A stretch of 34,828 nucleotides of DNA, from the IMG/VR virus record IMGVR_UViG_3300020470_000086, positions 1 through 34,828 of that record. One strand, given 5' to 3'. Position 1 is the first letter of the stretch; every line of letters starts with the position of its first letter. The notes under the pieces are model-generated. The model was not told where the DNA came from, did not search any database, and saw only the letters and a program-made list of their open reading frames with translations. Made by a program: the position numbers and the translations under genes. Shown one piece after another: positions 1-34,828 of the stretch. This stretch comes from a virus.

Positions 1-32
1 TCTAGGTGCTCTAGGTGAGTGTTCTTTGCCAT
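1..32 (-). CDS. Start of an unidentified gene, truncated by the window edge
   Basis: An ATG at 32-30 opens a minus-strand frame that runs off the left edge after ten codons, reading MAKNTHLEHL. It follows the stop of the large unknown gene to its right by 45 bases and lies in the same direction, as expected for the next gene of the array. The N-terminus resembles a conserved cyanophage protein of unknown function as I remember it, but ten residues are too few to assign a family. No clear ribosome binding site precedes it; a TATAATA stretch lies just upstream. Confidence 0.45.
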   Translation of the reverse strand, partial: MAKNTHLEHL

Positions 33-77
33 GTCTGTATTATAACAGGGTCTCTGGGGTTATAGGGTGGGAAGTGG

Positions 78-1442
78 TCAGATCTTTCTCTGTCCCTTCA
101 GCATCTGTTTGAACTCATTGGATAGAGTCCCAAAGAACTGAGGCTGACTACCAAATCCACCCTTGTATCTCAATTCCATATTCATAACGGGTATGTTACC
201 CTTCCTCAAATCAAACAATACTTTAGCAGCACCTCCTTCATCCATATTAGGTTCTGCCTCCATCCTATTAGTAACTACAAAGTTATACTTTGTATCCGCA
301 GAATCTAACTCTGCTAATCCTTTAAGAATAGTATTAATATCAATTGCTTTACCAGAATATTTCTGCAATGCTCCCTTCTCTTCCCAAAGTTTCTTACCTC
401 TGGTTGCTGTACCTATACCAGTAACTAGAGCAAATCCAAACTTCATCTTACCTAGATTCTTTTCCTTCATCAGTCTAGGTAAGTCAGTCTTAAGTGTTAA
501 GTTTATTAACTGACTAGAGAAAGTATCTGAATGATCATTCATCACCTTCAATAACTTCTTATACAATGGGCAGTCTGGTTTACCCAACTGTCTATTAACC
601 CATGCTCTCATGGTATCATTTCTTGATGCCAGAGCTGACCTATTCAGTTTCGTATCACCATAACCTAACCAGGCATCACCCTCTACAGGGTTGAATGGGT
701 CTGCACCAATCTCAGGCATCTTTAGACTGCCCTTAGTATCAATAAAGATTCTCTTCCTAGCAAAGCCTTGTCTCTCTCTTTCAGCAGGACTAGGTTTGAA
801 TAGATCAGCATCAGACATATTATTGATACCATCTATCTTAATGTGTCCTTCCTTAACTGCATCCCTGACAAGTCCAGCAAAATACTTTACTCTCTCTCGC
901 TCCACCTCCATCTTAATGTCATCAAACTTTTTATCATTTAAAACTGTATCAAATGCTTTGTTGATTAGAGTAGGGTCACCATCATCAGGTCTGGGTTTCT
1001 TCTTAAGTGATACACCATAGTAACCATTAATCTGTGATGCAGGATTAATAATAAGGTCACTAGAGTTGTACGCAGTAAACCCTTTATGTGCTATGGCTAA
1101 TGGTTTAACCTTATCAGGCCACACGTTACCTGTCATGTATACCCTATGTGCTCTAGCATTTTGTACCTTATACGTGTACTTTATCCATTTCTGTATCGCT
1201 ATAGCAGCAGAAACCCCTCGTAACATATCAACAACGTTACCAGGGTTATCCAATGGGTCTCTAAAAAATGCAAGAAACTGATTTCTATTTTCTGCAAAGA
1301 CTACCTCTCCACTAGCAGCAACCTTTTCTGCTTCTACAAAATGCATTAGCAAGCTAGGTACATTACGCTGTGCCTTTTCTAATAAAGAATAATGAAAACA
1401 ACATGATGCTGCTGTAAATATTTCGGAGGGCTCTAGTGCCAT
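78..1442 (-). CDS. Large conserved-type phage protein of unknown function, possible nuclease-like core
   Basis: This is a 454-residue soluble protein that I do not recognise by name. No signal peptide or membrane segment is visible. Residues 126-149 contain a serine-serine-aspartate-leucine stretch (D129), then a glycine-valine-serine-leucine-lysine stretch ending in three lysines (K147-K149). That spacing is reminiscent of the D...(D/E)xK or D...SLK arrangement in PD-(D/E)XK nuclease folds. A second ExxxK element (E423, K427) sits near the C-terminus before a Gly/Phe/Gln-rich tail. The nuclease idea is inference only. The ATG follows directly on a hairpin with a T-run, and a CTAAATAG motif lies 25 bases upstream, so this gene probably has its own late promoter. 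It is separated from the replication unit to its right. Confidence 0.8.
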   Translation of the reverse strand: MALEPSEIFTAASCCFHYSLLEKAQRNVPSLLMHFVEAEKVAASGEVVFAENRNQFLAFFRDPLDNPGNVVDMLRGVSAAIAIQKWIKYTYKVQNARAHRVYMTGNVWPDKVKPLAIAHKGFTAYNSSDLIINPASQINGYYGVSLKKKPRPDDGDPTLINKAFDTVLNDKKFDDIKMEVERERVKYFAGLVRDAVKEGHIKIDGINNMSDADLFKPSPAERERQGFARKRIFIDTKGSLKMPEIGADPFNPVEGDAWLGYGDTKLNRSALASRNDTMRAWVNRQLGKPDCPLYKKLLKVMNDHSDTFSSQLINLTLKTDLPRLMKEKNLGKMKFGFALVTGIGTATRGKKLWEEKGALQKYSGKAIDINTILKGLAELDSADTKYNFVVTNRMEAEPNMDEGGAAKVLFDLRKGNIPVMNMELRYKGGFGSQPQFFGTLSNEFKQMLKGQRKI

Positions 1443-1467
1443 TAAAAAGAGGGTATCTCTACCCTCT
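1443..1467 (-). terminator. Rho-independent terminator after the gp41-MazG unit
   Basis: Read on the minus strand, an 8-bp perfect stem (1460-1467 paired with 1448-1455, loop GAGA) is followed by five Ts at 1444-1448, the first of which closes the stem. It lies 11 bases beyond the stop of the 63-residue gene and just before the ATG of the next gene. It is therefore placed to end the unit that begins near 8413. Confidence 0.7.
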
Positions 1468-1473
1468 ATTTAG
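1466..1473 (-). promoter_or_regulatory. Candidate late promoter, CTAAATAG
   Basis: The minus strand reads CTAAATAG 24-25 bases before the ATG at 1442. It resembles the T4 late -10 consensus TATAAATA, and the same octamer recurs at comparable distance before other genes here (9564 plus strand, 32135 minus strand, and TTAAATAG at 34185). It overlaps the foot of the terminator hairpin by two bases. Assignment rests on recurrence and position only. Confidence 0.5.
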
Positions 1474-1477
1474 TTTA

Positions 1478-1669
1478 TTAGTCGTGAAATCCTGGGATAA
1501 ATTCTTCCATCTCATCTTCACCCTCAAATGTTGTAAGTTTTAAGTATTTCTCATACAACTCACCCATCTTAGGTTCAGTTTGACGAGACTTCCACATCTG
1601 TCTAAGGATGAGTTTGAAATCATCCATTGGTACCACTACAGACAGACTACCATTAGTATGAGCATCCAT
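1478..1669 (-). CDS. Small hypothetical protein at the end of the replication unit
   Basis: This 63-residue protein is soluble, mildly acidic and ends in an acidic stretch (residues 50-58). I do not recognise its family. The ATG at 1669 overlaps the stop of the MazG-like gene in a TAATG arrangement, which supports both the start choice and translational coupling. It is the last gene before the terminator at 1443-1467. No catalytic motif, signal peptide or membrane segment is visible. Confidence 0.75.
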   Translation of the reverse strand: MDAHTNGSLSVVVPMDDFKLILRQMWKSRQTEPKMGELYEKYLKLTTFEGEDEMEEFIPGFHD

Positions 1670-2325
1670 TAGATGTCACCTGGTGCTCTGTTTTCAGAGT
1701 AGTCAACGTTAAACATCTCACCTGGATAACGTGCTGCCAACTTAAGAGTATTAGTATAGATAACCTCATCAAGTCTAAGGTCTAGTGCTAGTGCTGCCTG
1801 TGCAACATACCACATGATGTCACCCAACTCTTTCTCTAGGTGCTCCTTGTTACCTTGATTGTATGGTTTACCTTGGAACTTTAACTTCTTAACTATCTCC
1901 ATAAACTCACCTGCCTCTGAGCACATACCAGATGCAGCAGTGTCTAGTCTCTGTATCTTACATCCTTCTTCCTTTAATTCTTCATACCGTGCAAGGAGTG
2001 CGTTGTAATCTTTACTGGCATTAGATGTGACCTTATCTACAAACTCCATGTAGTTGTCAAGGTCAACCTCAAACTTCTCTTGCTTCTTAGACTTCTGTTT
2101 CTTATCTCTGTCCTTAAGTTTCTCAGTAGCAATACCCTTAGACCTAGGTGCAGTACCCATCCTCTCGTCGTTGACGAATTCTTCTACCTTCTGTGGAGTA
2201 TCCTTTACGGTCTGCTCTACGTCTTTCTGTGCAGCATCTACACGGTCACGTGCTTCAGAATTAATCTGCTCTGCTGCCTTCTCCACATCATTACCTTGTG
2301 GTTCATTGGTAAATTGGTTTGCCAT
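1669..2325 (-). CDS. mazG: MazG-like nucleotide pyrophosphohydrolase with a long charged N-terminal extension
   Basis: Residues about 90-205 match the all-alpha MazG fold, which hydrolyses NTPs to NMP and pyrophosphate using metal-binding acidic residues. The signature is visible as glutamates E137, E140 and E143 in one helix and E166 with D169 in the EKELGD segment. Phage MazG proteins are usually only about 130-150 residues; this one is 218. It carries an extra N-terminal region (1-88) rich in Lys, Glu, Asp and Gln, probably helical and amphipathic, with no family I can name. The ATG at 2325 overlaps the gp41 stop as TAATG. In cyanophages MazG has been proposed to affect host (p)ppGpp or recycle nucleotides; its true substrate here is unknown. 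Confidence 0.85.
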   Translation of the reverse strand: MANQFTNEPQGNDVEKAAEQINSEARDRVDAAQKDVEQTVKDTPQKVEEFVNDERMGTAPRSKGIATEKLKDRDKKQKSKKQEKFEVDLDNYMEFVDKVTSNASKDYNALLARYEELKEEGCKIQRLDTAASGMCSEAGEFMEIVKKLKFQGKPYNQGNKEHLEKELGDIMWYVAQAALALDLRLDEVIYTNTLKLAARYPGEMFNVDYSENRAPGDI

Positions 2326-3695
2326 TATACTTTAAGTCCCTCGAATTTGTTACGTGTTTCAGTGACTGGTTGAATGTCACCTGCGTCTATGATGTCATCT
2401 TGAGCTGACTGCTCACAATCATACAGCCTCATCTTCGCTCTGTCAATACCGATGACGAAACGCTTATACATTGTAGGATCATTATACCTATTCTTCAACT
2501 GCTTGACCATTATTTGTCCGAGTTGTTCCATGTCTTCTGTACTGATAAGAGCAAACATAAGGTCAGCAGTAGCGGGAAGACCGAATGACTCAGAGGTATC
2601 AGTAAGATCGACATCACTGTTAGAAAACCCACCACGAGTTGTTTGGGTCGCAGTGACAATAGGGAGGTCGAATTCAACCGCCAATCCTCTGAGTTCCTCT
2701 GCAATTGCTTTGACATAAGTATATGAATTTACTATAGTCCCTTTATATCTAGCGGACGCACATATATTAAGGTAGTCTACGAAGATAACATCGGGACTGA
2801 ATCCTTTCTTCATAGATAACTCATTCAAGAGTGCCTTGAAATGACCCACATGTGCAGATGCTGTAGGGTATTCCTTGATAACTAACTTACCTTGTGTCTT
2901 CTTCTTTAATCGAAGCAACTTGGAGGTGTACTTTTCTTTGGTAAGGAGGGGGTCACTGAGTTGCTGGATCGGGATGTCAAGAAGGTTGGCATCAATTCGC
3001 TCTGCAATTTTCTCCTCTGCCATTTCCATTGTAATATAGAGAACGTTCCGTCCTTGGAGCAACATGGAGCTAGCGACGTGGCACATGAATAAAGATTTGC
3101 CGACACCAGTACCAGCAAGCGCGACGTTAAGAGTCTTATTAGGTAAACCACCTTTGGTAATCTTGTTAAAATATTCGAGGTCGAAGGGAACTTTCTCTTC
3201 TCTTCTGTGATAGAAGTCATACCTGTCATCAGCATCCTGTATGTAATCGTGTCCAACATGATCATCGAAACACACACCAAGAGCCTCGGACATGATACTT
3301 GGTATCGCATCCTTTGTGCGTGTCTTGTCCTGCCCATCAGCAATCTTTACAGACTCCATCAGCGCAAGATATATAGCTCGTTCTTTGCACCACTTTTCAG
3401 TGGTCTCAACTAACCAGTCATCGTTGTATTGGTCTCTATCTAAATCATCGAGAAACTTTTCAATGTCTTTATAGACATCTTCTGTTATGTCTCTACGTTT
3501 CTCCACCTCAATCTTCAGAGCATTAGGCTCAGGGGTGGTCTCAAAGTTATTGACATATTCAGATAGTGTATCAAACAATACACTATGAGTATGCATATCA
3601 AAATACTCACTCTTAATGAAAGGCATAACCTTTCTACAGTAACTTTCGTTGAGGATAAGTTTACTGAGTGCTATCTCTTCTATCTTTAAACTCAT
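2325..3695 (-). CDS. 41: Replicative DNA helicase gp41 (DnaB type)
   Basis: This 456-residue protein is the hexameric helicase that unwinds DNA 5' to 3' at the fork and works with the primase. The RecA-like C-terminal half carries a Walker A motif (GTGVGKS, residues 195-201). Around residue 300 there is a hydrophobic strand ending in aspartate (VIFVDYLN), matching Walker B, followed by a TQTTR segment typical of the DnaB family. The N-terminal half is the helical collar domain. Length agrees with T4 gp41 (about 475). It overlaps the upstream oxygenase gene by four bases (ATGA) and the downstream MazG gene by one base. It lies in one transcription unit with the polymerase and UvsX. Confidence 0.95.
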   Translation of the reverse strand: MSLKIEEIALSKLILNESYCRKVMPFIKSEYFDMHTHSVLFDTLSEYVNNFETTPEPNALKIEVEKRRDITEDVYKDIEKFLDDLDRDQYNDDWLVETTEKWCKERAIYLALMESVKIADGQDKTRTKDAIPSIMSEALGVCFDDHVGHDYIQDADDRYDFYHRREEKVPFDLEYFNKITKGGLPNKTLNVALAGTGVGKSLFMCHVASSMLLQGRNVLYITMEMAEEKIAERIDANLLDIPIQQLSDPLLTKEKYTSKLLRLKKKTQGKLVIKEYPTASAHVGHFKALLNELSMKKGFSPDVIFVDYLNICASARYKGTIVNSYTYVKAIAEELRGLAVEFDLPIVTATQTTRGGFSNSDVDLTDTSESFGLPATADLMFALISTEDMEQLGQIMVKQLKNRYNDPTMYKRFVIGIDRAKMRLYDCEQSAQDDIIDAGDIQPVTETRNKFEGLKV

Positions 3696-4255
3696 TGATA
3701 ATGCAGATACGTGGTTATCATATAGCTATCGTTGATTGGCTTCTCAAATGAATGGGGATACTGCCACGACGATGGGCATAGCACTACCCTACCACGTTTA
3801 GGTTGAATTGTGTAGTCTAAGATTGGAAATCTTAACTCACCACCCTCTACTACATCATTTAGAAAGACGAAGTATGATATGAATCTTCTAGCAGACTGGT
3901 AGTCTCCTACATCTATATGACGTAAGAAGAAATCCCTATTCCTAGCATACTTAAACATCTTGACCTGCTCAAGTGAGTTTAACTTGGGCCAAAATGGTTC
4001 GCAGTCAAGGTCTTTCATGTACCTTTCACCACATCCCTTCACAGCATATAACATCTGTGTATGGATGACAGTCCAGTCTTTCTTGTTGTTGGTCTCTGTC
4101 TCTTCCGTGATATTAAGCATGGAGAATTGACAAAAGTCTTTGACCTCTTGTCTAGTCACCACCTCAGTATCATGCTCGAATAAATCTATGGCATTACGAC
4201 ATAGATTTAGGTCTAAGACATCATCATAGACCTTGATGAAGTCCTTAAGTTCCAT
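3692..4255 (-). CDS. 2-oxoglutarate/Fe(II) oxygenase-like protein (prolyl-4-hydroxylase type)
   Basis: The start was chosen at the ATG at 4255 (187 residues) rather than the frame's first ATG at 4282, because only the former has a Shine-Dalgarno sequence (AAAGGA, about 8 bases upstream). The double-stranded beta-helix signature is present: an HxD pair (H113, D115), a Gly-Gly-Glu-Leu-Arg-Phe strand about 25 residues later, and a distal histidine (H168, in a Tyr-Pro-His context) after a PKRGRVV strand. The basic residue that usually binds 2-oxoglutarate about ten positions after the distal histidine is not obvious. Such enzymes hydroxylate proteins, nucleic acids or small molecules; the substrate is unknown. 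The gene sits between uvsX and gp41, overlapping both, and is one of seven related genes in the window. Confidence 0.8.
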
Positions 4256-5252
4256 AAGAGAATTCCTTTCTGGCACACTCATCTAAAGCTTGGAGGATTT
4301 CGGACGAGAAGTATTTATCGGGGTCAGCAAGAATCTGTTTAGGATAAACAGAACTGCCACACACTTCAATGCGGTTTCCCTTTCGCTCAAATACTCCATA
4401 TTTTTCACCCAGTTCCAGTAGTCCGTAATAGCGGTCAAGTCCACGCTCGTCATAAAATAATCTAACAGCAACTTGGTTATTCTCCTTGGTTAATCGAGAC
4501 TTAGCAGTCTTAGCCTTAACTATGTTACCCACTACATCCTTACCATCTTTCTCCTTAGACTTGCTAAGGTAGATGATGGATGAAGCAGCATACTTAAGAC
4601 CACTACCACCTCCCATCTCTTTGGTGGGCATGTATGCACCAACCACATCATATGTATGGTTAGTAACTATTAGAGGAACGTTTGCTTTACCTAGTTTGAG
4701 GGTTAGCACACGAAAGATAGACTTAACTACCTGAGCACGTGTCATATCACGTGTTTCCTTCCCTTGCTCTGAGTCTTCCATCTCCTTAGAGGTGGATAGC
4801 ATACCCAGAGAATCTAAGACCATGAGCATAGGCTTCTTATCCTTCTGCTCAAGGTATTTGTCAAGAATCTTAATGCTTTGTGTCCTGAATTCTTGTACTG
4901 TATTGACTGGTACCAAAACCATACGGTTGGAATCAATACCTCTGGACTCAATTAACTCTCTGCTTATCGCACTTTCAGACTCAAAATAAATAACCCCACC
5001 ATCAGGATTAGATTCGAGGAAATACTGTACGAGAGAAAGGCAGAAAAAAGTTTTACCTGTTGACGACTCGCCTGCAAGAGCAGTGATTTTGTTGCCTGGA
5101 ACTCCTCCGTAGATGGATCCACTGACAAGTGCATTAAAGATGTACGAGCCTGTGTCGATAAAACCACTTGTGTCACCAGCAGCAACACCATCAGCAACGA
5201 CACTAGCGTATTCATTATCAATCTCTTTAACTATATCTTTTAAAAAACTCAC
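4245..5252 (-). CDS. uvsX: RecA-like recombinase UvsX
   Basis: UvsX forms the presynaptic filament that drives strand exchange and recombination-dependent replication, loaded by UvsY. The Walker A motif (GESSTGKT) is at residues 61-68, and a hydrophobic strand ending in aspartate (LMVLDS) around residue 145 provides Walker B. The frame is open to an ATG at 5294, but a GTG at 5252 is preferred. It is preceded by GGAGG ten bases upstream, and its GTGA overlaps the gp43 stop. The protein then begins [10 protein letters not shown], the usual family N-terminus, and is 335 residues long. The downstream oxygenase start overlaps its last codons. Confidence 0.93.
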
Positions 5253-7738
5253 GACCAAAGTGCCTCCAATGTATGTTTCTTCTCTGCTTCCCATCCAATC
5301 GTATCGAGGATAGCTTTCAGAGGTGCTAGGAAACTCTTCTCGAATTGTAGGTCATAGTCAATGCTGTTGTCAAGTCCAAACTCTGACGGAAGAGTCTGGA
5401 AGAATGAAATAATATTCTCATTGATACGATTCGGTGTCCTTAAATGTAAATACTTAATCTTCTCACCCTCCTGGATAATAGGATACTTATGCTGTAGTTT
5501 ATTCTTCTTGATATGGAAGTTGTACAACAACGCACCTCTTACATGCATGGGACATCCCTTGCCATAAATCGTAACACTTGATGTATTCTTCTGTATATTA
5601 TTACAACCACGAGGGAATGCTACTTCCTCTGCTGGCATCTCCTCAAACTTCTGACGGAAGTCCTTGATGTATTTCTGAGTATTCTCTTCACTACCTGTCA
5701 TAATAACATTGAGTGCTTCCTTAATAGCAGTACGACATGGTGCAGGTGTAGAAGACTTAACTGCTTCTATACCCATCATCTTTAGCTTAGGTTTCTCATA
5801 CTGGACACCCTCACTATTCCATACGTTAAGAATATATCTCTTCTTAGCAGTCCAGATGCCCTTGTTAGCGATGTTCTCTCGCTTCATGACCATCTTCTGC
5901 TCGTATGCATTTACATAGGTTGCCATTTCTTCATAAGCACTCGCAATATAGCGATCAAGTTCCACATCACACACCTTCTTAAGGAACCTAAGTGTACTCT
6001 GATCGTCCTTCTCTCCACTGGGGAATACAGCTTGTACCAGAGGACCAAGATGGATGTAAATACTATCAGTGTCACTAGCAATAACATAATCTTCTCCGTC
6101 AGTTTTTAATACATTGTTTAAATACTTATTAACCTTCTCCTCTATCCATCTGATTGAGACTTGTCCTGATAGAGTGATTGCTTCAGCGTTCGCAAGATTG
6201 TAATACCTGAAGTACTGGTTACCGATAGCACCGTAGGCAGAGTTAAGTTGGATCTTTCTTGCCATCTGGATGTTATTAAACTTAGCAATGTCTCGCTTGA
6301 GTTTTGCGGTTGGTTTTCTTTCATTCTCTTGCTTCGCTGCTAACATTTTCTTTTTATATATTGTCCTCTCATCGTAGATGCGTTGCATCATCTGAGGGAG
6401 GAATCCGTGGATGTCCTTGCGGTATTGTGCTCCGTTGGCACACACAGCATAGTCCCCTCCGATGGAAACAGTTTGGTTGAGCAGTCCTTCAACTGTGGCA
6501 CTTGGATGTCGTCTCTCAACAAGGGTTTCGGGACTGATGTTGTACTGCATGATGAGGTGAGGATACAGACTGTTAAGGTCGAAACTCGCAACCCATTCAT
6601 ACATACCTGGCTTAGGCTCTTTGACATACGCTCCTGCATACTTATCATCCTTTTTAGTAGAGATTCTGGGTGGTACTACAATATTTCTCTTACCTAGGTC
6701 ATTATAGATGAGGGTATCCCACATCCTAACCTGAGAATATACATCCTCAAAATTAACCTTGGCATCATATGACATAGTGACTGCCAACTCAATCAGTTTC
6801 ATCTTGTCTTCCAGTTGGTCAACAAGATTCACGTCATGGATGTTGTATTCTACAAACCTATCCCAATCATTAGTATAGAAGTCTTTAAAATTCTCATACT
6901 GTGAGTGGTCTAACTTAGCATCATCCAACTCAACTGTAGCAATATGGTCTAGTCTATATGATTCTTGATTAGTATAGGTAAACTTTTTGTACAGGTCAAG
7001 ATAGTCGAGGATATTAACACCTAACAAATTATATGCTAGGTTCCTACGACCTTGAATAACAATCTCTCTATCTCTTACAATCTTCCAAGGTGACAAAGAC
7101 TTCTTCCACTTCTCACCTAACACCCTCTCTACCCTGCGACAGATATAAGGTATGTCATATAGGTTACAGTTCCATCCTGTAATAATGTCAGGAGTATTCT
7201 GCACCCACCATTGAATGAAGTCTTCGAGCATCTCATGCTCCTTCCAGAAGACACGATACTCATGCTCACCTTGGAACTCACGAGTACCCCATGTAATAAT
7301 CTTCTTAGTATTAAAGTCTTTAATAGTAATGCATAGCATCTCCTCAGCAGATGCTTCTACATCAGGGAATCCATTCTCACATGCTACCTCAATGTCAATC
7401 GTATAGATTTTCATCTTGGACATGTCATAATCTATCTCATCAGGAAACTTCTGTCCTATATGTTGATAGATGAATCTCTCATACCCATGCACCTCTAGTC
7501 CAGCAGCATTCTCATACTGCTTAATGAAGTCACGTGCCTCTCTAGCACCATCAAACACCTTTGGATATGCTTTCCTACCATCCAAGGTCTTATACCTAGA
7601 TGGTCTCTGCTGTGCTTGAGGCACAAGATATAATACTGGTTGGGATTTCTCCCTATACTGGACCTGAACACCATCCTCATACCCACGATAGAGAATATCA
7701 TCCCCTAATAGGCACAGGTTGGTATAGAACTGACTCAT
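5249..7738 (-). CDS. 43: Family B DNA polymerase gp43
   Basis: This is the phage replicative polymerase with a 3'-5' proofreading exonuclease. Exonuclease motifs are Exo I (D115-I-E117), Exo II around N190-D195 and Exo III (Y298 with D302). Polymerase motifs are A (FDLNSLYP, 386-393), B (K495 through Tyr-Gly 502-503) and C (D556-T-D558). At 829 residues it is close to T4 gp43 (898) and appears intact. Its ATG overlaps the stop of the upstream small gene (AAATGA), and its stop overlaps the uvsX GTG start. It works with clamp gp45, loader gp44/62 and helicase gp41, all encoded in this window. Confidence 0.97.
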
Positions 7739-8001
7739 TTAGCAGCAATCCTCTCGTTGTATGCTTCTATAACAGCAGGGGCAGGCTCTAGTATAGTCAA
7801 GACATCAGTGCTTGTCAAGAAGAGGAATCTGTCTGACACATGCTTAGGATATTCAATGAGGTCTATCTTAATGCCACTGCCATTACCACCCTTAACTAGG
7901 TACACATCTTCAATCAGAAGACTTGGTTCCTGATCCATCTCCGAGACCTTCCCCAAAATATACATCTCTGGGTGGGACTTGAGTATTATCAACTTCAGCA
8001 T
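7735..8001 (-). CDS. Small beta-barrel-like conserved phage protein upstream of gp43
   Basis: The protein is 88 residues, starting at the ATG at 8001. A GTG six bases earlier is possible, but GGAG lies five bases before the ATG. It is rich in beta-branched residues and can be aligned by eye with two other proteins of the window (7910-8368 and 29216-29653). All have an N-terminal strand, a short Lys/Ser/Gly/Glu turn, a second strand, a long loop, a further strand, and a C-terminal segment with proline then an aromatic-rich helix. The layout resembles Lsm-like small barrels. This is a shape comparison, not a recognised family. The first 92 bases overlap the upstream gene in another frame. Confidence 0.7.
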   Translation of the reverse strand: MLKLIILKSHPEMYILGKVSEMDQEPSLLIEDVYLVKGGNGSGIKIDLIEYPKHVSDRFLFLTSTDVLTILEPAPAVIEAYNERIAAK

Positions 8002-8368
8002 TGTCACTCCGTAATTGTTTGAATTTTTCTAGGGCATTGTGGTACCCCTCCATCACATTCTGATGAGGGTCGGACATTGATACAACTGAGTACAGTGTGA
8101 CAATGTTACGTCCGTTAGTAAGTGGAGCCCAAGGAAAGAATTGTAACCTAAGGTCACTCAATTGGTCAAGTGGATCAGGTGGTTCCTCATCCTGATACTG
8201 GTCAGTCTGTACGTCATCAAACATATTTGATGATGACTGAAGCAACGTTACAGTAAAAGCATTGTCAAACTCATACGCAAGTGCTCTGGTGTCAGACTCG
8301 TTTGCACGTATCTCTTTAACGTCAGCTACTACGTCCTCGCCGTTTTGCATTCTTGCGATTTTTATCAT
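7910..8368 (-). CDS. Conserved phage protein of unknown function, first gene of the polymerase unit
   Basis: The 152-residue protein begins MIKIARMQNGEDVVADVKEI, a strand-turn-strand start with a Gly-Glu-Asp turn. It has an acidic Pro/Asp/Gln-rich middle (60-75) and a Phe/Pro/Trp strand near residues 82-88. I cannot assign a function; the opening resembles Lsm-like barrel proteins. The ATG at 8368 is preceded by GGAGGG six bases upstream and, 17 bases before it, by the -10 of a sigma70-like promoter. Its last 30 codons are overprinted by the next gene. The C-terminal tail (about 122-152) is Gly/Asp/Ser-rich and probably disordered. Confidence 0.75.
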   Translation of the reverse strand: MIKIARMQNGEDVVADVKEIRANESDTRALAYEFDNAFTVTLLQSSSNMFDDVQTDQYQDEEPPDPLDQLSDLRLQFFPWAPLTNGRNIVTLYSVVSMSDPHQNVMEGYHNALEKFKQLRSDNAEVDNTQVPPRDVYFGEGLGDGSGTKSSD

Positions 8369-8561
8369 TAGTACCCTCCATCAGGTTATAATAAGTATAC
8401 CGTACCATGTCAACAAATGCACGTCGTGCTGTGACATTTCTCTCATCAGCTATGGTGTGAACCATTTGCATAAACTCATCCACATACTCAGGTGGTAAGT
8501 CTACAGTGAGTGTATCTGATTTTTCTGTGTATCCAGTACACAGATTAACATACATGTTCAT
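8322..8561 (-). CDS. Small hypothetical protein
   Basis: The start at 8561 (79 residues, MNMYVNLCTGYTEKSD) is preferred over the open frame to 8609. A GGAG lies five to six bases upstream, and the earlier part runs through the terminator at 8571-8597. The protein has a short beta start, a helical centre with a VDEFMQMVHTIADERN stretch and a strongly basic C-terminus (Lys/Arg-rich, last 14 residues). The family is not recognised; the basic tail may bind nucleic acid. Its 3' end contains the sigma70-like promoter of the next gene and overlaps that gene by 47 bases. Confidence 0.7.
   Translation of the reverse strand: MNMYVNLCTGYTEKSDTLTVDLPPEYVDEFMQMVHTIADERNVTARRAFVDMVRYTYYNLMEGTNDKNRKNAKRRGRSS
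8385..8413 (-). promoter_or_regulatory. Sigma70-like promoter for the gp43-uvsX-gp41 unit
   Basis: On the minus strand a perfect -35 (TTGACA, 8413-8408) and a near-perfect -10 (TATAAC, 8390-8385) are separated by exactly 17 bases. The following gene starts at 8368 with a GGAGGG ribosome site between. The promoter is embedded in the 3' end of the preceding gene. It would allow host RNA polymerase to transcribe the replication genes down to the terminator at 1443-1467. Confidence 0.7.
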
Positions 8562-8570
8562 AACAACTCC

Positions 8571-8597
8571 AAATAAAAAAGACTCCCTAGGAGTCTT
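8571..8597 (-). terminator. Rho-independent terminator after a small membrane protein gene
   Basis: On the minus strand an 8-bp perfect stem (8590-8597 with 8579-8586) encloses a three-base loop that is itself the TAG stop of the upstream gene. It is followed by TTTTATTT. It lies just before the ribosome site of the gene starting at 8561, separating the Hsp20 group from the replication unit. Confidence 0.75.
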
Positions 8598-8772
8598 CTG
8601 TTGTATCACTATGTATGTTTTCTATGAGTGGCGTTATATCTGGCACTTCTTCTCCAGTCATGATGGCAACAGGTGCTGTTGCTACCACAACAGTGACTGC
8701 GGTAAACGCTAGTCCTGCTTGCATTAGTTGTAATAATTCTACCACTGGTCTTCCTGTAATTTTTTCACCCAC
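8587..8772 (-). CDS. Small single-span membrane protein
   Basis: The 61-residue protein has one predicted membrane segment at about residues 14-38 (Leu-Met-Gln-Ala-Gly through a Val/Ala-rich stretch) and an acidic C-terminal tail. The start is a GTG at 8772; an ATG at 8724 would remove part of the hydrophobic segment's lead. The gene overlaps the upstream membrane protein gene by 34 bases, and its stop codon is in the loop of the terminator. Function unknown. Confidence 0.6.
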   Translation of the reverse strand: MGEKITGRPVVELLQLMQAGLAFTAVTVVVATAPVAIMTGEEVPDITPLIENIHSDTTEDS

Positions 8773-8951
8773 TCTTGGCGACCACAGTATCCATGAGCAT
8801 CACCATCCTTTCTATCGTAGTGCTCATTCGTATGTAATATTTCAATCATTAGAAACAATCCAATCATCATCATTGGCAACATCCATAGTGGATGACCAAA
8901 CACTTCACAAAACTCCTCGTAATATTTACGGAAGGGTGTCTTCTCAGCCAC
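8739..8951 (-). CDS. Small membrane protein downstream of Hsp20
   Basis: This 70-residue protein has one membrane segment at about residues 20-39 (Pro-Leu-Trp through a Met/Ile/Leu-rich run). A polar C-terminal half follows that contains His, Asp and one Cys, with no recognised motif. The start appears to be GTG at 8951, and no clear Shine-Dalgarno is seen, so the exact start is uncertain. It follows hsp20 by 22 bases and overlaps the next small membrane protein gene, suggesting coordinated translation. Confidence 0.6.
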   Translation of the reverse strand: MAEKTPFRKYYEEFCEVFGHPLWMLPMMMIGLFLMIEILHTNEHYDRKDGDAHGYCGRQEWVKKLQEDQW

Positions 8952-8973
8952 TATGGTTGTGCAAGTATACTAT

Positions 8974-9444
8974 CTATACTTTATAGTCTTTAACAGGATC
9001 AATTATATCATATACTCGACGCTGTTGGTGTTCAGGCAGAACCTTCTTAAGGTTTATTGTTAGGAGTCCGTTATTAAACTCCACCTCTCTGACTTCTACA
9101 TCGTCAGAGATGTTAAAACCTCTCGTAAAGGAACGTGCAGCAACCCCACGATGGATGTACTCATCGTCGGGGGAATCCTTTACGGACTTAGACCTGACCT
9201 CTAAGACGTTTGCCTCTGTGGAGACCTCTACCTCGTCTCTATTAAAGCCAGCAAGTGCTAGTTCAATTGTCCACTCACTGTCATTCTTTTTACGAATGTT
9301 ATATGGTGGATAATTTGCTTGGGCTCTGCTTGTTCTGAACCCTGGTCCAAAGAAAAATTCATCCAGACCAATGGAATTCTTAGTGATAGCATCGAGGATA
9401 GTATCCATATCCGATGCATTGTAGCGGGTTAGTGTGCTTCCCAT
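8974..9444 (-). CDS. hsp20: Small heat-shock protein Hsp20 (alpha-crystallin family)
   Basis: The start at ATG 9444 (156 residues) is favoured over the longer open frame because AGGAGG lies about ten bases upstream. Residues about 45-135 form the alpha-crystallin domain: YPPYNIRK, then ELALAGFNRDEVEV, and the closing GLLTINLKK strand (126-133). These ATP-independent chaperones hold unfolding proteins. Hsp20 is a common gene of T4-like cyanophages, perhaps helping capsid assembly or protecting host photosynthetic proteins. A perfect T4 late -10 (TATAAATA) lies 60 bases upstream. The gene is divergent from the plus-strand secreted-protein genes. Confidence 0.93.
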   Translation of the reverse strand: MGSTLTRYNASDMDTILDAITKNSIGLDEFFFGPGFRTSRAQANYPPYNIRKKNDSEWTIELALAGFNRDEVEVSTEANVLEVRSKSVKDSPDDEYIHRGVAARSFTRGFNISDDVEVREVEFNNGLLTINLKKVLPEHQQRRVYDIIDPVKDYKV

Positions 9445-9503
9445 GATAGTAGCTCCTCCTTTGAGCGAGTTTGTATTGTGTGGACCCTTTCGGCATCCAC
9501 ATA

Positions 9504-9511
9504 TATTTATA
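9504..9511 (-). promoter_or_regulatory. T4-type late promoter TATAAATA for hsp20
   Basis: The minus strand carries an exact TATAAATA, the -10 recognised by the gp55 late sigma factor in T4, 60 bases before the hsp20 ATG. It is in the 152-base divergent intergenic region 9445-9596, which otherwise holds the hsp20 ribosome site and a CTAAATAG for the opposite strand. Confidence 0.65.
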
Positions 9512-9563
9512 CCACATCGGCCACACACTGTCAGTGGGGGTACCCGTAAAATGAGTAAATATG

Positions 9564-9571
9564 CTAAATAG
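9564..9571 (+). promoter_or_regulatory. Candidate late promoter CTAAATAG for the plus-strand genes
   Basis: CTAAATAG lies 26 bases before the ATG of the first secreted-protein gene, the same motif and spacing as at 1466-1473 and 32135-32142 on the minus strand. No TTGACA-like -35 is seen. Confidence 0.5.
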
Positions 9572-9596
9572 AAGTACTTATTTTAGGTCGTAATAC

Positions 9597-10121
9597 ATGA
9601 AAAAAGCAATATTGCTTTTTGGAATGCTTTTGATGAGTGGTACGACTGCACGTGCCGACATTCACCACCGTATGACAACGAGTGCTGCTTTGCAAGTAGA
9701 CGCAGCTCAAACTTCAGTCACTAGAGCTGGGAATACTTTTAGTATATCAGGTAACAATGTTACCACAACTGTAACACCCTCTGGTGGGTCTGCTGCTGCA
9801 AGCCTCGGCGGTATATCTGCTATGTCTAACGCAGGTGTTGCTACATTTACTGTGCCAGATGCTACACAAACGACAGCTGGAAATGCATTTAGCTTCACAA
9901 CTAGCCTGACTACAGGTGACGCTATAGTAACTACTGCTCCTGCTACTGGTGCTGTATTAGCATACTCTAATCAGTTCTCATCCGCTGCTGGATCTGCTGG
10001 TGACCTTGCTGGTCAAGTTACGAGTGCTCATGGTTTTGCTACTGGTGATGCTGCTCCTACCGCTGGTGGTGCAGGTACTACAGTAACAACACAATTCGTA
10101 TCTGAACTCACAGTAAGATAG
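9597..10121 (+). CDS. Predicted secreted protein rich in Ala, Thr, Ser and Gly
   Basis: The 174-residue protein begins with a good Sec signal peptide (MKKAILLFGM core, probable cleavage after ARA near residue 20). The mature part is low-complexity: many Ala, Thr, Gly, Ser and Val residues in alternating patterns suggest an all-beta secreted or surface protein. It ends with the strand-like TTQFVSELTVR. No cysteine is visible in the mature part. It is the first of three consecutive plus-strand genes, all predicted to be exported, in an otherwise minus-strand genome. I recall similar proteins in other cyanophages, but their function is not known to me. A weak ribosome site (TTTAGG) lies nine bases upstream. 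Confidence 0.8.
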   Translation: MKKAILLFGMLLMSGTTARADIHHRMTTSAALQVDAAQTSVTRAGNTFSISGNNVTTTVTPSGGSAAASLGGISAMSNAGVATFTVPDATQTTAGNAFSFTTSLTTGDAIVTTAPATGAVLAYSNQFSSAAGSAGDLAGQVTSAHGFATGDAAPTAGGAGTTVTTQFVSELTVR

Positions 10122-10136
10122 TGATATATAAGGAAG

Positions 10137-10619
10137 ATGAAGAAGAGGATTGTCCTATATGCGACTGCTGTGGTATGTGCAAGTGTCGGTGCTGCACCTG
10201 CCCTGGCGGTCCCAGTGGTCCCCAACTTTCAACAGGGATCAATGACGAGCCATACGGAGACTGAAAGTACGATAACGGAAACAATAAATTCAATTGACAT
10301 GAGAACAGGATGGGAATACTCAGTAACTGGGGTAGGGGTTTCAAACAACAACGAACCGTTGAATCCTCCCGTGACTACATCAACAGTAACAGTGAATCCA
10401 AGCGTCGGATCAGGAGAAGCAGCCATAACAGGAAGCGTGACATCCTCCTTCGACAATTTAAACTTCGCAAACCAGAACAACTTTACGATAACAACTCCAG
10501 GAGAGGCATTTCAATTCACACAAATGTATCAAGGACCAGGGGTCACCAACCAGACCCTAATACAAAGAGTCACCACCGTAAAGTCAGTGACAGACACAAC
10601 AAGTACGTTTACCCAGTAA
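10137..10619 (+). CDS. Predicted secreted beta-rich protein
   Basis: This 160-residue protein has a Sec signal peptide (MKKR basic start, hydrophobic core, probable cleavage after APALA near residue 24). The mature sequence is Thr/Ser/Asn-rich and lacks cysteine. It includes a VPNFQQGSM segment right after the signal, as in a family I remember from other cyanophages. AAGGA lies just before the ATG, 15 bases after the previous gene. A different frame is open across most of this gene from 10310 on; its product there is highly basic and looks like a shadow. The stop TAA (10617-10619) forms TAATT with the next gene. Confidence 0.8.
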   Translation: MKKRIVLYATAVVCASVGAAPALAVPVVPNFQQGSMTSHTETESTITETINSIDMRTGWEYSVTGVGVSNNNEPLNPPVTTSTVTVNPSVGSGEAAITGSVTSSFDNLNFANQNNFTITTPGEAFQFTQMYQGPGVTNQTLIQRVTTVKSVTDTTSTFTQ

Positions 10620-11668
10620 TTGCAGCAGGTTTAATACTTAATAGTTTGGTACCATTAAAAGCATTAGCGAACCAAGGGGTTGGTGGAGTAAGTGCAACAG
10701 CGAACCCGATCGCAAATAGTTCTGGCTCAGTCACGAACCAGGCAATACAAGTATTACAAGGTCCATACATAACCAACACCTATGGTGGTGGTGTCCAGTG
10801 TCAGGGTAGTACCTTTAACTTGACACCTTATGTACAATTCGCTGACTCAAGGAAGGATCCTTGGGTAGATTATTATGATGAACCACAATATAATATGACT
10901 GACGTAACTGGTCGTACTACTAAACAGACCGTTACTGTTAAAAACTATCCTTGGGAAGACTGGTATGACGACAGGACTAAGGATGATGGCACCAGATGGT
11001 TCCCAGATGGAGAAGATATACAAATAGAAATAGATGTAGATGGTCCTGATGGTGTGCCTGATGCAGTACAGAATGGTAGCATGGATCCTACATGGCACAA
11101 ACCAGTAAGGACTGACATGTCTGCCAACCAGTCATTCAATGCTGGTATATCAGCGACACTATCAATCCCATTAAATAGAAAATTAGTAAGGCAATGTCAT
11201 GAGGCTGCACAAGCACAGAATGATATGCAGAGACAACTCATTGCCAACAAGCGGCTAGACTTTGAGATAGCTCGTCTCAAAAATTGTGGTGAGCTCAAGA
11301 AGGCAGGTATATTTTTCCATCCAGCATCACCATACCACAGTGTATGTGCTGATGTAGTAGTGACAAACCCAGGTGGGAAACTTGTACCACATACACATGA
11401 CTTAAGTCAATCTACTTCTTCTTCTCCTGCTCCTTCTTCTTCTCAGCCTTCACCTTCTTCTGGTGATTCTTCGCAAACGGTATCGGATTCAACCCCTTCT
11501 TCAGACGATACTCATTCGTCTTCTTCTCAGCCTCAGTCAAACGATAGGGGTTTCTTCCAAGGATTGCGTTTACCTTGGTCAAAGCCTGCTTTATCGCAGG
11601 ACGAAAAACTCGAAGAAGCAAATCAGCCAGCGGCTTTGCTAGGAGGGCCGATGCACCTGCCACAGTAG
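10619..11668 (+). CDS. Predicted secreted protein with atypical start and antisense-overlapping tail
   Basis: The frame is open from 10310, but protein-like sequence begins near 10600 with a signal-peptide-like stretch (IAAGLILNSLVPLKALA, then Asn-Gln). No ATG, GTG or TTG exists in this frame between 10310 and a TTG at 10646, which lies inside that stretch. An ATT at 10619 overlaps the previous stop as TAATT and is given as the provisional start. The conserved-looking core includes YGGGVQCQG, an Asp/Trp/Tyr-rich middle, a calcium-loop-like Asp-rich segment (DVDGPDGVPD) and IANKRLDFEIARLKNCG. It continues to VCADVVVTNPGGKLVPHTHD. The last 85 codons are Ser/Pro-rich and antisense to the gene ending at 11412, so the natural C-terminus may be earlier. 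Function unknown. Confidence 0.65.
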   Translation: MAAGLILNSLVPLKALANQGVGGVSATANPIANSSGSVTNQAIQVLQGPYITNTYGGGVQCQGSTFNLTPYVQFADSRKDPWVDYYDEPQYNMTDVTGRTTKQTVTVKNYPWEDWYDDRTKDDGTRWFPDGEDIQIEIDVDGPDGVPDAVQNGSMDPTWHKPVRTDMSANQSFNAGISATLSIPLNRKLVRQCHEAAQAQNDMQRQLIANKRLDFEIARLKNCGELKKAGIFFHPASPYHSVCADVVVTNPGGKLVPHTHDLSQSTSSSPAPSSSQPSPSSGDSSQTVSDSTPSSDDTHSSSSQPQSNDRGFFQGLRLPWSKPALSQDEKLEEANQPAALLGGPMHLPQ

Positions 11669-12374
11669 CAATAGTTGCAGTAGTTGCTGCTACTTGAGGA
11701 CTAGGTAGATACTGTTCTACTATACCAATATCCTCATAGAGGACTACACATATTTTTTTATTAAGGTTATTTGGATCGGGTCGTAACTCGTATCCAGTAA
11801 CCTTTTCTTTTTCATTAGGTCCAACTGACCCTAGCCGTGGTTGAGTGGGTCCTGGACATTCTGGATCTTTATATCCCTCATCAGTTGGAGGAGGTTCTGG
11901 TGTCTCAGGTGCTGCAATATCTCCTGTCTCTGTGTTAATACCTTCTGGTTCTTCCTCAGGTTCACCATAGACAGTCATCCAAGTTAACTCCCTAGCATCA
12001 TACTCAGGTGGTTCATAGTATGGCATACCACCATCACATAATACTGTGTTACCTTTAGGATCGTCGTTTACTAACTGCTTATTTCTATTACCTTTCTTAT
12101 TCTCCTTGTGTACCTTGACACATCCTGGCATATCTACAATAGGTGTGCCTATCTTTGTAGTTACAGGTACATCTACAGGAGTTGCCTCTGGAGGATCCTG
12201 CATCCATATCCTAGTATCATCTATGACAATAGGTTTCTCTAGTGCTCTATTAAGTCTTATATTATCACCAATCTGCTGGATAAATCTAATACCACCACCA
12301 GATGAATTGATATTAATGTCTGGTATATTTGGTATACCCTGAGTGGGTATACTTATATCATTTATTTCTGACAT
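11412..12374 (-). CDS. Large conserved-type cyanophage protein with one hydrophobic segment
   Basis: This 320-residue protein has a Pro/Glu/Thr-rich central region (about 130-190), then a CPGPTQPRLGSVG segment and a hydrophobic segment at about 230-255 (Ala/Thr-rich, ending LAKPLADLLL). The C-terminal tail is strongly basic (Lys/Glu/Gln). It is probably membrane-associated. I remember similar proteins in other T4-like cyanophages without a function. Its start overlaps the upstream small membrane gene by 17 bases. Its last 257 bases are antisense to the end of the plus-strand secreted-protein frame. Confidence 0.75.
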   Translation of the reverse strand: MSEINDISIPTQGIPNIPDININSSGGGIRFIQQIGDNIRLNRALEKPIVIDDTRIWMQDPPEATPVDVPVTTKIGTPIVDMPGCVKVHKENKKGNRNKQLVNDDPKGNTVLCDGGMPYYEPPEYDARELTWMTVYGEPEEEPEGINTETGDIAAPETPEPPPTDEGYKDPECPGPTQPRLGSVGPNEKEKVTGYELRPDPNNLNKKICVVLYEDIGIVEQYLPSPQVAATTATIATVAGASALLAKPLADLLLRVFRPAIKQALTKVNAILGRNPYRLTEAEKKTNEYRLKKGLNPIPFAKNHQKKVKAEKKKEQEKKK

Positions 12375-12630
12375 TACCAGGTACCTGCTGACGATAATTC
12401 TGATTAGGAACAGGTGTACCTGTTACAGGTCCAGTCTTAGTCGGCCATGCCTCCAAGAGTGCTGCCTTAACTTCTTCTCTGACAATCTGTCTTAGCTCGG
12501 TTGCCTCTGCTTCAAGTCTCTTCTGAGGACCACCTTGCATATTATCGATAACTTGACCGCCACCTACGACACCACCAGTGCCTACAACAGCGACTGCGGT
12601 ACCATAGGTTGCTAATTTTTGTACGTCCAT
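12358..12630 (-). CDS. Small membrane-associated protein
   Basis: The start at ATG 12630 (90 residues) overlaps the oxygenase stop as TAATG, which decides against the longer frame to 12687. The N-terminus has a Gly/Val/Ala-rich hydrophobic segment (about residues 8-27). A helical charged region (38-60) and a Pro/Thr/Asn-rich tail follow. The family is not recognised. The gene is sandwiched between the oxygenase and the larger membrane-associated protein with overlaps on both sides. Confidence 0.7.
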   Translation of the reverse strand: MDVQKLATYGTAVAVVGTGGVVGGGQVIDNMQGGPQKRLEAEATELRQIVREEVKAALLEAWPTKTGPVTGTPVPNQNYRQQVPGNVRNK

Positions 12631-13124
12631 TAGTTGTAAGTTGCTACTAATACTACTCTTCGATCCCTTAGAGGGAATCGATGGCAATGCTCACCTTCAA
12701 ATAATATTACATCATCTTCTATTGGTTCATGCACTTGACCTTCACAATGTGTATCACCACCTGCATTAGTTAGGTACACTAGCAAGTTGTAATGTGGGAA
12801 GTCATGGTCTACATGTGGTGCAGTATTCTGACTATTATAATACCAAGGATGAACTGCGTTAGCATTCAGTCTCAGTATACAATTAACAGCAAGATTATTG
12901 TAATCAATTATTTGATTCATTACAACATTCGCAAGGTCCATAAACTGAGAAGTGACCGCAGGATATCTACGGTCACTATAAGGTCTCTCTAAAAATACAT
13001 GCGAATAGAAATCGAAATCATCCTTAGGGTTCCTCTCAATGAACCATGGGAAATCATCCGATAACACAAGAGATTTGAAATCATCATACTCTTGTGTCAG
13101 TGGATTACCCAGTAGTTCTATCAT
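12630..13124 (-). CDS. 2-oxoglutarate/Fe(II) oxygenase-like protein
   Basis: The 164-residue protein shows the oxygenase core: HxD at H104/D106, an HYNLLVYLTN strand, a Gly-Gly-Asp-Thr turn and a DDVILFEG strand. The distal histidine is probably H146, with R156 ten residues later to bind 2-oxoglutarate. The signature is complete. The start overlaps the previous stop as TGATG. Substrate unknown; its neighbours are small membrane proteins. This gene stands apart from the oxygenase cluster at 14937-18345. Confidence 0.85.
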   Translation of the reverse strand: MIELLGNPLTQEYDDFKSLVLSDDFPWFIERNPKDDFDFYSHVFLERPYSDRRYPAVTSQFMDLANVVMNQIIDYNNLAVNCILRLNANAVHPWYYNSQNTAPHVDHDFPHYNLLVYLTNAGGDTHCEGQVHEPIEDDVILFEGEHCHRFPLRDRRVVLVATYN

Positions 13125-13381
13125 CAGAAGGGGTTAATGGGTGCATCTGGAGCAGCAGCTTGGGGAGTAGGAGTAGCAAGGTCAGGAGCACCTACAGGAA
13201 GTGCATCTCCACCTAGTCCACCACCAAGTCCACCAAATGAGCCAGTAACTGCCTCCATAACCTGAGACTTGACATTATCAATGAGTTGATCTCGCTGTAC
13301 GTAAACATATATACCACTAGCGACAACGGCAGCAGATACAAGACCAGACGTAACAGCAACGATGTTGACAATTTTTTGCAT
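13124..13381 (-). CDS. Small single-span membrane protein with Gly/Pro/Ala-rich tail
   Basis: This 85-residue protein has a membrane segment at about residues 5-28 (IVNIVAVTSG through SGIYVYV). A short charged helix and a Gly- then Pro/Ala-rich tail ending in NPF follow. The shape is familiar from cyanophage genomes, but no function is known to me. AAAGG lies 11 bases before the ATG. It lies downstream of the ferredoxin gene by 12 bases and overlaps the next oxygenase gene by one base (TGATG). Confidence 0.75.
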   Translation of the reverse strand: MQKIVNIVAVTSGLVSAAVVASGIYVYVQRDQLIDNVKSQVMEAVTGSFGGLGGGLGGDALPVGAPDLATPTPQAAAPDAPINPF

Positions 13382-13393
13382 TGTTATTTACCT

Positions 13394-13684
13394 TTAATAT
13401 AAATTCTCTTCTTGCTCAGTTAAGATAGTGCAATCAGAGGTTGGATATGCTACACATGTTAGCACAAAACCAGCCTCAAGTTGATCTTCGTCGAGGAAAC
13501 TTTGATCTTCTTGATTTACTGTACCTGATTCAATCTTACCAGCACATGTAGAGCATGCACCAGCACGACAAGAGAATGGCACATCAATACCTTCTTCCTC
13601 AGCCTTGTCTAAGATATACTCATCTGCACCACACTCAAATGAATGTGTTTCTGATGGAGTCTTGAGAGTAATCGTGTATGACAT
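13394..13684 (-). CDS. petF: Plant-type 2Fe-2S ferredoxin
   Basis: The start is ATG 13684 (96 residues, [10 protein letters not shown]). The longer open frame to 13795 runs back into the previous gene. The four cluster ligands are C39, C44, C47 and C77, the exact CxxxxCxxC...C pattern of photosynthetic-type ferredoxins, within an [11 protein letters not shown] context. Length equals that of cyanobacterial PetF. Ferredoxin carries electrons from photosystem I. In a cyanophage it could supply reductant to the PcyA-like bilin reductase encoded at 32755-33414, which uses reduced ferredoxin. The gene lies among membrane-protein genes, eight bases from the previous stop. Confidence 0.95.
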
Positions 13685-13691
13685 AAGAAAC

Positions 13692-14138
13692 TTATGCAGT
13701 GGGTGGTTTATTTGATGGTGCTGCGCTTCCGATAACCAATGGTGCTTGCTCAATTCTAATTGTCTGAGCAGGTGCTGCTTGAGTTGCTTTCTCAATTAGT
13801 TTTTCCATGTCTGCCTTAGAGACTTGACCTGGAGATCCACCATTCATTTTCATAGTGCCGTCACCTTTCTTTGAAGCAGTCTGAATTCCGAAGCTAGCTA
13901 AAACTCCCGTAAAAACTGAAGCTATAAAAGTCGGATCAATTTTCTGCTGTGGTATGCCTGGGATCGCAACATAATTTAATGTAAGTATCCCGCCTGACCA
14001 TACCAAGACTCCAAGACGCACAAATGTGCTGAAGATTGCAGCAGCATCTTCTTCATCTGGAAGTACCTTGTCCTTTAGTTTACCAAGAGGTCCCTTCTTT
14101 GTCAAGTCCTCTTCGTTTTTCTTTTCTTCCTCTGCCAC
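13692..14138 (-). CDS. Membrane protein conserved in T4-like cyanophages, function unknown
   Basis: The protein has 148 residues from a GTG start at 14138 with a strong GGAGG five bases upstream, formed by the end of regA. It has a charged Lys/Glu N-terminus (1-30), then two hydrophobic segments (about 35-60, containing [17 protein letters not shown], and 70-85, [15 protein letters not shown]). A Pro/Ala-rich tail ends the protein. I remember closely similar proteins in cyanophages. It is probably inserted in the host membrane. It lies between regA and the ferredoxin gene. Confidence 0.75.
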
Positions 14139-14555
14139 TTATACCTCCGTTGGTTGCTTTTTCTTTCCAATATTGTATTTGGATTCCAAAGTCCAGTCAT
14201 TCTTATCCTTAAAGGCTAAGACCTTAATCTGATTCAAGGGAGCAAGGTCATCAGACTCTTGCACTATCTCAACTAAACCCCAGTCAGATAGGAGTTTTGC
14301 AATACGGTTGCGGCGTTGGACATCATTACTTGTTATGTTAGTAGGTTTACCATCCAGTGCAAAGAGTTCTTTGAAATGGACTATGTAATACTTACCACGT
14401 TTATGTAGAATGTGACAAGACTGATAGAGTTTACGCTCTTTACGTGATGCTACCCCTATACGAGTCAATGTCTCTCTCACTTTGAGAAAATCATCTGGTT
14501 CCTTTAGGGTAACCTCCAACATCATGTCTTGAGACCAAGAGATCTCCTCACTCAT
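14139..14555 (-). CDS. regA: Translational repressor RegA
   Basis: RegA binds ribosome-binding regions of phage early mRNAs and blocks translation. The protein (138 residues) matches T4 RegA (122 residues) along its length: EVTLKEPDDFLKVRETLTRIG, then LYQSCHILHKRGKYYIVHFKE and the DWGLVEIV strand. A short extra N-terminus and a Lys-rich C-terminal extension account for the length. The ATG at 14555 overlaps the gp62 stop (AAATGA), with GGAGGA eight bases upstream. The order gp62-regA is conserved with T4, where RegA also regulates its own and clamp-loader mRNAs. Confidence 0.95.
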   Translation of the reverse strand: MSEEISWSQDMMLEVTLKEPDDFLKVRETLTRIGVASRKERKLYQSCHILHKRGKYYIVHFKELFALDGKPTNITSNDVQRRNRIAKLLSDWGLVEIVQESDDLAPLNQIKVLAFKDKNDWTLESKYNIGKKKQPTEV

Positions 14556-14953
14556 TTTCTTCCTCCAGTATTTAATTTTAATTTAATAACATCGAGTTGC
14601 TCTTTAGTCAGTATTCTCATTGCCTGCTGAGCTTTCTCATTATTGTAACCATAATATTGTTTCACAAGGTCAAGGTCACAGTCTTTGGACTTCTTATCCC
14701 AAGGAGAAAATCGCTTTGATTTTCTAACACTATGTATAAAATATTGGTACTGTAAATCGTTATCTAAATGTGAAGAAGCATTCATTTCATTAGCATGCAT
14801 CACTGTATCAATGAATGATGATAAACATTTATTGATGACATATGCTGGATACTTTTTCATTGCTCTCTCATCACCTGAGAGGTCACCTTGCTTCAAATTA
14901 ATACTGTTAAGGTAATCCTTTAACGGATACTCATGTTTAGATGTCGTAGCCAT
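14552..14953 (-). CDS. 62: Clamp-loader small subunit gp62
   Basis: gp62 pairs with gp44 to load clamp gp45. Start ATG 14953 (133 residues) is chosen because GAGG precedes it by about five bases; an open frame extends to 15001. Recognition rests on the segment YPLKDYLNSIN, a helical YVINKCLSSF stretch, and location directly upstream of regA as in T4. T4 gp62 is 187 residues, so this is a shorter cyanophage-type version. Its start overlaps the oxygenase-like gene upstream, and gp44 lies more than 4 kb away. Confidence 0.85.
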   Translation of the reverse strand: MATTSKHEYPLKDYLNSINLKQGDLSGDERAMKKYPAYVINKCLSSFIDTVMHANEMNASSHLDNDLQYQYFIHSVRKSKRFSPWDKKSKDCDLDLVKQYYGYNNEKAQQAMRILTKEQLDVIKLKLNTGGRK

Positions 14954-15584
14954 AGCACCTCTTGGAAGCAATACTTTCATTAACGTGGAAGTTTTGGACA
15001 AAGAAAACCTGTGTCAGTCGGTCTTCTCCCTTCATGTATCTATTTGTATGACCATGCCACTCCATAGCATCGTATACAATGCATCTATTATACACGTTCT
15101 TGACCTCTACGGTAGTCTCAAACTGTGCATTGTGTGTTTCGTATGAACAATTCTCATCATGCTCTTCTGGTATAAGTCTGTAGAGAGATGTACCACTACC
15201 AGGTGAAGGGTCGGGGTTGAGGTATACTACACCAGCACAGAAACATCCTGTATCATTGTGTATCAAGCCACGATTTAATGGGTTACTCTCATCACCTAGA
15301 CTAGGTATCTTCTGAAACTGTGATAGCACTGTGCCAGAGAATCCTTGAGTAACATCTGTAAAGAGAGTAAGAAACTTCAGACTCATGTCCTCAAACAGAT
15401 TCTGATCAATCTCATTGAGAGGCACAGTCCTTGTCCCAGGATAATGACCCTCAGTCTTATAATCTAAACTCAATGCAAACTCTCTTATACCATCTGGATC
15501 CCTATAAAATTTATCAAAAACTATTAAAGGGACATTCATGACTCCACCCTTAATCCCGACCTCTTGGTCTAGGTTGTCATGCAT
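14937..15584 (-). CDS. 2-oxoglutarate/Fe(II) oxygenase-like protein (DUF6445-like)
   Basis: Start ATG 15584 (215 residues) has GGAGG six bases upstream and overlaps the methylase stop; an internal ATG at 15539 also has a GGAG but very close. An HxD pair is present (H109, D111), followed by CAGVVYLNPDPSPGSGTSLYR. The later EWHGHTNRY segment (H177/H179) is followed by an arginine (R189). This matches the oxygenase fold; the layout resembles the DUF6445 family as I remember it. Substrate unknown. It separates the Dam-type methylase from gp62. Confidence 0.7.
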   Translation of the reverse strand: MHDNLDQEVGIKGGVMNVPLIVFDKFYRDPDGIREFALSLDYKTEGHYPGTRTVPLNEIDQNLFEDMSLKFLTLFTDVTQGFSGTVLSQFQKIPSLGDESNPLNRGLIHNDTGCFCAGVVYLNPDPSPGSGTSLYRLIPEEHDENCSYETHNAQFETTVEVKNVYNRCIVYDAMEWHGHTNRYMKGEDRLTQVFFVQNFHVNESIASKRCYGYDI

Positions 15585-16416
15585 ACAATGCCTCCAAGGG
15601 TGTACGGTTGATATCATAGTTGCATACTAGCAACTCTTTCTTCTGCTTATTGTCTGCCCTATGCTTCATACCATAGGTGATCTTAAATTCTTCTTGATGG
15701 AAGTCACCATATGCTTCCTTCAAAGCATCAGAGTTATTATATGTCACAAACCAGTCATGCTTACAGTCTCTACAGTGCTGTATAAATTCATCATGGTTGA
15801 ATGACTTATGCAACTCAGCATTACTTCCATATAGATAGACACCTATCTGATAAGGTGGGTCTAAGTATATGAATGTGCCATCACCAGGTGCATGCATGAC
15901 CTCAGAGTAATCATAATTAGTGATTCTCCATCCTTGAATGATGTCAGAGATATCTTTTAGATATGTTGCACCACGTGTTGTAAAATTCTGTCTTGATGCA
16001 GTAGCACTGAAGGAACTATTCTCTGTGAGTCCTGAATAGGAACACTTGTTAAGCACCCAGAATAATACTGCTCTATTAAAGTCATCCTCTTCAGTCTTTA
16101 TCTCTTCCTTAGCAGACTTAAACAACTCCTTAGCCCTATCCTCTGTGCTATGGTCTTGCTTGGTCTTTACCAATTCATCTGACAATTCATCACCATTATC
16201 TCTCAACTGCACCCAGAAGTTATACAAGTATTCATACTTGTCATTGATCCATACAGGGATGTCAGGATTCTTCTGTGCAAATAGTAACGCAACTGACCCA
16301 CCACCAATGAATGGTTCACGATACTCTTTTAAATCTGATGGGAATCTAGGAATAAAATCCTTTGCTACCCTAGACTTACCGCCTGGATAACGTAGTGGTG
16401 TCTTCAAAAATTTCAT
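15577..16416 (-). CDS. dam: DNA adenine N6-methyltransferase, Dam type
   Basis: The enzyme transfers a methyl group from S-adenosylmethionine to adenine in DNA. The 279-residue protein starts with the typical LRYPGGKSR and has motif I as EPFIGGGSV (34-42) and catalytic motif IV DPPY (186-189). A conserved LNKCSYSGL segment lies at about 122-130. This D12-class layout and length match T4 Dam (259 residues). The target is probably a short site such as GATC, which I cannot confirm. It likely protects phage DNA from restriction or regulates packaging. It lies in the accessory block between gp44 and gp62, with four-base overlaps. Confidence 0.92.
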   Translation of the reverse strand: MKFLKTPLRYPGGKSRVAKDFIPRFPSDLKEYREPFIGGGSVALLFAQKNPDIPVWINDKYEYLYNFWVQLRDNGDELSDELVKTKQDHSTEDRAKELFKSAKEEIKTEEDDFNRAVLFWVLNKCSYSGLTENSSFSATASRQNFTTRGATYLKDISDIIQGWRITNYDYSEVMHAPGDGTFIYLDPPYQIGVYLYGSNAELHKSFNHDEFIQHCRDCKHDWFVTYNNSDALKEAYGDFHQEEFKITYGMKHRADNKQKKELLVCNYDINRTPLEALYA

Positions 16417-17072
16417 AATACGTTCAAGTTAAGTTGTGGCATGCCGTGTGGACCTTGATTGATTTTTCCAGATGGAAACGCATTAAAACTCATAGTCCAT
16501 CTATCATAATCCTCTAGTTGTCTACCAGAGAAATGTTTTAACCAAGAAGGAAATAGAATTAACTTCCCTGGTTTGGCCTCATACATCTCATTGATGCCTA
16601 GATTCCAACCATCCATCTTCATCTTCTCCTCTTCCCATATATCCATGACATTATATGTCCTAGGTATAACTGGGTCATCAAAGACCGTAGGAGCACCGTC
16701 AGTAAGGTAGTATACAGCACTAAGATATGCCATAGGATGACGATGTAATGGATGTCCCCACCCACTCTTACGTGGTGCGTGGTTGAACCAGCATAGACTA
16801 ATATCTAATTTTTCGCAATCAAGTTTAAACTTTTCTTTATACTGCTCCAGACAGTCCTCAAAGAATAATACAATCCTATCTACACATGGCACGTCACGAT
16901 GCTTGTGTATATCAGGTCTACTGGTGACAACACCCTCAGGAAAATTATCCTGGCCTGCTGGAAAGTCTCTTGCCCAAGTTGTAAAGTCTTTTACCCACTG
17001 CTCATCATGACCGATGTCAGTATACTCCATGATTATGGTAGGGAAATAATGTAGTTCCTTCTCTTCAATCAT
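16413..17072 (-). CDS. Putative 2OG-Fe(II) oxygenase, tandem copy 1 (PF13759-like)
   Basis: This 219-residue protein belongs to the group whose signature is HxHP followed by a YLSAVYYLT strand, Phe-Asp-Asp-Pro, then LILFPSWLKH and a closing Arg...SFNAFPSG. Here the residues are H110, H112, H180 and R191. The usual acidic residue of an HxD triad is replaced by histidine in the same spacing. The ATG overlaps the previous gene's stop (ATGA). It is one of three neighbouring paralogues, all of similar length and C-terminal motif (GxINQG or GDINMG), clearly from duplication. Substrate unknown. Confidence 0.82.
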   Translation of the reverse strand: MIEEKELHYFPTIIMEYTDIGHDEQWVKDFTTWARDFPAGQDNFPEGVVTSRPDIHKHRDVPCVDRIVLFFEDCLEQYKEKFKLDCEKLDISLCWFNHAPRKSGWGHPLHRHPMAYLSAVYYLTDGAPTVFDDPVIPRTYNVMDIWEEEKMKMDGWNLGINEMYEAKPGKLILFPSWLKHFSGRQLEDYDRWTMSFNAFPSGKINQGPHGMPQLNLNVL

Positions 17073-17749
17073 TTCTTATAGTCTCTTAGTGGTAATGGTC
17101 CTAGAATATCCCATCCTCTTACTTTTGGTACATTAACCATTGGACGTTGCCATCCACCCATATTGATATCGCCCTGAGGAAATGTATTAAATGCAATGGT
17201 AAACCTCTGCACATCATCATTGTTAGCAAGACTAGCATGAATTAACCAACTAGGAAAGATGATTAACCCTCCAGGTCCACCGTGATAATGCCATCTACAC
17301 TCAGCACCAGGACCACCGTCAAGATGTAACGATGCCCACTCTCTCCTGTCTATAGGGTCCAAGAAAATAGTAGGTGCTCCAGGTGTCATGTAATAGATGC
17401 CACTCAACCACGACATAGGATGCCTATGAGCGTCATGATGATGACCTGAGCAGGGGTCTGCTCTGTTACACCATGCTTTATTAACCATTATTCTATCACA
17501 ACACCAGCCATTGTCAAAATGTAAGGTGTCTATACACTGTTGAAACCACTGCATGAGTGGTCTAAACTCTGGGTCCGTCTGTATATCATCAGTGGTGCCA
17601 ACACCACCTCTACCATCCCAGTCTAGGTTAAAATTTCTATACTCCTGCTTACGAGTAACCTCAAGGGCTTGATTATTCAATTCCTCAGGTGCTTTAAAAC
17701 TATAGCACCTTACTGGGAATACATTCTCAGTAGTATATTTCTGTCTCAT
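17069..17749 (-). CDS. Putative 2OG-Fe(II) oxygenase, tandem copy 2 (PF13759-like)
   Basis: This 226-residue paralogue has H108 and H110 in the HRHPMSWLSGIYY segment, preceded by an unusual histidine run (103-105). The distal H171 is in LIIFPSWLIH, with R182 and an AFNTFPQGDINMGG closing strand. Extra histidines and a Gly-rich loop (145-160) distinguish it from its neighbours. It overlaps both adjacent genes by four bases. The fold assignment is good; activity and substrate are unknown. Confidence 0.82.
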   Translation of the reverse strand: MRQKYTTENVFPVRCYSFKAPEELNNQALEVTRKQEYRNFNLDWDGRGGVGTTDDIQTDPEFRPLMQWFQQCIDTLHFDNGWCCDRIMVNKAWCNRADPCSGHHHDAHRHPMSWLSGIYYMTPGAPTIFLDPIDRREWASLHLDGGPGAECRWHYHGGPGGLIIFPSWLIHASLANNDDVQRFTIAFNTFPQGDINMGGWQRPMVNVPKVRGWDILGPLPLRDYKK

Positions 17750-18345
17750 ATTACATCTAGGTTGGCAATGCCTTGATTAATCTTCCCATATGGAAGTGCA
17801 TTAAAGCTTATACTATATCTATCAGACTCGGCCATTTCAGTATCATGGACTAACCATGAAGGGAAGATAAGTAACGTGCCTGGAGTTGGAGTATACTTAA
17901 CTATCTGTGGACCATTCTCTAGTATACCAGTCTCTGTAATCTTTGGCAACGTATGTATATCCCACTGTCCTAATGACCTCTGCTGTAGAGGATCATAGAA
18001 CACTAAAGGAGCACCGTCAGTCAGAAAATAGACGGCACTCCAATAGGAATTAGCATGTCTGTGTGCTTCTTGTCTTGTACCAGGTCGATAACGGTTAGCC
18101 CACATAGATGTTATCTTAAACCCATCACAGTCAAAGCATTTGTCCTGATGTATATCATATAGACACTGCTCAAACCACGTGACTAGGGGTCTGAATCTCT
18201 CATCATGGTGTAACTCTGGACCTGCATTAAGAATACCAGTCTCCCTCTCTTTAGTAGGGAGTTTATTAATCACACGTATCCAGTCATGGTTTAGATCACT
18301 AGACCATTCATATATTTCTACTGGATATATGCTATTGGTCTTCAC
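17746..18345 (-). CDS. Putative 2OG-Fe(II) oxygenase, tandem copy 3 (PF13759-like)
   Basis: The 199-residue paralogue has H95 and H97 in AHRHANSYWSAVYFLT, distal H167 in LLIFPSWLVH and R176 before a SFNALPYGKINQG close. The proline after HxH is Ala here. It shares the GAPLVFYDP strand with its neighbours. The start overlaps the preceding 134-residue gene by 14 bases. It is the most N-terminally shortened of the three copies. Confidence 0.82.
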   Translation of the reverse strand: MKTNSIYPVEIYEWSSDLNHDWIRVINKLPTKERETGILNAGPELHHDERFRPLVTWFEQCLYDIHQDKCFDCDGFKITSMWANRYRPGTRQEAHRHANSYWSAVYFLTDGAPLVFYDPLQQRSLGQWDIHTLPKITETGILENGPQIVKYTPTPGTLLIFPSWLVHDTEMAESDRYSISFNALPYGKINQGIANLDVI

Positions 18346-18736
18346 TCTTCTTTCTCCGTGGGACTTTAATGGTCCATGCTGGTGCTACAAGGTCAACCAT
18401 CTCAAACTCTTGCTTAGCTTTCTCTCTCAACTTCGCTGCCTTCTCATAGTCTTGCAGCTCTTTCTCACGTCCTGGCTCAGGTTGTATCTCACCATAGTGA
18501 GGATCCCATATCTCAGGGTGCTCATGGTTGTCAAAGAATTCAAGGATACTACTATCAATCATATGATATAGAGTGTCCCAAGTTAGTGTCCTTCTTAGAG
18601 TTTCTGCTATGTATTCTGCTTGATTAACAGACATCTCTTGCTTAAGGAACTCACCTCTTGCCCATACTAATTCATTCAGATCTATTGTGATCTGGACATT
18701 GGTATGGACACCAGTGTTGTCATAGGGTTCCGTCAT
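18332..18736 (-). CDS. Hypothetical protein between pyrE and the oxygenase cluster
   Basis: This 134-residue soluble protein is mostly helical, with a charged centre (about 85-108, Lys/Glu/Arg-rich, possible coiled coil) and a basic C-terminus (PRRKKSEDQ). No family is recognised. The ATG overlaps the pyrE stop by four bases, consistent with a coupled gene. No catalytic motif is evident. Confidence 0.75.
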   Translation of the reverse strand: MTEPYDNTGVHTNVQITIDLNELVWARGEFLKQEMSVNQAEYIAETLRRTLTWDTLYHMIDSSILEFFDNHEHPEIWDPHYGEIQPEPGREKELQDYEKAAKLREKAKQEFEMVDLVAPAWTIKVPRRKKSEDQ

Positions 18737-19248
18737 AACAAATCGGGGATTGTATATAAACTAAAGAGTTCTAAATGTGCAGCAGCCATGTTAATGTCTG
18801 CTTCACCAGCAACCTGTCTATCGACTATGGTTGCGACTCTGTTAACAGTATAACCTGCTTCGCGTAATTTCTCAACAGCCTTTATGGCACTTTGTCCAGT
18901 GGTCACTACGTCTTCAAGAACTGTAACAAGTGCTCCTTCTACCTGAGGTGGACCCTCTATCCATGCTTGAGTGCCATGACCTTTTGGTTCCTTACGGATG
19001 ATAAAAGCATCAAGGTTACTAACCATAGCAACACCTGCTACTAAGGGGTCAGCACCTAGTGTGAGACCTGCCACTGCTACAGACCCTTCCTCTACTAGAC
19101 CTGCCAGTTGTGTTGATACCTGACGTAAACCAGCACCACTAAGTGTAACATTCTTACAGTTAACATAGTAATCTGTATCTTGTCCTGATGATAACTTAAA
19201 GTTACCTACCTTAAAGCACTTGTCCTTTAGTAGTTGAAGTAAAGTCAT
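18733..19248 (-). CDS. pyrE: Orotate phosphoribosyltransferase-like PyrE
   Basis: PyrE converts orotate and PRPP to orotidine 5'-phosphate in pyrimidine synthesis. The 171-residue protein shows the N-terminal FKLSSGQDTDYYVNCK substrate segment, the GLTLGADPLVAGV strand-turn and the RKEPKGHG catalytic loop (85-92). The PRPP-binding motif VTVLEDVVTTGQSA (108-121) follows. All features of an intact enzyme are present at slightly below usual length. Start ATG 19248 overlaps the gp44 stop (AAATGA), which is preferred to the GTG at 19260. A phage copy could raise UMP supply for DNA synthesis. Confidence 0.92.
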   Translation of the reverse strand: MTLLQLLKDKCFKVGNFKLSSGQDTDYYVNCKNVTLSGAGLRQVSTQLAGLVEEGSVAVAGLTLGADPLVAGVAMVSNLDAFIIRKEPKGHGTQAWIEGPPQVEGALVTVLEDVVTTGQSAIKAVEKLREAGYTVNRVATIVDRQVAGEADINMAAAHLELFSLYTIPDLL

Positions 19249-20189
19249 TTGAATTGGCACCTCATCATAAGTTCGGTCATGAATGCGACCATGTTAATCT
19301 CCTGGTCAACCACAAATGCTGCCTTATATTGATACTCTGAAATAATAAGGACACATTCTGGTATAGATCCAGGGTCTAGGTAAGTATAGAGGTTGTCATA
19401 TATCTTACGCATGATAACTCTAGGTTCGTTATCCATATTCTGAGCAACCCACTTCTTCATGTTGGTAAACTCTTTCTTACGGAGGAAACCTATGACCTTA
19501 TCAATGCTAAAATCATTTGATGACCCTAGTATACCTGCATCTATCTTACCAGTTGCAGCATACCTTTGCAACTCATTCAATGTCCTACGAAAATCAGGGA
19601 AATACTTCATGACCACTTCGGCCACCACCTTCTCCTCGTACTTAATCATCTCCATCTCAAGGATGACTCTGACCTTATGAAAGAATGCTTCTGCTAATTT
19701 CTTTTTATCTGCTCCTTTGACCCCAAAATCGACCACTGAACACCTGCTATGGAGGGGTTCTATGACCTTGTTTTTATAGTTACACGTGAATATGAACCTG
19801 CAGTTCTTCTGAAACTCCTCAATGGATGCCCTAAGTAAGAGCTGTACGTCTGGCGTGGTATTATCTGCTTCATCAATAATGATAACCTTGTGACGAGACT
19901 CAGATGTAAGAGAAACAGTACTAGCAAAGGTCTTTGCCTGATTGCGTACAGTGTCCAAGAATCTACCTTCATCAGACCCATTAATGACATAGTAATCTGC
20001 TCCTAATTCGTTACATAATGCCTTAGCAATGGTTGTTTTACCAACTCCTGCCGACCCTGCAAGCAAAAGGTTTGGTATCTCACCCTTGTCCAAGAATCCT
20101 TGGAATAATTTCTTAGTATTCTCAGGAAGAATGCACTCCTCCACTGTCTGTGGTCGATACTTTTCTACCCAGAGAAACAATTCAGACAT
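19245..20189 (-). CDS. 44: Clamp-loader ATPase gp44
   Basis: gp44 is the AAA+ ATPase that, with gp62, opens and loads clamp gp45. Start ATG 20189 (314 residues) gives the family N-terminus LWVEKYRP; a longer frame to 20261 lacks support. Walker A is GSAGVGKT (45-52), Walker B is VIIIDEAD around residue 103, and a Ser-Arg-Cys arginine-finger segment follows near 150. Length equals T4 gp44 (319). It overlaps the upstream oxygenase gene by eight bases. In T4 gp62 follows directly; here an accessory block of seven genes (pyrE to the gene at 14937) intervenes. Confidence 0.95.
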   Translation of the reverse strand: MSELFLWVEKYRPQTVEECILPENTKKLFQGFLDKGEIPNLLLAGSAGVGKTTIAKALCNELGADYYVINGSDEGRFLDTVRNQAKTFASTVSLTSESRHKVIIIDEADNTTPDVQLLLRASIEEFQKNCRFIFTCNYKNKVIEPLHSRCSVVDFGVKGADKKKLAEAFFHKVRVILEMEMIKYEEKVVAEVVMKYFPDFRRTLNELQRYAATGKIDAGILGSSNDFSIDKVIGFLRKKEFTNMKKWVAQNMDNEPRVIMRKIYDNLYTYLDPGSIPECVLIISEYQYKAAFVVDQEINMVAFMTELMMRCQFK

Positions 20190-20742
20190 AGTTTGAATTA
20201 ATAATGATACGATTGGGATGTTTCTTCGGAGAATGACCTGTATGTAGGTGAAGACCCTCAAAGATTAATAGTCTATTTGGTTTGGGACTTACCCTAGTCG
20301 CTTGTGTAAGCCGACCATTGTGAGGAAACTTCTCATTGAAGATGATAGTATCACCATCAGTCTCATTGAGATAATATATGGCTGCCATGTGGGGTGTTTC
20401 AAAATCCACATGAGGATGATGCACAATCCCATTAGGATTATACAACGTCATGTCTGCACGTGCTCTAACTGTTACATTTTCACACCCAATATAGTCTTGA
20501 ATCTGAAATAACAGGGGCATCACTAGGGATGACACTGGGTTAGGTGGAATCATCTTATCCTTATCAAGGATGTTATGACTAAATCCTTGCTTACCTAACT
20601 CAGGGTTACCACCCCTAGTAATATCACCCTGATAATACCAGTCCATCTCATCACTACCAAAGAAATCTAAGAGTTCTTGGTGGTAATGAGGTGTCAGGAA
20701 ATTATCTTCAAGGCTCCAGTGCGATGTAGTAGCTGAGGTCAT
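20182..20742 (-). CDS. 2-oxoglutarate/Fe(II) oxygenase-like protein between gp45 and gp44
   Basis: This 186-residue protein has a complete-looking signature: HVD at H111/D113, then MAAIYYLNETDGDTIIF, an RLLIFEGLHLH strand with H167, and R178 eleven residues later. It is close in layout to the enzyme at 12630-13124. The start overlaps gp45 by 35 bases, and the stop overlaps gp44. Its insertion between clamp and clamp-loader genes is unusual. Substrate unknown. Confidence 0.85.
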   Translation of the reverse strand: MTSATTSHWSLEDNFLTPHYHQELLDFFGSDEMDWYYQGDITRGGNPELGKQGFSHNILDKDKMIPPNPVSSLVMPLLFQIQDYIGCENVTVRARADMTLYNPNGIVHHPHVDFETPHMAAIYYLNETDGDTIIFNEKFPHNGRLTQATRVSPKPNRLLIFEGLHLHTGHSPKKHPNRIIINSNYV

Positions 20743-21427
20743 TATGTGTCAGTGAGATAAACGCTGCAATATTCTTCCTACTAATGGTAACATGGTAACT
20801 ACCATCAAGTAACTTGAGGTTCTCTACCTTGAAACAATAACAGAAGTTACGACGCTCATCAGTCACCTCAGAAGGTCTTTCAAATGTCACCTTCTTCAGT
20901 GGTAAGGAGAATACATTAGAGGTATCATTCTTCTTGTCCTTAACGAGGACACTATACTCACCTTCAAATCCTTGGACACACAAATCTTCCACACCATATA
21001 CCTTTGCAGCTTGCATCAACTGCTGAATATCCCTCATAGGTAAGTCAAAATGGATCTCCTTATCAGGAAGGTCACCATTAAACTCAGGTGGGGTTACAAT
21101 GATACCAGGATCACTGTAATAGAATGTTGTCTTACCTTGTGTCTCCTCATCATATACTACTACCTTCTTCTTATCTGGGAAATAAAGATAAGGTGTCTTG
21201 AATAATGACAGAGCACCTAGAAACAGTGGCAAGTCATAGATTGCCATCTGCTCAGGAATAAACTCCTTGATTTGTGTCATGGCAATGATATTCTTGTTGA
21301 CTGAAATAGTCTCAAGAAACTTACCAGGTTCAATAAGAATAGACTTATTGATAGTGCTGAAATTGCGGAGCAAATCTATGGTTGCTTTGCTCAATTTTAC
21401 TTGTCTTACTGCTTCTAATTGTGTCAT
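20708..21427 (-). CDS. 45: Sliding clamp gp45
   Basis: gp45 is the trimeric ring that tethers the polymerase and, in T4, also activates late transcription with gp33 and gp55. The 239-residue protein matches the family in length (T4: 228) and in its repeating beta architecture. It includes the N-terminal LSKATIDLLRNFSTINKSI segment and the closing AAFISLTHNDLSYYIALEP strands. The start overlaps the DUF3310 gene's stop by four bases. It is clearly intact. Confidence 0.93.
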   Translation of the reverse strand: MTQLEAVRQVKLSKATIDLLRNFSTINKSILIEPGKFLETISVNKNIIAMTQIKEFIPEQMAIYDLPLFLGALSLFKTPYLYFPDKKKVVVYDEETQGKTTFYYSDPGIIVTPPEFNGDLPDKEIHFDLPMRDIQQLMQAAKVYGVEDLCVQGFEGEYSVLVKDKKNDTSNVFSLPLKKVTFERPSEVTDERRNFCYCFKVENLKLLDGSYHVTISRKNIAAFISLTHNDLSYYIALEP

Positions 21428-21738
21428 TCGTAATCCATCAATGAGGGTGGGGTGCCGATTTGCTCTGGTTTATCATCAGGGTACGACGTGCCTGAGAAAT
21501 AATATAATAGTATAGCATAATGAATGATCTTTAGCACATCATCCTTATGCCTTCCTTTCTTTTTGTATCGAGAGGCATACTTTATAATATTGGACTGACA
21601 GAAATGCTCTGCTGTCCCGATTGCCTCAAGAAGGTCCAGAGTCTGGACCCCCTTCTCTTCATTTGAGTAGTGTGACCGATAGGTGGAGGAGATATAATCC
21701 TGCACCACCTTAATCGTATCATCTTCTCTATACTTCAT
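21424..21738 (-). CDS. DUF3310-like phage protein
   Basis: The 104-residue protein contains the helical pattern EAIGTAEHFCQSNIIKYASRYKKKG followed by DVLKIIHYAILLY. This pattern is typical of DUF3310 (PF11753), a small domain found in many phages; T7 gp1.7, a nucleotide kinase, is one member as I recall. A role in nucleotide metabolism is therefore possible but not shown here. The gene lies three bases after the CobS-like ATPase gene and overlaps gp45 by four bases. Confidence 0.75.
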   Translation of the reverse strand: MKYREDDTIKVVQDYISSTYRSHYSNEEKGVQTLDLLEAIGTAEHFCQSNIIKYASRYKKKGRHKDDVLKIIHYAILLYYFSGTSYPDDKPEQIGTPPSLMDYE

Positions 21739-21741
21739 AGT

Positions 21742-22839
21742 TTACTCTGACCCTAGTAGATTGTCAAGGTTCTCAATGTCAACCTCGTTGTCTATCTTAT
21801 CATACAATTCGAGGAATGACTGCTTAGTCTCATCATCGAATCTGTTTAGACAGACTGTGATTGCCTTTAACCTATCATTAAAGATAGCAAAAGCACGTAT
21901 AATATGCACTAACCTACGTGTTGAGATAACTTCATCAACTCCACCCTCTCTAAAGGTCTTACGGATGATGTCTGCCCATGTAGTAAGGTTAGCAATATAC
22001 TTATCATCGCAGCAGTCTAACTCTTTACAATAATTATTGAGCATTCTAACCTCAGTCTGGGGCTTAGGATACTCTTGCTCAAATGTGATGGGGAATCTCT
22101 CTAAGAATGCTTCGTTGAGCACGTTAGTTCCAATAAATCTCCCGTCTTCGGATCCTTTACCTTTAGTGTTAGCAGTTGCAACGACTGTGAATCCGTCTTT
22201 TGGTTGGACGTATCGTCCGACCTTCTTGAGAAAGACTCCTTTTCCTTCAAGAATGCTCTGGAGACAGAGAATTTTATTACTGGCGAGGTCGAGTTCGTCA
22301 AGGAGCAAGACAGATCCTCTTTCAAGTGCTTCGATGACTGGGCCATTGTGCCAGACGGTATTGCCATCAACAAGGCGGAAGCCGCCAATAAGATCATCTT
22401 CATCAGTTTCTACCGTAATGTTTACTCGGATAAGATCCCTCTTTGCTTGAGCACAAGCTTGCTCTACCCCAAAGGTTTTACCGTTACCACTGAGTCCAGT
22501 GATGAATATGGGATAGAATACTTTACTACTCAAAATCTTTTTAAGGTCAACAAAGTTACCAAACGGTACAAAGTGCTCGTCTCTCTGTGGTACCAAGTCT
22601 TTAACTTCAGGTGACACTAGAGTAACTGTTTGCTCTAGTTGTTCTCTTGCTTCTGCCACTGTCAAATTCCATACACCACGCTTAACCTTATACTGACTGA
22701 GATATTTGGTCACAGTCTGATAAGTTATGTTGAATTTATCCACTGCCTTCAGCAAATGCTCGGTCTTTACTTCACGACCGAAATTTCCTATCAAGAAGTC
22801 CCTAAGGTCTTCAGTTGTTACATTGCATAATTGAGGCAT
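21742..22839 (-). CDS. CobS/MoxR-like AAA+ ATPase
   Basis: The start ATG 22839 (365 residues) has AAAGGG about six bases upstream. Walker A is GLSGNGKT (115-122) and Walker B VLLLDELD (177-184), followed by a sensor-1 segment VVATANTKG and a RFPITFEQEYP segment. These belong to the MoxR/CobS branch of AAA+ proteins, annotated cobS in many cyanophages after the cobaltochelatase subunit. The first 110 residues form a helical N-terminal domain with two HTH-like stretches. MoxR-type ATPases commonly act with a VWA-domain partner; such a protein lies two genes upstream (23401-25596). Cobalamin synthesis is thus not established. A TATAAT -10 lies 28 bases before the start. Confidence 0.88.
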   Translation of the reverse strand: MPQLCNVTTEDLRDFLIGNFGREVKTEHLLKAVDKFNITYQTVTKYLSQYKVKRGVWNLTVAEAREQLEQTVTLVSPEVKDLVPQRDEHFVPFGNFVDLKKILSSKVFYPIFITGLSGNGKTFGVEQACAQAKRDLIRVNITVETDEDDLIGGFRLVDGNTVWHNGPVIEALERGSVLLLDELDLASNKILCLQSILEGKGVFLKKVGRYVQPKDGFTVVATANTKGKGSEDGRFIGTNVLNEAFLERFPITFEQEYPKPQTEVRMLNNYCKELDCCDDKYIANLTTWADIIRKTFREGGVDEVISTRRLVHIIRAFAIFNDRLKAITVCLNRFDDETKQSFLELYDKIDNEVDIENLDNLLGSE

Positions 22840-22866
22840 CGTTTCCCTTTTGTTGTTTATACTATT

Positions 22867-22894
22867 ATTATACTGCCTATTTCCCACTTGTGGA
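22867..22894 (-). promoter_or_regulatory. Possible sigma70-like promoter for the CobS-like gene
   Basis: The minus strand has a perfect -10 (TATAAT, 22872-22867) with a weaker -35 (TCCACA, 22894-22889) at a 16-base spacing, 28 bases before the start codon. The -35 has four of six consensus bases. It overlaps the end of the upstream gene. Confidence 0.4.
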
Positions 22895-23404
22895 GCCTAT
22901 CCAGTACGGTTTGTTATCTGGCACACGGAGATAGTTGTCCCTCACCCATGGCTTACTATTAAGGTAGATACGATATGCTGTTATAGTATCAATAGTATTA
23001 TCATACTTCAAATCATCAGGCATTGACCTAACAAATGGAGTATGTTTCTCTGGACATCCTTCTGGTGCTACCAATGCTGCTATTCTAATGGTCCTCTCAC
23101 ACGCATGTTTCTTACCATACCTGCTTTCATACTCATTGCATAGAGAAATACCATGCTGTAACAACCATTGAAGGTTATCATCATGCTCTGCTGCCCATTT
23201 AGTGCAGGGATGGTTTCTATAAGCACCCTTATCAGTCTTATATGGTTCGTTATTTGCTTTAAATACTGGTCCTATATTGTGATACCACTTAGAAAAGACC
23301 AGTGCAATCATCTGACTGGTCTCCACAGGCATCTTCACAATAAGTTTGTCTGGCAACGCAAACGCTGCCAGAGCTGGTTCCTCATCTACTGCAAATATAT
23401 TCAT
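22877..23404 (-). CDS. Conserved phage protein of unknown function (MNIF type)
   Basis: This 175-residue protein begins MNIFAVDEEPALAAFALPDK then LIVKMPVETSQMIALVF. I remember this start from conserved uncharacterised proteins in many large phages. A central KWAAEHDDNLQWLLQHGISLCNEYESRYGK segment is helical, and TPFVRSMPDD plus ITAYRIYLNSK complete the pattern. No catalytic residue set is certain. It is located between the VWA metalloprotease-like gene and the AAA ATPase, overlapping the former by four bases. Confidence 0.75.
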   Translation of the reverse strand: MNIFAVDEEPALAAFALPDKLIVKMPVETSQMIALVFSKWYHNIGPVFKANNEPYKTDKGAYRNHPCTKWAAEHDDNLQWLLQHGISLCNEYESRYGKKHACERTIRIAALVAPEGCPEKHTPFVRSMPDDLKYDNTIDTITAYRIYLNSKPWVRDNYLRVPDNKPYWIGSTSGK

Positions 23405-25596
23405 GCAATCTGTTTAATAAACGAAGAGAGTATCTTCTTGTTGTTTGCCTTAGCTTTCAGGGATTTCTTAAATGCATTCTTAATCTGCCCCTTAGTAGCA
23501 TCCTCAGCAACCTCGAACTCTACCTCTGTATTTAGAATCTTTGTGGATAAAAAGTAAAGCTCTTGGAATCCTAGTATACTAGCACCAACAGTCTTGTTTT
23601 TAGTCCACTCCTTGTGCTTCTTCTTGAATGCTGCTAACTCTAACTCTTGACCCAAGTAATGTGTAGCCTCACGAGGTGTGCAGATACGGAATCCTAAGAA
23701 ATTACACTGTGGAAACTTACTCTTCATGTATCTTAGTAGTTGCTTAGTAAATCCACCACGCTCCCAACGTTGTATCTTACCAGTCTTGCGGTCTCTTAAC
23801 TGTGTATTGTGACGGACAGAGCACCTACGGATATATTTCTGAGATTCACCAGTGTAATCTAACTCAACTTCCTGCCATGCATTTGACCACTGTGCTTCAC
23901 CATCAGACAGTATAGATACATGCACCTTCTCAACACCATTCTTCTTCTGGAATGATGGTATAAGTGTCTGAAGACATGCTATTGCCTCATTCAATGGAGT
24001 GCCACATAGATTCATGTGTGGTGGGACATAATAAGGTATTTGTGATGTAAATTCCCATCCTCTCTTGTGAGTATCACCATAACGTGAATCTATTACAAAA
24101 GCAACTCTCCATACATCCAATGCATAAGTATCAAACGTTGCATTGTTTAGACTACTGCTAAGGAAATTTAATAGATGGAAGTCCTCAGGTATGTTTAAGT
24201 TTCCTGGAGTACCATCCTTTGGTTCTATCTGGTCATTCCAAGTAGCATCCTGCACGAATGCATATACTTCAAATGGAATAGATGCTTTACGACAGAAATA
24301 ACATAGTGAAAGTAATTGCTTGTAAGTATCAAGAATAACCTCTGCCATAGACCCTGACCAATCTAGTAAGAAGATAAGACCATGATTCTTACCATCAGGT
24401 TTTACTGTTATCTTCTTAAAGAGGTCAGTATTCCACTTAAATGTATGCAACTTAGCAGTATCAAGGACACCAGTCCGTGCTACTGTCTCACGTGAGTATG
24501 CAGCAGCAGACTTCTTCATCTCAAACTCTTTAACAAGATAGTTTACTTCCCTTGAGCAGTCTCTTTTAAATTTTTTGTATTCACTATCTACTACTGTCCA
24601 ATCAGGTTTACCCTTGTAATAGTCATGCTCAGGATCTAAGAATTGCTGACTACAATAATAATTAACAGTCTCTTCACGTATATCATCTGGAGATACTACC
24701 ACCTTCTTCATATCAATGTCAGGTACCTCACAGTAGAAGATATTCTCGTGTTGATTTCCACTGATATCCCTCAAGTTTCTCTCCAGACTCTTATCTGTTA
24801 GTGCCTCATCCGAATCCCTATTAGTCTCACCACCTTCCTTACCCATCAACTTCTCAAGTAACTCTTGCTCGTAACTAGGAGTATCTAAATCAGCAGGCTC
24901 ATGCTGTGGTGATGGTTGAGGTCTAGGTCTCTCTGCTTCTTCATTTACATCCTTATCTGGTTGTCCGTTCTCACCAGTCTCAGGTCCAAGGTCAAACATT
25001 GAATGATCTTCAGTCTTACCAGGGTTTGTAGTCCCTTGTCTCTCTAATTTTTTCTGTGCTTCGTATCTATAAACTGCTACTGCTGCCTTAACTGCCTCCT
25101 CAAACGTTTCTGTAACCCCTACAGCGTCTCTGAGGGACTCCTCAGCAGGTTCAAAGGGTATTAAGGAGTATGGACCTATTTTATAGTATAGATTGATGCG
25201 GTCAATCAACTTCAGTGTCTTAGGATCCTCATCTTCCACACCAAAGAAGTCATCCTCATTCAATTCTTGGTATCCCTGATAGAAATCCTTCTGTAAACCA
25301 GGAAACTTACGCTTCATCAACTTCTCAACCCTAGCATCCTCTGTCACATTAATATATGATCTAGGTACCTCTGCCTCTTCCCAATCATCAACAGGAGTAA
25401 AGAGTGCATGCCCTACCTCATGCCCTACTAGCATGTTATATACTCTGTCAGAGCAATCCCAGAGGGGTAACTTTAAAACTCTCTGGTCTACGTCAAAGGA
25501 TGCAGTCTCACACCTTACATGCTCTACAATAAGGTTCTCGGTTGCAAGAAGTTTAGCGAGTGCTCCTTTTACTTCGTTGTATCTAAAGGATGGCAT
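23401..25596 (-). CDS. CobT-like protein with metalloprotease motif and VWA domain
   Basis: The 731-residue protein has three parts. Residues 1-180 include HEVGHALF (HExxH at 59-63) and NVTEDARVE (83-91), a set of zinc-binding positions typical of gluzincin-like proteases. Residues about 190-290 are charged, low-complexity and probably disordered. Residues about 400-650 form a von Willebrand A domain with a MIDAS motif DWSGS (412-416), a later CGTPLNEAI segment and an SDGEAQW segment. This matches the CobT/VWA class that partners MoxR/CobS ATPases, one of which lies downstream. The likely function is ATP-driven remodelling or proteolysis of a target, which is unknown. Confidence 0.85.
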   Translation of the reverse strand: MPSFRYNEVKGALAKLLATENLIVEHVRCETASFDVDQRVLKLPLWDCSDRVYNMLVGHEVGHALFTPVDDWEEAEVPRSYINVTEDARVEKLMKRKFPGLQKDFYQGYQELNEDDFFGVEDEDPKTLKLIDRINLYYKIGPYSLIPFEPAEESLRDAVGVTETFEEAVKAAVAVYRYEAQKKLERQGTTNPGKTEDHSMFDLGPETGENGQPDKDVNEEAERPRPQPSPQHEPADLDTPSYEQELLEKLMGKEGGETNRDSDEALTDKSLERNLRDISGNQHENIFYCEVPDIDMKKVVVSPDDIREETVNYYCSQQFLDPEHDYYKGKPDWTVVDSEYKKFKRDCSREVNYLVKEFEMKKSAAAYSRETVARTGVLDTAKLHTFKWNTDLFKKITVKPDGKNHGLIFLLDWSGSMAEVILDTYKQLLSLCYFCRKASIPFEVYAFVQDATWNDQIEPKDGTPGNLNIPEDFHLLNFLSSSLNNATFDTYALDVWRVAFVIDSRYGDTHKRGWEFTSQIPYYVPPHMNLCGTPLNEAIACLQTLIPSFQKKNGVEKVHVSILSDGEAQWSNAWQEVELDYTGESQKYIRRCSVRHNTQLRDRKTGKIQRWERGGFTKQLLRYMKSKFPQCNFLGFRICTPREATHYLGQELELAAFKKKHKEWTKNKTVGASILGFQELYFLSTKILNTEVEFEVAEDATKGQIKNAFKKSLKAKANNKKILSSFIKQIA

Positions 25597-25765
25597 TGGT
25601 TAATTCGTGTATATGTACAGTATAAGACCCCCGACGGTGGTTTGGGGGTCCAAGTAGACGCTTTTTTAACTGTCTGCGTCTTTCACGGGCGGACCTCAGT
25701 GCTTGAGGTCTTAACGTCCGTTTAGCATCCTTCTTACTATGATGCTGCCAATTTGGAAAAATCAT
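25583..25765 (-). CDS. Possible small basic protein filling the gp46-VWA gap
   Basis: A 60-codon frame starts at ATG 25765, with AAGG three bases upstream inside the 3' end of gp46, and ends 14 bases into the VWA gene. Its product is very basic from residue 11 on (many Lys and Arg, including RSARERRRQLKKR), followed by GPPNHRRGSY. Exact filling of the gap with overlaps on both sides is what this genome does elsewhere. However, the region also contains three hairpins, so it could be an RNA element instead. Confidence 0.4.
   Translation of the reverse strand: MIFPNWQHHSKKDAKRTLRPQALRSARERRRQLKKRLLGPPNHRRGSYTVHIHELTNAIL
25626..25710. other. Cluster of three inverted repeats between gp46 and the VWA gene
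   Basis: Three inverted repeats lie in a row: 25626-25632 with 25644-25650 (7 bp, five G-C pairs in a row), 25656-25661 with 25676-25681 (6 bp), and 25692-25698 with 25704-25710 (7 bp, 5-base loop). None has a clean T-run in the minus-strand direction, so they are not obvious terminators. They may be mRNA processing or stability elements or lie within a small coding frame. Confidence 0.5.
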
Positions 25766-27398
25766 TGACCTTCTCAAAGCGTAGGGTTTTCTCAAATTTA
25801 TCAAGAAGTAGCTCCCCTTTGTGGGAAATGACAAATAAATTAACATTCTTACCCAGACTCTTGAGAATCTTGAGTAATTCATCAGTACTAGCGTCATCTA
25901 GGGATGAATCAAAGACCTCATCCAGTATTAGTAGGTTAGTACTAGCTGAATTCTTGAGTTTTGCTATCTCTCTCCATGTAAAGAGGAGTGCTAGGTCTAT
26001 TTTCTGCTTTTCACCCTCGGAAAAGGATGCATAAGAGAATTCATCACGGAATCTACTCTTAATTACTTCATTAAACTCATCGTCAAGGGTGAAATTGACG
26101 TAAAAGTCCATCGATTGTAGGTATTTATTGATTAGTTGGTTAATTATAGGGATAAACTTAGATATAATCTTAGATTTGATACCACTGTCCTTCAATAGTG
26201 ATCCAACCACCTTCAAATCAGTCATATCACTGTTGACTTTGGCACATCTTTCCTCTGTTCCTGACAAAACATTCTTATATTCAAGGAGTTGCACCCTTTC
26301 TGCCTCTATATCAGGTGCTTCCTTGTTTATATCACCCATTAACTTCTTAAATTCTCTGTTGAGACTCTTATTATCGTGCTGCAACTCATTAATTCTCTGT
26401 GCATACTCACGATACTCAACGATTGTAGTGTTAGCACGGTTCAATGAGTCAGTAATAACGTTAAGACCTTCACTAAACCTCTTCTGCCTTGCCTGTGCTC
26501 CATTAATGAGCTCAGTTTTGTCCATTAGTATCTGATTACAGGTAGGACACTCATCATTCTCCCAGTAAAATTTCAAATCTTTCTCTGCCTTCTCTAGGTT
26601 ATGAGATATTTTCACCCTCATCTCCTTCATTTCATCATATCTTGTCTGTATCTCACTCATTCCAGCAATAACATCAGTTAATCTCTGCATATCTGTGTTG
26701 TTACTGTCTATCCTTCCCTTAATCTCAGACATTCGCTTCTCTGCTTTGTCCTTATACTCTTGATTAAGCTTCTCCATGTTGACTATAGTCTTGTTTTGCA
26801 TGTCCACATGGGAGTTAGCAAGCTTTAATTCATGCTCACACTCTGTAATAATATCCTTTGCTTCCTTAACCTTATCCTTAAGGAGAAGATTCATACGTGA
26901 GAAGACCTGGATATCGAGTAAATCTTCGATAACTTCTCTCCTGACACCTGCTCCAAGCTGCATGAATGGGACAAATGTGGATGAACCGAGGATGACAACC
27001 TGTGTAAAGGACTTATAGTTGAATTTGAGAATCGACTGTTCGAGATATTTCTGATAGTCTCTGCTTGCTGCATCTTGATCGATGAGATTATCGTTCCTAT
27101 AAATTTCAAAAACATTTGGCTTGATACCTCTGACTACTTTATACCTAACACTACCAATAGAGAACTCAATCTCTACCATAGTATCACGTTCATTTATGCT
27201 ATTTACTAACTGTGACTTAGTGATTTTACGGAAGGGTTTGTTGAACAATACAAAGCACAGGGCATCTAACATAGTAGACTTACCTGCACCATTGTTTCCC
27301 ACAACCAAATGAGAAGGTGACTTGTTGATGTTTAATGTAGTGAAAGAGTTACCAGTCGCAAGAAAATTCTTCCAACTAATCTTTTCGAACGTTATCAT
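25737..27398 (-). CDS. 46: Recombination endonuclease subunit gp46 (Rad50/SbcC type)
   Basis: gp46 with gp47 resects double-strand ends for recombination-dependent replication and degrades host DNA. Start ATG 27398 (553 residues) gives the family N-terminus MITFEKISWKNFLATGN. Walker A is GNNGAGKS (34-41). A long central coiled coil is interrupted by a CPTC zinc hook near residue 280. A signature FSEGEKQKIDLALLF and Walker B LLILDEVFDSSLD are near residues 450-490. Length agrees with T4 gp46 (560). The start overlaps the DUF3110-like gene by 23 bases. Confidence 0.95.
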   Translation of the reverse strand: MITFEKISWKNFLATGNSFTTLNINKSPSHLVVGNNGAGKSTMLDALCFVLFNKPFRKITKSQLVNSINERDTMVEIEFSIGSVRYKVVRGIKPNVFEIYRNDNLIDQDAASRDYQKYLEQSILKFNYKSFTQVVILGSSTFVPFMQLGAGVRREVIEDLLDIQVFSRMNLLLKDKVKEAKDIITECEHELKLANSHVDMQNKTIVNMEKLNQEYKDKAEKRMSEIKGRIDSNNTDMQRLTDVIAGMSEIQTRYDEMKEMRVKISHNLEKAEKDLKFYWENDECPTCNQILMDKTELINGAQARQKRFSEGLNVITDSLNRANTTIVEYREYAQRINELQHDNKSLNREFKKLMGDINKEAPDIEAERVQLLEYKNVLSGTEERCAKVNSDMTDLKVVGSLLKDSGIKSKIISKFIPIINQLINKYLQSMDFYVNFTLDDEFNEVIKSRFRDEFSYASFSEGEKQKIDLALLFTWREIAKLKNSASTNLLILDEVFDSSLDDASTDELLKILKSLGKNVNLFVISHKGELLLDKFEKTLRFEKVNDFSKLAAS

Positions 27399-27654
27399 TT
27401 TGTTGTGGCGGTATAACAAATTCATCTGGTGAGATGAGAGTGAATGCATATCCATGCATTTTACAATTCTCCTTCACCTGATCCTCTTCAACCTCAGTCA
27501 CCTCAAGGGTGCGAGGATAATCGATGGCCTTCAGCAGATCATAATACCGAACAGCATCATCCTTGTCAAGGAATATCTGCACGACCCTTTCCACTGAGGA
27601 ATCATCCCTGACAGCGTACACTCCATTAGTTTTTTTATCTGTCAGGATAAACAT
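27376..27654 (-). CDS. DUF3110-like small protein between gp47 and gp46
   Basis: Start ATG 27654 (92 residues) overlaps the gp47 stop as TGATG and has GGAGG four bases upstream. The sequence fits DUF3110, common in cyanobacteria, as I remember it: an N-terminal Val/Ile strand, VVQIFLDKDDAVRYYDLLKAIDYP, then an acidic segment, a Cys, GYAF and FVIPPQQN. The function of the family is unknown. Presence of a cyanobacterium-like domain supports the host assignment. Confidence 0.7.
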   Translation of the reverse strand: MFILTDKKTNGVYAVRDDSSVERVVQIFLDKDDAVRYYDLLKAIDYPRTLEVTEVEEDQVKENCKMHGYAFTLISPDEFVIPPQQNDNVRKD

Positions 27655-28688
27655 CAAACCTCCAGTGCTTCCATATACAGTGATTTAAGTATACCAAATA
27701 TCTTATCTTTATTCTCAAACTCTGCAACACATGTCTCAAGTATGGTCAATGTGTCCTCTATTTCAACATCAGAATCAACATCTTCTAAGTCATAACTAAG
27801 GTCTTCTATTATCTTCAGGTCTGCTAGGTCAACTGCCTGCAATCTTCTTACAACTTGGTCGAATTTAACTTGATCTTTCTTCTCTTCTATGATTAGTTTA
27901 ACATACGTCCCCTCAAGTTTCTTAAGTTTATGAGGTGTCAACTTGATATCATCCTTATAGTATATCTTATTGAATGTAGGGTAGGGATTCTTTACAAACT
28001 TTAACTTCTTGGTGTTAGTATTTAGTATATGAAACCCACGATCATGACCGTAATCATTCCAGTACAACTGACATGGATTACCTAGGTAAGTAACGTTACC
28101 TTTACTACTTTTACAGTGGAAATGACCTGAGCATACTAAGTCAAACTTAGCAAAGTCTTTTGCATCATCACCATGTGTCATGGTAACACCAGGAATAGGA
28201 CTAAATCCTATCAATTCCAAATGTCCACAGCATATAGATGCATCTGTCTCCTTTATAGACTCCCATGTCTTCTCTCTATTCTCATCACACACCCAAGGCA
28301 TGAGGAACATATTCCTACCACCTATCTCCTTCTCTACTGGCTCAGTAATGATGTCAATATTATCAAATTCACCAAGAAGAAGCTCAGGAGAATTGACACG
28401 GAGAGTATTCTTGTAATATATGTCATGGTTACCTATCAACATCGTCAACTTGATACCACGGTCTTGCAACGGACGGAACCACATGTCCTTCGCTGCTTCA
28501 AGACTATGGAAATTTACCCCTTTCCTTCTATCAAAGGTATCACCTAGGCATAGTACCTCTGTGATACCCTCCTTATCGATAGTAGGAAGGACAACTTCAG
28601 TATAAAATTTACGATATCGTTCAACGTAAAACTGATTATCATTACGGACTCCAAAATGCTGGTCCGTAATTAGTAGGACATCCCGCAT
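27654..28688 (-). CDS. 47: Recombination endonuclease subunit gp47 (Mre11/SbcD type)
   Basis: gp47 is the nuclease partner of gp46. The calcineurin-like phosphoesterase motifs are in order: D9 and H11 (ITDQHFG), GD at 49-50 with D53, GNHD at 86-89, a CGHLEL segment and GHFH near residue 190. Length (344) equals T4 gp47 (339). The ATG overlaps the gp55 stop as TGATG. It is apparently intact. Confidence 0.95.
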   Translation of the reverse strand: MRDVLLITDQHFGVRNDNQFYVERYRKFYTEVVLPTIDKEGITEVLCLGDTFDRRKGVNFHSLEAAKDMWFRPLQDRGIKLTMLIGNHDIYYKNTLRVNSPELLLGEFDNIDIITEPVEKEIGGRNMFLMPWVCDENREKTWESIKETDASICCGHLELIGFSPIPGVTMTHGDDAKDFAKFDLVCSGHFHCKSSKGNVTYLGNPCQLYWNDYGHDRGFHILNTNTKKLKFVKNPYPTFNKIYYKDDIKLTPHKLKKLEGTYVKLIIEEKKDQVKFDQVVRRLQAVDLADLKIIEDLSYDLEDVDSDVEIEDTLTILETCVAEFENKDKIFGILKSLYMEALEV

Positions 28689-29152
28689 CAGTATCTCATA
28701 TTAGTTTCGATTCTGCCTTTGATGCTATTCATCTCAGCATGTTCGTCATTACTATCACTATGGAACACTTGGTCATACCCCGACTTCTCAATCAGCTTAT
28801 CACGTATGTCCATCTGTCGCTTCTCCTTTGCTATCCTTCGTAAGAAAGCGTAATATATTATCTGGGTGAAGTAGGCAAATGGATTCTTAGACTTCTCTGG
28901 GTCAAAGTTATCGATATATTGTACACAATTCTCGACACCATCCGATATCATGTCCTCTTTGAACATGTAGTTGATAAAGTTCGGACGATAGGAAAGGTGG
29001 GTGGCTATCTTCAAGAAACATTCAGCAAGGTAGTGTGTTATACGAGGTTTATCCTTGTCTAACATCTTTGCTTCTTTAACTTCCTGACGATACTTAGTTA
29101 TCTCTTCCAGAAACTTTTTATTATCAACGTAATGTTGTTTGCGCTTAGCCAT
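28688..29152 (-). CDS. 55: Late-transcription sigma factor gp55
   Basis: gp55 replaces host sigma to recognise TATAAATA-type late promoters. The 154-residue protein has a sigma region 2-like segment: DMISDGVENCVQYIDNFDPEKSKNPFAYFTQIIYYAFLRRIAKEKRQ, matching the -10-binding helix of sigma70 proteins. T4 gp55 is 185 residues. Start ATG 29152 (MAKRKQHY) is provisional; an in-frame ATG at 29164 is also possible, and neither has a Shine-Dalgarno. A perfect sigma70 promoter precedes it, fitting host-polymerase expression early, before late genes. Confidence 0.9.
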   Translation of the reverse strand: MAKRKQHYVDNKKFLEEITKYRQEVKEAKMLDKDKPRITHYLAECFLKIATHLSYRPNFINYMFKEDMISDGVENCVQYIDNFDPEKSKNPFAYFTQIIYYAFLRRIAKEKRQMDIRDKLIEKSGYDQVFHSDSNDEHAEMNSIKGRIETNMRY

Positions 29153-29190
29153 ATTGGTTCGCATATCATTGCATCACATCTCATAAGTAT

Positions 29191-29219
29191 ATTATAAGAT
29201 TTTCTACCTACTATGTCAA
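29191..29219 (-). promoter_or_regulatory. Consensus sigma70 promoter before gp55
   Basis: On the minus strand TTGACA (29219-29214) and TATAAT (29196-29191) are both perfect and separated by exactly 17 bases. The start codon of gp55 is 39 bases beyond the -10. The TGA stop of the upstream gene lies within the -35. It is the best promoter in the window and should drive gp55, gp47, gp46 and following genes from host polymerase. Confidence 0.85.
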
Positions 29220-29653
29220 CCAGCAGACTGTTGCCATATCTTCTCTAAGGATTTACGTGCGTCTGATACCTTACCGACTAGACCCATATTCTTATTTACT
29301 TTCACATCACGATCAGTCTTAGCACCTCCACACTCCTTCCTCAACCACATCTTGTACATAAGAATACTCTCCATAGACATGGGTGCTACGGTTAGAATAT
29401 TCTTTTCTTGGATTAAATAAAACTCTTCATTGGACCACATCATCCACTTAACCAATCCAACTGCCATGCCAAGTTGACCATCTTTCTCAACAGTATGGGT
29501 GTTAGGTGTTGCAGGGTCCGAAACGAATATGGTTGTTTGTCCAGGAGCATGCTCTTCCTCAGTGGCAATCATTGAACCGATAATAGTCTCACCAGAGTTA
29601 AGTTTAATAACTCCAAAGAATTCTTGCTCGTGTTTAATGTAATTAATGCTCAT
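29216..29653 (-). CDS. Conserved phage protein with Lsm-like opening
   Basis: This 145-residue protein opens with FFGVIKLNSGETIIGSMIATEE, a strand-SGE turn-strand start. A TTIFVSDPA strand follows, then a VGLVKWMMWSNEEFYLIQ segment and a proline-then-helix end (APMSMESILMYKMWLRK). It resembles an Lsm/Hfq-like barrel by eye, and two smaller proteins in the window (7735-8001, 7910-8368) share the layout. Function unknown; RNA or protein binding is only an inference. The ATG lies 11 bases inside the UvsW 3' end. The gene ends in the gp55 promoter. Confidence 0.72.
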   Translation of the reverse strand: MSINYIKHEQEFFGVIKLNSGETIIGSMIATEEEHAPGQTTIFVSDPATPNTHTVEKDGQLGMAVGLVKWMMWSNEEFYLIQEKNILTVAPMSMESILMYKMWLRKECGGAKTDRDVKVNKNMGLVGKVSDARKSLEKIWQQSAG

Positions 29654-31112
29654 GTTTTTTTAAATTAACCTTTATAACCTCATAATCAAAACTCTCTTCA
29701 TCATATATCTTCATCCTCTCTACCAAGTGACGAAGGGTATAGTTATGTTTGGCACCTCTTGAGCAGTCGTCTGCTATATCATATAAAACTGCTTGAGCTT
29801 TGTTGTCACCCTTCCTTAATACACGTCCAATAGACTGTAGATTCCTTACCCTAGACTTGCTAGGTGAAGCGAAGATAACATTGTGTAGGTTGCGAATGTT
29901 AATGCCTGTAGAGAATGTTCCGTATGACGCTAATATTATAGCATCTTTTTGCGATTCGCAAATCTTACGTGCCTCTTCCCTTTCTACAGCATCTACACCG
30001 CCATGTATGAAAAAGATCTTACGATCCTTATTTACCTTACTATTTATTAATTCCCACAGTGGTTCACCATGTTTCTCTATGAAATTGAAGAGGATAAGGG
30101 TGTTTCCCTCCAAGTCTAGTGCCAGATTAGTAATGAAATTACTACGTCTGGTGTGCATACAGAGGTAATCCATCTCCTGCTGGTATGTATCAAAGGGTAC
30201 CCACCCATGCTTGAGTAGTAGTATCCTCACCTTCAGTGGTGTTAACTGTCCCTTCTTCATAAGGTCAACAGTCTGTGTTACTCTGTCAACCCTACCAAAT
30301 AGTCCTTCTAGGACAAGTTGGTGACTCTCCATACCATCGAGAGTACCAGTAAGACCCACGCGGTATTTAGCGTCAAAGCACTTAGTAAGTATACCCGTGA
30401 GACTCTTCGCCTTGTATTGATGCGCTTCATCACCTATAATAACGTCAAACCTTTCAAAGAATTTCCTTGGCTCCTTATAGATAGATTGCCAAGTTGAGAT
30501 TACGACTGGGTTTTTAACATACTTTTCCTCTCCACCCATAATCTTATGAACAAAATGCCCGACATACCAACCATACTCTATAAAATCCTTATACAACTGT
30601 TCTACGAGAGAGACCGTAGGAACAATGATTAGTATCTCCCTCTCATGCTGAAGGTGCCAACGTACCAAAGCATATATTATGAGAGATTTTCCCGATCCTG
30701 TGGGCGATAGTAGAAGTTTGCGATTGCATTTAATTGCGAGGTAAAGTCCTCGGAGTTGGTAATCACGTATCCTGAATGGTAGTTGAAGAGAACGAACAAA
30801 AGTCGCAATGCTTTCAGGTGTAACATACTTTTCCTCCTCATTCGGGTAACCGTAATACTCACTGTTCTCTACAGTATAGTGGTATCCTTTCTCCTCTAAG
30901 TAATGAAGTAAGTAATCATATAGACCAACATATAATTCACCTGTACCAGGTGAGTATAGTCTTATCTTACCGTCCCAATACCTCCGCTTAACTGCTGGCA
31001 TATACTTTGCGCCAGGCACCTCAAAGCAGAAGTGTTCGGACAACTCTTTGTGAAGATGTGGTTCAGCATCAACCTTCAAAAAGACTTCATTCTTTTTTGT
31101 AATTGTAGTCAC
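29643..31112 (-). CDS. uvsW: UvsW DNA/RNA helicase
   Basis: UvsW is a superfamily 2 helicase that unwinds recombination intermediates and R-loops, shutting down origin replication in T4. The 489-residue protein begins with an N-terminal domain, then an RDYQL Q-like segment. Walker A is SPTGSGKS (136-143), and the DEAH box is at 228-231. TGTLDG (motif III), a SYGTFSTGINI segment and a QSIGRVLRKG (motif VI) follow. Length is close to T4 UvsW (503). The start is GTG 31112, overlapping the UvsY stop as GTGA. Confidence 0.95.
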   Translation of the reverse strand: MTTITKKNEVFLKVDAEPHLHKELSEHFCFEVPGAKYMPAVKRRYWDGKIRLYSPGTGELYVGLYDYLLHYLEEKGYHYTVENSEYYGYPNEEEKYVTPESIATFVRSLQLPFRIRDYQLRGLYLAIKCNRKLLLSPTGSGKSLIIYALVRWHLQHEREILIIVPTVSLVEQLYKDFIEYGWYVGHFVHKIMGGEEKYVKNPVVISTWQSIYKEPRKFFERFDVIIGDEAHQYKAKSLTGILTKCFDAKYRVGLTGTLDGMESHQLVLEGLFGRVDRVTQTVDLMKKGQLTPLKVRILLLKHGWVPFDTYQQEMDYLCMHTRRSNFITNLALDLEGNTLILFNFIEKHGEPLWELINSKVNKDRKIFFIHGGVDAVEREEARKICESQKDAIILASYGTFSTGINIRNLHNVIFASPSKSRVRNLQSIGRVLRKGDNKAQAVLYDIADDCSRGAKHNYTLRHLVERMKIYDEESFDYEVIKVNLKKHEH

Positions 31113-31552
31113 CTGATACCATAATACTTGACAATTTCAATAGTATTCTTGATAGCAAACCCACGGTTGTGAATCTCCTTAAGAATCCTATCAATAGAAT
31201 TTATACAAGTTTCTAGGTAGTCTATTTTCTGCTTGGCCTTACATACCTCATCATCACTATCGATGAACATGTCAAGGTCACCCTTCAATACTTTAAGATC
31301 AAAAGGTTTCTCTGCATATACTGAGGCAGGTGCCTTACCGTTGTAATATAACCACTTCTCTTTATATAATCTTTTATACACTGTCTGTGCATCAGACAGC
31401 ATAAGTTTAAATTCATTATATAATTGGAGATATTTGGCATGGAGCCTTGGAGTTTCCATACTATCGTTGGCAAGCAACTCAGGTAACTCCCTATGGTCAT
31501 AGAATGATTCAGCATCCTTAGCCCATAGCTCCTCAATTTTCTCAAGATTCAT
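31109..31552 (-). CDS. uvsY: Recombination mediator UvsY
   Basis: UvsY loads UvsX onto single-stranded DNA coated with gp32. The 147-residue helical protein matches T4 UvsY (137) in length and in its C-terminal IKSRGFAIK-like segment, here ILKEIHNRGFAIKNTIEIVKY. The central WLYYNGKAPASVYAEKPFDLKVLKGDLD is also similar. It lies directly upstream of uvsW, as in T4 relatives. The ATG overlaps the previous stop as ATGA. Confidence 0.88.
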   Translation of the reverse strand: MNLEKIEELWAKDAESFYDHRELPELLANDSMETPRLHAKYLQLYNEFKLMLSDAQTVYKRLYKEKWLYYNGKAPASVYAEKPFDLKVLKGDLDMFIDSDDEVCKAKQKIDYLETCINSIDRILKEIHNRGFAIKNTIEIVKYYGIR

Positions 31553-32112
31553 GACAATTGTGTTACTCTAGTCCCCGTAGATGTTGTTCTTACTTCGTAT
31601 CCCATATACTTCAATGAGACGTTCCCCATTGCATATTCGGTACCGTCTACTGTAGCATTAAATTCCAATGCTGACAAGGATACAGGGTATAAATCTTTAA
31701 ATACTACTTCAAAATTTGCATTGTAATTACTATTCAATACAAATAGAGTAGCGTCAGCATACCTATCATTGATGGGTATATCTGATATCTCCTTCATCTT
31801 AGTCTCATACTGCACACGGTCAACACCACTATCAGGTGTACCTAGACCACGTATCCAGTTGTGCATAATCATATAGTTTTCAAGATCCTCATCAATCAAG
31901 AATGTTATATTGAGAGGGTCGTAATCAATGAATCCTTCCAATGGTAACGGACGGAAGGGTGTTGGTTGATTTTGTATACCTAGATTGATTGCAGGTATAT
32001 TTGCAGACTGACAAAAGTATGACACCTTAGGAAACTTTGCCAGGGTGAACTTGAATCCTATTGGGGATAGAAAATTCTTATTCTTTATTTGTGTATTCCA
32101 ACTTGATGTCAT
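31549..32112 (-). CDS. Tail-tube-fold structural protein, possibly the gp3 tail-completion protein
   Basis: This 187-residue protein reads NFLSPIGFKFTLAKFPKVSYFCQSANIPAINLG, then a DYDPLNITFLIDEDLENYMIMHNWIRGLG segment and a closing YMGYEVRT strand. This is the layout of T4-like tail-tube-fold proteins. In cyanophages the gene at this place, between gp23 and uvsY, is usually called gp3 (tail completion and sheath stabiliser) as I remember it. I am sure of the structural class, less of the specific name. A CTAAATAG motif lies 23 bases before its ATG. It overlaps uvsY by four bases. Confidence 0.6.
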   Translation of the reverse strand: MTSSWNTQIKNKNFLSPIGFKFTLAKFPKVSYFCQSANIPAINLGIQNQPTPFRPLPLEGFIDYDPLNITFLIDEDLENYMIMHNWIRGLGTPDSGVDRVQYETKMKEISDIPINDRYADATLFVLNSNYNANFEVVFKDLYPVSLSALEFNATVDGTEYAMGNVSLKYMGYEVRTTSTGTRVTQLS

Positions 32113-32130
32113 GGTAGAACGCAGGTCTCC

Positions 32131-32451
32131 TTATCTATTTAGAATGGCAGGGACATCTCCGTCACCATCGTCATCCTCTTCATCCCAAGGGTCTTCAATC
32201 CTTCTCTGTAAATCTTCATAGAGTGGGTCACGTTGCTGGTCAATAGGTTTAGAGAAATTAACCACCAACAATTCATCTCCAGGTTTAACATCTGCCATCT
32301 CAGGATGAGGTGCTTTAGTAACCTGTCTTCTAATAACTTCAGGTGGTCTAGTAGGGTCTACCATACCACCATCCCATTTCCATACCATCATCATATACCT
32401 TACTGCCATGTAACATGTGAAGGCAAATACGACTAGGAAGATGAAGTTCAT
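32131..32451 (-). CDS. Small single-span membrane protein with acidic tail
   Basis: The 106-residue protein has an N-terminal membrane segment (about 2-24, MNFIFLVVFAFTCYMAVRY). A Pro-rich stretch (VDPTRPPEVIRRQ) and an acidic C-terminal run (Asp/Glu-rich, about 88-100) follow. I recall similar proteins in cyanophages near gp23; function unknown. Its start overlaps the upstream gene's stop by four bases, and its end contains the CTAAATAG motif for the tail protein gene. Confidence 0.75.
   Translation of the reverse strand: MNFIFLVVFAFTCYMAVRYMMMVWKWDGGMVDPTRPPEVIRRQVTKAPHPEMADVKPGDELLVVNFSKPIDQQRDPLYEDLQRRIEDPWDEEDDDGDGDVPAILNR
32135..32142 (-). promoter_or_regulatory. Candidate late promoter CTAAATAG before the tail protein gene
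   Basis: CTAAATAG on the minus strand ends 22 bases before the ATG at 32112, inside the 3' end of the upstream gene. It shares its octamer and spacing with sites at 1466 and 9564, supporting a role as a gp55-dependent -10. Confidence 0.5.
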
Positions 32452-32636
32452 TTCTTTACCGTTAACTCTATACTGTCATCATCCATTTCCCATTCCTCAA
32501 CTACTTCATAGCCAAACTCTTCGCATGTCTCATGCAATACTTCTCTAGCATGCTGTTGACTTACACTAGACTGAAATACTTCTACCCCATCCAAGGTTAT
32601 AACACCAGTGGGTTGTATGCTGAACGTCTTATTCAT
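32448..32636 (-). CDS. Small hypothetical protein
   Basis: A 62-residue protein from ATG 32636 (an ATG two codons earlier at 32642 is equally possible). The sequence TFSIQPTGVITLDGVEVFQ suggests two beta strands. A helix and another strand (EEFGYEVVEEWEMDDDSIELTVKK) follow. It is acidic; family unknown. The start overlaps the end of the 40-residue gene upstream. Confidence 0.65.
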   Translation of the reverse strand: MNKTFSIQPTGVITLDGVEVFQSSVSQQHAREVLHETCEEFGYEVVEEWEMDDDSIELTVKK

Positions 32637-32751
32637 AATCATTAAAGTCTAACTTCATTACAGGGGGATCCTCAAAGAGTATGTCACCTGATTCTTGTTC
32701 AGTTGACCACTCCTCTTCGCCAGTCTCCCATAGGTCTTCGATGTTGTCCAT
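32629..32751 (-). CDS. Very small acidic protein (40 residues)
   Basis: A 40-codon frame runs from ATG 32751 to TAA 32629: it begins MDNIEDLWETGEEEW and ends LKLDFNDYE-like (MKLDFNDYE). It starts three bases after the pcyA stop and overlaps the next gene by a few bases, exactly filling what otherwise would be a gap. The protein is strongly acidic, with two Trp. It is short enough to be missed by ordinary gene finders. Its reality rests on gap-filling and gene-like composition. Confidence 0.55.
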   Translation of the reverse strand: MDNIEDLWETGEEEWSTEQESGDILFEDPPVMKLDFNDYE

Positions 32752-32754
32752 GTC

Positions 32755-33414
32755 TTATTTAGGTAAATCAAAGAGTATATTGTCAATATAACTCAACGCC
32801 CAATCCTTGTCAAACCAAGCACCTAACGTTGCTATTGTCTTCTCATTCTTTCTTTGTTGCGTACTATAGTGTATCTGGTCATCCATTGCAATCATTGCAT
32901 CAATATAATCCATCTTCTCTGCCTTACCTACTGCATCTCTGTAGATAGTAAGGTATTCCTGCAACACTTTAAAGTACATAATCTGCTCAACATCATCTCT
33001 GATACGTTGAAACTTCATATAATGAGAGAATATATCACCCCACTCAGGTAGCAACTGTGGTTCCTTAAACCTATAGTTTTGTGATACTGCTTGAATCTTA
33101 GGATATACCCAGTCACTACCTCTAGTTGGTGAGACATCTACGATTGAGATATTCCTATACTTACTAGCAATGATATCACATCCAAAGATGGGTATATTAT
33201 AGTTATAGTCAGGGAAGAAGACACAATGTAATACATCTAGTCCTTTAACCTTACATGTCTCAAGATGAATCTTGCGGAGAGCACGTGCTGTCCACATCTC
33301 ATTCTTAATCCATAGGTCATCCTTCTCTATCCATTCATACTCACACTCCATTCTCTCGTGACCGTCGAGACTTTCCGCAACGGTCCGAATAAACATCGCA
33401 ATTTCATCTACCAC
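32755..33414 (-). CDS. pcyA: Ferredoxin-dependent bilin reductase, PcyA-like
   Basis: This 219-residue protein resembles phycocyanobilin:ferredoxin oxidoreductase, which reduces biliverdin to phycocyanobilin using reduced ferredoxin. The family segments are RKIHLETCKVKGLDVLHCVFFPDYNYNIPIFGCD and SIVDVSPT, and the C-terminal QRKNEKT...LFD matches the PcyA end. The three catalytic positions known in PcyA (Glu76, His88, Asp105 in Synechocystis) correspond to E52, H63 and D80. It is shorter than the host enzyme (about 245), lacking part of the N-terminus. PebS, another phage bilin reductase, has a different C-terminus, so PcyA is favoured. Start GTG 33414 has AGGG four bases upstream. Confidence 0.9.
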   Translation of the reverse strand: MVDEIAMFIRTVAESLDGHERMECEYEWIEKDDLWIKNEMWTARALRKIHLETCKVKGLDVLHCVFFPDYNYNIPIFGCDIIASKYRNISIVDVSPTRGSDWVYPKIQAVSQNYRFKEPQLLPEWGDIFSHYMKFQRIRDDVEQIMYFKVLQEYLTIYRDAVGKAEKMDYIDAMIAMDDQIHYSTQQRKNEKTIATLGAWFDKDWALSYIDNILFDLPK

Positions 33415-33687
33415 TTAACCCTGCCAAATCATATCAGGCATCTGTTGGGGTGCCTGTCTACCCACTGTGAAAATTAGGATAGCATATCCTAAGAACCATA
33501 GTATATTAACTATGACTGCTTGTCGATATAAGAATTTACGAATCTTCATGGCAGTAAATACTGCTTGCTCTGAAGCACTATCTACCCTCCGAATAATTTG
33601 TTCAATAATAACTGCAACTATCGTTGCTACTATCGTAGGATAGAACATAAAGTCCAAGAAGGACATGAAAATGATTAGTGCTTGCAT
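33415..33687 (-). CDS. Small two-span membrane protein
   Basis: The 90-residue protein has two predicted membrane segments (about 3-29 and 56-75) separated by a polar, basic helix. A Pro/Met-rich end follows. Family not recognised. It starts immediately after the upstream gene's stop, and its stop is next to the pcyA GTG. Confidence 0.7.
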   Translation of the reverse strand: MQALIIFMSFLDFMFYPTIVATIVAVIIEQIIRRVDSASEQAVFTAMKIRKFLYRQAVIVNILWFLGYAILIFTVGRQAPQQMPDMIWQG

Positions 33688-34002
33688 CTATCGTCTCGGT
33701 ATGTATCGTTGGGCTTTATCTATGAGAGGCATAACATCTCCCTCTACCCTCTCTATTATATCATCTATTACGTTAACATCTAAATCCATAAAGGGTGGGA
33801 TTATACCCAAAATTCTTAGTAATCCATCGACGAACAGTGCGAGACATATAAAACCCAAAACCATTGATATGATAGTTGCTTTAAAGTTGTGCTCTGCCAT
33901 CGAGGCTTCATCTATCTTCCGTGCCTCTTCGACGGCCTCAGCGATAAGTTTATCGACCTCCTCCTTTGTATAAGAGATCTTTTTTATCATCTCTTCGGTC
34001 AT
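33688..34002 (-). CDS. Small single-span membrane protein
   Basis: This 104-residue protein has a charged helical N-terminus (1-35, Lys/Glu-rich), one membrane segment (about 43-65, ISMVLGFICLALFVDGLL) and an acidic-then-basic helix at the end. It may span the inner membrane with a cytoplasmic coil. The ATG overlaps the end of the 54-residue gene (ATGA). Function unknown. Confidence 0.7.
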   Translation of the reverse strand: MTEEMIKKISYTKEEVDKLIAEAVEEARKIDEASMAEHNFKATIISMVLGFICLALFVDGLLRILGIIPPFMDLDVNVIDDIIERVEGDVMPLIDKAQRYIPRR

Positions 34003-34163
34003 TGCCAGTATTCATCCAGTCTCTCTAACACATTTATTAGAATCCTTTGAGCAGCACCACGCTGCTCATCATTCCACTCAGGATACCACGACTTATCGTG
34101 AAGACCTGTTTTCATTTTCATAATATAAGCGGTCATCGCTACTTTGTCAAGTCGTCCGTTCAT
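33999..34163 (-). CDS. Small conserved-type protein (54 residues)
   Basis: A 54-codon frame runs from ATG 34163 to TGA 33999: it begins MNGRLDKVAMTAYIMKMKTG and contains SWYPEWNDEQRGAAQRIL then LERLDEYWQ. It fills the gap after gp23's terminator, and its stop overlaps the next ATG. I remember similar short proteins in other cyanophages. TTAAATAG lies about 22 bases before the start. Function unknown. Confidence 0.65.
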   Translation of the reverse strand: MNGRLDKVAMTAYIMKMKTGLHDKSWYPEWNDEQRGAAQRILINVLERLDEYWQ

Positions 34164-34184
34164 AATGGAGAGATACTCATCGAA

Positions 34185-34192
34185 CTATTTAA
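34185..34192 (-). promoter_or_regulatory. Candidate late promoter TTAAATAG after gp23
   Basis: The minus strand reads TTAAATAG just after the gp23 terminator and about 22 bases before the next ATG. It differs by one base from the three CTAAATAG sites. It would restart transcription for the small membrane proteins and pcyA. Confidence 0.4.
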
Positions 34193-34194
34193 CA

Positions 34195-34222
34195 ATAAAA
34201 AAGGCACCCGTGAGGGTGCCTT
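34195..34222 (-). terminator. Rho-independent terminator after gp23
   Basis: On the minus strand a 9-bp stem (34214-34222 with 34201-34209, loop TCAC) rich in G-C is followed by TTTTTT. It lies 22 bases beyond the gp23 stop. It is the strongest terminator in the window, fitting the very high expression of the capsid gene. Confidence 0.9.
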
Positions 34223-34243
34223 GTGTTGATATCGTAATCGATA

Positions 34244-34828
34244 CTACATGAGGTTATTAACCCTAACACGTCTATAGTAACGGTTAGCATTCGCTGTAAG
34301 AGCACCTTGACCTTGGGTAAGACCTTCAGCAAATGGGTTTGCAACCATTCCGTAACGAGTCTTAAAGCCAATTTTTGGTTGGAAGGTGTCTTGTCCGACT
34401 GCGCGTACCATTTGTAGCGGCACGTAAGGGCAGTAGAATAGACCAGCGTCATAGGCAGAAGAACCTTTGTAACCTGAAACGTAGAAGTGAGCGTCACTTA
34501 CGTTAGCAGAGTAAGGGTCAACATAGACCTTGATGCGTCCGTTAAGGGTTCCTACGAGGGTAGAAGAGTTATCATCTACATTTCCTAGAGGATTAACTGC
34601 ACTAGCAAGACCAGAAGAGTAGTCAAGCACACCAGCCATAGAGAGAGCAGATGCCACATCAGCAGAGCAGATGAGGATGTTGCCCTTTCCGCGACGAGTT
34701 TCATGCCCGATGGCATTCATGTCTCGCTCAATCTGGAATAGGAGTCCCTTGAATTTTTCAACCGACCATCTACCGTTGGAGTCAACGTCGAGGTCGAATA
34801 CACCAGCAGTTGCTGTGTTGTTTTGTGC
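34244..34828 (-). CDS. 23: Major capsid protein gp23, C-terminal part
   Basis: The window holds the last 195 codons; the gene continues past the right edge. Recognisable segments include KFKGLLFQIERDMNAIGHET and RGKGNILICS, then AGLFYCPYVPLQMVRAVG, with the typical end GFKTRYGMVANPFAEG...ANRYYRRVRVNNLM. gp23 assembles the phage head and is cleaved near its N-terminus, which is outside this window. The internal ATG at 34720 is not the start, because the frame is open and matches upstream. Confidence 0.95.
   Translation of the reverse strand, partial: AQNNTATAGVFDLDVDSNGRWSVEKFKGLLFQIERDMNAIGHETRRGKGNILICSADVASALSMAGVLDYSSGLASAVNPLGNVDDNSSTLVGTLNGRIKVYVDPYSANVSDAHFYVSGYKGSSAYDAGLFYCPYVPLQMVRAVGQDTFQPKIGFKTRYGMVANPFAEGLTQGQGALTANANRYYRRVRVNNLM

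Follow-up and report, generated by a model that had tools for sequence, protein, structure and literature searches.

Seven 2-oxoglutarate/Fe(II) oxygenase genes of four sequence types in the replication module of a T4-like cyanophage

Seven oxygenase genes among the replication genes

The DNA analysed here, referred to as the window, is a 34.8-kb IMG/VR fragment of a T4-like cyanophage (Kyanoviridae). The closest isolate is P-RSM6, to whose DNA polymerase the window counterpart is 75% identical. The gene order is of the Kyanoviridae type, running from the end of gp23 through uvsY, uvsW, gp55, gp47, gp46, a cobS-like gene, gp45 and gp44 to dam, and continuing after dam with gp62, regA, gp43, uvsX, gp41 and mazG. 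The segment from gp44 to gene B (see below) is repeated with 100% identity in another IMG/VR contig of 7.9 kb (L023).

Seven genes of the window, all on the minus strand and all open at the coordinates given in a preliminary description of this DNA, encode proteins of the Fe(II)/2-oxoglutarate (2OG) oxygenase class; they are termed A to G here. Gene A (3692-4255) occupies the slot between uvsX and gp41 and is of the PF13640 type (prolyl-4-hydroxylase-like), with the motif HID, a distal His and Ser at the 2OG-anchor position. Gene B (12630-13124), downstream of regA, is of the phrog_274 type and displays the pattern HVD-H-R, while C (14937-15584), between dam and gp62, is of the DUF6445/phrog_1644 type and displays HND-H-R. 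D (16413-17072), E (17069-17749) and F (17746-18345) are all of the PF13759 type with HRH-H-R, and ATGA overlaps join F to E, E to D and D to dam. Finally, G (20182-20742) lies between gp45 and gp44, is of the PF13640/phrog_274 type and carries HVD-H-R. The dam gene (15577-16416, minus strand), which adjoins C and D, encodes an N6-adenine DNA methyltransferase (PF02086, 115.8 bits), and the clamp loader gene gp44 (19245-20189, minus strand) forms the upstream border of what we call the gp44-dam slot.

The presence of seven oxygenase-like genes within 17 kb, as originally proposed, was confirmed by open reading frames, Pfam and PHROG matches, predicted folds and conserved residues. Their setting in the replication module was equally evident from the neighbouring gp41, uvsX, gp43, regA, gp62, dam, gp44 and gp45. 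Four sequence types were counted, in agreement with the earlier figure of at least three. The described metal signature (HxD or HxH, a distal His and usually a basic residue) was recovered in the alignments, where the basic residue for the 2OG carboxylate (R/K) is an Arg in every protein from B to G and only A is devoid of it. The 2-His-1-carboxylate triad, HxD/E...H, is present in A, B, C and G and absent from D, E and F.

In profile searches, which the preliminary description had recommended, five of the seven proteins exceeded the curated Pfam cut-offs (27 bits for PF13640 and likewise for PF13759): A (39.3 bits) and G (29.3 bits) with PF13640, and D (48.9), E (59.7) and F (67.4) with PF13759. 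When four 2OG profiles were run over the entire window, exactly these seven were recovered among the matches listed, and no eighth oxygenase was found among the other scanned window proteins. None of the seven matched the TET/JBP or AlkB models of Pfam (up to E = 1). The starts assigned earlier to A and C are internal ATG codons, the open frames reaching 4282 and 15617, respectively; the P-RSM6 orthologue of A starts at the same internal position.

Two families with misleading labels

Since C matched DUF6445 as its sole Pfam family (37.4 bits, reaching no 2OG model of Pfam) and B matched no Pfam family at all, these two proteins were folded with AlphaFold2. The solved structures nearest to the B model (pLDDT 95.3) in Foldseek were the Burkholderia 2OG-Fe(II) oxygenase 6n1f, AlkB, AspH and PHD2, and those nearest to the C model (pLDDT 86.9) were the P. 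putida prolyl-4-hydroxylase, PHD2 and 3bvc. Both models thus resemble solved 2OG oxygenases.

B and G are relatives by BLAST (28% identity, E 1e-5) and both fall into phrog_274. With B alone as query, a viral search yielded a single contig, 100% identical to window B. In the alignment of B/G relatives HxD-H-R is kept in all 59 sequences. In S-SSM5, P-RSM4, S-SM2, S-RIM12, Syn9, S-CAM1 and Bellamy, proteins of this family are annotated as denV or DNA endonuclease V. However, PF03013, the DenV family, was matched by none of eight denV-labelled cyanophage proteins tested, nor by B or G, whereas five of the eight matched PF13640 (two above the cut-off and three below). The B model, taken with the conserved HxD...H...R, marks phrog_274 most plausibly as a predicted 2OG-oxygenase family that has been mislabelled denV. 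With T4 endonuclease V, B and G share only the public label: B has a predicted 2OG-oxygenase fold, and the PF03013 protein of the window, a true DenV-like pyrimidine-dimer glycosylase, is encoded elsewhere (22877-23404, minus strand, 44.7 bits). The authors of the S-CREM1 study have pointed out that true pyrimidine-dimer glycosylases were previously overlooked in cyanophages.

As for C, its relatives retain HxD-H in 102 of 102 sequences and R in 101 of 102. Going by the predicted fold of C, phrog_1644 (DUF6445), known under the label 'minor coat protein', is a 2OG-oxygenase family as well, and in the S-CREM1 record a gene of the phrog_1644 type is already annotated as a 2OG oxygenase. Re-labelling of the denV and minor coat genes removes false DNA-repair and structural annotations in many reference genomes and raises the true count per genome, with a median of 10 among the matches listed (related phages, see below) as opposed to the '1 to 5' of the literature. 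By family and fold, B, C and G are most naturally taken to be Fe(II)/2OG-dependent hydroxylases.

The sequence of A matches prolyl-4-hydroxylase structures. Its aligned relatives possess the distal His in all cases and HxD/E in most, and the 2OG-anchor position is Lys or Arg in 17 of 17 when the window's own two copies are excluded. In window A this position is Ser (codon AGC in NDSY), a variant known from one contig only, and the replacement may possibly signify a loss or change of function. Provided that A still binds 2OG, it would likely carry out Fe(II)/2OG-dependent hydroxylation. The uvsX-gp41 slot is similarly occupied in P-SSM4, by T4-GC 104.

Three HxH proteins preceding dam

In the alignment of D, E and F with their relatives, HxH-H instead of HxD was found in 152 of 152 sequences, 144 of which also have R. 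The same HxH...H...R pattern appears in the alignment of 3bvc, a PF13759 protein of solved structure, which suggests that HxH is characteristic of the family rather than a mutation in this phage. With a third His where a carboxylate is usual, 2OG chemistry is less certain for these three proteins; Fe(II)/2OG hydroxylation by D, E and F nevertheless appears probable. Their known counterparts are the PF13759/TIGR02466 proteins with structures 3bvc and 2rg4, which D, E and F match by profile and with which they have HxH...H...R in common; they score below the TIGR02466 cut-off, and the bacterial 3bvc and 2rg4 proteins are themselves uncharacterised. A literature survey on PF13759 chemistry, three-histidine 2OG enzymes and DUF6445 yielded nothing relevant, with the PF13759 literature covered in part.

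A recent tandem duplication was considered as the origin of D, E and F and ruled out, as their mutual identity is only 33-36% and D and E form separate clades (96-97% SH-aLRT; support for F is weaker). From this divergence, they are taken to be old paralogues with a conserved order before dam. The order gp44-F-E-D-dam recurs in other IMG/VR contigs (L103, L104, L105 and L146/L024), and the shorter order E-D-dam in many more, including the isolate P-TIM40. The E-D pair of P-TIM40 is the nearest arrangement in an isolate, the triple having otherwise been seen only in uncultured contigs. D, E and F, with their conserved order before dam and their HxH site, offer concrete proteins amenable to testing.

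The gp44-dam slot and selection

The content of the gp44-dam slot was assessed in 80 contigs found with gp44 alone, of which 58, possibly redundant, hold the gp44-dam pair. D-type genes were present in the slot of 17 of the 58 contigs (D in 10, E-D in five and F-E-D in two), B/G-type genes in seven, and both together in none, while 34 contained no recognised 2OG gene there. The ten larger slot ORFs of the 2OG-free contigs comprised six HNH endonucleases (in five contigs), three phosphoribosyltransferases (phrog_32468; L221, L246 and L249) and one ORF without assignment. The slot is most readily understood as a site for cargo, in which 2OG genes are common. A special functional tie of the oxygenases to dam, which had been entertained, is weakened by the frequency of slots without a 2OG gene and by the other cargo found there. 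In the window itself, the slot also holds a phosphoribosyltransferase-like gene (18733-19260, minus strand), with PF00156 just below the cut-off.

In comparison with contig L146, dN/dS was 0.08-0.28 for genes C to G, with dS near saturation for E, and 0.10-0.11 for gp44, gp45 and dam. From these values, C to G are under purifying selection, somewhat looser in the case of F.

Comparison with related phages

The four profiles were run on the window and on 21 related phage genomes, with overlapping matches merged. These genomes were mostly chosen via matches to window genes and are not a random sample, and the counts are approximate, the phrog_274 profile having contributed strong matches only. 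Among the matches listed, the 21 genomes carry about 5-25 2OG-type ORFs each (median 10), and their densest 17 kb hold about 2-10, for example 10 in S-WAM1, 9 in P-RSM6, 8 in Syn9 and 7 in P-SSM2. Seven genes in 17 kb fall within this range, and the idea of an unusual density was dropped.

Nor do published data suggest the special investment inferred at first. 2OG-FeII oxygenases were reported from 14 of 16 cyanophages (Sullivan et al. 2010, PMC3037559), S-CREM1 has ten such genes (PMC9964418) and S-SCSM1 has 24 (PMC9602691); EGLN3-like proteins proved widespread in marine phages in a study based on structural annotation (PMC12774648). With multi-gene sets published since 2010, the gene set is of a known kind and ordinary for this phage family, whose members devote up to two dozen genes to 2OG oxygenases. 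The window shares with these sets the families pfam13640, pfam13759 and TIGR02466, low mutual identity and the phage family. What is less common is the placement of all seven genes within the replication module, where P-RSM6 and P-TIM40 have three annotated 2OG genes each and P-SSM4 four, and the window further differs from published sets in the D/E/F tandem triple before dam. What the window usefully adds to the published picture is a new label for two families, the count of four types, the HxH site of D, E and F and the conserved F-E-D-dam order. Runs of adjacent genes including several 2OG oxygenases were also seen in S-CREM1 (61206-64780, one gene labelled 'JmjC') and in Syn9 (39597-43144).

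Possible functions

An experimentally determined substrate for these oxygenases is reported nowhere in the cyanophage literature surveyed. The explanation that we favour, with moderate confidence, is that the seven are separate oxygenases carried as cargo among the replication genes, each hydroxylating its own substrate, most likely side chains of host or phage proteins. As the ATGA overlaps suggest, A to G would be translated together with the replication operon. Each enzyme would then hydroxylate its substrate with the help of Fe(II), O2 and 2OG from the host, releasing succinate and CO2, and prolyl side chains are an example of a likely target. Protein substrates are favoured because the nearest characterised folds are those of prolyl hydroxylases (PPHD, PHD2 and Tpa1). 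P. putida PPHD acts on EF-Tu and Tpa1 on Rps23. Prolyl hydroxylases (P. putida PPHD, human PHD2 and Bacillus P4H) resemble B and C by fold and A by sequence, and their HxD...H...basic residue pattern also occurs in B, C and G, although identity to the window proteins is about 12-15% in Foldseek alignments. By this analogy, protein hydroxylation is our best guess for the mechanism. The TM-scores are moderate (about 0.45-0.65), and HygX, PasI, PolD and AlkB are also among the fold neighbours; with small-molecule enzymes nearly as close, fold similarity cannot fix the substrate.

A single concerted programme, as one form of the phage-directed hydroxylation envisaged in the preliminary description, remains hypothetical. 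The variety of four sequence types, together with the HNH endonucleases and phosphoribosyltransferases also found in the slot, is more easily reconciled with cargo genes acting independently. Regarding the targets named in that description, DNA bases find no backing in TET/JBP or AlkB matches. Host or phage proteins stand as the likeliest substrate, by analogy with prolyl hydroxylases. A narrower version, in which D, E and F are 2OG oxygenases with a three-histidine iron site acting jointly on one replication- or translation-related target, strikes us as highly improbable.

Among the alternatives, the oxygenases might be auxiliary metabolic genes that hydroxylate small molecules, cell-surface or secondary metabolites (sugars, amino acids or lipids). 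The small-molecule oxygenases HygX, PasI and PolD near B and C in fold would agree with this, as would the cyanophage cluster of carbamoyltransferase, halogenase and 2OG oxygenase proposed to decorate a polysaccharide or make a metabolite (PMC7824862) and the Nol-like carbamoyltransferase directly after regA in P-RSM6 and S-WAM1. Yet no biosynthetic gene set adjoins the seven in the window, they are placed among replication genes and prolyl hydroxylases rank first among the structures similar to C, so that we regard a metabolic role as rather unlikely. The position in the replication module, together with the conserved D-dam adjacency and the presence of AlkB among the fold neighbours of B, could instead point to action on DNA or nucleotides, be it base modification, demethylation or repair, in concert with dam and the replisome, and a DNA-repair role has been suggested earlier (PMC3037559). 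AlkB nevertheless appears only as a generic fold neighbour, Pfam matches of the relevant kind are missing in all seven, and the slot census revealed dam mostly without a recognised 2OG gene, in a slot shared with unrelated cargo; a DNA substrate is in our opinion quite unlikely.

It has also been proposed for cyanophage oxygenases that they take part in 2OG/NtcA nitrogen signalling (PMC3037559), in which case their main role would be to drain or sense host 2OG and thereby adjust energy supply and the nitrogen-stress transcription that depends on NtcA. The window shows no significant enrichment of NtcA-type GTA-N8-TAC boxes (15 versus 10.2 +/- 3.3 in shuffles), mere consumption of 2OG needs no four sequence types, and conserved residues and fold indicate substrate oxidation, all of which makes such a main role very unlikely. 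Lastly, part of the set might be catalytically inactive and serve, for example, in binding, as could be implied by the Ser that replaces the anchoring Lys in A and by the HxH of D, E and F. But HxH is invariant in the phage relatives and occurs also in bacterial 3bvc and 2rg4, and the low dN/dS of D, E and F speaks for a site that is kept and not decaying; inactivity is the least credible of these proposals.

Other features of the window

Several further genes were observed in the window. A 2Fe-2S ferredoxin (PF00111, 81 bits) is encoded at 13394-13795 and a ferredoxin-dependent bilin reductase (PF05996, 149 bits) at 32755-33414, both on the minus strand. Between uvsW and gp55, the gene at 29216-29653 (minus strand) matches an Sm-like domain (PF16243, 71.5 bits); its positional counterparts in isolates bear the label 'methylamine utilization'. 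Finally, a plus-strand gene island of higher GC content (9597-11668) interrupts the otherwise minus-strand module. Its long ORFs 10137-10619 and 10310-11668 overlap, and the gene ends there are ambiguous.

Follow-up and report, generated by a model that had tools for sequence, protein, structure and literature searches.

A paired MoxR/CobS-type ATPase and VWA protein with an invariant, predicted metallopeptidase site in T4-like cyanophages

Introduction

Does the cobS-like gene of T4-like cyanophages serve vitamin B12 synthesis, or does its product belong to a different machine? The gene was described as a cyanophage core gene (PMC3037559). It is often taken as a signature of the T4-like cyanophage core genome and to show that viruses manipulate the ocean vitamin B12 supply. 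Liu et al. (2021) described a "cobST" cluster of tailed viruses that would use the host CobN, and considered the annotation "peptidase" within it a misannotation (PMC8651126). For group 2.2 jumbo phages, Iyer et al. (2021) proposed that a MoxR-vWA-metallopeptidase pair acts as a virion-assembly chaperone-peptidase (PMC7824862). A related locus lies within the 34,828-nt stretch of viral DNA analyzed here as a whole (the window).

Results

The locus at 21742-25596 consists of three ORFs, all on the - strand, which carry the HExxH and DWSGS motifs that a first-pass annotation had read from the sequence. For simplicity, the encoded proteins are referred to as PEP, MID, and AAA. With their neighbors, they are:

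25737..27455, - strand: gp46, SbcC-like recombination nuclease subunit, neighbor (phrog_77, E 6e-181)
23401..25596, - strand: PEP, predicted zincin-type metallopeptidase, acidic linker and VWA, 731 residues (phrog_459 "peptidase", E 7.7e-241)
22877..23404, - strand: MID, Pyr_excise-like/phrog_624 protein, 175 residues, a neighbor rather than a core part (Pfam and phrog matches)
21742..22839, - strand: AAA, MoxR/CobS-type AAA+ ATPase, 365 residues (AAA_5, E 2.9e-16; phrog_249, E 1.6e-130)
20708..21427, - strand: gp45 sliding clamp, neighbor (phrog_223, E 5e-70; Pfam gp45-slide_C)

The start codon of MID lies within the stop codon of PEP (ATGA overlap). The true start of AAA is almost certainly the ATG at 22839, not the GTG at 22887; this ATG has AAAGGGAAAC ahead of it, and AAA relatives share the N-terminal start MPQLCNVT with the ATG reading. 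With this start, MID and AAA have no overlap. In agreement with the first-pass annotation, the scan of window ORFs revealed no cobalamin gene. CobN is absent from the window.

PEP carries the following motifs:

25408..25422, - strand: HEVGH, residues 59-63, on predicted helix 50-66; H59 and H63 predicted zinc ligands, E60 predicted catalytic; invariant in 51 of 51 relatives
25330..25350, - strand: NVTEDAR (N83 to R89), an NxxED motif on predicted helix 79-97; E86, 23 residues past H63, predicted third zinc ligand
24742..25029, - strand: acidic linker, residues 190-285, 26% D+E, predicted to be disordered (pLDDT <50 across most of 190-261)
24349..24363, - strand: MIDAS motif DWSGS, residues 412-416 (D412, S414, S416), invariant
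23899..23907, - strand: MIDAS motif SDG (D565, G566), invariant

With T533 (codon at about 24000), D412, S414, S416, and D565 complete the MIDAS. Across the 51 aligned relatives, with identity down to 29%, H59, E60, H63, N83, E86, D87, D412, S414, S416, T533, and D565 are invariant, as is R89, and these motifs are far from chance. The arrangement of HExxH on one predicted helix and a third-ligand motif on a downstream predicted helix is that of zincins, and the assignment of E86 as third ligand follows by analogy from zincin topology. Neither Pfam nor NCBIfam has a family that PEP matches with a meaningful score, and its profile gave low-complexity matches only among PDB sequences. The AlphaFold model (mean pLDDT 76.5, low confidence in linker residues 190-261) had VWA/MIDAS domains as its best PDB matches, including NorQD chain G and MDN1-MIDAS.

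AAA has the features of a MoxR/CobS/NorQ-type ATPase, namely an AAA_5 domain with Walker A (residues 115-122), Walker B (178-182), sensor 1 (221-224), an Arg-finger region (246-249), and sensor 2 (306-309), the motif residues being nearly all invariant in 32 relatives. Its profile matched Midasin (E 3e-58), CobS (PDB 9ujv, E 5e-30), NorQ, and CbbQ. Against the curated CobS model TIGR01650, AAA scored 69 bits (E 3.8e-19), far below the cut-off of 558.55 bits. In the ATPase tree, the T4-like phage sequences form their own clade outside CobS, and the ATPase of Roseobacter phage CRP-810 groups with CobS, on long branches.

PEP and AAA are an obligate neighbor pair. AAA lies downstream of PEP on the same strand, with a gap of at most 3.8 kb, in 68 of 68 informative loci; 16 further PEP loci without AAA end within 2.4 kb past PEP and were not counted as informative. 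The pair occurs in about 460 phage genomes, with identical record counts for both proteins by organism name (Synechococcus 365, Cyanophage 61, Prochlorococcus 24), and is a core gene pair of nearly all T4-like cyanophages. The active-site residues of both proteins are invariant despite 29-64% overall identity. An ATPase adjacent to a VWA protein with a complete MIDAS is a feature of MoxR-vWA systems, and the earlier view that the two proteins are the halves of such a system is supported; the two genes always occur together. Matches in GTDB genomes of Planctomycetota, Acidimicrobiaceae, and Chloroflexi were rejected as cellular, as the contigs carry T4-type genes and are phage contigs in bins. 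In the main text of one published study on expression timing, neither cobS nor the peptidase is named.

The gene between the pair behaves differently. MID, which had been called uncharacterized, matches Pfam Pyr_excise (E 1.7e-11, 44.7 bits against a cut-off of 23) and phrog_624 "DNA binding protein" (E 1.6e-64). In pyrimidine-dimer glycosylases such as T4 endonuclease V, the processed N terminus carries the catalytic Thr2; residue 2 of MID is Asn, invariant in 14 relatives. The AlphaFold model (pLDDT 91) had no fold match in the PDB, and the sequence had none either. The MID gene is contiguous with the pair, with translational overlap, in the window, in P-TIM40, and in six contigs, and a phrog_624 protein is also found near the pair in CRP-810. 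However, MID lies between PEP and AAA in only 6 of 18 loci, all close relatives of the window. In 12 of 19 loci no MID occurs within 7 kb of the pair, and MID relatives are common in Acinetobacter and Vibrio phages in which no PEP relatives were found. Co-occurrence thus holds for the ATPase and peptidase-VWA pair and fails for the triplet; MID as a third subunit was rejected on its variable placement and independent distribution, and the three-protein complex of the first-pass annotation, with MID as substrate adaptor, is very improbable.

In T4-like phages, genes 46 and 45 flank the pair, which in DLP6 sits beside polymerase-uvsX-helicase. Related pairs in several other lineages lie within replication/recombination modules, near dnaE and near ssb-bet or ssb-RecT-exonuclease, the latter including conjugative plasmids; one intact pair is on an E. 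coli plasmid. The neighbors of the pair in CRP-810 are not clearly a replication module. Part of this placement beside replication genes may stem from the conserved gene order of T4-like phages.

To place the N-terminal domain of PEP, profiles were compared with hhalign. The domain aligned with that of mobile-element relatives at 98-99% probability (E 4e-14 to 4e-17), these relatives aligned with CobT at 94-95% (E 1e-7 to 8e-9), and PEP aligned with CbbO at 92% (E 5e-7), whereas shuffled or reversed controls gave no better than E 0.016. The direct comparison of PEP with CobT (10.7%, E 0.003; 0.2% in the other alignment mode) is not significant alone, so that homology to CobT is transitive, through the intermediates. 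The N terminus of the one NorD examined had no detectable relation to the domain. The zinc motif is intact in an SSU5-like phage-plasmid, CRP-810, an IncC plasmid, a Providencia plasmid, and one Acinetobacter element. It is lost in two mobile-element relatives (Acinetobacter L094 and BUCTxx99 L095), which indicates that proteolysis is not universally needed. HExxH is missing from 6 of 6 true CobT proteins; PEP has an invariant HEVGH and no match at E<=1 to the CobT models TIGR01651 and PF06213. These comparisons show that real CobT and CbbO have a degenerate copy of the PEP peptidase domain, which is intact in the cyanophage proteins and in most of those from mobile elements. Because HExxH is strictly kept in PEP and lost in true CobT, proteolysis or remodeling is likelier than chelation alone, as the first-pass annotation had suggested; its interpretation of the locus is partly supported overall.

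Discussion

Our current hypothesis, which we consider about evenly balanced, is that PEP and AAA constitute one ATP-driven remodeling protease. Its substrate is most likely a protein that serves in the replication or recombination of phage DNA, because the pair lies between gp46 and gp45 and, in several mobile elements that are unrelated, inside modules of this kind. From the analogy to CobS, NorQ, and CbbQ, AAA would assemble into a ring to which the VWA/MIDAS half of PEP would bind; this half would also contact, via a Mg ion, an acidic side chain on the substrate. Hydrolysis of ATP would serve to pull or reshape the substrate, which would be cleaved at the N-terminal zinc site of PEP.

T4-like phages process their head proteins by proteolysis, which could favor a chaperone-peptidase of virion assembly or maturation. 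The same MoxR and metallopeptidase-vWA architecture was assigned this role in jumbo phages, with an analogy to the ATV tail MoxR-vWA system (PMC7824862). We consider this unlikely for the cyanophage pair, which sits among replication and recombination genes, in T4-like phages and DLP6 alike, and not beside structural genes. Moreover, virion assembly cannot be the general role, because conjugative plasmids with an intact related pair make no virions. The intergenic gap upstream of PEP also has no ATAAATA late-promoter-like motif, a weak test, and the motif scan was without enrichment and uninformative.

A role in host takeover, in which the complex would unfold or cleave a host protein (e.g., one bound to RNA polymerase or the nucleoid) and thereby free resources or block defence, seems to us no more probable. 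It would suit a core gene pair of nearly all T4-like cyanophages and the presence of MoxR-vWA systems in conflict systems (PMC7159879). However, PEP matched no defence family and AAA only weakly (E 7e-4), and the hosts of the elements that carry the pair differ widely, which argues for an element-intrinsic substrate.

Less probable still is an accessory cobaltochelatase, in which phage CobST would act with host CobN to raise cobalamin synthesis and help ribonucleotide reductase (PMC8651126). The VWA half of PEP and AAA are real relatives of CobT and CobS, and CobN is found in Prochlorococcus genome G001 and in 40 of 98 sampled genomes of its phylum, with CobT in 0 of 98, leaving a partner to complement. 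Against this stand the CobS and CobT model scores, the separate ATPase clade, the invariant zinc site that true CobT lacks, and the intact related pair carried by a plasmid of E. coli, a species whose control genome has no CobN.

Should PEP prove active as a metallopeptidase and the pair function in the DNA metabolism of the phage, the ecological reading of the locus in terms of B12 would be mistaken, and the numbers of viral "cobalamin genes" counted in metagenomes would have to be revised. A broader and more tentative proposal, which we would not presently bet on, is that the pair belongs to a machine widespread among mobile elements. This would be a zinc protease, driven by its AAA+ partner, that clears or remodels proteins on DNA undergoing replication or recombination, in function similar to a DNA-protein-crosslink protease with its unfoldase. 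CobT and CbbO would then derive from this machine, or its cellular ancestor, by loss of the protease site, and the cyanophage "cobS" auxiliary metabolic gene would not be a B12 gene at all. For two cellular activators of metal enzymes, the comparison suggests an origin that can be tested, with the remains in CobT and CbbO of a protease domain that is alive in mobile elements.

Among known systems, CobS-CobT (PDB 9uka, 9ujv, and related entries) shares the AAA+ and VWA/MIDAS pairing, a homologous VWA half and acidic linker, and, via the intermediates, the N-terminal domain; it differs in the missing HExxH of CobT, in the CobS score of AAA, and in its cobalamin context, of which the window has no gene. 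The CbbQ-CbbO Rubisco activase and NorQ-NorD likewise combine a MoxR-type ATPase with a VWA protein but are cellular metabolic activators; CbbO keeps a recognizable domain with a degenerate zinc site (HAACH and LLEDARVERLAARRFPGL), which was undetected in the NorD examined. Midasin/Rea1 has AAA+ modules that match the phage ATPase profile and uses MIDAS-driven remodeling, yet it is a single giant eukaryotic protein of ribosome assembly with, to our knowledge, no peptidase domain. IncC and related conjugative plasmids and SSU5-like phage-plasmids encode an intact HExxH and MIDAS protein with an AAA+ partner (CobS/CobT-like genes), although gene order differs, a DUF3150 protein or recombination genes lie between or near them, and identity to PEP is about 13-15%. 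The jumbo-phage pair is alike in architecture, a MoxR ATPase with a vWA protein bearing an N-terminal metallopeptidase, but was linked to virion assembly (PMC7824862), whereas the pair here lies in the replication/recombination module of a T4-like, cyanophage-type genome. Finally, the cyanophage cobST of Liu et al. is the PEP/AAA gene pair itself, and the view that "peptidase" is a mistaken annotation (PMC8651126) is contradicted by the invariant HExxH and NxxED motifs of PEP.

Conserved features of PEP, MID and AAA

The first-pass annotation proposed a three-protein phage remodeling complex encoded by the following genes, each of which is a real ORF.

23401..25596 (-), PEP, HExxH zinc-peptidase and VWA protein (phrog_459)
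22877..23404 (-), MID, Pyr_excise-like protein
21742..22839 (-), AAA, MoxR/CobS-type AAA+ ATPase

PEP (731 aa) consists of a zinc-peptidase motif, an acidic low-confidence linker, and a VWA domain. Both the zinc-site residues (H59, E60, H63, N83, E86, D87) and the MIDAS residues (D412, S414, S416, T533, D565) are invariant in 51 relatives with identity down to 29%. The Walker, sensor, and arginine-finger motifs of AAA are nearly all invariant (32 relatives), and its start is almost certainly the ATG at 22839, preceded by AAAGGGAAAC, and not the GTG at 22887. By curated family membership, PEP is formally not in the CobT family, nor AAA in the CobS family. MID matches Pfam Pyr_excise and phrog_624 and lacks Thr2, the catalytic residue of T4 endonuclease V, with an invariant Asn2 instead; its structure model is confident, yet has no match in the PDB.

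The window derives from a virus record with T4-like cyanophage gene order: gp23 fragment, ferredoxin oxidoreductase, gp3, uvsY, uvsW, gp55, gp47, gp46, PEP, MID, AAA, DUF3310, gp45, gp44, oxygenases, dam, gp62, regA, hsp20, gp43, uvsX, gp41, mazG. The order around PEP/MID/AAA is identical in Prochlorococcus phage P-TIM40, the closest annotated relative found. The ferredoxin oxidoreductase (32755-33414, phrog_7278) points to a cyanobacterial host; P-TIM40 has an annotated pcyA elsewhere within its replication region. Three consecutive 2OG-Fe(II) oxygenases (16413-18345, phrog_81) lie in the replication region and adjoin a DNA methyltransferase (15577-16416). A 'DNA endonuclease V' (12630-13124, phrog_274) is a separate gene from MID, and a phosphoribosyl transferase (18733-19260, phrog_32468) immediately follows gp44, a position where none was seen in P-TIM40 or HTVC008M.

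PEP and AAA are a pair

PEP and AAA form a pair, and MID lies outside the unit. Counted per gene, PEP is found in 463 phage records and AAA in 465 (≥80% of the query covered), with equal numbers by name in the separate tallies (Synechococcus 365, Cyanophage 61, Prochlorococcus 24). AAA is present at 68 of 84 PEP contig loci, always on PEP's strand and downstream of it, at a median distance of 474 bp and at most 3.8 kb; the other 16 contigs end ≤2.4 kb past PEP. The expected co-occurrence is thus borne out for these two genes. The three-gene unit is not, as only 6 of 18 loci have MID between the two genes, and 12 of 19 lack it within at least 7 kb.

Roseobacter phage CRP-810 encodes a phrog_624 protein (MID family; L096:6037-6531) near its CobS/CobT pair; elsewhere MID is not tied to the pair. 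Matches to PEP-AAA in GTDB genomes (L081-L084; Prochlorococcus, Planctomycetota, Acidimicrobiaceae, Chloroflexi) appear to lie on contigs of T4-like phages that were binned together with host sequence, and T4-type replication genes were confirmed on L082-L084.

The zinc site in relatives

HExxH is kept in CobT-like proteins of an SSU5-like phage-plasmid, CRP-810, an IncC plasmid, a Providencia plasmid, and one Acinetobacter element; it has been lost from the corresponding protein of another Acinetobacter element and of phage BUCTxx99. The VWA proteins of the two related Acinetobacter elements, with a dead QEVAK (L094:2415-4334) and an intact HEVAH zinc site (L106:1843-3900), offer a natural pair to test the need for proteolysis. 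HExxH is absent from 6/6 true CobT, which have a GDSMALR-like sequence at its position, and CbbO has HAACH there.

In N-terminal profile comparisons, PEP matched the CobT-like mobile-element relatives at 98-99% (E 4e-14 to 4e-17) and these matched CobT at 94-95% (E 1e-7 to 8e-9), with column-shuffled or reversed controls at E 0.06 or worse; PEP matched CbbO at 92% (E 5e-7, against 0.016 for the best of 20 shuffles), all E-values being single comparisons and the PEP-CobT link transitive. Together with the motif replacement, these links indicate that the domain is intact in PEP and degenerate in CobT and CbbO. An EDARVE-like segment is retained in the degenerate domain of true CobT (L091, L100-L104) and of a CbbO (L109:4711-7005).

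Genomic neighborhoods and alternative roles

Neighborhoods of the pair
T4-like phages: between gp46 and gp45
DLP6: adjoins polymerase, uvsX, primase-helicase
SSU5-like, Acinetobacter, and BUCTxx99 elements: adjoins dnaE
IncC and Providencia conjugative plasmids: with ssb, Bet/RecT, exonuclease

The common denominator of these neighborhoods is replication/recombination. Two conjugative plasmids (L107:545-9438, L099:787-8780) have ssb, recT/bet, a lambda-type exonuclease, an AAA ATPase, DUF3150 or similar, and HExxH-VWA in one cluster.

An alternative is that phage cobST hijacks host CobN for B12 synthesis, 'peptidase' being a mistaken annotation (PMC8651126). Among 98 cyanobacterial genomes, CobN is found in 40 and CobT in none; PEP occurs only in one phage-like contig. 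A related intact pair is carried by E. coli plasmid pD228, and CobN has no match in the E. coli control genome. As far as we found in the literature, two arguments against the B12 reading are new: the zinc site is intact in PEP but degenerate in CobT and CbbO, and the pair is associated with replication/recombination genes in several unrelated mobile elements. Because conjugative plasmids produce no virions, a role in assembly cannot hold for the pair in general; E. coli, a host of such plasmids, lacks CobN. Virion assembly was proposed for MoxR-vWA-metallopeptidase in jumbo phages (PMC7824862).

Proposed mechanism and known systems

It is very likely that PEP and AAA work as an ATPase-VWA unit. 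In the mechanism we infer, AAA would interact with PEP and form an AAA+ ring which, with the VWA/MIDAS adaptor, reshapes a substrate; the zinc-binding zincin domain would then cut it. We give this full scheme an even chance. Neighborhood suggests a substrate from DNA metabolism. The earlier proposal of proteolysis or remodeling, drawn from HExxH, gains from the strict conservation, which supports a cutting step, with cleavage itself predicted. The degenerate domain further suggests that the CobT and CbbO activators descend from a protease-VWA protein. The pair itself is already known, and the putative remodeling half is supported by analogy to the solved relatives CobS, NorQ, CbbQ, and Midasin and by the VWA matches of the structure model.
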